Positions 1 through 64,000 of a stretch of DNA of 64,000 nt are shown here, one piece after another. The stretch comes from Loxodes magnus. Its lineage: Eukaryota > Ciliophora > Karyorelictea > Loxodida > Loxodidae. Below the pieces are notes generated by a model, which saw only the letters and a list, made by a program, of their open reading frames with translations, made no database searches and had not been told where the DNA came from. Made by a program: the position numbers and the translations under genes. Numbering within the stretch: the stretch's first letter is position 1; each line of letters begins with the position of its first letter. The stretch lies in the NCBI GenBank assembly GCA_946699065.1, contig CAMPDV010000947.1, positions 1-64,000 on the forward strand. The letters run 5' to 3'.

Positions 1-3000
1 GAATCACTGGATATAGCCACAGATCATACACAACTAGTGTGACCACTCATGGTCTTACAGGTACCTGTCTTGACGTCCCATAGTCTCACCGTATAATCAT
101 AACTTCCCGATACGATGAACTCTGAATCACTGGATATAGCCACATATCATACAACACTAGTGTGACCACTTATGGTCTTACAGGTACCTGTCTTGACGTC
201 CCATAGTCTCACCGTATAATCATAACTTCCCGATACGATGAACTCTGAATCACTGGATATAGCCACAGATTATACAACACTAGTGTGACCACTTATGGTC
301 TTACAGGTACCTGTCTTGACGTCCCATAGTCTCACCGTATAATCATAACTTCCCGATACGATGAACTCTGAATCACTGGATATAGCCACAGCATATACAA
401 CACTAGTGTGACCACTCATGGTCTTACAGGTACCTGTCTTGACGTCCCATAGTCTCACCGTATAATCATAACTTCCCGATACGATGAACTCTGAATCACT
501 GGATATAGCCACATATCATACAGAACTAGTGTGACCATCATGGTCTTACAGGTACCTGTCTTGACGTCCCATAGTCTCACCGTATAATCATAACTTCCCG
601 ATACGATGAACTCTGAATCACTGGATATAGCCACATATCATACAGAACTAGTGTGACCACTCATGGTCTTACAGGTACCTGTCTTGACGTCCCATAGTCT
701 CACCGTATAATCATAACTTCCCGATACGATGAACTCTGAATCACTGGATATAGCCACAGATCATACACAACTAGTGTGACCACTCATGGTCTTACAGGTA
801 CCTGTCTTGACGTCCCATAGTCTCACCGTATAATCATAACTTCCCGATACGATGAACTCTGAATCACTGGATATAGCCACATATCATACAGAACTAGTGT
901 GACCATCATGGTCTTACAGGTACCTGTCTTGACGTACCATAGTCTCACCGTCTAATCATAACTTCCCGATACGATGAACTCTGAATCACTGGATATAGCC
1001 ACAGCAGATACAACACTAGTGTGACCACTCATGGTCTTACAGGTACCTGTCTTGACGTCCCATAGTCTCACCGTATAATCATAACTTCCCGATACGATGA
1101 ACTTTGAATCACTGGATATAGCCACGGCATATACTTAACTAGTGTGACCACTCATGGTCTTACAGGTACCTGTCTTGACGTCCCATAGTCTCACCGTATA
1201 ATCTGCACTTCCCGATACGATGAACTCTGAATCACTGGATATAGCCACAGCAGATACCTAATTTGTGTGACCACTCATGGTCTTACAGGTACCTGTCTTG
1301 ACGTCCCATAGTCTCACCGTATAATCATAACTTCCCGATACGATGAACTCTGAATCACTGGATATAGCCACATATCATACAGAACTAGTGTGACCACTCA
1401 TGGTCTTACAGGTACCTGTCTTGACGTCCCATAGTCTCACCGTATAATCATAACTTCCCGATACGATGAACTCTGAATCACTGGATATAGCCACAGATCA
1501 TACAGAACTAGTGTGACCACTCATGGTCTTACAGGTACCTGTCTTGACGTCCCATAGTCTCACCGTATAATCATAACTTCCCGATACGATGAACTCTGAA
1601 TCACTGGATATAGCCACAGCAGATACACAACTAGTGTGACCACTCATGGTCTTACAGGTACCTGTCTTGACGTCCCATAGTCTCACCGTATAATCATAAC
1701 TTCCCGATACGATGAACTCTAAATCACTGGATATAGCCACAGCATATACATAATGTGTGTGACCACTTATGGTCTTACAGGTACCTGTCTTGACGTCCCA
1801 TAGTCTCACCGTCTTATCTGCACTTCCCGATACGATGAACTCTAAATCACTGGATATAGCCACAGATCATACACAACTAGTGTGACCACTCATGGTCTTA
1901 CAGGTACCTGTCTTGACGTCCCATAGTCTCACCGTATAATCATAACTTCCCGATACGATGAACTCTGAATCACTGGATATAGCCACATATCATACAGAAC
2001 TAGTGTGACCATCATGGTCTTACAGGTACCTGTCTTGACGTCCCATAGTCTCACCGTCTTATCTGCACTTCCCGATACGATGAACTCTAAATCACTGGAT
2101 ATAGCCACAGATCATACACAACTAGTGTGACCACTCATGGTCTTACAGGTACCTGTCTTGACGTCCCATAGTCTCACCGTATAATCATAACTTCCCGATA
2201 CGATGAACTCTGAATCACTGGATATAGCCACATATCATACAGAACTAGTGTGACCATCATGGTCTTACAGGTACCTGTCTTGACGTCCCATAGTCTCACC
2301 GTCTTATCTGCACTTCCCGATACGATGAACTCTAAATCACTGGATATAGCCACAGATCATACACAACTAGTGTGACCATCATGGTCTTACAGGTACCTGT
2401 CTTGACGTACCATAGTCTCACCGTATAATCATAACTTCCCGATACGATGAACTCTGAATCACTGGATATAGCCACAGCAGATACAACACTAGTGTGACCA
2501 CTCATGGTCTTACAGGTACCTGTCTTGACGTCCCATAGTCTCACCGTATAATCATAACTTTCCGATACGATGAACTTTGAATCACTGGATATAGCCACGG
2601 CATATACTTAACTAGTGTGACCACTCATGGTCTTACAGGTACCTGTCTTGACGTCCCATAGTCTCACCGTATAATCTGCACTTCCCGATACGATGAACTC
2701 TGAATCACTGGATATAGCCACAGCAGATACACAACTAGTGTGGACCACTCATGGTCTTACAGGTACCTGTCTTGACGTCCCATAGTCTCACCGTATAATC
2801 ATAACTTCCCGATACGATGAACTCTGAATCACTGGATATAGCCACATATCATACAGAACTAGTGTGACCACTCATGGTCTTACAGGTACCTGTCTTGACG
2901 TCCCATAGTCTCACCGTATAATCATAACTTCCCGATACGATGAACTCTGAATCACTGGATATAGCCACAGATCATACAGAACTAGTGTGACCACTCATGG

Positions 3001-6000
3001 TCTTACAGGTACCTGTCTTGACGTCCCCATAGTCTCACCGTATAATCATAACTTCCCGATACGATGAACTCTGAATCACTGGATATAGCCACAGCAGATA
3101 CACAACTAGTGTGACCACTCATGGTCTTACAGGTACCTGTCTTGACGTCCCATAGTCTCACCGTATAATCATAACTTCCCGATACGATGAACTCTAAATC
3201 ACTGGATATAGCCACAGCATATACATAATGTGTGTGACCACTTATGGTCTTACAGGTACCTGTCTTGACGTCCCATAGTCTCACCGTCTTATCTGCACTT
3301 CCCGATACGATGAACTCTAAATCACTGGATATAGCCACAGATCATACACAACTAGTGTGACCACTCATGGTCTTACAGGTACCTGTCTTGACGTCCCATA
3401 GTCTCACCGTATAATCATAACTTCCCGATACGATGAACTCTGAATCACTGGATATAGCCACATATCATACAGAACTAGTGTGACCATCATGGTCTTACAG
3501 GTACCTGTCTTGACGTCCCATAGTCTCACCGTCTTATCTGCACTTCCCGATACGATGAACTCTAAATCACTGGATATAGCCACAGATCATACACAACTAG
3601 TGTGACCACTCATGGTCTTACAGGTACCTGTCTTGACGTCCCATAGTCTCACCGTATAATCATAACTTCCCGATACGATGAACTCTGAATCACTGGATAT
3701 AGCCACATATCATACAGAACTAGTGTGACCATCATGGTCTTACAGGTACCTGTCTTGACGTACCATAGTCTCACCGTATAATCATAACTTCCCGATACGA
3801 TGAACTCTGAATCACTGGATATAGCCACAGCAGATACAACACTAGTGTGACCACTCATGGTCTTACAGGTACCTGTCTTGACGTCCCATAGTCTCACCGT
3901 ATAATCATAACTTCCCGATACGATGAACTCTGAATCACTGGATATAGCCACAGCAGATACACAACTAGTGTGACCACTCATGGTCTTACAGGTACCTGTC
4001 TTGACGTCCCATAGTCTCACCGTATAATCTGCACTTCCCGATACGATGAACTCTGAATCACTGGATATAGCCACAGCAGATACCTAATTTGTGTGACCAC
4101 TCATGGTCTTACAGGTACCTGTCTTGACGTCCCATAGTCTCACCGTCTAATCATAACTTCCCGATACGATGAACTCTGAATCACTGGATATAGCCACATA
4201 TCATACAACACTAGTGTGACCACTTATGGTCTTACAGGTACCTGTCTTGACGTCCCATAGTCTCACCGTATAATCATAACTTCCCGATACGATGAACTCT
4301 GAATCACTGGATATAGCCACAGATTATACAACACTAGTGTGACCACTCATGGTCTTACAGGTACCTGTCTTGACGTCCCATAGTCTCACCGTATAATCAT
4401 AACTTCCCGATACGATGAACTCTGAATCACTGGATATAGCCACAGCAGATACACAACTAGTGTGACCACTCATGGTCTTACAGGTACCTGTCTTGACGTC
4501 CCATAGTCTCACCGTATAATCATAACTTCCCGATACGATGAACTCTGAATCACTGGATATAGCCACAGCAGATACACAACTAGTGTGACCACTCATGGTC
4601 TTACAGGTACCTGTCTTGACGTCCCATAGTCTCACCGTATAATCATAACTTCCCGATACGATGAACTCTGAATCACTGGATATAGCCACATATCATACAA
4701 CACTAGTGTGACCACTTATGGTCTTACAGGTACCTGTCTTGACGTCCCCATAGTCTCACCGTATAATCATAACTTCCCGATACGATGAACTCTGAATCAC
4801 TGGATATAGCCACAGATTATACAACACTAGTGTGACCACTTATGGTCTTACAGGTACCTGTCTTGACGTCCCATAGTCTCACCGTATAATCATAACTTCC
4901 CGATACGATGAACTCTGAATCACTGGATATAGCCACAGCAGATACACAACTAGTGTGACCACTCATGGTCTTACAGGTACCCTGTCTTGACGTCCCATAG
5001 TCTCACCGTATAATCATAACTTCCCGATACGATGAACTCTGAATCACTGGATATAGCCACATATCATACAGAACTAGTGTGACCACTCATGGTCTTACAG
5101 GTACCTGTCTTGACGTCCCATAGTCTCACCGTATAATCATAACTTCCCGATACGATGAACTCTGAATCACTGGATATAGCCACAGATCATACACAACTAG
5201 TGTGACCACTCATGGTCTTACAGGTACCTGTCTTGACGTCCCATAGTCTCACCGTATAATCATAACTTCCCGATACGATGAACTCTGAATCACTGGATAT
5301 AGCCACATATCATACAGAACTAGTGTGACCATCATGGTCTTACAGGTACCTGTCTTGACGTCCCATAGTCTCACCGTCTTATCTGCACTTCCCCGATACG
5401 ATGAACTCTAAATCACTGGATATAGCCACAGATCATACACAACTAGTGTGACCACTCATGGTCTTACAGGTACCTGTCTTGACGTCCCATAGTCTCACCG
5501 TATAATCATAACTTCCCGATACGATGAACTCTGAATCACTGGATATAGCCACAGATTATACAACACTAGTGTGACCACTTATGGTCTTACAGGTACCTGT
5601 CTTGACGTCCCATAGTCTCACCGTATAATCATAACTTCCCGATACGATGAACTCTGAATCACTGGATATAGCCACAGATCATACACAACTAGTGTGACCA
5701 CTCATGGTCTTACAGGTACCTGTCTTGACGTCCCATAGTCTCACCGTATAATCATAACTTCCCGATACGATGAACTCTGAATCACTGGATATAGCCACAG
5801 CAGATACACAACTAGTGTGACCACTCATGGTCTTACAGGTACCTGTCTTGACGTCCCATAGTCTCACCGTATAATCTGCACTTCCCGATACGATGAACTC
5901 TGAATCACTGGATATAGCCACAGATCATACACAACTAGTGTGACCACTCATGGTCTTACAGGTACCTGTCTTGACGTCCCATAGTCTCACCGTCTAATCT

Positions 6001-9000
6001 GCACTTCCCGATACGATGAACTCTGAATCACTGGATATAGCCACAGCAGATACCTAATTTGTGTGACCACTCATGGTCTTACAGGTACCTGTCTTGACGT
6101 CCCATAGTCTCACCGTATAATCATAACTTCCCGATACGATGAACTCTGAATCACTGGATATAGCCACAGCAGATACACAACTAGTGTGACCACTCATGGT
6201 CTTACAGGTACCTGTCTTGACGTCCCATAGTCTCACCGTATAATCTGCACTTCCCGATACGATGAACTCTGAATCACTGGATATAGCCACAGCAGATACC
6301 TAATTTGTGTGACCACTCATGGTCTTACAGGTACCTGTCTTGACGTCCCATAGTCTCACCGTCTAATCTGCACTTCCCGATACGATGAACTCTGAATCAC
6401 TGGATATAGCCACAGCAGATACCTAATTTGTGTGACCACTCATGGTCTTACAGGTACCTGTCTTGACGTCCCATAGTCTCACCGTATAATCATAACTTCC
6501 CGATACGATGAACTCTGAATCACTGGATATAGCCACAGATTATACAACACTAGTGTGACCACTCATGGTCTTACAGGTACCTGTCTTGACGTCCCATAGT
6601 CTCACCGTATAATCATAACTTCCCGATACGATGAACTCTGAATCACTGGATATAGCCACAGCAGATACACAACTAGTGTGACCACTCATGGTCTTACAGG
6701 TACCTGTCTTGACGTCCCATAGTCTCACCGTATAATCATAACTTCCCGATACGATGAACTCTGAATCACTGGATATAGCCACAGCAGATACACAACTAGT
6801 GTGACCACTCATGGTCTTACAGGTACCTGTCTTGACGTCCCATAGTCTCACCGTATAATCATAACTTCCCGATACGATGAACTCTGAATCACTGGATATA
6901 GCCACATATCATACAACACTAGTGTGACCACTTATGGTCTTACAGGTACCTGTCTTGACGTCCCATAGTCTCACCGTATAATCATAACTTCCCGATACGA
7001 TGAACTCTGAATCACTGGATATAGCCACAGATCATACACAACTAGTGTGACCACTCATGGTCTTACAGGTACCTGTCTTGACGTCCCATAGTCTCACCGT
7101 ATAATCATAACTTCCCGATACGATGAACTCTGAATCACTGGATATAGCCACATATCATACAGAACTAGTGTGACCATCATGGTCTTACAGGTACCTGTCT
7201 TGACGTACCATAGTCTCACCGTCTAATCATAACTTCCCGATACGATGAACTCTGAATCACTGGATATAGCCACAGCAGATACAACACTAGTGTGACCACT
7301 CATGGTCTTACAGGTACCTGTCTTGACGTCCCATAGTCTCACCGTATAATCATAACTTCCCGATACGATGAACTTTGAATCACTGGATATAGCCACGGCA
7401 TATACTTAACTAGTGTGACCACTCATGGTCTTACAGGTACCTGTCTTGACGTCCCATAGTCTCACCGTATAATCATAACTTCCCGATACGATGAACTCTG
7501 AATCACTGGATATAGCCACAGATCATACACAACTAGTGTGACCACTCATGGTCTTACAGGTACCTGTCTTGACGTCCCATAGTCTCACCGTATAATCATA
7601 ACTTCCCGATACGATGAACTCTGAATCACTGGATATAGCCACGGCATATACTTAACTAGTGTGACCACTCATGGTCTTACAGGTACCTGTCTTGACGTCC
7701 CATAGTCTCACCGTATAATCATAACTTCCCGATACGATGAACTCTGAATCACTGGATATAGCCACATATCATACATGACTAGTGTGACCACTCATGGTCT
7801 TACAGGTACCTGTCTTGACGTCCCATAGTCTCACCGTATAATCATAAACTTCCCGATACGATGAACTCTGAATCACTGGATATAGCCACAGCAGATACAA
7901 CACTAGTGTGACCACTCATGGTCTTACAGGTACCTGTCTTGACGTCCCATAGTCTCACCGTCTAATCTGCACTTCCCGATACGATGAACTCTGAATCACT
8001 GGATATAGCCACAGCATATACTTAACTAGTGTGACCACTCATGGTCTTACAGGTACCTGTCTTGACGTCCCCATAGTCTCACCGTATAATCATAACTTCC
8101 CGATACGATGAACTCTGAATCACTGGATATAGCCACATATCATACAGAACTAGTGTGACCACTCATGGTCTTACAGGTACCTGTCTTGACGTCCCATAGT
8201 CTCACCGTATAATCATAACTTCCCGATACGATGAACTCTGAATCACTGGATATAGCCACAGCATATACTTAACTAGTGTGACCACTCATGGTCTTACAGG
8301 TACCTGTCTTGACGTCCCATAGTCTCACCGTATAATCATAACTTCCCGATACGATGAACTCTGAATCACTGGATATAGCCACAGCAGATACCTAATTTGT
8401 GTGACCACTCATGGTCTTACAGGTACCTGTCTTGACGTCCCATAGTCTCACCGTATAATCATAACTTCCCGATACGATGAACTCTGAATCACTGGATATA
8501 GCCACATATCATACAGAACTAGTGTGACCACTCATGGTCTTACAGGTACCTGTCTTGACGTCCCATAGTCTCACCGTATAATCATAACTTCCCGATACGA
8601 TGAACTCTGAATCACTGGATATAGCCACAGATCATACAGAACTAGTGTGACCACTCATGGTCTTACAGGTACCTGTCTTGACGTCCCATAGTCTCACCGT
8701 ATAATCATAACTTCCCGATACGATGAACTCTGAATCACTGGATATAGCCACAGCAGATACACAACTAGTGTGACCACTCATGGTCTTACAGGTACCTGTC
8801 TTGACGTCCCATAGTCTCACCGTATAATCATAACTTCCCGATACGATGAACTTTGAATCACTGGATATAGCCACGGCATATACTTAACTAGTGTGACCAC
8901 TCATGGTCTTACAGGTACCTGTCTTGACGTCCCATAGTCTCACCGTATAATCATAACTTCCCGATACGATGAACTCTGAATCACTGGATATAGCCACAGA

Positions 9001-12000
9001 TCATACACAACTAGTGTGACCACTCATGGTCTTACAGGTACCTGTCTTGACGTCCCATAGTCTCACCGTATAATCATAACTTCCCGATACGATGAACTCT
9101 GAATCACTGGATATAGCCACATATCATACACAACTAGTGTGACCACTCATGGTCTTACAGGTACCTGTCTTGACGTCCCATAGTCTCACCGTATAATCAT
9201 AACTTCCCGATACGATGAACTTTGAATCACTGGATATAGCCACATATCATACATGACTAGTGTGACCACTCATGGTCTTACAGGTACCTGTCTTGACGTC
9301 CCATAGTCCTCACCGTATAATCATAACTTCCCGATACGATGAACTCTGAATCACTGGATATAGCCACAGCAGATACAACACTAGTGTGACCACTCATGGT
9401 CTTACAGGTACCTGTCTTGACGTCCCATAGTCTCACCGTATAATCATAACTTCCCGATACGATGAACTCTGAATCACTGGATATAGCCACAGCAGATACA
9501 CAACTAGTGTGACCACTCATGGTCTTACAGGTACCTGTCTTGACGTCCCCATAGTCTCACCGTATAATCATAACTTCCCGATACGATGAACTCTGAATCA
9601 CTGGATATAGCCACATATCATACAGAACTAGTGTGACCACTCATGGTCTTACAGGTACCTGTCTTGACGTCCCATAGTCCTCACCGTATAATCATAACTT
9701 CCCGATACGATGAACTCTGAATCACTGGATATAGCCACAGCATATACAACACTAGTGTGACCACTCATGGTCTTACAGGTACCTGTCTTGACGTCCCATA
9801 GTCTCACCGTATAATCATAACTTCCCGATACGATGAACTCTGAATCACTGGATATAGCCACATATCATACACAACTAGTGTGACCACTCATGGTCTTACA
9901 GGTACCTGTCTTGACGTCCATAGTCTCACCGTATAATCATAACTTCCCGATACGATGAACTTTGAATCACTGGATATAGCCACGGCATATACATTACTAG
10001 TGTGACCACTCATGGTCTTACAGGTACCTGTCTTGACGTCCCATAGTCTCACCGTATAATCATAACTTCCCGATACGATGAACTTTGAATCACTGGATAT
10101 AGCCACGGCATATACTTAACTAGTGTGACCACTCATGGTCTTACAGGTACCTGTCTTGACGTCCCATAGTCTCACCGTATAATCATAACTTCCCGATACG
10201 ATGAACTCTGAATCACTGGATATAGCCACAGCAGATACACAACTAGTGTGACCACTCATGGTCTTACAGGTACCTGTCTTGACGTCCCATAGTCTCACCG
10301 TATAATCATAACTTCCCGATACGATGAACTCTGAATCACTGGATATAGCCACAGCAGATACACAACTAGTGTGACCACTCATGGTCTTACAGGTACCTGT
10401 CTTGACGTCCCATAGTCTCACCGTATAATCATAACTTCCCGATACGATGAAACTTTGAATCACTGGATATAGCCACGGCATATACTTAACTAGTGTGACC
10501 ACTCATGGTCTTACAGGTACCTGTCTTGACGTCCCATAGTCTCACCGTATAATCATAACTTCCCGATACGATGAACTCTGAATCACTGGATATAGCCACA
10601 GCATATACTTAACTAGTGTGACCACTCATGGTCTTACAGGTACCTGTCTTGACGTCCCATAGTCTCACCGTATAATCATAACTTCCCGATACGATGAACT
10701 CTGAATCACTGGATATAGCCACATATCATACATGACTAGTGTGACCACTCATGGTCTTACAGGTACCTGTCTTGACGTCCCATAGTCTCACCGTATAATC
10801 TGCACTTCCCGATACGATGAACTCTGAATCACTGGATATAGCCACAGCATATACTTAACTAGTGTGACCACTCATGGTCTTACAGGTACCTGTCTTGACG
10901 TCCCATAGTCTCACCGTATAATCATAACTTCCCGATACGATGAACTCTGAATCACTGGATATAGCCACAGCAGATACAACACTAGTGTGACCACTCATGG
11001 TCTTACAGGTACCTGTCTTGACGTCCCATAGTCTCACCGTATAATCATAACTTCCCGATACGATGAACTCTGAATCACTGGATATAGCCACATATCATAC
11101 ACAACTAGTGTGACCACTCATGGTCTTACAGGTACCTGTCTTGACGTCCCATAGTCTCACCGTATAATCATAACTTCCCGATACGATGAACTTTGAATCA
11201 CTGGATATAGCCACGGCATATACTTAACTAGTGTGACCACTCATGGTCTTACAGGTACCTGTCTTGACGTCCCATAGTCTCACCGTATAATCATAACTTC
11301 CCGATACGATGAACTCTGAATCACTGGATATAGCCACAGCATATACAACACTAGTGTGACCACTCATGGTCTTACAGGTACCTGTCTTGACGTCCCCATA
11401 GTCTCACCGTATAATCATAACTTCCCGATACGATGAACTCTGAATCACTGGATATAGCCACAGCATATACAACACTAGTGTGACCACTCATGGTCTTACA
11501 GGTACCTGTCTTGACGTCCCATAGTCTCACCGTCTAATCTGCACTTCCCGATACGATGAACTCTGAATCACTGGATATAGCCACAGCATATACTTAACTA
11601 GTGTGACCACTCATGGTCTTACAGGTACCTGTCTTGACGTCCCATAGTCTCACCGTATAATCATAACTTCCCGATACGATGAACTCTGAATCACTGGATA
11701 TAGCCACAGCAGATACAACACTAGTGTGACCACTCATGGTCTTACAGGTACCTGTCTTGACGTCCCATAGTCTCACCGTATAATCATAACTTCCCGATAC
11801 GATGAACTCTGAATCACTGGATATAGCCACATATCATACACAACTAGTGTGACCACTCATGGTCTTACAGGTACCTGTCTTGACGTCCCATAGTCCTCAC
11901 CGTATAATCATAACTTCCCGATACGATGAACTTTGAATCACTGGATATAGCCACGGCATATACTTAACTAGTGTGACCACTCATGGTCTTACAGGTACCT

Positions 12001-15000
12001 GTCTTGACGTCCCATAGTCTCACCGTATAATCATAACTTCCCGATACGATGAACTCTGAATCACTGGATATAGCCACAGCATATACAACACTAGTGTGAC
12101 CACTCATGGTCTTACAGGTACCTGTCTTGACGTCCCATAGTCTCACCGTATAATCATAACTTCCCGATACGATGAACTCTGAATCACTGGATATAGCCAC
12201 AGCATATACAACACTAGTGTGACCACTCATGGTCTTACAGGTACCTGTCTTGACGTCCCATAGTCCTCACCGTATAATCATAACTTCCCGATACGATGAA
12301 CTCTGAATCACTGGATATAGCCACATATCATACATGACTAGTGTGACCACTCATGGTCTTACAGGTACCTGTCTTGACGTCCCATAGTCTCACCGTATAA
12401 TCATAACTTCCCGATACGATGAACTCTGAATCACTGGATATAGCCACAGCAGATACAACACTAGTGTGACCACTCATGGTCTTACAGGTACCTGTCTTGA
12501 CGTCCCATAGTCTCACCGTATAATCATAACTTCCCGATACGATGAACTCTGAATCACTGGATATAGCCACAGCATATACTTAACTAGTGTGACCACTCAT
12601 GGTCTTACAGGTACCTGTCTTGACGTCCCATAGTCTCACCGTATAATCATAACTTCCCGATACGATGAACTCTGAATCACTGGATATAGCCACAGCATAT
12701 ACAACACTAGTGTGACCACTCATGGTCTTACAGGTACCTGTCTTGACGTCCCATAGTCTCACCGTCTAATCTGCACTTCCCGATACGATGAACTCTGAAT
12801 CACTGGATATAGCCACAGCAGATACACAACTAGTGTGACCACTCATGGTCTTACAGGTACCTGTCTTGACGTCCCATAGTCTCACCGTATAATCATAACT
12901 TCCCGATACGATGAACTCTGAATCACTGGATATAGCCACAGATCATACACAACTAGTGTGACCACTCATGGTCTTACAGGTACCTGTCTTGACGTCCCAT
13001 AGTCTCACCGTATAATCATAACTTCCCGATACGATGAACTCTGAATCACTGGATATAGCCACAGCAGATACAACACTAGTGTGACCACTCATGGTCTTAC
13101 AGGTACCTGTCTTGACGTCCCCATAGTCTCACCGTATAATCATAACTTCCCGATACGATGAACTCTGAATCACTGGATATAGCCACAGATCATACACAAC
13201 TAGTGTGACCACTCATGGTCTTACAGGTACCTGTCTTGACGTCCCATAGTCTCACCGTATAATCATAACTTCCCGATACGATGAACTCTGAATCACTGGA
13301 TATAGCCACAGCATATACAACACTAGTGTGACCACTCATGGTCTTACAGGTACCTGTCTTGACGTCCCATAGTCTCACCGTATAATCATAACTTCCCGAT
13401 ACGATGAACTCTGAATCACTGGATATAGCCACATATCATACATGACTAGTGTGACCACTCATGGTCTTACAGGTACCTGTCTTGACGTCCCATAGTCTCA
13501 CCGTATAATCATAACTTCCCGATACGATGAACTCTGAATCACTGGATATAGCCACAGATCATACACAACTAGTGTGACCACTCATGGTCTTACAGGTACC
13601 TGTCTTGACGTCCCATAGTCTCACCGTATAATCATAACTTCCCGATACGATGAACTCTGAATCACTGGATATAGCCACAGCATATACAACACTAGTGTGA
13701 CCACTCATGGTCTTACAGGTACCTGTCTTGACGTCCCATAGTATCACCGTATAATCATAACTTCCCGATACGATGAACTCTGAATCACTGGATATAGCCC
13801 ACATATCATACATGACTAGTGTGACCACTCATGGTCTTACAGGTACCTGTCTTGACGTCCCATAGTCTCACCGTATAATCATAACTTCCCGATACGATGA
13901 ACTCTGAATCACTGGATATAGCCACAGCATATACAACACTAGTGTGACCACTCATGGTCTTACAGGTACCTGTCTTGACGTCCCATAGTCTCACCGTATA
14001 ATCATAACTTCCCGATACGATGAACTCTGAATCACTGGATATAGCCACATATCATACATGACTAGTGTGACCACTCATGGTCTTACAGGTACCTGTCTTG
14101 ACGTCCCATAGTCTCACCGTATAATCATAACTTCCCGATACGATGAACTTTGAATCACTGGATATAGCCACAGCAGATACACAACTAGTGTGACCACTCA
14201 TGGTCTTACAGGTACCTGTCTTGACGTCCCATAGTCTCACCGTATAATCATAACTTCCCGATACGATGAACTCTGAATCACTGGATATAGCCACAGCATA
14301 TACTTAACTAGTGTGACCACTCATGGTCTTACAGGTACCTGTCTTGACGTCCCATAGTCCTCACCGTATAATCATAACTTCCCGATACGATGACTCTGAA
14401 TCACTGGATATAGCCACATATCATACATGACTAGTGTGACCACTCATGGTCTTACAGGTACCTGTCTTGACGTCCCATAGTCTCACCGTATAATCATAAC
14501 TTCCCGATACGATGAACTCTGAATCACTGGATATAGCCACAGATCATACACAACTAGTGTGACCACTCATGGTCTTACAGGTACCTGTCTTGACGTCCCA
14601 TAGTCTCACCGTATAATCATAACTTCCCGATACGATGAACTCTGAATCACTGGATATAGCCACAGCATATACTTAACTAGTGTGACCACTCATGGTCTTA
14701 CAGGTACCTGTCTTGACGTCCCATAGTCTCACCGTATAATCATAACTTCCCGATACGATGAACTCTGAATCACTGGATATAGCCACAGCATATACTTAAC
14801 TAGTGTGACCACTCATGGTCTTACAGGTACCTGTCTTGACGTCCCATAGTCTCACCGTATAATCATAACTTCCCGATACGATGAACTCTGAATCACTGGA
14901 TATAGCCACAGCATATACAACACTAGTGTGACCACTCATGGTCTTACAGGTACCTGTCTTGACGTCCCATAGTCTCACCGTCTAATCTGCACTTCCCGAT

Positions 15001-18000
15001 ACGATGAACTCTGAATCACTGGATATAGCCACAGCAGATACACAACTAGTGTGACCACTCATGGTCTTACAGGTACCTGTCTTGACGTCCCATAGTCTCA
15101 CCGTATAATCATAACTTCCCGATACGATGAACTCTGAATCACTGGATATAGCCACAGATCATACACAACTAGTGTGACCACTCATGGTCTTACAGGTACC
15201 TGTCTTGACGTCCCATAGTCTCACCGTCTAATCATAACTTCCCGATACGATGAACTCTGAATCACTGGATATAGCCACAGCAGATACAACACTAGTGTGA
15301 CCACTCATGGTCTTACAGGTACCTGTCTTGACGTCCCATAGTCTCACCGTATAATCATAACTTCCCGATACGATGAACTCTGAATCACTGGATATAGCCA
15401 CAGCAGATACAACACTAGTGTGACCACTCATGGTCTTACAGGTACCTGTCTTGACGTCCCATAGTCTCACCGTATAATCATAACTTCCCGATACGATGAA
15501 CTCTGAATCACTGGATATAGCCACAGATCATACACAACTAGTGTGACCACTCATGGTCTTACAGGTACCTGTCTTGACGTCCCATAGTCTCACCGTATAA
15601 TCATAACTTCCCGATACGATGAACTCTGAATCACTGGATATAGCCACAGCAGATACCTAATTTGTGTGACCACTCATGGTCTTACAGGTACCTGTCTTGA
15701 CGTCCCATAGTCTCACCGTCTAATCTGCACTTCCCGATACGATGAACTCTGAATCACTGGATATAGCCACAGCAGATACACAACTAGTGTGACCACTCAT
15801 GGTCTTACAGGTACCTGTCTTGACGTCCCATAGTCTCACCGTATAATCATAACTTCCCGATACGATGAACTCTGAATCACTGGATATAGCCACAGCATAT
15901 ACAACACTAGTGTGACCACTCATGGTCTTACAGGTACCTGTCTTGACGTCCCATAGTCTCACCGTATAATCATAACTTCCCGATACGATGAACTCTGAAT
16001 CACTGGATATAGCCACATATCATACATGACTAGTGTGACCACTCATGGTCTTACAGGTACCTGTCTTGACGTCCCATAGTCTCACCGTATAATCATAACT
16101 TCCCGATACGATGAACTCTGAATCACTGGATATAGCCACAGCAGATACAACACTAGTGTGACCACTCATGGTCTTACAGGTACCTGTCTTGACGTCCCAT
16201 AGTCTCACCGTATAATCATAACTTCCCGATACGATGAACTCTGAATCACTGGATATAGCCACAGCATATACTTAACTAGTGTGACCACTCATGGTCTTAC
16301 AGGTACCTGTCTTGACGTCCCATAGTCTCACCGTATAATCATAACTTCCCGATACGATGAACTCTGAATCACTGGATATAGCCACAGCAGATACCTAATT
16401 TGTGTGACCACTCATGGTCTTACAGGTACCTGTCTTGACGTCCCATAGTCTCACCGTATAATCATAACTTCCCGATACGATGAACTCTGAATCACTGGAT
16501 ATAGCCACGGCATATACTTAACTAGTGTGACCACTCATGGTCTTACAGGTACCTGTCTTGACGTCCCATAGTCTCACCGTATAATCATAACTTCCCGATA
16601 CGATGAACTCTGAATCACTGGATATAGCCACAGCAGATACACAACTAGTGTGACCACTCATGGTCTTACAGGTACCTGTCTTGACGTCCCATAGTCTCAC
16701 CGTATAATCATAACTTCCCGATACGATGAACTCTGAATCACTGGATATAGCCACAGCATATACAACACTAGTGTGACCACTCATGGTCTTACAGGTACCT
16801 GTCTTGACGTCCCATAGTCTCACCGTCTAATCTGCACTTCCCGATACGATGAACTCTGAATCACTGGATATAGCCACAGCAGATACACAACTAGTGTGAC
16901 CACTCATGGTCTTACAGGTACCTGTCTTGACGTCCCATAGTCTCACCGTATAATCATAACTTCCCGATACGATGAACTCTGAATCACTGGATATAGCCAC
17001 AGCAGATACACAACTAGTGTGACCACTCATGGTCTTACAGGTACCTGTCTTGACGTCCCATAGTCTCACCGTATAATCATAACTTTCCGATACGATGAAC
17101 TCTGAATCACTGGATATAGCCACAGCATATACATAATGTGTGTGACCACTTATGGTCTTACAGGTACCTGTCTTGACGTCCCATAGTCTCACCGTATAAT
17201 CATAACTTCCCGATACGATGAACTCTGAATCACTGGATATAGCCACAGATCATACAGAACTAGTGTGACCACTCATGGTCTTACAGGTACCTGTCTTGAC
17301 GTCCCATAGTCTCACCGTATAATCATAACTTCCCGATACGATGAACTCTGAATCACTGGATATAGCCACAGATCATACACAACTAGTGTGACCACTCATG
17401 GTCTTACAGGTACCTGTCTTGACGTCCCATAGTCTCACCGTATAATCATAACTTCCCGATACGATGAACTCTGAATCACTGGATATAGCCACAGCATATA
17501 CAACACTAGTGTGACCACTCATGGTCTTACAGGTACCTGTCTTGACGTCCCATAGTATCACCGTATAATCATAACTTCCCGATACGATGAACTCTGAATC
17601 ACTGGATATAGCCACAGCAGATACACAACTAGTGTGACCACTCATGGTCTTACAGGTACCTGTCTTGACGTCCCATAGTCTCACCGTATAATCATAACTT
17701 CCCGATACGATGAACTTTGAATCACTGGATATAGCCACGGCATATACTTAACTAGTGTGACCACTCATGGTCTTACAGGTACCTGTCTTGACGTCCCATA
17801 GTCTCACCGTATAATCATAACTTCCCGATACGATGAACTCTGAATCACTGGATATAGCCACAGATCATACACAACTAGTGTGACCCACTCATGGTCTTAC
17901 AGGTACCTGTCTTGACGTCCCATAGTCTCACCGTATAATCATAACTTCCCGATACGATGAACTCTGAATCACTGGATATAGCCACATATCATACACAACT

Positions 18001-21000
18001 AGTGTGACCACTCATGGTCTTACAGGTACCTGTCTTGACGTCCCATAGTCTCACCGTATAATCATAACTTCCCGATACGATGAACTTTGAATCACTGGAT
18101 ATAGCCACATATCATACATGACTAGTGTGACCACTCATGGTCTTACAGGTACCTGTCTTGACGTCCCATAGTCTCACCGTATAATCATAACTTCCCGATA
18201 CGATGAACTCTGAATCACTGGATATAGCCACAGCAGATACAACACTAGTGTGACCACTCATGGTCTTACAGGTACCTGTCTTGACGTCCCATAGTCTCAC
18301 CGTATAATCATAACTTCCCGATACGATGAACTCTGAATCACTGGATATAGCCACAGCAGATACACAACTAGTGTGACCACTCATGGTCTTACAGGTACCT
18401 GTCTTGACGTCCCATAGTCTCACCGTATAATCATAACTTCCCGATACGATGAACTCTGAATCACTGGATATAGCCACATATCATACAGAACTAGTGTGAC
18501 CACTCATGGTCTTACAGGTACCTGTCTTGACGTCCCATAGTCTCACCGTATAATCATAACTTCCCGATACGATGAACTCTGAATCACTGGATATAGCCAC
18601 AGCATATACACACTAGTGTGACCACTCATGGTCTTACAGGTACCTGTCTTGACGTCCCATAGTCTCACCGTATAATCATAACTCCCGATACGATGAACTC
18701 TGAATCACTGGATATAGCCACATATCATACACAACTAGTGTGACCACTCATGGTCTTACAGGTACCTGTCTTGACGTCCCATAGTCTCACCGTATAATCA
18801 TAACTTCCCGATACGATGAACTTTGAATCACTGGATATAGCCACGGCATATACATTACTAGTGTGACCACTCATGGTCTTACAGGTACCTGTCTTGACGT
18901 CCCATAGTCTCACCGTATAATCATAACTTCCCGATACGATGAACTTTGAATCACTGGATATAGCCACGGCATATACTTAACTAGTGTGACCACTCATGGT
19001 CTTACAGGTACCTGTCTTGACGTCCCATAGTCTCACCGTATAATCATAACTTCCCGATACGATGAACTCTGAATCACTGGATATAGCCACAGCAGATACA
19101 CAACTAGTGTGACCACTCATGGTCTTACAGGTACCTGTCTTGACGTCCCATAGTCTCACCGTATAATCATAACTTCCCGATACGATGAACTCTGAATCAC
19201 TGGATATAGCCACAGCAGATACACAACTAGTGTGACCACTCATGGTCTTACAGGTACCTGTCTTGACGTCCCATAGTCTCACCGTATAATCATAACTTCC
19301 CGATACGATGAACTTTGAATCACTGGATATAGCCACGGCATATACTTAACTAGTGTGACCACTCATGGTCTTACAGGTACCTGTCTTGACGTCCCATAGT
19401 CTCACCGTATAATCATAACTTCCCGATACGATGAACTCTGAATCACTGGATATAGCCACAGCATATACTTAACTAGTGTGACCCACTCATGGTCTTACAG
19501 GTACCTGTCTTGACGTCCCATAGTCTCACCGTATAATCATAACTTCCCGATACGATGAACTCTGAATCACTGGATATAGCCACATATCATACATGACTAG
19601 TGTGACCACTCATGGTCTTACAGGTACCTGTCTTGACGTCCCATAGTCTCACCGTATAATCTGCACTTCCCGATACGATGAACTCTGAATCACTGGATAT
19701 AGCCACAGCATATACTTAACTAGTGTGACCACTCATGGTCTTACAGGTACCTGTCTTGACGTCCCATAGTCTCACCGTATAATCATAACTTCCCGATACG
19801 ATGAACTCTGAATCACTGGATATAGCCACAGCAGATACAACACTAGTGTGACCACTCATGGTCTTACAGGTACCTGTCTTGACGTCCCATAGTCTCACCG
19901 TATAATCATAACTTCCCGATACGATGAACTCTGAATCACTGGATATAGCCACATATCATACACAACTAGTGTGACCACTCATGGTCTTACAGGTACCTGT
20001 CTTGACGTCCCATAGTCTCACCGTATAATCATAACTTCCCGATACGATGAACTTTGAATCACTGGATATAGCCACGGCATATACTTAACTAGTGTGACCA
20101 CTCATGGTCTTACAGGTACCTGTCTTGACGTCCCATAGTCTCACCGTATAATCATAACTTCCCGATACGATGAACTCTGAATCACTGGATATAGCCACAG
20201 CATATACAACACTAGTGTGACCACTCATGGTCTTACAGGTACCTGTCTTGACGTCCCATAGTCTCACCGTATAATCATAACTTCCCGATACGATGAACTC
20301 TGAATCACTGGATATAGCCACAGCATATACAACACTAGTGTGACCACTCATGGTCTTACAGGTACCTGTCTTGACGTCCCATAGTCTCACCGTCTAATCT
20401 GCACTTCCCGATACGATGAACTCTGAATCACTGGATATAGCCACAGCATATACTTAACTAGTGTGACCACTCATGGTCTTACAGGTACCTGTCTTGACGT
20501 CCCATAGTCTCACCGTATAATCATAACTTCCCGATACGATGAACTCTGAATCACTGGATATAGCCACAGCAGATACAACACTAGTGTGACCACTCATGGT
20601 CTTACAGGTACCTGTCTTGACGTCCCATAGTCTCACCGTATAATCATAACTTCCCGATACGATGAACTCTGAATCACTGGATATAGCCACATATCATACA
20701 CAACTAGTGTGACCACTCATGGTCTTACAGGTACCTGTCTTGACGTCCCATAGTCTCACCGTATAATCATAACTTCCCGATACGATGAACTTTGAATCAC
20801 TGGATATAGCCACGGCATATACTTAACTAGTGTGACCACTCATGGTCTTACAGGTACCTGTCTTGACGTCCCATAGTCTCACCGTATAATCATAACTTCC
20901 CGATACGATGAACTCTGAATCACTGGATATAGCCACAGCATATACAACACTAGTGTGACCACTCATGGTCTTACAGGTACCTGTCTTGACGTCCCATAGT

Positions 21001-23949
21001 CTCACCGTATAATCATAACTTCCCGATACGATGAACTCTGAATCACTGGATATAGCCACAGCATATACAACACTAGTGTGACCACTCATGGTCTTACAGG
21101 TACCTGTCTTGACGTCCCATAGTCTCACCGTATAATCATAACTTCCCGATACGATGAACTCTGAATCACTGGATATAGCCACATATCATACATGACTAGT
21201 GTGACCACTCATGGTCTTACAGGTACCCTGTCTTGACGTCCCATAGTCTCACCGTATAATCATAACTTCCCGATACGATGAACTCTGAATCACTGGATAT
21301 AGCCACAGCAGATACAACACTAGTGTGACCACTCATGGTCTTACAGGTACCTGTCTTGACGTCCCATAGTCTCACCGTATAATCATAACTTCCCGATACG
21401 ATGAACTCTGAATCACTGGATATAGCCACAGCATATACTTAACTAGTGTGACCACTCATGGTCTTACAGGTACCTGTCTTGACGTCCCATAGTCTCACCG
21501 TATAATCATAACTTCCCGATACGATGAACTCTGAATCACTGGATATAGCCACAGCATATACAACACTAGTGTGACCACTCATGGTCTTACAGGTACCTGT
21601 CTTGACGTCCCATAGTCTCACCGTCTAATCTGCACTTCCCGATACGATGAACTCTGAATCACTGGATATAGCCACAGCAGATACACAACTAGTGTGACCA
21701 CTCATGGTCTTACAGGTACCTGTCTTGACGTCCCATAGTCTCACCGTATAATCATAACTTCCCGATACGATGAACTCTGAATCACTGGATATAGCCACAG
21801 ATCATACACAACTAGTGTGACCACTCATGGTCTTACAGGTACCTGTCTTGACGTCCCATAGTCTCACCGTATAATCATAACTTCCCGATACGATGAACTC
21901 TGAATCACTGGATATAGCCACAGCAGATACAACACTAGTGTGACCACTCATGGTCTTACAGGTACCTGTCTTGACGTCCCATAGTCTCACCGTATAATCA
22001 TAACTTCCCGATACGATGAACTCTGAATCACTGGATATAGCCACAGATCATACACAACTAGTGTGACCACTCATGGTCTTACAGGTACCTGTCTTGACGT
22101 CCCATAGTCTCACCGTATAATCATAACTTCCCGATACGATGAACTCTGAATCACTGGATATAGCCACAGCATATACAACACTAGTGTGACCACTCATGGT
22201 CTTACAGGTACCTGTCTTGACGTCCCATAGTCTCACCGTATAATCATAACTTCCCGATACGATGAACTCTGAATCACTGGATATAGCCACATATCATACA
22301 TGACTAGTGTGACCACTCATGGTCTTACAGGTACCTGTCTTGACGTCCCATAGTCTCACCGTATAATCATAACTTCCCGATACGATGAACTCTGAATCAC
22401 TGGATATAGCCACAGATCATACACAACTAGTGTGACCACTCATGGTCTTACAGGTACCTGTCTTGACGTCCCATAGTCTCACCGTATAATCATAACTTCC
22501 CGATACGATGAACTCTGAATCACTGGATATAGCCACAGCATATACAACACTAGTGTGACCACTCATGGTCTTACAGGTACCTGTCTTGACGTCCCATAGT
22601 ATCACCGTATAATCATAACTTCCCGATACGATGAACTCTGAATCACTGGATATAGCCACATATCATACATGACTAGTGTGACCACTCATGGTCTTACAGG
22701 TACCTGTCTTGACGTCCCATAGTCTCACCGTATAATCATAACTTCCCGATACGATGAACTCTGAATCACTGGATATAGCCACAGCATATACAACACTAGT
22801 GTGACCACTCATGGTCTTACAGGTACCTGTCTTGACGTCCCATAGTCTCACCGTATAATCATAACTTCCCGATACGATGAACTCTGAATCACTGGATATA
22901 GCCACATATCATACATGACTAGTGTGACCACTCATGGTCTTACAGGTACCTGTCTTGACGTCCCATAGTCTCACCGTATAATCATAACTTCCCGATACGA
23001 TGAACTTTGAATCACTGGATATAGCCACAGCAGATACACAACTAGTGTGACCACTCATGGTCTTACAGGTACCTGTCTTGACGTCCCATAGTCTCACCGT
23101 ATAATCATAACTTCCCGATACGATGAACTCTGAATCACTGGATATAGCCACAGCATATACTTAACTAGTGTGACCACTCATGGTCTTACAGGTACCTGTC
23201 TTGACGTCCCATAGTCTCACCGTATAATCATAACTTCCCGATACGATGAACTCTGAATCACTGGATATAGCCACATATCATACATGACTAGTGTGACCAC
23301 TCATGGTCTTACAGGTACCTGTCTTGACGTCCCATAGTCTCACCGTATAATCATAACTTCCCGATACGATGAACTCTGAATCACTGGATATAGCCACAGA
23401 TCATACACAACTAGTGTGACCACTCATGGTCTTACAGGTACCTGTCTTGACGTCCCATAGTCTCACCGTATAATCATAACTTCCCGATACGATGAACTCT
23501 GAATCACTGGATATAGCCACAGCATATACTTAACTAGTGTGACCACTCATGGTCTTACAGGTACCTGTCTTGACGTCCCATAGTCTCACCGTATAATCAT
23601 AACTTCCCGATACGATGAACTCTGAATCACTGGATATAGCCACAGCATATACTTAACTAGTGTGACCACTCATGGTCTTACAGGTACCTGTCTTGACGTC
23701 CCATAGTCCTCACCGTATAATCATAACTTCCCGATACGATGAACTCTGAATCACTGGATATAGCCACAGCATATACAACACTAGTGTGACCACTCATGGT
23801 CTTACAGGTACCTGTCTTGACGTCCCATAGTCTCCACCGTCTAATCTGCACTTCCCGATACGATGAACTCTGAATCACTGGATATAGCCACAGCAGATAC
23901 ACAACTAGTGTGACCACTCATGGTCTTACAGGTACCTGTCTTGACGTCC
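1..23949 (-). CDS. WD40 array, 3'-most segment in view, dense single-base indels
   Basis: The units are the same, but I count about 36 single-base indels (23 insertions, 13 deletions), roughly one per 670 bases. Most insertions lengthen a C run, for example GTCCCCATAG near 3,027, 4,748, 8,070, 9,548, 11,397, 13,121 and 23,949, or give AGTCCTCAC near 9,307, 9,679, 11,894, 12,264, 14,359 and 23,708. The reading phase therefore changes repeatedly and no continuous protein results from the sequence as given. Comparison of the two 72-unit copies suggests that most are read errors. Nine units below 7.2 kb share the same CCATCATGG deletion and may be real. K17 units (GAACTTTGAA) occur only in this part. 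Confidence 0.5.
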
Positions 23950-26900
23950 CCATAGTCTCACCGTATAATCATAACTTCCCGATACGATGAACTCTGAATC
24001 ACTGGATATAGCCACAGATCATACACAACTAGTGTGACCACTCATGGTCTTACAGGTACCTGTCTTGACGTCCCATAGTCTCACCGTCTAATCATAACTT
24101 CCCGATACGATGAACTCTGAATCACTGGATATAGCCACAGCAGATACAACACTAGTGTGACCACTCATGGTCTTACAGGTACCTGTCTTGACGTCCCATA
24201 GTCTCACCGTATAATCATAACTTCCCGATACGATGAACTCTGAATCACTGGATATAGCCACAGCAGATACAACACTAGTGTGACCACTCATGGTCTTACA
24301 GGTACCTGTCTTGACGTCCCATAGTCTCACCGTATAATCATAACTTCCCGATACGATGAACTCTGAATCACTGGATATAGCCACAGATCATACACAACTA
24401 GTGTGACCACTCATGGTCTTACAGGTACCTGTCTTGACGTCCCATAGTCTCACCGTATAATCATAACTTCCCGATACGATGAACTCTGAATCACTGGATA
24501 TAGCCACAGCAGATACCTAATTTGTGTGACCACTCATGGTCTTACAGGTACCTGTCTTGACGTCCCATAGTCTCACCGTCTAATCTGCACTTCCCGATAC
24601 GATGAACTCTGAATCACTGGATATAGCCACAGCAGATACACAACTAGTGTGACCACTCATGGTCTTACAGGTACCTGTCTTGACGTCCCATAGTCTCACC
24701 GTATAATCATAACTTCCCGATACGATGAACTCTGAATCACTGGATATAGCCACAGCATATACAACACTAGTGTGACCACTCATGGTCTTACAGGTACCTG
24801 TCTTGACGTCCCATAGTCTCACCGTATAATCATAACTTCCCGATACGATGAACTCTGAATCACTGGATATAGCCACATATCATACATGACTAGTGTGACC
24901 ACTCATGGTCTTACAGGTACCTGTCTTGACGTCCCATAGTCTCACCGTATAATCATAACTTCCCGATACGATGAACTCTGAATCACTGGATATAGCCACA
25001 GCAGATACAACACTAGTGTGACCACTCATGGTCTTACAGGTACCTGTCTTGACGTCCCATAGTCTCACCGTATAATCATAACTTCCCGATACGATGAACT
25101 CTGAATCACTGGATATAGCCACAGCATATACTTAACTAGTGTGACCACTCATGGTCTTACAGGTACCTGTCTTGACGTCCCATAGTCTCACCGTATAATC
25201 ATAACTTCCCGATACGATGAACTCTGAATCACTGGATATAGCCACAGCAGATACCTAATTTGTGTGACCACTCATGGTCTTACAGGTACCTGTCTTGACG
25301 TCCCATAGTCTCACCGTATAATCATAACTTCCCGATACGATGAACTCTGAATCACTGGATATAGCCACGGCATATACTTAACTAGTGTGACCACTCATGG
25401 TCTTACAGGTACCTGTCTTGACGTCCCATAGTCTCACCGTATAATCATAACTTCCCGATACGATGAACTCTGAATCACTGGATATAGCCACAGCAGATAC
25501 ACAACTAGTGTGACCACTCATGGTCTTACAGGTACCTGTCTTGACGTCCCATAGTCTCACCGTATAATCATAACTTCCCGATACGATGAACTCTGAATCA
25601 CTGGATATAGCCACAGCATATACAACACTAGTGTGACCACTCATGGTCTTACAGGTACCTGTCTTGACGTCCCATAGTCTCACCGTCTAATCTGCACTTC
25701 CCGATACGATGAACTCTGAATCACTGGATATAGCCACAGCAGATACACAACTAGTGTGACCACTCATGGTCTTACAGGTACCTGTCTTGACGTCCCATAG
25801 TCTCACCGTATAATCATAACTTCCCGATACGATGAACTCTGAATCACTGGATATAGCCACAGCAGATACACAACTAGTGTGACCACTCATGGTCTTACAG
25901 GTACCTGTCTTGACGTCCCATAGTCTCACCGTATAATCATAACTTTCCGATACGATGAACTCTGAATCACTGGATATAGCCACAGCATATACATAATGTG
26001 TGTGACCACTTATGGTCTTACAGGTACCTGTCTTGACGTCCCATAGTCTCACCGTATAATCATAACTTCCCGATACGATGAACTCTGAATCACTGGATAT
26101 AGCCACAGATCATACAGAACTAGTGTGACCACTCATGGTCTTACAGGTACCTGTCTTGACGTCCCATAGTCTCACCGTATAATCATAACTTCCCGATACG
26201 ATGAACTCTGAATCACTGGATATAGCCACAGATCATACACAACTAGTGTGACCACTCATGGTCTTACAGGTACCTGTCTTGACGTCCCATAGTCTCACCG
26301 TATAATCATAACTTCCCGATACGATGAACTCTGAATCACTGGATATAGCCACAGCATATACAACACTAGTGTGACCACTCATGGTCTTACAGGTACCTGT
26401 CTTGACGTCCCATAGTATCACCGTATAATCATAACTTCCCGATACGATGAACTCTGAATCACTGGATATAGCCACAGCAGATACACAACTAGTGTGACCA
26501 CTCATGGTCTTACAGGTACCTGTCTTGACGTCCCATAGTCTCACCGTATAATCATAACTTCCCGATACGATGAACTCTGAATCACTGGATATAGCCACAG
26601 CAGATACACAACTAGTGTGACCACTCATGGTCTTACAGGTACCTGTCTTGACGTCCCATAGTCTCACCGTATAATCATAACTTTCCGATACGATGAACTC
26701 TGAATCACTGGATATAGCCACAGCATATACATAATGTGTGTGACCACTTATGGTCTTACAGGTACCTGTCTTGACGTCCCATAGTCTCACCGTATAATCA
26801 TAACTTCCCGATACGATGAACTCTGAATCACTGGATATAGCCACAGCAGATACACAACTAGTGTGACCACTCATGGTCTTACAGGTACCTGTCTTGACGT

Positions 26901-29900
26901 CCCATAGTCTCACCGTATAATCATAACTTTCCGATACGATGAACTCTGAATCACTGGATATAGCCACAGATCATACAGAACTAGTGTGACCACTCATGGT
27001 CTTACAGGTACCTGTCTTGACGTCCCATAGTCTCACCGTATAATCATAACTTCCCGATACGATGAACTCTGAATCACTGGATATAGCCACATATCATACA
27101 TGACTAGTGTGACCACTCATGGTCTTACAGGTACCTGTCTTGACGTCCCATAGTCTCACCGTCTAATCTGCACTTCCCGATACGATGAACTCTGAATCAC
27201 TGGATATAGCCACAGATCATACACAACTAGTGTGACCACTCATGGTCTTACAGGTACCTGTCTTGACGTCCCATAGTCTCACCGTATAATCATAACTTCC
27301 CGATACGATGAACTCTGAATCACTGGATATAGCCACAGCAGATACAACACTAGTGTGACCACTCATGGTCTTACAGGTACCTGTCTTGACGTCCCATAGT
27401 CTCACCGTATAATCATAACTTCCCGATACGATGAACTCTGAATCACTGGATATAGCCACAGATCATACACAACTAGTGTGACCACTCATGGTCTTACAGG
27501 TACCTGTCTTGACGTCCCATAGTCTCACCGTATAATCATAACTTCCCGATACGATGAACTCTGAATCACTGGATATAGCGACATATCATACAGAACTAGT
27601 GTGACCACTCATGGTCTTACAGGTACCTGTCTTGACGTCCCATAGTCTCACCGTATAATCATAACTTCCCGATACGATGAACTCTAAATCACTGGATATA
27701 GCCACGGCATATACTTAACTAGTGTGACCACTCATGGTCTTACAGGTACCTGTCTTGACGTCCCATAGTCTCACCGTATAATCATAACTTCCCGATACGA
27801 TGAACTCTAAATCACTGGATATAGCCACGGCATATACTTAACTAGTGTGACCACTCATGGTCTTACAGGTACCTGTCTTGACGTCCCATAGTCTCACCGT
27901 ATAATCATAACTTCCCGATACGATGAACTCTGAATCACTGGATATAGCCACAGCATATACTTAACTAGTGTGACCACTCATGGTCTTACAGGTACCTGTC
28001 TTGACGTCCCATAGTCTCACCGTATAATCATAACTTCCCGATACGATGAACTCTAAATCACTGGATATAGCCACGGCATATACAACACTAGTGTGACCAC
28101 TCATGGTCTTACAGGTACCTGTCTTGACGTCCCATAGTCTCACCGTCTAATCATAACTTCCCGATACGATGAACTCTGAATCACTGGATATAGCCACAGA
28201 TCATACAGAACTAGTGTGACCACTCATGGTCTTACAGGTACCTGTCTTGACGTCCCATAGTCTCACCGTATAATCATAACTTCCCGATACGATGAACTCT
28301 GAATCACTGGATATAGCCACATATCATACATGACTAGTGTGACCACTCATGGTCTTACAGGTACCTGTCTTGACGTCCCATAGTCTCACCGTATAATCAT
28401 AACTTCCCGATACGATGAACTCTGAATCACTGGATATAGCCACATATCATACATGACTAGTGTGACCACTCATGGTCTTACAGGTACCTGTCTTGACGTC
28501 CCATAGTCTCACCGTATAATCATAACTTCCCGATACGATGAACTCTAAATCACTGGATATAGCCACAGATCATACACAACTAGTGTGACCACTCATGGTC
28601 TTACAGGTACCTGTCTTGACGTCCCATAGTCTCACCGTATAATCATAACTTCCCGATACGATGAACTCTAAATCACTGGATATAGCCACGGCATATACTT
28701 AACTAGTGTGACCACTCATGGTCTTACAGGTACCTGTCTTGACGTCCCATAGTCTCACCGTATAATCATAACTTCCCGATACGATGAACTCTGAATCACT
28801 GGATATAGCCACAGCATATACTTAACTAGTGTGACCACTCATGGTCTTACAGGTACCTGTCTTGACGTCCCATAGTCTCACCGTATAATCATAACTTCCC
28901 GATACGATGAACTCTGAATCACTGGATATAGCCACAGCAGATACACAACTAGTGTGACCACTCATGGTCTTACAGGTACCTGTCTTGACGTCCCATAGTC
29001 TCACCGTATAATCATAACTTTCCGATACGATGAACTCTGAATCACTGGATATAGCCACAGCATATACATAATGTGTGTGACCACTTATGGTCTTACAGGT
29101 ACCTGTCTTGACGTCCCATAGTCTCACCGTATAATCATAACTTCCCGATACGATGAACTCTGAATCACTGGATATAGCCACAGCAGATACACAACTAGTG
29201 TGACCACTCATGGTCTTACAGGTACCTGTCTTGACGTCCCATAGTCTCACCGTATAATCATAACTTTCCGATACGATGAACTCTGAATCACTGGATATAG
29301 CCACAGATCATACAGAACTAGTGTGACCACTCATGGTCTTACAGGTACCTGTCTTGACGTCCCATAGTCTCACCGTATAATCATAACTTCCCGATACGAT
29401 GAACTCTGAATCACTGGATATAGCCACATATCATACATGACTAGTGTGACCACTCATGGTCTTACAGGTACCTGTCTTGACGTCCCATAGTCTCACCGTA
29501 TAATCATAACTTCCCGATACGATGAACTCTGAATCACTGGATATAGCCACAGATCATACACAACTAGTGTGACCACTCATGGTCTTACAGGTACCTGTCT
29601 TGACGTCCCATAGTCTCACCGTATAATCATAACTTCCCGATACGATGAACTCTAAATCACTGGATATAGCCACGGCATATACTTAACTAGTGTGACCACT
29701 CATGGTCTTACAGGTACCTGTCTTGACGTCCCATAGTCTCACCGTATAATCATAACTTCCCGATACGATGAACTCTGAATCACTGGATATAGCCACAGCA
29801 TATACTTAACTAGTGTGACCACTCATGGTCTTATAGGTACCTGTCTTGACGTCCCATAGTCTCACCGTATAATCATAACTTCCCGATACGATGAACTCTG

Positions 29901-32900
29901 AATCACTGGATATAGCCACATATCATACATGACTAGTGTGACCACTCATGGTCTTACAGGTACCTGTCTTGACGTCCCATAGTCTCACCGTATAATCATA
30001 ACTTCCCGATACGATGAACTCTGAATCACTGGATATAGCCACAGCATATACAACACTAGTGTGACCACTCATGGTCTTACAGGTACCTGTCTTGACGTCC
30101 CATAGTCTCACCGTATAATCATAACTTCCCGATACGATGAACTCTGAATCACTGGATATAGCCACATATCATACATGACTAGTGTGACCACTCATGGTCT
30201 TACAGGTACCTGTCTTGACGTCCCATAGTCTCACCGTATAATCATAACTTCCCGATACGATGAACTCTGAATCACTGGATATAGCCACAGCATATACAAC
30301 ACTAGTGTGACCACTCATGGTCTTACAGGTACCTGTCTTGACGTCCCATAGTCTCACCGTATAATCATAACTTCCCGATACGATGAACTCTGAATCACTG
30401 GATATAGCCACAGCAGATACACAACTAGTGTGACCACTCATGGTCTTACAGGTACCTGTCTTGACGTCCCATAGTCTCACCGTATAATCATAACTTCCCG
30501 ATACGATGAACTCTGAATCACTGGATATAGCCACAGCAGATACACAACTAGTGTGACCACTCATGGTCTTACAGGTACCTGTCTTGACGTCCCATAGTCT
30601 CACCGTATAATCATAACTTTCCGATACGATGAACTCTGAATCACTGGATATAGCCACAGCATAAACTTAACTAGTGTGACCACTCATGGTCTTACAGGTA
30701 CCTGTCTTGACGTCCCATAGTCTCACCGTATAATCATAACTTCACGATACGATGAACTCTGAATCACTGGATATAGCCACAGATCATACAGAACTAGTGT
30801 GACCACTCATGGTCTTACAGGTACCTGTCTTGACGTCCCATAGTCTCACCGTCTAATCTGCACTTCCCGATACGATGAACTCTAAATCACTGGATATAGC
30901 CACAGATCATACACAACTAGTGTGACCACTCATGGTCTTACAGGTACCTGTCTTGACGTCCCATAGTCTCACCGTATAATCATAACTTCCCGATACGATG
31001 AACTCTGAATCACTGGATATAGCCACAGATCATACACAACTAGTGTGACCACTCATGGTCTTACAGGTACCTGTCTTGACGTCCCATAGTCTCACCGTAT
31101 AATCATAACTTCCCGATACGATGAACTCTGAATCACTGGATATAGCCACAGATCATACACAACTAGTGTGACCACTCATGGTCTTACAGGTACCTGTCTT
31201 GACGTCCCATAGTCTCACCGTATAATCATAACTTCCCGATACGATGAACTCTGAATCACTGGATATAGCCACAGCAGATACACAACTAGTGTGACCACTC
31301 ATGGTCTTACAGGTACCTGTCTTGACGTCCCATAGTCTCACCGTATAATCATAACTTCCCGATACGATGAACTCTGAATCACTGGATATAGCCACAGCAG
31401 ATACACAACTAGTGTGACCACTCATGGTCTTACAGGTACCTGTCTTGACGTCCCATAGTCTCACCGTATAATCATAACTTTCCGATACGATGAACTCTGA
31501 ATCACTGGATATAGCCACAGCATATACATAATGTGTGTGACCACTTATGGTCTTACAGGTACCTGTCTTGACGTCCCATAGTCTCACCGTATAATCATAA
31601 CTTCCCGATACGATGAACTCTGAATCACTGGATATAGCCACAGCAGATACACAACTAGTGTGACCACTCATGGTCTTACAGGTACCTGTCTTGACGTCCC
31701 ATAGTCTCACCGTATAATCATAACTTTCCGATACGATGAACTCTGAATCACTGGATATAGCCACAGCAGATACACAACTAGTGTGACCACTCATGGTCTT
31801 ACAGGTACCTGTCTTGACGTCCCATAGTCTCACCGTATAATCATAACTTCCCGATACGATGAACTCTGAATCACTGGATATAGCCACATATCATACATGA
31901 CTAGTGTGACCACTCATGGTCTTACAGGTACCTGTCTTGACGTCCCATAGTCTCACCGTATAATCATAACTTCCCGATACGATGAACTCTGAATCACTGG
32001 ATATAGCCACAGCATATACAACACTAGTGTGACCACTCATGGTCTTACAGGTACCTGTCTTGACGTCCCATAGTCTCACCGTCTAATCTGCACTTCCCGA
32101 TACGATGAACTCTGAATCACTGGATATAGCCACAGCAGATACACAACTAGTGTGACCACTCATGGTCTTACAGGTACCTGTCTTGACGTCCCATAGTCTC
32201 ACCGTATAATCATAACTTCCCGATACGATGAACTCTGAATCACTGGATATAGCCACAGCAGATACACAACTAGTGTGACCACTCATGGTCTTACAGGTAC
32301 CTGTCTTGACGTCCCATAGTCTCACCGTATAATCATAACTTTCCGATACGATGAACTCTGAATCACTGGATATAGCCACAGCATAAACTTAACTAGTGTG
32401 ACCACTCATGGTCTTACAGGTACCTGTCTTGACGTCCCATAGTCTCACCGTATAATCATAACTTCACGATACGATGAACTCTGAATCACTGGATATAGCC
32501 ACAGATCATACAGAACTAGTGTGACCACTCATGGTCTTACAGGTACCTGTCTTGACGTCCCATAGTCTCACCGTCTAATCTGCACTTCCCGATACGATGA
32601 ACTCTAAATCACTGGATATAGCCACAGATCATACACAACTAGTGTGACCACTCATGGTCTTACAGGTACCTGTCTTGACGTCCCATAGTCTCACCGTATA
32701 ATCATAACTTCCCGATACGATGAACTCTGAATCACTGGATATAGCCACAGATCATACACAACTAGTGTGACCACTCATGGTCTTACAGGTACCTGTCTTG
32801 ACGTCCCATAGTCTCACCGTATAATCATAACTTCCCGATACGATGAACTCTGAATCACTGGATATAGCCACAGATCATACACAACTAGTGTGACCACTCA

Positions 32901-35900
32901 TGGTCTTACAGGTACCTGTCTTGACGTCCCATAGTCTCACCGTATAATCATAACTTCCCGATACGATGAACTCTGAATCACTGGATATAGCCACATATCA
33001 TACACAACTAGTGTGACCACTCATGGTCTTACAGGTACCTGTCTTGACGTCCCATAGTCTCACCGTATAATCATAACTTCCCGATACGATGAACTCTGAA
33101 TCACTGGATATAGCCACAGCAGATACACAACTAGTGTGACCACTCATGGTCTTACAGGTACCTGTCTTGACGTCCCATAGTCTCACCGTATAATCATAAC
33201 TTTCCGATACGATGAACTCTGAATCACTGGATATAGCCACAGCATATACATAATGTGTGTGACCACTTATGGTCTTACAGGTACCTGTCTTGACGTCCCA
33301 TAGTCTCACCGTATAATCATAACTTCCCGATACGATGAACTCTGAATCACTGGATATAGCCACAGCAGATACACAACTAGTGTGACCACTCATGGTCTTA
33401 CAGGTACCTGTCTTGACGTCCCATAGTCTCACCGTATAATCATAACTTCCCGATACGATGAACTCTGAATCACTGGATATAGCCACAGCAGATACACAAC
33501 TAGTGTGACCACTCATGGTCTTACAGGTACCTGTCTTGACGTCCCATAGTCTCACCGTATAATCATAACTTCCCGATACGATGAACTCTGAATCACTGGA
33601 TATAGCCACAGATCATACAGAACTAGTGTGACCACTCATGGTCTTACAGGTACCTGTCTTGACGTCCCATAGTCTCACCGTCTAATCTGCACTTCCCGAT
33701 ACGATGAACTCTGAATCACTGGATATAGCCACAGCAGATACACAACTAGTGTGACCACTCATGGTCTTACAGGTACCTGTCTTGACGTCCCATAGTCTCA
33801 CCGTATAATCATAACTTCCCGATACGATGAACTCTGAATCACTGGATATAGCCACATATCATACACAACTAGTGTGACCACTCATGGTCTTACAGGTACC
33901 TGTCTTGACGTCCCATAGTCTCACCGTATAATCATAACTTCCCGATACGATGAACTCTGAATCACTGGATATAGCCACAGCAGATACACAACTAGTGTGA
34001 CCACTCATGGTCTTACAGGTACCTGTCTTGACGTCCCATAGTCTCACCGTCTAATCTGCACTTCCCGATACGATGAACTCTAAATCACAGGATATAGCCA
34101 CAGATCATACACAACTAGTGTGACCACTCATGGTCTTACAGGTACCTGTCTTGACGTCCCATAGTCTCACCGTATAATCATAACTTCCCGATACGATGAA
34201 CTCTGAATCACTGGATATAGCCACAGCATATACATAATGTGTGTGACCACTCATGGTCTTACAGGTACCTGTCTTGACGTCCCATAGTCTCACCGTATAA
34301 TCATAACTTCCCGATACGATGAACTCTGAATCACTGGATATAGCCACAGCAGATACACAACTAGTGTGACCACTCATGGTCTTACAGGTACCTGTCTTGA
34401 CGTCCCATAGTCTCACCGTCTAATCTGCACTTCCCGATACGATGAACTCTAAATCACAGGATATAGCCACAGATCATACACAACTAGTGTGACCACTCAT
34501 GGTCTTACAGGTACCTGTCTTGACGTCCCATAGTCTCACCGTATAATCATAACTTCCCGATACGATGAACTCTGAATCACTGGATATAGCCACAGATCAT
34601 ACACAACTAGTGTGACCACTCATGGTCTTACAGGTACCTGTCTTGACGTCCCATAGTCTCACCGTATAATCATAACTTCCCGATACGATGAACTCTGAAT
34701 CACTGGATATAGCCACAGATCATACACAACTAGTGTGACCACTCATGGTCTTACAGGTACCTGTCTTGACGTCCCATAGTCTCACCGTATAATCATAACT
34801 TCCCGATACGATGAACTCTGAATCACTGGATATAGCCACATATCATACATGACTAGTGTGACCACTCATGGTCTTACAGGTACCTGTCTTGACGTCCCAT
34901 AGTCTCACCGTATAATCATAACTTCCCGATACGATGAACTCTGAATCACTGGATATAGCCACAGATCATACACAACTAGTGTGACCACTCATGGTCTTAC
35001 AGGTACCTGTCTTGACGTCCCATAGTCTCACCGTATAATCATAACTTCCCGATACGATGAACTCTGAATCACTGGATATAGCCACAGATCATACACAACT
35101 AGTGTGACCACTCATGGTCTTACAGGTACCTGTCTTGACGTCCCATAGTCTCACCGTATAATCATAACTTCCCGATACGATGAACTCTGAATCACTGGAT
35201 ATAGCCACAGATCATACAGAACTAGTGTGACCACTCATGGTCTTACAGGTACCTGTCTTGACGTCCCATAGTCTCACCGTATAATCATAACTTCCCGATA
35301 CGATGAACTCTGAATCACTGGATATTGCCACATATCATACATGACTAGTGTGACCACTCATGGTCTTACAGGTACCTGTCTTGACGTCCCATAGTCTCAC
35401 CGTCTTATCATAACTTCCCGATACGATGAACTCTGAATCACTGGATATAGCCACAGATCATACAGAACTAGTGTGACCACTCATGGTCTTACAGGTACCT
35501 GTCTTGACGTCCCATAGTCTCACCGTATAATCATAACTTCCCGATACGATGAACTCTGAATCACTGGATATAGCCACATATCATACATGACTAGTGTGAC
35601 CACTCATGGTCTTACAGGTACCTGTCTTGACGTCCCATAGTCTCACCGTATAATCATAACTTCCCGATACGATGAACTCTGAATCACTGGATATAGCCAC
35701 AGCATATACAACACTAGTGTGACCACTCATGGTCTTACAGGTACCTGTCTTGACGTCCCATAGTCTCACCGTCTAATCTGCACTTCCCGATACGATGAAC
35801 TCTGAATCACTGGATATAGCCACAGCATATACAACACTAGTGTGACCACTCATGGTCTTACAGGTACCTGTCTTGACGTCCCATAGTCTCACCGTCTAAT

Positions 35901-38900
35901 CTGCACTTCCCGATACGATGAACTCTGAATCACTGGATATAGCCACAGCATATACAACACTAGTGTGACCACTCATGGTCTTACAGGTACCTGTCTTGAC
36001 GTCCCATAGTCTCACCGTCTAATCTGCACTTCCCGATACGATGAACTCTGAATCACTGGATATAGCCACAGCAGATACCTAATTTGTGTGACCACTCATG
36101 GTCTTACAGGTACCTGTCTTGACGTCCCATAGTCTCACCGTATAATCATAACTTCCCGATACGATGAACTCTGAATCACTGGATATGGCCACAGCAGATA
36201 CACAACTAGTGTGACCACTTATGGTCTTACAGGTACCTGTCTTGACGTCCCATAGTCTCACCGTATAATCATAACTTCCCGATACGATGAACTCTGAATC
36301 ACTGGATATTGCCACATATCATACATGACTAGTGTGACCACTCATGGTCTTACAGGTACCTGTCTTGACGTCCCATAGTCTCACCGTCTTATCATAACTT
36401 CCCGATACGATGAACTCTGAATCACTGGATATAGCCACAGATCATACAGAACTAGTGTGACCACTCATGGTCTTACAGGTACCTGTCTTGACGTCCCATA
36501 GTCTCACCGTATAATCATAACTTCCCGATACGATGAACTCTGAATCACTGGATATAGCCACATATCATACATGACTAGTGTGACCACTCATGGTCTTACA
36601 GGTACCTGTCTTGACGTCCCATAGTCTCACCGTATAATCATAACTTCCCGATACGATGAACTCTGAATCACTGGATATAGCCACAGCATATACAACACTA
36701 GTGTGACCACTCATGGTCTTACAGGTACCTGTCTTGACGTCCCATAGTCTCACCGTCTAATCTGCACTTCCCGATACGATGAACTCTGAATCACTGGATA
36801 TAGCCACAGCATATACAACACTAGTGTGACCACTCATGGTCTTACAGGTACCTGTCTTGACGTCCCATAGTCTCACCGTCTAATCTGCACTTCCCGATAC
36901 GATGAACTCTGAATCACTGGATATAGCCACAGCAGATACCTAATTTGTGTGACCACTCATGGTCTTACAGGTACCTGTCTTGACGTCCCATAGTCTCACC
37001 GTATAATCATAACTTCCCGATACGATGAACTCTGAATCACTGGATATGGCCACAGCAGATACACAACTAGTGTGACCACTTATGGTCTTACAGGTACCTG
37101 TCTTGACGTCCCATAGTCTCACCGTATAATCATAACTTCCCGATACGATGAACTCTGAATCACTGGATATAGCCACAGCAGATACCTAATTTGTGTGACC
37201 ACTTATGGTCTTACAGGTACCTGTCTTGACGTCCCATAGTCTCACCGTATAATCATAACTTCCCGATACGATGAACTCTGAATCACTGGATATAGCCACA
37301 GATCATACACAACTAGTGTGACCACTCATGGTCTTACAGGTACCTGTCTTGACGTCCCATAGTCTCACCGTATAATCATAACTTCCCGATACGATGAACT
37401 CTGAATCACTGGATATAGCCACATATCATACATGACTAGTGTGACCACTCATGGTCTTACAGGTACCTGTCTTGACGTCCCATAGTCTCACCGTATTATC
37501 TCCACTTCCCGATACGATGAACTCTGAATCACTGGATATAGCCACAGATCATACACAACTAGTGTGACCACTTATGGTCTTACAGGTACCTGTCTTGACG
37601 TCCCATAGTCTCACCGTCTTATCTGCACTTCCCGATACGATGAACTCTAAATCACTGGATATAGCCACAGATGATACTCAACTAGTGTGACCACTCATGG
37701 TCTTACAGGTACCTGTCTTGACGTCCCATAGTCTCACCGTATAATCATAACTTCCCGATACGATGAACTCTGAATCACTGGATATAGCCACAGCATATAC
37801 AACACTAGTGTGACCACTCATGGTCTTACAGGTACCTGTCTTGACGTCCCATAGTCTCACCGTATAATCATAACTTCCCGATACGATGAACTCTGAATCA
37901 CTGGATATAGCCACATATCATACATGACTAGTGTGACCACTTATGGTCTTACAGGTACCTGTCTTGACGTCCCATAGTCTCACCGTATAATCATAACTTC
38001 CCGATACGATGAACTCTGAATCACTGGATATGGCCACAGCAGATACACAACTAGTGTGACCACTTATGGTCTTACAGGTACCTGTCTTGACGTCCCATAG
38101 TCTCACCGTATAATCATAACTTCCCGATACGATGAACTCTGAATCACTGGATTTAGCCACAGCAGATACCTAATTTGTGTGACCACTTATGGTCTTACAG
38201 GTACCTGTCTTGACGTCCCATAGTCTCACCGTATAATCATAACTTCCCGATACGATGAACTCTGAATCACTGGATATAGCCACAGATCATACACAACTAG
38301 TGTGACCACTCATGGTCTTACAGGTACCTGTCTTGACGTCCCATAGTCTCACCGTATAATCATAACTTCCCGATACGATGAACTCTGAATCACTGGATAT
38401 AGCCACATATCATACATGACTAGTGTGACCACTCATGGTCTTACAGGTACCTGTCTTGACGTCCCATAGTCTCACCGTATTATCTCCACTTCCCGATACG
38501 ATGAACTCTGAATCACTGGATATAGCCACAGATCATACACAACTAGTGTGACCACTTATGGTCTTACAGGTACCTGTCTTGACGTCCCATAGTCTCACCG
38601 TCTTATCTGCACTTCCCGATACGATGAACTCTAAATCACTGGATATAGCCACAGATGATACTCAACTAGTGTGACCACTCATGGTCTTACAGGTACCTGT
38701 CTTGACGTCCCATAGTCTCACCGTATAATCATAACTTCCCGATACGATGAACTCTGAATCACTGGATATAGCCACAGATCATACACAACTAGTGTGACCA
38801 CTCATGGTCTTACAGGTACCTGTCTTGACGTCCCATAGTCTCACCGTATAATCATAACTTCCCGATACGATGAACTCTGAATCACTGGATATAGCCACAG

Positions 38901-41900
38901 CATATACAACACTAGTGTGACCACTCATGGTCTTATAGGTACCTGTCTTGACGTCCCATAGTCTCACCGTATAATCATAACTTCCCGATACGATGAACTC
39001 TGAATCACTGGATATAGCCACAGATCATACACAACTAGTGTGACCACTCATGGTCTTACAGGTACCTGTCTTGACGTCCCATAGTCTCACCGTATAATCA
39101 TAACTTCCCGATACGATGAACTCTGAATCACTGGATATAGCCACATATCATACATGACTAGTGTGACCACTTATGGTCTTACAGGTACCTGTCTTGACGT
39201 CCCATAGTCTCACCGTATAATCATAACTTCCCGATACGATGAACTCTGAATCACTGGATATAGCCACAGATCATACATGACTAGTGTGACCACTCATGGT
39301 CTTACAGGTACCTGTCTTGACGTCCCATAGTCTCACCGTATAATCATAACTTCCCGATACGATGAACTCTGAATCACTGGATATAGCCACAGCAGATACT
39401 TAACTAGTGTGACCACTCATGGTCTTACAGGTACCTGTCTTGACGTCCCATAGTCTCACCGTCTAATCTGCACTTCCCGATACGATGAACTCTAAATCAC
39501 TGGATATAGCCACAGATCATACAGAACTAGTGTGACCACTCATGGTCTTACAGGTACCTGTCTTGACGTCCCATAGTCTCACCGTATAATCATAACTTCC
39601 CGATACGATGAACTCTGAATCACTGGATATTGCCACATATCATACATGACTAGTGTGACCACTCATGGTCTTACAGGTACCTGTCTTGACGTCCCATAGT
39701 CTCACCGTATAATCATAATTTCCCGATACGATGAACTCTGAATCACTGGATATAGCCACAGCATATACAACACTAGTGTGACCACTCATGGTCTTACAGG
39801 TACCTGTCTTGACGTCCCATAGTCTCACCGTCTAATCTGCACTTCCCGATACGATGAACTCTGAATCACTGGATATAGCCACAGCATATACTTAACTAGT
39901 GTGACCACTCATGGTCTTACAGGTACCTGTCTTGACGTCCCATAGTCTCACCGTATAATCATAACTTCCCGATACGATGAACTCTGAATCACTGGATATA
40001 GCCACAGCAGATACCTAATTTGTGTGACCACTCATGGTCTTACAGGTACCTGTCTTGACGTCCCATAGTCTCACCGTATAATCATAACTTCCCGATACGA
40101 TGAACTCTGAATCACTGGATATAGCCACATATCATACATGACTAGTGTGACCACTCATGGTCTTACAGGTACCTGTCTTGACGTCCCATAGTCTCACCGT
40201 ATAATCATAACTTCCCGATACGATGAACTCTGAATCACTGGATATAGCCACAGATCATACATAAAATGTGTGACCACTCATGGTCTTACAGGTACCTGTC
40301 TTGACGTCCCATAGTCTCACCGTATAATCATAACTTCCCGATACGATGAACTCTGAATCACTGGATATAGCCACAGATCATACATGACTAGTGTGACCAC
40401 TTATGGTCTTACAGGTACCTGTCTTGACGTCCCATAGTCTCACCGTCTTATCTGCACTTCCCGATACGATGAACTCTAAATCACTGGATATAGCCACAGA
40501 TCATACAGAACTAGTGTGACCACTCATGGTCTTACAGGTACCTGTCTTGACGTCCCATAGTCTCACCGTCTAATCTGCACTTCCCGATACGATGAACTCT
40601 GAATCACTGGATATAGCCACATATCATACATGACTAGTGTGACCACTTATGGTCTTACAGGTACCTGTCTTGACGTCCCATAGTCTCACCGTCTTATCTG
40701 CACTTCCCGATACGATGAACTCTAAATCACTGGATATAGCCACAGATGATACTCAACTAGTGTGACCACTCATGGTCTTACAGGTACCTGTCTTGACGTC
40801 CCATAGTCTCACCGTATAATCATAACTTCCCGATACGATGAACTCTGAATCACTGGATATAGCCACATATCATACATGACTAGTGTGACCACTTATGGTC
40901 TTACAGGTACCTGTCTTGACGTCCCATAGTCTCACCGTCTTATTTGCACTTCCCGATACGATGAACTCTAAATCACTGGATATAGCCACAGATGATACTC
41001 AACTAGTGTGACCACTCATGGTCTTACAGGTACCTGTCTTGACGTCCCATAGTCTCACCGTATAATCATAACTTCCCGATACGATGAACTCTGAATCACT
41101 GGATATAGCCACATATCATACATGACTAGTGTGACCACTCATGGTCTTACAGGTACCTGTCTTGACGTCCCATAGTCTCACCGTATAATCATAACTTCCC
41201 GATACGATGAACTCTGAATCACTGGATATAGCCACAGCATATACAACACTAGTGTGACCACTCATGGTCTTACAGGTACCTGTCTTGACGTCCCATAGTC
41301 TCACCGTATTATCTCCACTTCCCGATACGATGAACTCTGAATCACTGGATATAGCCACATATCATACATGACTAGTGTGACCACTTATGGTCTTACAGGT
41401 ACCTGTCTTGACGTCCCATAGTCTCACCGTATAATCATAACTTCCCGATACGATGAACTCTGAATCACTGGATATGGCCACAGCAGATACCTAATTTGTG
41501 TGACCACTCATGGTCTTACAGGTACCTGTCTTGACGTCCCATAGTCTCACCGTCTTATCTGCACTTCCCGATACGATGAACTCTAAATCACTGGATATAG
41601 CCACAGATCATACTCAACTAGTGTGACCACTCATGGTCTTACAGGTACCTGTCTTGACGTCCCATAGTCTCACCGTATAATCATAACTTCCCGATACGAT
41701 GAACTCTGAATCACTGGATATAGCCACAGATCATACACAACTAGTGTGACCACTCATGGTCTTACAGGTACCTGTCTTGACGTCCCATAGTCTCACCGTC
41801 TTATCTGCACTTCCCGATACGATGAACTCTGAATCACTGGATATAGCCACAGCATATACTTAACTAGTGTGACCACTCATGGTCTTATAGGTACCTGTCT

Positions 41901-44900
41901 TGACGTCCCATAGTCTCACCGTATAATCATAACTTCCCGATACGATGAACTCTGAATCACTGGATATAGCCACAGATCATACACAACTAGTGTGACCACT
42001 CATGGTCTTACAGGTACCTGTCTTGACGTCCCATAGTCTCACCGTATAATCATAACTTCCCGATACGATGAACTCTGAATCACTGGATATAGCCACAGAT
42101 CATACATGACTAGTGTGACCACTTATGGTCTTACAGGTACCTGTCTTGACGTCCCATAGTCTCACCGTCTTATCTGCACTTCCCGATACGATGAACTCTA
42201 AATCACTGGATATAGCCACAGATGATACTCAACTAGTGTGACCACTCATGGTCTTACAGGTACCTGTCTTGACGTCCCATAGTCTCACCGTATAATCATA
42301 ACTTCCCGATACGATGAACTCTGAATCACTGGATATAGCCACAGATCATACATGACTAGTGTGACCACTTATGGTCTTACAGGTACCTGTCTTGACGTCC
42401 CATAGTCTCACCGTCTTATCTGCACTTCCCGATACGATGAACTCTAAATCACTGGATATAGCCACAGATCATACAGAACTAGTGTGACCACTCATGGTCT
42501 TACAGGTACCTGTCTTGACGTCCCATAGTCTCACCGTATAATCATAACTTCCCGATACGATGAACTCTGAATCACTGGATATAGCCACAGATCATACACA
42601 ACTAGTGTGACCACTCATGGTCTTACAGGTACCTGTCTTGACGTCCCATAGTCTCACCGTCTTATCTGCACTTCCCGATACGATGAACTCTAAATCACTG
42701 GATATAGCCACAGATCATACAGAACTAGTGTGACCACTCATGGTCTTACAGGTACCTGTCTTGACGTCCCATAGTCTCACCGTCTAATCATAACTTCCCG
42801 ATACGATGAACTCTGAATCACTGGATATAGCCACATATCATACATGACTAGTGTGACCACTTATGGTCTTACAGGTACCTGTCTTGACGTCCCATAGTCT
42901 CACCGTCTTATCTGCACTTCCCGATACGATGAACTCTAAATCACTGGATATAGCCACAGATCATACAGAACTAGTGTGACCACTCATGGTCTTACAGGTA
43001 CCTGTCTTGACGTCCCATAGTCTCACCGTATAATCATAACTTCCCGATACGATGAACTCTGAATCACTGGATATAGCCACATATCATACATGACTAGTGT
43101 GACCACTTATGGTCTTACAGGTACCTGTCTTGACGTCCCATAGTCTCACCGTATAATCATAACTTCCCGATACGATGAACTCTGAATCACTGGATATAGC
43201 CACAGCAGATACCTAATTTGTGTGACCACTCATGGTCTTACAGGTACCTGTCTTGACGTCCCATAGTCTCACCGTATAATCATAACTTCCCGATACGATG
43301 AACTCTGAATCACTGGATATGGCCACAGCAGATACACAACTAGTGTGACCACTTATGGTCTTACAGGTACCTGTCTTGACGTCCCATAGTCTCACCGTAT
43401 AATCATAACTTCCCGATACGATGAACTCTGAATCACTGATATAGCCACATATCATACATGACTAGTGTGACCACTCATGGTCTTACAGGTACCTGTCTTG
43501 ACGTCCCATAGTCTCACCGTATAATCATAACTTCCCGATACGATGAACTCTGAATCACTGGATATAGCCACAGCATATACTTAACTAGTGTGACCACTCA
43601 TGGTCTTATAGGTACCTGTCTTGACGTCCCATAGTCTCACCGTATAATCATAACTTCCCGATACGATGAACTCTGAATCACTGGATATAGCCACAGATCA
43701 TACACAACTAGTGTGACCACTCATGGTCTTACAGGTACCTGTCTTGACGTCCCATAGTCTCACCGTATAATCATAACTTCCCGATACGATGAACTCTGAA
43801 TCACTGGATATAGCCACAGCATATACTTAACTAGTGTGACCACTCATGGTCTTATAGGTACCTGTCTTGACGTCCCATAGTCTCACCGTATAATCATAAC
43901 TTCCCGATACGATGAACTCTGAATCACTGGATATAGCCACAGATCATACACAACTAGTGTGACCACTCATGGTCTTACAGGTACCTGTCTTGACGTCCCA
44001 TAGTCTCACCGTATAATCATAACTTCCCGATACGATGAACTCGGAATCACTGGATATAGCCACAGATCATACATGACTAGTGTGACCACTTATGGTCTTA
44101 CAGGTACCTGTCTTGACGTCCCATAGTCTCACCGTCTTATCTGCACTTCCCGATACGATGAACTCTAAATCACTGGATATAGCCACAGATCATACAGAAC
44201 TAGTGTGACCACTCATGGTCTTACAGGTACCTGTCTTGACGTCCCATAGTCTCACCGTATAATCATAACTTCCCGATACGATGAACTCTGAATCACTGGA
44301 TATAGCCACAGATCATACTCAACTAGTGTGACCACTCATGGTCTTACAGGTACCTGTCTTGACGTCCCATAGTCTCACCGTCTTATCTGCACTTCCCGAT
44401 ACGATGAACTCTAAATCACTGGATATAGCCACAGATCATACAGAACTAGTGTGACCACTCATGGTCTTACAGGTACCTGTCTTGACGTCCCATAGTCTCA
44501 CCGTATAATCATAACTTCCCGATACGATGAACTCTGAATCACTGGATATAGCCACAGCATATACAACACTAGTGTGACCACTCATGGTCTTACAGGTACC
44601 TGTCTTGACGTCCCATAGTCTCACCGTCTAATCATAACTTCCCGATACGATGAACTCTGAATCACTGGATATAGCCACATATCATACATGACTAGTGTGA
44701 CCACTCATGGTCTTACAGGTACCTGTCTTGACGTCCCATAGTCTCACCGTCTTATCATAACTTCCCGATACGATGAACTCTGAATCACTGGATATAGCCA
44801 CATATCATACATGACTAGTGTGACCACTCATGGTCTTACAGGTACCTGTCTTGACGTCCCATAGTCTCACCGTCTTATCTGCACTTCCCGATACGATGAA

Positions 44901-47900
44901 CTCTGAATCACTGGATATAGCCACAGCAGATACAGAACTAGTGTGACCACTCATGGTCTTACAGGTACCTGTCTTGACGTCCCATAGTCTCACCGTATAA
45001 TCATAACTTCCCGATACGATGAACTCTGAATCACTGGATATAGCCACATATCATACATGACTAGTGTGACCACTTATGGTCTTACAGGTACCTGTCTTGA
45101 CGTCCCATAGTCTCACCGTCTTATTTGCACTTCCCGATACGATGAACTCTGAATCACTGGATATAGCCACATATCATACATGACTAGTGTGACCACTCAT
45201 GGTCTTACAGGTACCTGTCTTGACGTCCCATAGTCTCACCGTATAATCATAACTTCCCGATACGATGAACTCTGAATCACTGGATATAGCCACAGATCAT
45301 ACAGAACTAGTGTGACCACTCATGGTCTTATAGGTACCTGTCTTGACGTCCCATAGTCTCACCGTATAATCATAACTTCCCGATACGATGAACTCTGAAT
45401 CACTGGATATAGCCACAGATCATACACAACTAGTGTGACCACTCATGGTCTTACAGGTACCTGTCTTGACGTCCCATAGTCTCACCGTATAATCATAACT
45501 TCCCGATACGATGAACTCTGAATCACTGGATATAGCCACAGATCATACATGACTAGTGTGACCACTCATGGTCTTACAGGTACCTGTCTTGACGTCCCAT
45601 AGTCTCACCGTATAATCATAACTTCCCGATACGATGAACTCTGAATCACTGGATATAGCCACAGATCATACACAACTAGTGTGACCACTCATGGTCTTAC
45701 AGGTACCTGTCTTGACGTCCCATAGTCTCACCGTATAATCTGCACTTCCCGATACGATGAACTCTAAATCACTGGATATAGCCACATATCATACATGACT
45801 AGTGTGACCACTCATGGTCTTACAGGTACCTGTCTTGACGTCCCATAGTCTCACCGTATAATCATAACTTCCCGATACGATGAACTCTGAATCACTGGAT
45901 ATAGCCACAGATCATACAGAACTAGTGTGACCACTCATGGTCTTATAGGTACCTGTCTTGACGTCCCATAGTCTCACCGTATAATCATAACTTCCCGATA
46001 CGATGAACTCTGAATCACTGGATATAGCCACAGATCATACACAACTAGTGTGACCACTCATGGTCTTACAGGTACCTGTCTTGACGTCCCATAGTCTCAC
46101 CGTATAATCATAACTTCCCGATACGATGAACTCTGAATCACTGGATATAGCCACATATCATACATGACTAGTGTGACCACTTATGGTCTTACAGGTACCT
46201 GTCTTGACGTCCCATAGTCTCACCGTCTTATCTGCACTTCCCGATACGATGAACTCTAAATCACTGGATATAGCCACAGATCATACACAACTAGTGTGAC
46301 CACTCATGGTCTTACAGGTACCTGTCTTGACGTCCCATAGTCTCACCGTATAATCATAACTTCCCGATACGATGAACTCTGAATCACTGGATATGGCTAC
46401 AGCAGATACACAACTAGTGTGACCACTTATGGTCTTACAGGTACCTGTCTTGACGTCCCATAGTCTCACCGTCTTATCTGCACTTCCCGATACGATGAAC
46501 TCTAAATCACTGGATATAGCCACAGATGATACTCAACTAGTGTGACCACTCATGGTCTTACAGGTACCTGTCTTGACGTCCCATAGTCTCACCGTATAAT
46601 CATAACTTCCCGATACGATGAACTCTGAATCACTGGATATAGCCACATATCATACATGACTAGTGTGACCACTCATGGTCTTACAGGTACCTGTCTTGAC
46701 GTCCCATAGTCTCACCGTCTTATCATAACTTCCCGATACGATGAACTCTGAATCACTGGATATAGCCACATATCATACATGACTAGTGTGACCACTTATG
46801 GTCTTACAGGTACCTGTCTTGACGTCCCATAGTCTCACCGTCTAATCTGCACTTCCCGATACGATGAACTCTGAATCACTGGATATAGCCACAGATCATA
46901 CAGAACTAGTGTGACCACTTATGGTCTTACAGGTACCTGTCTTGACGTCCCATAGTCTCACCGTCTTATCTGCACTTCCCGATACGATGAACTCTAAATC
47001 ACTGGATATAGCCACAGATGATACTCAACTAGTGTGACCACTCATGGTCTTACAGGTACCTGTCTTGACGTCCCATAGTCTCACCGTATAATCATAACTT
47101 CCCGATACGATGAACTCTGAATCACTGGATATAGCCACATATCATACATGACTAGTGTGACCACTCATGGTCTTACAGGTACCTGTCTTGACGTCCCATA
47201 GTCTCACCGTCTTATCATAACTTCCCGATACGATGAACTCTGAATCACTGGATATAGCCACATATCATACATGACTAGTGTGACCACTTATGGTCTTACA
47301 GGTACCTGTCTTGACGTCCCATAGTCTCACCGTCTTATCTGCACTTCCCGATACGATGAACTCTAAATCACTGGATATAGCCACAGATGATACTCAACTA
47401 GTGTGACCACTCATGGTCTTACAGGTACCTGTCTTGACGTCCCATAGTCTCACCGTATAATCATAACTTTCCGATACGATGAACTCTGAATCACTGGATA
47501 TAGCCACAGATCATACATGACTAGTGTGACCACTCATGGTCTTACAGGTACCTGTCTTGACGTCCCATAGTCTCACCGTATAATCATAACTTCCCGATAC
47601 GATGAACTCTGAATCACTGGATATAGCCACAGATCATACAGAAATAGTGTGACCACTCATGGTCTTACAGGTACCTGTCTTGACGTCCCATAGTCTCACC
47701 GTATAATCATAACTTCCCGATACGATGAACTCTGAATCACTGGATATAGCCACAGCAGATACACAACTAGTGTGACCACTTATGGTCTTACAGGTACCTG
47801 TCTTGACGTCCCATAGTCTCACCGTCTTATCTGCACTTCCCGATACGATGAACTCTGAATCACTGGATATAGCCACAGCATATACTTAACTAGTGTGACC

Positions 47901-50900
47901 ACTCATGGTCTTACAGGTACCTGTCTTGACGTCCCATAGTCTCACCGTATAATCATAACTTCCCGATACGATGAACTCTGAATCACTGGATATAGCCACG
48001 GCATATACTTAACTAGTGTGACCACTCATGGTCTTACAGGTACCTGTCTTGACGTCCCATAGTCTCACCGTATAATCATAACTTCCCGATACGATGAACT
48101 CTGAATCACTGGATATAGCCACATATCATACACAACTAGTGTGACCACTCATGGTCTTACAGGTACCTGTCTTGACGTCCCATAGTCTCACCGTATAATA
48201 ATAACTTCCCGATACGATGAACTCTGAATCACTGGATATAGCCACAGATCATACAGAACTAGTGTGACCACTCATGGTCTTACAGGTACCTGTCTTGACG
48301 TCCCATAGTCTCACCGTATAATCATAACTTCCCGATACGATGAACTCTAAATCACTGGATATAGCCACATATCATACATGACTAGTGTGACCACTCATGG
48401 TCTTACAGGTACCTGTCTTGACGTCCCATAGTCTCACCGTCTAATCTGCACTTCCCGATACGATGAACTCTGAATCACTGGATATAGCCACATATCATAC
48501 ATGACTAGTGTGACCACTCATGGTCTTACAGGTACCTGTCTTGACGTCCCATAGTCTCACCGTCTTATCATAACTTCCCGATACGATGAACTCTGAATCA
48601 CTGGATATAGCCACAGATCATACATGACTAGTGTGACCACTCATGGTCTTACAGGTACCTGTCTTGACGTCCCATAGTCTCACCGTATAATCATAACTTC
48701 CCGATACGATGAACTCTGAATCACTGGATATAGCCACAGATCATACACAACTAGTGTGACCACTCATGGTCTTACAGGTACCTGTCTTGACGTCCCATAG
48801 TCTCACCGTATAATCTGCACTTCCCGATACGATGAACTCTAAATCACTGGATATAGCCACATATCATACATGACTAGTGTGACCACTCATGGTCTTACAG
48901 GTACCTGTCTTGACGTCCCATAGTCTCACCGTATAATCATAACTTCCCGATACGATGAACTCTGAATCACTGGATATTGCCACATATCATACACAACTAG
49001 TGTGACCACTCATGGTCTTACAGGTACCTGTCTTGACGTCCCATAGTCTCACCGTATAATCATAACTTCCCGATACGATGAACTCTGAATCACTGGATAT
49101 AGCCACAGATCATACACAACTAGTGTGACCACTCATGGTCTTACAGGTACCTGTCTTGACGTCCCATAGTCTCACCGTATAATCATAACTTCCCGATACG
49201 ATGAACTCTGAATCACTGGATATTGCCACATATCATACATGACTAGTGTGACCACTTATGGTCTTACAGGTACCTGTCTTGACGTCCCATAGTCTCACCG
49301 TATAATCATAACTTCCCGATACGATGAACTCTGAATCACTGGATATAGCCACAGCAGATACACAACTAGTGTGACCACTCATGGTCTTACAGGTACCTGT
49401 CTTGACGTCCCATAGTCTCACCGTATAATCATAACTTCCCGATACGATGAACTCTGAATCACTGGATATAGCCACATATCATACACAACTAGTGTGACCA
49501 CTCATGGTCTTACAGGTACCTGTCTTGACGTCCCATAGTCTCACCGTCTTATCATAACTTCCCGATACGATGAACTCTGAATCACTGGATATAGCCACAG
49601 ATCATACATGACTAGTGTGACCACTCATGGTCTTACAGGTACCTGTCTTGACGTCCCATAGTCTCACCGTATAATCATAACTTCCCGATACGATGAACTC
49701 TGAATCACTGGATATAGCCACATATCATACACAACTAGTGTGACCACTCATGGTCTTACAGGTACCTGTCTTGACGTCCCATAGTCTCACCGTATAATCA
49801 TAACTTCCCGATACGATGAACTCTGAATCACTGGATATAGCCACAGATCATACAGAACTAGTGTGACCACTCATGGTCTTACAGGTACCTGTCTTGACGT
49901 CCCATAGTCTCACCGTATAATCATAACTTCCCGATACGATGAACTCTAAATCACTGGATATAGCCACATATCATACATGACTAGTGTGACCACTCATGGT
50001 CTTACAGGTACCTGTCTTGACGTCCCATAGTCTCACCGTCTAATCTGCACTTCCCGATACGATGAACTCTGAATCACTGGATATAGCCACATATCATACA
50101 TGACTAGTGTGACCACTCATGGTCTTACAGGTACCTGTCTTGACGTCCCATAGTCTCACCGTATAATCATAACTTCCCGATACGATGAACTCTGAATCAC
50201 TGGATATAGCCACAGATCATACATGACTAGTGTGACCACTCATGGTCTTACAGGTACCTGTCTTGACGTCCCATAGTCTCACCGTATAATCATAACTTCC
50301 CGATACGATGAACTCTGAATCACTGGATATAGCCACAGATCATACAGAAATAGTGTGACCACTCATGGTCTTACAGGTACCTGTCTTGACGTCCCATAGT
50401 CTCACCGTATAATCATAACTTCCCGATACGATGAACTCTGAATCACTGGATATAGCCACAGATCATACATGACTAGTGTGACCACTCATGGTCTTACAGG
50501 TACCTGTCTTGACGTCCCATAGTCTCACCGTATAATCATAACTTCCCGATACGATGAACTCTGAATCACTGGATATAGCCACAGCAGATACACAACTAGT
50601 GTGACCACTCATGGTCTTACAGGTACCTGTCTTGACGTCCCATAGTCTCACCGTATAATCATAACTTCCCGATACGATGAACTCTGAATCACTGGATATA
50701 GCCACAGATCATACACAACTAGTGTGACCACTCATGGTCTTACAGGTACCTGTCTTGACGTCCCATAGTCTCACCGTATAATCATAACTTCCCGATACGA
50801 TGAACTCTGAATCACTGGATATTGCCACATATCATACATGACTAGTGTGACCACTTATGGTCTTACAGGTACCTGTCTTGACGTCCCATAGTCTCACCGT

Positions 50901-53900
50901 ATAATCATAACTTCCCGATACGATGAACTCTGAATCACTGGATATAGCCACAGCAGATACACAACTAGTGTGACCACTCATGGTCTTACAGGTACCTGTC
51001 TTGACGTCCCATAGTCTCACCGTATAATCATAACTTCCCGATACGATGAACTCTGAATCACTGGATATAGCCACATATCATACACAACTAGTGTGACCAC
51101 TCATGGTCTTACAGGTACCTGTCTTGACGTCCCATAGTCTCACCGTATAATCATAACTTTCCGATACGATGAACTCTGAATCACTGGATATAGCCACAGA
51201 TCATACATGACTAGTGTGACCACTCATGGTCTTACAGGTACCTGTCTTGACGTCCCATAGTCTCACCGTATAATCATAACTTCCCGATACGATGAACTCT
51301 GAATCACTGGATATAGCCACATATCATACATGACTAGTGTGACCACTCATGGTCTTACAGGTACCTGTCTTGACGTCCCATAGTCTCACCGTATAATCAT
51401 AACTTCCCGATACGATGAACTCTGAATCACTGGATATAGCCACATATCATACAGAACTAGTGTGACCACTCATGGTCTTACAGGTACCTGTCTTGACGTC
51501 CCATAGTCTCACCGTATAATCATAACTTCCCGATACGATGAACTCTAAATCACTGGATATAGCCACATATCATACAGAACTAGTGTGACCACTCATGGTC
51601 TTACAGGTACCTGTCTTGACGTCCCATAGTCTCACCGTATAATCATAACTTCCCGATACGATGAACTCTGAATCACTGGATATAGCCACAGCATATACTT
51701 AACTAGTGTGACCACTCATGGTCTTACAGGTACCTGTCTTGACGTCCCATAGTCTCACCGTATAATCATAACTTCCCGATACGATGAACTCTGAATCACT
51801 GGATATAGCCACAGCATATACTTAACTAGTGTGACCACTCATGGTCTTACAGGTACCTGTCTTGACGTCCCATAGTCTCACCGTATAATCATAACTTCCC
51901 GATACGATGAACTCTGAATCACTGGATATAGCCACAGCATATACAACACTAGTGTGACCACTCATGGTCTTACAGGTACCTGTCTTGACGTCCCATAGTC
52001 TCACCGTATAATCATAACTTCCCGATACGATGAACTCTGAATCACTGGATATAGCCACAGCATATACTTAACTAGTGTGACCACTCATGGTCTTACAGGT
52101 ACCTGTCTTGACGTCCCATAGTCTCACCGTATAATCATAACTTCCCGATACGATGAACTCTGAATCACTGGATATAGCCACGGCATATACTTAACTAGTG
52201 TGACCACTCATGGTCTTACAGGTACCTGTCTTGACGTCCCATAGTCTCACCGTATAATCATAACTTCCCGATACGATGAACTCTGAATCACTGGATATAG
52301 CCACATATCATACACAACTAGTGTGACCACTCATGGTCTTACAGGTACCTGTCTTGACGTCCCATAGTCTCACCGTATAATCATAACTTCCCGATACGAT
52401 GAACTCTGAATCACTGGATATAGCCACAGATCATACAGAACTAGTGTGACCACTCATGGTCTTACAGGTACCTGTCTTGACGTCCCATAGTCTCACCGTA
52501 TAATCATAACTTCCCGATACGATGAACTCTAAATCACTGGATATAGCCACATATCATACATGACTAGTGTGACCACTCATGGTCTTACAGGTACCTGTCT
52601 TGACGTCCCATAGTCTCACCGTATAATCATAACTTCCCGATACGATGAACTCTGAATCACTGGATATAGCCACATATCATACATGACTAGTGTGACCACT
52701 CATGGTCTTACAGGTACCTGTCTTGACGTCCCATAGTCTCACCGTATAATCATAACTTCCCGATACGATGAACTCTGAATCACTGGATATAGCCACATAT
52801 CATACATGACTAGTGTGACCACTCATGGTCTTACAGGTACCTGTCTTGACGTCCCATAGTCTCACCGTATAATCATAACTTCCCGATACGATGAACTCTG
52901 AATCACTGGATATAGCCACAGATCATACAGAACTAGTGTGACCACTCATGGTCTTACAGGTACCTGTCTTGACGTCCCATAGTCTCACCGTATAATCATA
53001 ACTTCCCGATACGATGAACTCTAAATCACTGGATATAGCCACATATCATACATGACTAGTGTGACCACTCATGGTCTTACAGGTACCTGTCTTGACGTCC
53101 CATAGTCTCACCGTATAATCATAACTTCCCGATACGATGAACTCTGAATCACTGGATATTGCCACATATCATACACAACTAGTGTGACCACTCATGGTCT
53201 TACAGGTACCTGTCTTGACGTCCCATAGTCTCACCGTATAATCATAACTTCCCGATACGATGAACTCTGAATCACTGGATATAGCCACAGATCATACACA
53301 ACTAGTGTGACCACTCATGGTCTTACAGGTACCTGTCTTGACGTCCCATAGTCTCACCGTATAATCATAACTTCCCGATACGATGAACTCTGAATCACTG
53401 GATATTGCCACATATCATACATGACTAGTGTGACCACTTATGGTCTTACAGGTACCTGTCTTGACGTCCCATAGTCTCACCGTATAATCATAACTTCCCG
53501 ATACGATGAACTCTGAATCACTGGATATAGCCACATATCATACATGACTAGTGTGACCACTCATGGTCTTACAGGTACCTGTCTTGACGTCCCATAGTCT
53601 CACCGTATAATCATAACTTCCCGATACGATGAACTCTGAATCACTGGATATAGCCACATATCATACAGAACTAGTGTGACCACTCATGGTCTTACAGGTA
53701 CCTGTCTTGACGTCCCATAGTCTCACCGTATAATCATAACTTCCCGATACGATGAACTCTGAATCACTGGATATAGCCACAGCAGATACCTAATTTGTGT
53801 GACCACTCATGGTCTTACAGGTACCTGTCTTGACGTCCCATAGTCTCACCGTATAATCATAACTTCCCGATACGATGAACTCTGAATCACTGGATATAGC

Positions 53901-56900
53901 CACAGATCATACAGAACTAGTGTGACCACTCATGGTCTTACAGGTACCTGTCTTGACGTCCCATAGTCTCACCGTATAATCATAACTTCCCGATACGATG
54001 AACTCTGAATCACTGGATATAGCCACGGCATATACTTAACTAGTGTGACCACTCATGGTCTTACAGGTACCTGTCTTGACGTCCCATAGTCTCACCGTAT
54101 AATCATAACTTCCCGATACGATGAACTCTGAATCACTGGATATAGCCACATATCATACAGAACTAGTGTGACCACTCATGGTCTTACAGGTACCTGTCTT
54201 GACGTCCCATAGTCTCACCGTATAATCATAACTTCCCGATACGATGAACTCTGAATCACTGGATATAGCCACAGCAGATACCTAATTTGTGTGACCACTC
54301 ATGGTCTTACAGGTACCTGTCTTGACGTCCCATAGTCTCACCGTATAATCATAACTTCCCGATACGATGAACTCTGAATCACTGGATATAGCCACATATC
54401 ATACATGACTAGTGTGACCACTCATGGTCTTACAGGTACCTGTCTTGACGTCCCATAGTCTCACCGTATAATCATAACTTCCCGATACGATGAACTCTGA
54501 ATCACTGGATATAGCCACAGATCATACACAACTAGTGTGACCACTCATGGTCTTACAGGTACCTGTCTTGACGTCCCATAGTCTCACCGTATAATCATAA
54601 CTTCCCGATACGATGAACTCTGAATCACTGGATATAGCCACATATCATACATGACTAGTGTGACCACTCATGGTCTTACAGGTACCTGTCTTGACGTCCC
54701 ATAGTCTCACCGTATAATCATAACTTCCCGATACGATGAACTCTGAATCACTGGATATAGCCACAGATCATACATGACTAGTGTGACCACTCATGGTCTT
54801 ACAGGTACCTGTCTTGACGTCCCATAGTCTCACCGTATAATCATAACTTCCCGATACGATGAACTCTGAATCACTGGATATAGCCACAGCAGATACACAA
54901 CTAGTGTGACCACTCATGGTCTTACAGGTACCTGTCTTGACGTCCCATAGTCTCACCGTATAATCATAACTTCCCGATACGATGAACTCTGAATCACTGG
55001 ATATTGCCACATATCATACACAACTAGTGTGACCACTCATGGTCTTACAGGTACCTGTCTTGACGTCCCATAGTCTCACCGTATAATCATAACTTCCCGA
55101 TACGATGAACTCTGAATCACTGGATATAGCCACAGCAGATACACAACTAGTGTGACCACTCATGGTCTTACAGGTACCTGTCTTGACGTCCCATAGTCTC
55201 ACCGTATAATCATAACTTCCCGATACGATGAACTCTGAATCACTGGATATTGCCACATATCATACACAACTAGTGTGACCACTCATGGTCTTACAGGTAC
55301 CTGTCTTGACGTCCCATAGTCTCACCGTATAATCATAACTTCCCGATACGATGAACTCTGAATCACTGGATATAGCCACAGCAGATACACAACTAGTGTG
55401 ACCACTCATGGTCTTACAGGTACCTGTCTTGACGTCCCATAGTCTCACCGTATAATCATAACTTCCCGATACGATGAACTCTGAATCACTGGATATAGCC
55501 ACAGATCATACATGACTAGTGTGACCACTCATGGTCTTACAGGTACCTGTCTTGACGTCCCATAGTCTCACCGTATAATCATAACTTCCCGATACGATGA
55601 ACTCTGAATCACTGGATATAGCCACAGCAGATACACAACTAGTGTGACCACTCATGGTCTTACAGGTACCTGTCTTGACGTCCCATAGTCTCACCGTATA
55701 ATCATAACTTCCCGATACGATGAACTCTGAATCACTGGATATAGCCACAGATCATACACAACTAGTGTGACCACTCATGGTCTTACAGGTACCTGTCTTG
55801 ACGTCCCATAGTCTCACCGTATAATCATAACTTCCCGATACGATGAACTCTGAATCACTGGATATAGCCACATATCATACACAACTAGTGTGACCACTCA
55901 TGGTCTTACAGGTACCTGTCTTGACGTCCCATAGTCTCACCGTATAATCATAACTTCCCGATACGATGAACTCTGAATCACTGGATATGGCCACAGCAGA
56001 TACACAACTAGTGTGACCACTTATGGTCTTACAGGTACCTGTCTTGACGTCCCATAGTCTCACCGTATAATCATAACTTCCCGATACGATGAACTCTGAA
56101 TCACTGGATATAGCCACAGCAGATACCTAATTTGTGTGACCACTCATAATCTTACAGGTACCTGTCTTGACGTCCCATAGTCTCACCGTATAATCATAAC
56201 TTCCCGATACGATGAACTCTGAATCACTGGATATAGCCACAGCAGATACACAACTAGTGTGACCACTCATGGTCTTACAGGTACCTGTCTTGACGTCCCA
56301 TAGTCTCACCGTATAATCTGCACTTCCCGATACGATGAACTCTGAATCACTGGATATAGCCACAGCAGATACACAACTAGTGTGACCACTCATGGTCTTA
56401 CAGGTACCTGTCTTGACGTCCCATAGTCTCACCGTCTAATCTGCACTTCCCGATACGAATGAACTCTGAATCACTGGATATAGCCACAGCAGATACACAA
56501 CTAGTGTGACCACTCATGGTCTTACAGGTACCTGTCTTGACGTCCCATAGTCTCACCGTATAATCATAACTTCCCGATACGATGAACTCTGAATCACTGG
56601 ATATAGCCACAGATCATACAGAACTAGTGTGACCACTCATGGTCTTACAGGTACCTGTCTTGACGTCCCATAGTCTCACCGTATAATCATAACTTCCCGA
56701 TACGATGAACTCTGAATCACTGGATATAGCCACGGCATATACTTAACTAGTGTGACCACTCATGGTCTTACAGGTACCTGTCTTGACGTCCCATAGTCTC
56801 ACCGTATAATCATAACTTCCCGATACGATGAACTCTGAATCACTGGATATAGCCACAGCATATACTTAACTAGTGTGACCACTCATGGTCTTACAGGTAC

Positions 56901-59900
56901 CTGTCTTGACGTCCCATAGTCTCACCGTATAATCATAACTTCCCGATACGATGAACTCTAAATCACTGGATATAGCCACATATCATACATGACTAGTGTG
57001 ACCACTCATGGTCTTACAGGTACCTGTCTTGACGTCCCATAGTCTCACCGTATAATCATAACTTCCCGATACGATGAACTCTAAATCACTGGATATAGCC
57101 ACATATCATACATGACTAGTGTGACCACTCATGGTCTTACAGGTACCTGTCTTGACGTCCCATAGTCTCACCGTATAATCATAACTTCCCGATACGATGA
57201 ACTCTGAATAACTGGATATAGCCACAGCAGATACACAACTAGTGTGACCACTCATGGTCTTACAGGTACCTGTCTTGACGTCCCATAGTCTCACCGTATA
57301 ATCTGCACTTCCCGATACGATGAACTCTAAATCACTGGATATAGCCACATATCATACAGAACTAGTGTGACCACTCATGGTCTTACAGGTACCTGTCTTG
57401 ACGTCCCATAGTCTCACCGTATAATCATAACTTCCCGATACGATGAACTCTGAATCACTGGATATAGCCACAGCATATACTTAACTAGTGTGACCACTCA
57501 TGGTCTTACAGGTACCTGTCTTGACGTCCCATAGTCTCACCGTATAATCATAACTTCCCGATACGATGAACTCTGAATCACTGGATATAGCCACAGCATA
57601 TACTTAACTAGTGTGACCACTCATGGTCTTACAGGTACCTGTCTTGACGTCCCATAGTCTCACCGTATAATCATAACTTCCCGATACGATGAACTCTGAA
57701 TCACTGGATATAGCCACAGCATATACAACACTAGTGTGACCACTCATGGTCTTACAGGTACCTGTCTTGACGTCCCATAGTCTCACCGTCTAATCATAAC
57801 TTCCCGATACGATGAACTCTGAATCACTGGATATAGCCACAGCAGATACAACACTAGTGTGACCACTTATGGTCTTACAGGTACCTGTCTTGACGTCCCA
57901 TAGTCTCACCGTCTTATCATAACTTCCCGATACGATGAACTCTGAATCACTGATATAGCCACATATCATACATGACTAGTGTGACCACTCATGGTCTTAC
58001 AGGTACCTGTCTTGACGTCCCATAGTCTCACCGTATAATCATAACTTCCCGATACGATGAACTCTGAATCACTGGATATAGCCACAGCATATACTTAACT
58101 AGTGTGACCACTCATGGTCTTATAGGTACCTGTCTTGACGTCCCATAGTCTCACCGTATAATCATAACTTCCCGATACGATGAACTCTGAATCACTGGAT
58201 ATTGCCACATATCATACATGACTAGTGTGACCACTCATGGTCTTACAGGTACCTGTCTTGACGTCCCATAGTCTCACCGTATAATCATAACTTCCCGATA
58301 CGATGAACTCTGAATCACTGGATATTGCCACATATCATACATGACTAGTGTGACCACTCATGGTCTTACAGGTACCTGTCTTGACGTCCCATAGTCTCAC
58401 CGTATAATCATAACTTCCCGATACGATGAACTCTGAATCACTGGATATAGCCACAGATCATACACAACTAGTGTGACAACTCATGGTCTTACAGGTACCT
58501 GTCTTGACGTCCCATAGTCTCACCGTATAATCATAACTTCCCGATACGATGAACTCTGAATCACTGATATAGCCACATATCATACATGACTAGTGTGACC
58601 ACTCATGGTCTTACAGGTACCTGTCTTGACGTCCCATAGTCTCACCGTATAATCATAACTTCCCGATACGATGAACTCTGAATCACTGGATATAGCCACA
58701 GCATATACTTAACTAGTGTGACCACTCATGGTCTTATAGGTACCTGTCTTGACGTCCCATAGTCTCACCGTATAATCATAACTTCCCGATACGATGAACT
58801 CTGAATCACTGGATATAGCCACAGATCATACACAACTAGTGTGACCACTCATGGTCTTACAGGTACCTGTCTTGACGTCCCATAGTCTCACCGTATAATC
58901 ATAACTTCCCGATACGATGAACTCTGAATCACTGGATATAGCCACATATCATACATGACTAGTGTGACCACTTATGGTCTTACAGGTACCTGTCTTGACG
59001 TCCCATAGTCTCACCGTATAATCATAACTTCCCGATACGATGAACTCTGAATCACTGGATATAGCCACAGATCATACACAACTAGTGTGACCACTCATGG
59101 TCTTACAGGTACCTGTCTTGACGTCCCATAGTCTCACCGTATAATCATAACTTCCCGATACGATGAACTCTGAATCACTGGATATAGCCACATATCATAC
59201 ATGACTAGTGTGACCACTCATGGTCTTACAGGTACCTGTCTTGACGTCCCATAGTCTCACCGTATAATCATAACTTCCCGATACGATGAACTCTGAATCA
59301 CTGGATATAGCCACATATCATACAGAACTAGTGTGACCATCATGGTCTTACAGGTACCTGTCTTGACGTCCCATAGTCTCACCGTATAATCATAACTTCC
59401 CGATACGATGAACTCTGAATCACTGGATATAGCCACATATCATACATGACTAGTGTGACCACTTATGGTCTTACAGGTACCTGTCTTGACGTCCCATAGT
59501 CTCACCGTATAATCATAACTTCCCGATACGATGAACTCTGAATCACTGGATATAGCCACATATCATACACAACTAGTGTGACCACTCATGGTCTTACAGG
59601 TACCTGTCTTGACGTCCCATAGTCTCACCGTATAATCATAACTTCCCGATACGATGAACTCTGAATCACTGGATATTGCCACATATCATACATGACTAGT
59701 GTGACCACTCATGGTCTTACAGGTACCTGTCTTGACGTCCCATAGTCTCACCGTCTTATCATAACTTCCCGATACGATGAACTCTGAATCACTGGATATA
59801 GCCACAGATCATACAGAACTAGTGTGACCACTCATGGTCTTACAGGTACCTGTCTTGACGTCCCATAGTCTCACCGTATAATCATAACTTCCCGATACGA

Positions 59901-62900
59901 TGAACTCTGAATCACTGGATATAGCCACATATCATACATGACTAGTGTGACCACTCATGGTCTTACAGGTACCTGTCTTGACGTCCCATAGTCTCACCGT
60001 ATAATCATAACTTCCCGATACGATGAACTCTGAATCACTGGATATAGCCACAGCATATACAACACTAGTGTGACCACTCATGGTCTTACAGGTACCTGTC
60101 TTGACGTCCCATAGTCTCACCGTCTAATCTGCACTTCCCGATACGATGAACTCTGAATCACTGGATATAGCCACAGCATATACTTAACTAGTGTGACCAC
60201 TCATGGTCTTACAGGTACCTGTCTTGACGTCCCATAGTCTCACCGTATAATCATAACTTCCCGATACGATGAACTCTGAATCACTGGATATAGCCACAGC
60301 AGATACCTAATTTGTGTGACCACTCATGGTCTTACAGGTACCTGTCTTGACGTCCCATAGTCTCACCGTATAATCATAACTTCCCGATACGATGAACTCT
60401 GAATCACTGGATATGGCCACAGCAGATACACAACTAGTGTGACCACTTATGGTCTTACAGGTACCTGTCTTGACGTCCCATAGTCTCACCGTATAATCAT
60501 AACTTCCCGATACGATGAACTCTGAATCACTGGATATAGCCACAGCAGATACCTAATTTGTGTGACCACTCATGGTCTTACAGGTACCTGTCTTGACGTC
60601 CCATAGTCTCACCGTATAATCATAACTTCCCGATACGATGAACTCTGAATCACTGGATATAGCCACAGATCATACACAACTAGTGTGACCACTCATGGTC
60701 TTACAGGTACCTGTCTTGACGTCCCATAGTCTCACCGTATAATCATAACTTCCCGATACGATGAACTCTGAATCACTGGATATAGCCACATATCATACAT
60801 GACTAGTGTGACCACTCATGGTCTTACAGGTACCTGTCTTGACGTCCCATAGTCTCACCGTATAATCATAACTTCCCGATACGATGAACTCTGAATCACT
60901 GGATATAGCCACAGCATATACAACACTAGTGTGACCACTCATGGTCTTACAGGTACCTGTCTTGACGTCCCATAGTCTCACCGTCTAATCTGCACTTCCC
61001 GATACGATGAACTCTGAATCACTGGATATAGCCACAGCATATACTTAACTAGTGTGACCACTCATGGTCTTACAGGTACCTGTCTTGACGTCCCATAGTC
61101 TCACCGTATAATCATAACTTCCCGATACGATGAACTCTGAATCACTGGATATAGCCACAGCAGATACCTAATTTGTGTGACCACTCATGGTCTTACAGGT
61201 ACCTGTCTTGACGTCCCATAGTCTCACCGTATAATCATAACTTCCCGATACGATGAACTCTGAATCACTGGATATGGCCACAGCAGATACACAACTAGTG
61301 TGACCACTTATGGTCTTACAGGTACCTGTCTTGACGTCCCATAGTCTCACCGTATAATCATAACTTCCCGATACGATGAACTCTGAATCACTGGATATAG
61401 CCACAGCAGATACCTAATTTGTGTGACCACTCATGGTCTTACAGGTACCTGTCTTGACGTCCCATAGTCTCACCGTATAATCATAACTTCCCGATACGAT
61501 GAACTCTGAATCACTGGATATAGCCACAGATCATACACAACTAGTGTGACCACTCATGGTCTTACAGGTACCTGTCTTGACGTCCCATAGTCTCACCGTA
61601 TAATCATAACTTCCCGATACGATGAACTCTGAATCACTGGATATAGCCACATATCATACATGACTAGTGTGACCACTCATGGTCTTACAGGTACCTGTCT
61701 TGACGTCCCATAGTCTCACCGTATTATCTCCACTTCCCGATACGATGAACTCTGAATCACTGGATATAGCCACATATCATACATGACTAGTGTGACCACT
61801 TATGGTCTTACAGGTACCTGTCTTGACGTCCCATAGTCTCACCGTCTTATCTGCACTTCCCGATACGATGAACTCTAAATCACTGGATATAGCCACAGAT
61901 CATACTCAACTAGTGTGACCACTCATGGTCTTACAGGTACCTGTCTTGACGTCCCATAGTCTCACCGTATAATCATAACTTCCCGATACGATGAACTCTG
62001 AATCACTGGATATAGCCACAGCATATACAACACTAGTGTGACCACTCATGGTCTTACAGGTACCTGTCTTGACGTCCCATAGTCTCACCGTATAATCATA
62101 ACTTCCCGATACGATGAACTCTGAATCACTGGATATAGCCACATATCATACACAACTAGTGTGACCACTCATGGTCTTACAGGTACCTGTCTTGACGTCC
62201 CATAGTCTCACCGTATAATCATAACTTCCCGATACGATGAACTCTGAATCACTGGATATTGCCACATATCATACACAACTAGTGTGACCACTCATGGTCT
62301 TACAGGTACCTGTCTTGACGTCCCATAGTCTCACCGTATAATCATAACTTCCCGATACGATGAACTCTGAATCACTGGATATTGCCACATATCATACATG
62401 ACTAGTGTGACCACTCATGGTCTTACAGGTACCTGTCTTGACGTCCCATAGTCTCACCGTCTTATCATAACTTCCCGATACGATGAACTCTGAATCACTG
62501 GATATAGCCACAGATCATACAGAACTAGTGTGACCACTCATGGTCTTACAGGTACCTGTCTTGACGTCCCATAGTCTCACCGTATAATCATAACTTCCCG
62601 ATACGATGAACTCTGAATCACTGGATATAGCCACATATCATACATGACTAGTGTGACCACTCATGGTCTTACAGGTACCTGTCTTGACGTCCCATAGTCT
62701 CACCGTATAATCATAACTTCCCGATACGATGAACTCTGAATCACTGGATATAGCCACAGATCATACACAACTAGTGTGACCACTCATGGTCTTACAGGTA
62801 CCTGTCTTGACGTCCCATAGTCTCACCGTATAATCATTACTTCCCGATACGATGAACTCTGAATCACTGGATATAGCCACAGCATATACTTAACTAGTGT

Positions 62901-64000
62901 GACCACTCATGGTCTTACAGGTACCTGTCTTGACGTCCCATAGTCTCACCGTATAATCATAACTTCCCGATACGATGAACTCTAAATCACTGGATATAGC
63001 CACAGATCATACAGAACTAGTGTGACCACTCATGGTCTTACAGGTACCTGTCTTGACGTCCCATAGTCTCACCGTCTTATCTGCACTTCCCGATACGATG
63101 AACTCTAAATCACTGGATATAGCCACAGATCATACAGAACTAGTGTGACCACTCATGGTCTTACAGGTACCTGTCTTGACGTCCCATAGTCTCACCGTAT
63201 AATCATAACTTCCCGATACGATGAACTCTGAATCACTGGATATAGCCACATATCATACATGACTAGTGTGACCACTCATGGTCTTACAGGTACCTGTCTT
63301 GACGTCCCATAGTCTCACCGTATAATCATAACTTCCCGATACGATGAACTCTGAATCACTGGATATAGCCACAGCAGATACCTAATTTGTGTGACCACTC
63401 ATGGTCTTACAGGTACCTGTCTTGACGTCCCATAGTCTCACCGTATAATCATAACTTCCCGATACGATGAACTCTGAATCACTGGATATAGCCACATATC
63501 ATACATGACTAGTGTGACCACTTATGGTCTTACAGGTACCTGTCTTGACGTCCCATAGTCTCACCGTATAATCATAACTTCCCGATACGATGAACTCTGA
63601 ATCACTGGATATAGCCACATATCATACATGACTAGTGTGACCACTCATGGTCTTACAGGTACCTGTCTTGACGTCCCATAGTCTCACCGTCTTATCTGCA
63701 CTTCCCGATACGATGAACTCTAAATCACTGGATATAGCCACAGATCATACACAACTAGTGTGACCACTCATGGTCTTACAGGTACCTGTCTTGACGTCCC
63801 ATAGTCTCACCGTATAATCATAACTTCCCGATACGATGAACTCTGAATCACTGGATATAGCCACATATCATACATGACTAGTGTGACCACTCATGGTCTT
63901 ACAGGTACCTGTCTTGACGTCCCATAGTCTCACCGTATAATCATAACTTCCCGATACGATGAACTCTGAATCACTGGATATAGCCACAGCAGATACCTAA
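1..64000 (-). CDS. Giant WD40-repeat protein, internal part (both ends outside the window)
   Basis: About 520 consecutive 41-residue WD40 units are read on the minus strand. Unit numbering from the S of SGHT: G2-H3, V10-A-I-S-S-D15, F18-I-V-S21, D25, T27-V-R-L-W31-D32, K34-T-G-T-C-K39. H3, D25 and W31 are the usual WD40 structural residues, and the 41-residue period fits one propeller blade. In the standard code the frame is cut by in-frame TGA, TAA and TAG at residues 6, 8 and 26. If TGA=Trp and TAA/TAG=Gln, as in karyorelict ciliates and Condylostoma, every unit reads through. GTG codons after these stops (V10, V28) mimic bacterial starts but are ordinary repeat codons with no ribosome-binding site. 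No initiator, terminator, signal peptide, membrane segment or non-WD40 domain is seen. WD40 propellers are protein-interaction scaffolds; the partner is unknown. Single-base indels break the frame at about 41 places. Alternative: a non-coding satellite or pseudogene derived from a WD40 gene. Confidence 0.72.
841..3740 (-). repeat. About 12-unit tandem duplication in the left region
   Basis: A block containing the CCATCATGG deletion plus GTACCATAG, a K17 unit (1,102 and 2,574), and an L16/K26 unit with the 'HTHYVYAV' variant (near 1,745 and 3,220) recurs about 1,475 bases apart, that is 12 units with indels. The CCATCATGG/GTACCATAG pair appears again at 3,730 and 7,185. Boundaries are approximate because of the indels. 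Confidence 0.65.
4324..4326 (-). other. In-frame TAA at unit residue 8 (exemplar)
   Basis: Plus-strand AGATTATACAACAC gives GTT-GTA-TAA-TCT, V-V-x-S. It is found only in the left 7 kb (near 270, 4,324, 4,812, 5,555 and 6,540). TAA here could come from the neighbouring TGA by one change. Gln is tolerable at this exposed site but less typical than Trp. Confidence 0.6.
8693..17552 (-). repeat. 72-unit higher-order repeat, copy 1 (about 8.86 kb)
   Basis: The order of variant units here is repeated in the next 8.86 kb. Markers that match at the same offset include the R29I unit (13,742 and 22,602), the two 'SNV' units with K17 (9,982 and 18,845), the A24 units near 10,801 and 19,661, and the Q26 units near 15,228 and 24,088. 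The offset is 72 x 123 = 8,856 plus indels. The left boundary lies between 8,692 and 8,755, where unit types stop matching. About 13 private single-base indels lie in this copy, all left of 14,392. Confidence 0.85.
17553..26412 (-). repeat. 72-unit higher-order repeat, copy 2 (about 8.86 kb)
   Basis: This copy directly follows copy 1, and the unit order matches to about 26.5 kb, where the following unit differs (K17/GCC-type at 17.7 kb against C-V-S-A type at 26.6 kb). I compared most of the 72 unit types by eye and found no substitution difference, only private 1-base indels (17,885; 18,609; 18,683; 19,483; 21,225; 23,708; 23,834; 23,949). It is either a very recent tandem duplication or an assembly duplication. 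Confidence 0.85.
23950..43437 (-). CDS. WD40 array, longest indel-free coding segment (about 158 units)
   Basis: This is the cleanest part: about 6,490 codons in which every unit is exactly 123 bases, and all checked variant codons share one phase (third-base coordinate divisible by 3). All reassigned-codon classes occur here in frame: TGA 39,640-39,642 (residue 8), TAA 27,961-27,963 and TAG 40,015-40,017 (residue 6), TAG 39,832-39,834 (residue 26), TGA 40,753-40,755 (residue 6). The longest runs without any stop codon are 26,233-26,967 and 31,153-31,887 (six units each). E22 units are concentrated at 25.9-33.2 kb. Conservation of phase over 19 kb is what a translated gene would show, although recent block amplification would also preserve it. 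Confidence 0.75.
26233..26967 (-). other. Stop-free run of six WD40 units (244 codons) within the giant gene
   Basis: This is one of the two longest stretches readable with the standard code. It consists of units whose residues 6-9 are C-V-S-A, H-Y-V-Y-A type or V-V-Y-A, so no reassigned codon interrupts it. One unit has Ile instead of Arg at residue 29 (CATAGTATCACC near 26,411) and three carry E22. It is an internal part of the array, not a separate gene: the first codon is the repeat's own GTG (V10). Confidence 0.8.
27961..27963 (-). other. In-frame TAA at unit residue 6 (read as Gln), exemplar
   Basis: Plus-strand CATATACTTAACTAG gives AGT-TAA-GTA-TAT, that is S-x-V-Y. The column otherwise carries Cys, Val, His, Ser, Asn or Tyr, and TAG or TGA in other units. 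Gln fits the exposed WD40 position ('HTSQV'). Many copies exist from 1.1 kb to 62.9 kb. Confidence 0.7.
30742..30744 (-). other. In-frame TGA at the normally conserved Gly22
   Basis: TTCACGATAC instead of TTCCCGATAC changes GGA to TGA, so V-S-x-S-Y. It is present here and at 32,464-32,466, the two copies of the 14-unit duplication, so it was one mutation. This is the only stop-type codon I found outside the variable columns. Confidence 0.85.
31153..31887 (-). other. Stop-free run of six WD40 units (244 codons) within the giant gene
   Basis: This is the second longest standard-code run, lying within the first copy of the 14-unit duplication. Five units have C-V-S-A at residues 6-9 and one has the 'HTHYVYAV' variant with I41 before it; two carry E22. 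It is bounded on both sides by units with TGA at residue 8. It is part of the array and not an independent reading unit. Confidence 0.8.
35321..37180 (-). repeat. 8-unit / 7-unit tandem duplication with one unit gained or lost
   Basis: GATATTGCC followed by a K26-type GTCTTATCATAAC unit recurs at 35,321 and 36,305 (984 bases, 8 units), but the right-hand markers TACCTAATTT and GATATGGCC recur 861 bases apart (7 units). The difference is one extra 'SVVYAV' unit with TAG at residue 26 in the first copy (three in a row near 35,705-36,030, against two in the second copy). Similar blocks occur at 59.7-61.6 kb. Confidence 0.8.
37495..38660 (-). repeat. 8-unit duplication carrying the rare G24-D-N26 unit
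   Basis: GTATTATCTCCAC (Gly24, Asn26) followed on the plus strand by a K26 unit and a GATGATACTCAAC unit (TGA at residue 6) occurs near 37,495 and again near 38,477, about 984 bases apart. The same combination appears near 61,722. The N26 unit also occurs alone near 41,308. Confidence 0.75.
39640..39642 (-). other. In-frame TGA at unit residue 8 (read as Trp), exemplar
   Basis: Plus-strand TCA inside ATATCATACATGAC gives GTA-TGA-TAT-GTG on the coding strand, that is V-x-Y-V. The same column otherwise carries Ser (TCT, TCA) or Tyr (TAT), and in a few units TAA. Trp is a very common residue at this place in WD40 repeats ('VWSVAFS'). The class occurs throughout the window with several different neighbours (W-S and W-Y at residues 8-9). 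Confidence 0.75.
39832..39834 (-). other. In-frame TAG at unit residue 26 (read as Gln), exemplar
   Basis: Plus-strand GTCTAATCTGC gives GCA-GAT-TAG-ACG, that is A-D-x-T. Sense codons in this column are TAT (Y), AAG (K) and AAT (N). 'DQTVRLWD' is a very common WD40 motif, and the codon is one base from the AAG and TAT forms. It also occurs with Tyr24 (GTCTAATCATAAC). Confidence 0.72.
40015..40017 (-). other. In-frame TAG at unit residue 6 (read as Gln), exemplar
   Basis: Plus-strand GATACCTAATTT gives AAT-TAG-GTA-TCT, that is N-x-V-S. The linked ACA (T4) and AAT (N5) codons distinguish this unit type from the TAA type, so the two Gln-type codons have separate sequence backgrounds. Confidence 0.7.
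41608..41616 (-). other. Double-TGA unit: residues 6 and 8 both TGA
   Basis: The coding strand reads AGT-TGA-GTA-TGA-TCT-GTG. With TGA=Trp this is S-W-V-W-S-V, essentially the consensus of strand d/a in many WD40 proteins. Other copies are at 44,313-44,321 and 61,900-61,908. Confidence 0.75.
43439..56458 (-). CDS. WD40 array segment, 13 kb in one frame (offset by one base)
   Basis: About 106 units run without an indel between the +1 site near 56,458 and the -1 site near 43,438, which cancel each other. The right part (54.7-55.75 kb) is built from alternating dimers. The 43-47.5 kb part is rich in D25-K26 units (plus-strand GTCTTATCTGC) linked to L16. It contains 'SWV' units with TGA at residue 6 and a double-TGA unit at 44,313-44,321. 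A unit near 48,195 has Tyr in place of D25, and the units near 47,641 and 50,348 have Ile at residue 5. All other structural WD40 residues are kept by eye. Confidence 0.68.
48122..51318 (-). repeat. Diverged 13-unit tandem duplication (period 1,599 bp)
   Basis: Unit types at 48,122-48,613 match those at 49,721-50,212, and those at 49,105-49,597 match those at 50,704-51,196, both at 1,599 bases (13 units). Three units in the middle differ, so either the duplication is older or conversion has changed part of it. The GATATTGCC/CTTATGG unit at 49,221 and 50,819 is a convenient marker. Confidence 0.65.
54768..55748 (-). repeat. Dimer tract: four copies of a 246-bp two-unit block
   Basis: Four consecutive 246-base blocks alternate a C-V-S-A unit with a unit carrying TGA at residue 8. 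Blocks two and three share the synonymous GCA codon (GATATTGCC at 55,003 and 55,249). This is the simplest local amplification in the window. Confidence 0.8.
56459..59339 (-). CDS. WD40 array segment with three 1-base deletions that sum to one codon
   Basis: WD40 coding continues, but there are single-base deletions near 59,339 (CCATCATGG instead of CCACTCATGG), 58,566 and 57,952 (CACTGATATAG instead of CACTGGATATAG). Each shifts the frame; together they remove three bases, so the reading phase at 57,951 is again that of 59,340-64,000. A 1-base insertion near 56,458 (CGAATGAAC) then shifts it. One unit near 58,476 has Cys instead of Gly before H3, and one near 57,207 has Tyr at residue 15. 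Whether translation copes with the shifts, or they are assembly errors, cannot be told from the sequence. Confidence 0.55.
59340..64000 (-). CDS. WD40 array, 5'-most segment in view, continuous frame
   Basis: The window edge cuts inside a unit: the first complete codon is TAG at 63,997-63,999, residue 6 of an 'NxV' unit, read here as Gln. About 38 units follow without an indel. It contains a tandem 7-unit duplication (59.93-61.65 kb), one G24-D-N26 unit near 61,722 and one double-TGA unit (61,900-61,908). Units with TGA at residue 8 predominate. The segment ends at a 1-base deletion near 59,339. Partner, function and true N-terminus are not visible. Confidence 0.7.
59930..61652 (-). repeat. 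Tandem 7-unit duplication (period 861 bp)
   Basis: Unit types from 59,93x to 60,79x are repeated in the same order from 60,79x to 61,65x: H-V-W-Y, V-V-Y-A with TAG at residue 26, Q-V-Y-A, N-Q-V-S-A, the synonymous GATATGGCC unit, N-Q-V-S-A and C-V-W-S (reading in plus-strand order). Each marker lies 861 bases from its partner. A related block is present at 35.3-37.9 kb, about 24.2 kb to the left. Confidence 0.8.

Follow-up and report, generated by a model that had tools for sequence, protein, structure and literature searches.

We analyzed a 64,000-bp stretch of the Loxodes magnus genome, referred to here as the window, which begins at one end of contig C947. A single tandem array occupies positions 1-63,989 (period 123, 520 copies, 95% matches; TRF), and the feature as a whole (1..64000, minus strand) encodes WD40 units of 123 bp, or 41 residues, in 519 full copies. 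Beyond the opposite side of the window the contig extends to 162,182 bp with array all along, and cyclic alignment to one unit gave 1,318 full units from end to end. Since both contig ends fall within array, the flanks of C947 lie outside view. Under genetic code table 27, the majority unit of the C947 array reads GHTSCVWSVAISSDSEFIVSGSYDYTVRLWDVKTGTCKTMS, in which we number columns from the G of GHT (column 1), one lower than the residue numbers used in the original prediction made from this sequence. GC content is 43-44% in the window array, compared with ~21% in the 10-kb flank of an array on contig C119.

Stop codons and variable columns of the WD40 units

In-frame standard stop codons had been described in more than half of the units and essentially at three columns, and both statements agree with our counts: 385 of the 519 full window units carry at least one TAA, TAG or TGA, and columns 5, 7 and 25 (residues 6, 8 and 26 in the earlier numbering) account for 412 of the 414 such codons. 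Across the 519 units, column 5 holds TAA 64 times, TAG 25 times and TGA 11 times, column 7 holds TGA 264 times and TAA 5 times, column 25 holds TAG 43 times, and column 21 holds TGA twice. Along the whole contig, 1,112 stops affect 1,044 of the 1,318 units. Because the majority codon of 13 columns is a stop or lies one base away from one, confinement to three columns does not reflect simple accessibility. TGA in column 7 has a lower share genome-wide (65,321 of 373,856 motif matches) than in C947 (713 of 1,318 units). Trp at a variable column is always encoded by TGA and never by TGG (785 in the array, 10 in the gene blades described below), with three further TGA codons at column 21, while the conserved Trp of column 30 is TGG wherever Trp is present. 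The one-step neighborhood of TGA (TCA, TTA, AGA, TAA) may explain this exclusive use of TGA at variable columns.

The original prediction had attributed the three columns to a preference of WD40 repeats for Trp and Gln at these sites, an account that we do not retain, as the columns are hypervariable surface positions that accept many residues (eight in column 5). Ranking the 41 columns by residue entropy puts 5, 8, 7, 25, 23 and 4 at the top in the array, and the same six lead in gene blades, in the order 23, 7, 4, 25, 5 and 8. In the accessible part of PMC3419727, the hotspots of the WD40 top face are defined as R1 in the motif (V,L,I) R1 R2 (V,L,I), R1-2 two positions before it, and D-1 before the tetrad Asp, a rule that maps them to columns 7, 5 and 23 of the unit, respectively. 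All three are among the array's top five columns, a placement with a chance probability of 9e-4. Positions 10, 11, 12, 14, 30, 32 and 39 of the fungal het-d/het-e repeats would correspond to columns 3, 4, 5, 7, 23, 25 and 32, respectively. These seven are the positions listed for het-d/het-e in PMC12222747. In the Loxodes array, the residue at columns 3 and 32 hardly varies.

A segment of seven units' length (39829..40689, minus strand), which contains nine TAA, TAG or TGA codons, was translated with table 27 and modeled with AF2 without an alignment. The prediction is a seven-bladed WD40 propeller (pLDDT 90.5, pTM 0.88), with the WD40 profile PF00400 matching in 7 stretches (E = 1.5e-74). Foldseek placed WDR5, the designed propeller 7bif and the repetitive propeller 2ymu among the solved folds nearest to the model.

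With the commonest codon as reference, minor codons at the six variable columns of the array are nonsynonymous in 3,020 cases and synonymous in 0, although the minor codons include four synonymous extra ones. Because the units share descent, these counts are not independent. At conserved columns, rare substitution types were 12 synonymous to 28 nonsynonymous, where 25.7% synonymous is expected under neutrality, and with rare variants so near neutral, selection on the array itself is not demonstrated. Normalized mutual information was 0.50-0.67 within columns 5, 7 and 8 and 0.02-0.14 between these and columns 23 and 25. Some weak linkage of one unit half to the other persisted (mutual information 0.378 bits versus a shuffled mean of 0.099). 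We read this overall pattern as exchange tracts shorter than one unit.

The nuclear genetic code in other genes

Because the array is itself probably satellite DNA, it could not alone have proved a genetic code. Elsewhere in the genome (705,730,643 bases in 7,843 contigs searched), in-frame stops in PRP8 and actin, together with a tRNA gene with a UUA anticodon, support the original prediction that TAA and TAG are read as Gln and TGA as Trp. Housekeeping genes free of internal TAA, TAG and TGA had been named as the observation that would speak against this code; the PRP8 and actin families carry these codons internally.

Within its 1,269 codons, the PRP8 stretch on contig C59 has 54 standard stops in frame, and its PROCN domain match alone contains 5 TGA, 2 TAG and 12 TAA. 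With all three codons masked as X, the 1,269 residues were aligned to PDB PRP8 chains, among them 6zym_A (2,073 bits), which we take to be the human PRP8 protein. Codons were tallied at 42 of the 54 stops, those within the visible alignment rows, where TGA stood opposite Trp at 12 of 12 sites, TAA opposite Gln at 17 of 23, and TAG opposite Gln at 4 of 7, the last being few sites. As a yardstick, in the identical rows TGG stood opposite Trp at 9 of 10 sites and CAA opposite Gln at 4 of 7. The Gln assignment is less clean than that of Trp. As the original prediction argued, TGA has no explanation under the Tetrahymena-type code.

The top-scoring actin copies have 6-7 in-frame TAG codons and 2-4 in-frame TAA codons. 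Actin is represented by dozens of near-equal-scoring genes on few contigs (C266, C437, C524, C707, C711, C1162 and C1812). For tRNAs, one search pattern matched both a gene with the anticodon TTA (UUA), as had been proposed as a check on the code, and a tRNA-Gln gene with TTG. Tandem tRNA-like matches with the anticodon TTA were also observed at C214:232606-237603, spaced mostly 273-279 bp apart. One search pattern for a tRNA-Trp able to read TGA gave 0 matches; a Loxodes tRNA-Trp with a 4-bp stem is stated in the accessible part of PMC13092985.

Table 27 has been given for L. magnus, together with a macronuclear assembly of 706 Mbp that includes 231 Mbp of tandem repeats (PMC11441545), and the karyorelict nuclear code has also been found in Parduzcia sp. 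(PMC4967479), both according to the accessible parts of these papers. Our results in PRP8 and the WD40 columns, with TAA and TAG as Gln and TGA as Trp, match the code published there. The code itself is nothing new, having already been published for this lineage.

Receptor-like genes and their central blades

WD40 blades like those of the array also occur in a family of receptor-like genes, whose putative receptor role we infer from sequence. At C2:2733700-2738400 (L043, L053; minus strand), a gene encodes a protein kinase (PF07714, E = 3.6e-57) followed by a spacer, pentapeptide-like repeats, as assigned by eye, and WD40 blades (six Pfam stretches). A second gene, at C2:231300-236600 (L040, L052), has a Cys-rich start and a Gln-rich stretch, followed by the same spacer and pentapeptide-like part and then seven blades (PF00400, 7 stretches in one seven-blade frame), two of which carry TGA (Trp) at column 7 and one TAG (Gln) at column 25. 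Pfam found no NACHT domain in the two upstream regions, one of which is the protein kinase and the other, the N-terminal region of the second gene, matched no family and is 'RING-like' by eye only. In three of four further genes (L054-L057), a conserved C-terminal tail ends in RYIK/RYIR-TGA, where by eye the similarity stops, and in L040 an intron-like stretch (GTAAGT...TAG) precedes the tail. The same receptor-like gene may use TGA both as Trp internally and as a stop at its end.

A 150-residue query spanning spacer and pentapeptide-like part returned 2,246 first-look candidates in the genome, and all 150 that were scored have E ≤ 1e-49. Among these 150, 29 of the 39 minus-strand matches on C1-C650 lie within 50 kb of base 1, as do 0 of the 31 plus-strand matches on the same contigs (by eye). 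The contig end is known for 9 of 71 plus-strand matches, and all 9 lie within 75 kb of it. The genes were thus seen to cluster near contig ends and to point outward, a pattern broken by the two C2 genes. This clustering may reflect a subtelomeric location, or a common downstream repeat that breaks the assembly. We rejected the idea that the receptor-like genes found at contig ends continue into the WD40 array: of five contig starts read, four showed a seven-blade gene (with a frame change in L056) and then different sequence, repetitive in part, and L058, the fifth, was cut within the WD40 part. In L055 (C27), other AT-rich repeats were observed after the receptor-like gene.

We then compared gene blades with the array. 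Of 67 blades found in 18 gene loci, we kept 39, from 16 loci, that lie 0-6 of 105 nt from the array majority outside the six variable columns; the other 28, which are outer blades, more diverged or changed in frame, were left out of the counts. Some of the genes appear damaged: L056 shifts frame within its blades, and hardly any blades or none could be kept from L059, L061 and L062. At the 105 nt, eight of the 39 kept blades match the array majority exactly, and the outer blades of these genes show as many as 35 nt differences, the limit set in the search. In the six variable columns the 39 blades hold 129 nonsynonymous cells and 1 synonymous cell, and in the remaining columns 51 and 38, respectively. 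As the blades were selected by likeness to the array, this choice partly explains why variation is concentrated at the six columns, but not the 129:1 ratio.

The near-identity of the kept blades to the array indicates recent exchange between central blades and arrays, or a recent common origin. No kept blade is identical to a C947 unit; 13 of the 39 carry a column 4-8 cassette common to C947, 14 carry such a column 23-25 cassette, and 2 carry both. Columns 4, 7, 23 and 25 show more diversity in gene blades than in the array, and columns 5 and 8 show less. TGA, TAA and TAG occur in the gene blades at the WD40 columns where the array has them.

Origin of the array and comparison with known systems

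Across the assembly, a 28-mer of the unit has 363,308 exact copies and a motif in the opposite half of the unit has 373,856 matches, with 0 for the reversed-pattern control in each case. At 123 bp per unit the total is ~45 Mb, or 6.3% of the assembly, a figure that is the assembly's own, since repeat misassembly is named as an issue in the accessible part of PMC11441545. Arrays on C6, C119 and C9 begin abruptly, mid-unit, in AT-rich DNA, and Pfam found no family in their flanks (1.3, 10 and 8.4 kb, respectively; three frames of the array strand). By their copy number and by these three starts, the units form long, high-copy tandem arrays with no bounding gene, as expected of satellite DNA. Fragments of 2-3 units occur in AT-rich DNA, and the array on C4 comes after a kinase-WD40 stretch that changes frame, where introns are possible. 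At C6:1907050-1908450 (L071), other AT-rich repeats directly adjoin the WD40 array.

We also observed a second array family, with 126-bp units (GHADSVLSIAISPDQKWIVSASYDDTIKVWDFQTGSCLRTFT), on C9, C119, C1503 and C6957. Its own motif has only 4,384 exact copies. The variable columns are much the same, with the addition of 41-42, and TGA or TAA occurs there on three of the four contigs. Among 71 units on C9, TGA is found at column 5 in 31 and at column 7 in 24, and TAA at column 25 in 11; on C6957, stops occur in only 4 of 120 units, all at column 41.

The C947 array contains 68 single-base indels, which are absent from the original prediction. In minus-strand coordinates of the contig, 36 of the 68 lie above 130,000, a region that corresponds to window positions 1..32182 (minus strand), and 23 lie below 20,000, whereas the 67,725 bp from 13,509 to 81,234 (~550 units, outside the window) contain none. 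The longest indel-free stretch of the window (23951..43439, minus strand; contig minus-strand 118,743-138,231) covers 19,488 bp with one frame for all units. Rare substitutions (≤3 copies, conserved columns) numbered 0 in the last 24 kb, which fall in the window's indel-rich end region, 1 in the first 24 kb, and 11 and 17 in two middle regions. Indels without substitutions at both contig ends suggest that these ends are unpolished, and most single-base indels are probably assembly noise at the contig ends, although we hold this assignment as doubtful. A deletion at unit base 34 occurs 8 times, 7 of them on the haplotype CAT..TGATAT, which is found in 245 of the 1,318 units (probability ~5e-5), and this suggests that a true frameshift has spread inside the array. 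Since all 64 triplets are sense, an open frame is no evidence of a gene.

We think it likely that the karyorelict code applies and that the array is a satellite derived from WD40 units of sensor genes, rather than one translated gene. In the mechanism we propose, the karyorelict nuclear code, which was shown on other genes of this genome, makes the stops of the array sense codons. Judging from few genes, the receptor-like proteins open with a kinase or other N-terminal module and continue through the spacer and the pentapeptide-like repeats into a seven-bladed propeller, whose central blades, usually two or three of them, are almost identical save for a few ligand-face codons. These codons would diversify in the genes while exchange between units keeps the remainder alike, and with no triplet dedicated as an in-gene stop, the variable codons may take TAA, TAG and TGA as ordinary residues. 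The satellite would then have been amplified from the central WD40 units of the gene family, presumably in the direction from gene to satellite, and would inherit the set of units and reshuffle it by unequal exchange, as the weak half-to-half linkage suggests.

On this evidence the array is probably not one translated gene. A giant gene, encoding one receptor with hundreds to more than 1,300 WD40 blades and its stops read as Gln or Trp, would account for the long indel-free stretch outside the window and for the confident propeller predicted from seven units, and the 36 + 23 indels near contig ends, with few rare substitutions there, favor noise over decay. We nevertheless consider it very unlikely, given ~363,000 copies genome-wide, gene copies that, where their end was read, hold no more than about seven blades, arrays on C6, C119 and C9 that start mid-unit with no recognizable N-terminal domain, and the recurring base-34 deletion, a frameshift that apparently spread along with one haplotype. 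Decay of a pseudogene array under the standard code, with the stops as nonsense mutations, is the reading to which we assign almost no probability. It is compatible with the near-neutral rare variants at conserved columns and with the satellite-like abundance, but PRP8 and actin carry the same in-frame codons, with TGA in PRP8 always at Trp sites, the gene blades have TGA, TAA and TAG at identical WD40 columns, and random nonsense is unlikely to place 412 of 414 stops in three columns. For the genome as a whole, the PRP8 alignment and actin led us to reject a standard code with nonsense decay.

The satellite could also be a working archive, from which gene conversion would carry variable codons out of array units into the expressed sensor genes. 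The 8 of 39 kept blades that equal the array majority at the 105 other nt, and the cassettes shared with C947 (13 of 39 for columns 4-8, 14 of 39 for columns 23-25), are consistent with such donation. However, no blade is identical to a C947 unit and only 2 combine both cassettes, gene blades are the more diverse at columns 4, 7, 23 and 25 and the less diverse at 5 and 8, the 39 blades were chosen for their closeness to the array, and exchange in the opposite direction or common origin fits equally well; an archive is unlikely in our view. A broader form, in which a protist would have a diversifying repertoire of hundreds to thousands of pentapeptide-WD40 sensors, tipped with a kinase or another module, and would renew their ligand-face codons from a 45-Mb archive, with all 64 triplets available at no nonsense cost, likewise strikes us as improbable.

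Under the reading we favor, a satellite derived from sensor-gene units, it is the ~45-Mb satellite of WD40-coding units in a ciliate that looks new, and not the code. In titles and abstract openings, we found no account of satellite DNA made of WD40 units or of a hypervariable ciliate WD40-pentapeptide family, nor one combining Loxodes and WD40, supplementary files and most subscription papers aside. The L. magnus genome report gives 231 Mbp of tandem repeats and does not mention WD40 in its main text, supplement aside (PMC11441545). As far as the literature was searched, the sensor-unit satellite and the receptor-like family therefore seem undescribed, and they appear to be a variant of a known design.

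Propellers of near-identical repeats are also found in the highly-repetitive WD40 proteins (PMC5587647; PDB 2ymu), but these are single proteins, and the accessible part of that paper describes no satellite-scale arrays. Another parallel is with the HNWD genes het-d/het-e of Podospora anserina, where, according to the accessible part of PMC12222747, WD40 units are kept near-identical by concerted evolution save for interaction-surface codons. The Loxodes repeats are near-identical as well, with nonsynonymous variation at top-face sites (129:1 in gene blades). Functional HNWD alleles usually combine 11 conserved repeats with a NACHT domain (PMC12222747, accessible part), whereas the only Loxodes gene whose N-terminus was recognized joins a protein kinase to pentapeptide-like repeats and a single propeller. 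In Loxodes, moreover, the units make up a satellite with hundreds of thousands of copies. It becomes testable whether a diversifying recognition system of such kind exists in ciliates, and whether a stop-free code eases the diversification of hypervariable codons. In principle, a large ciliate family of receptor-like proteins with hypervariable propeller faces would resemble the allorecognition receptors of fungi.
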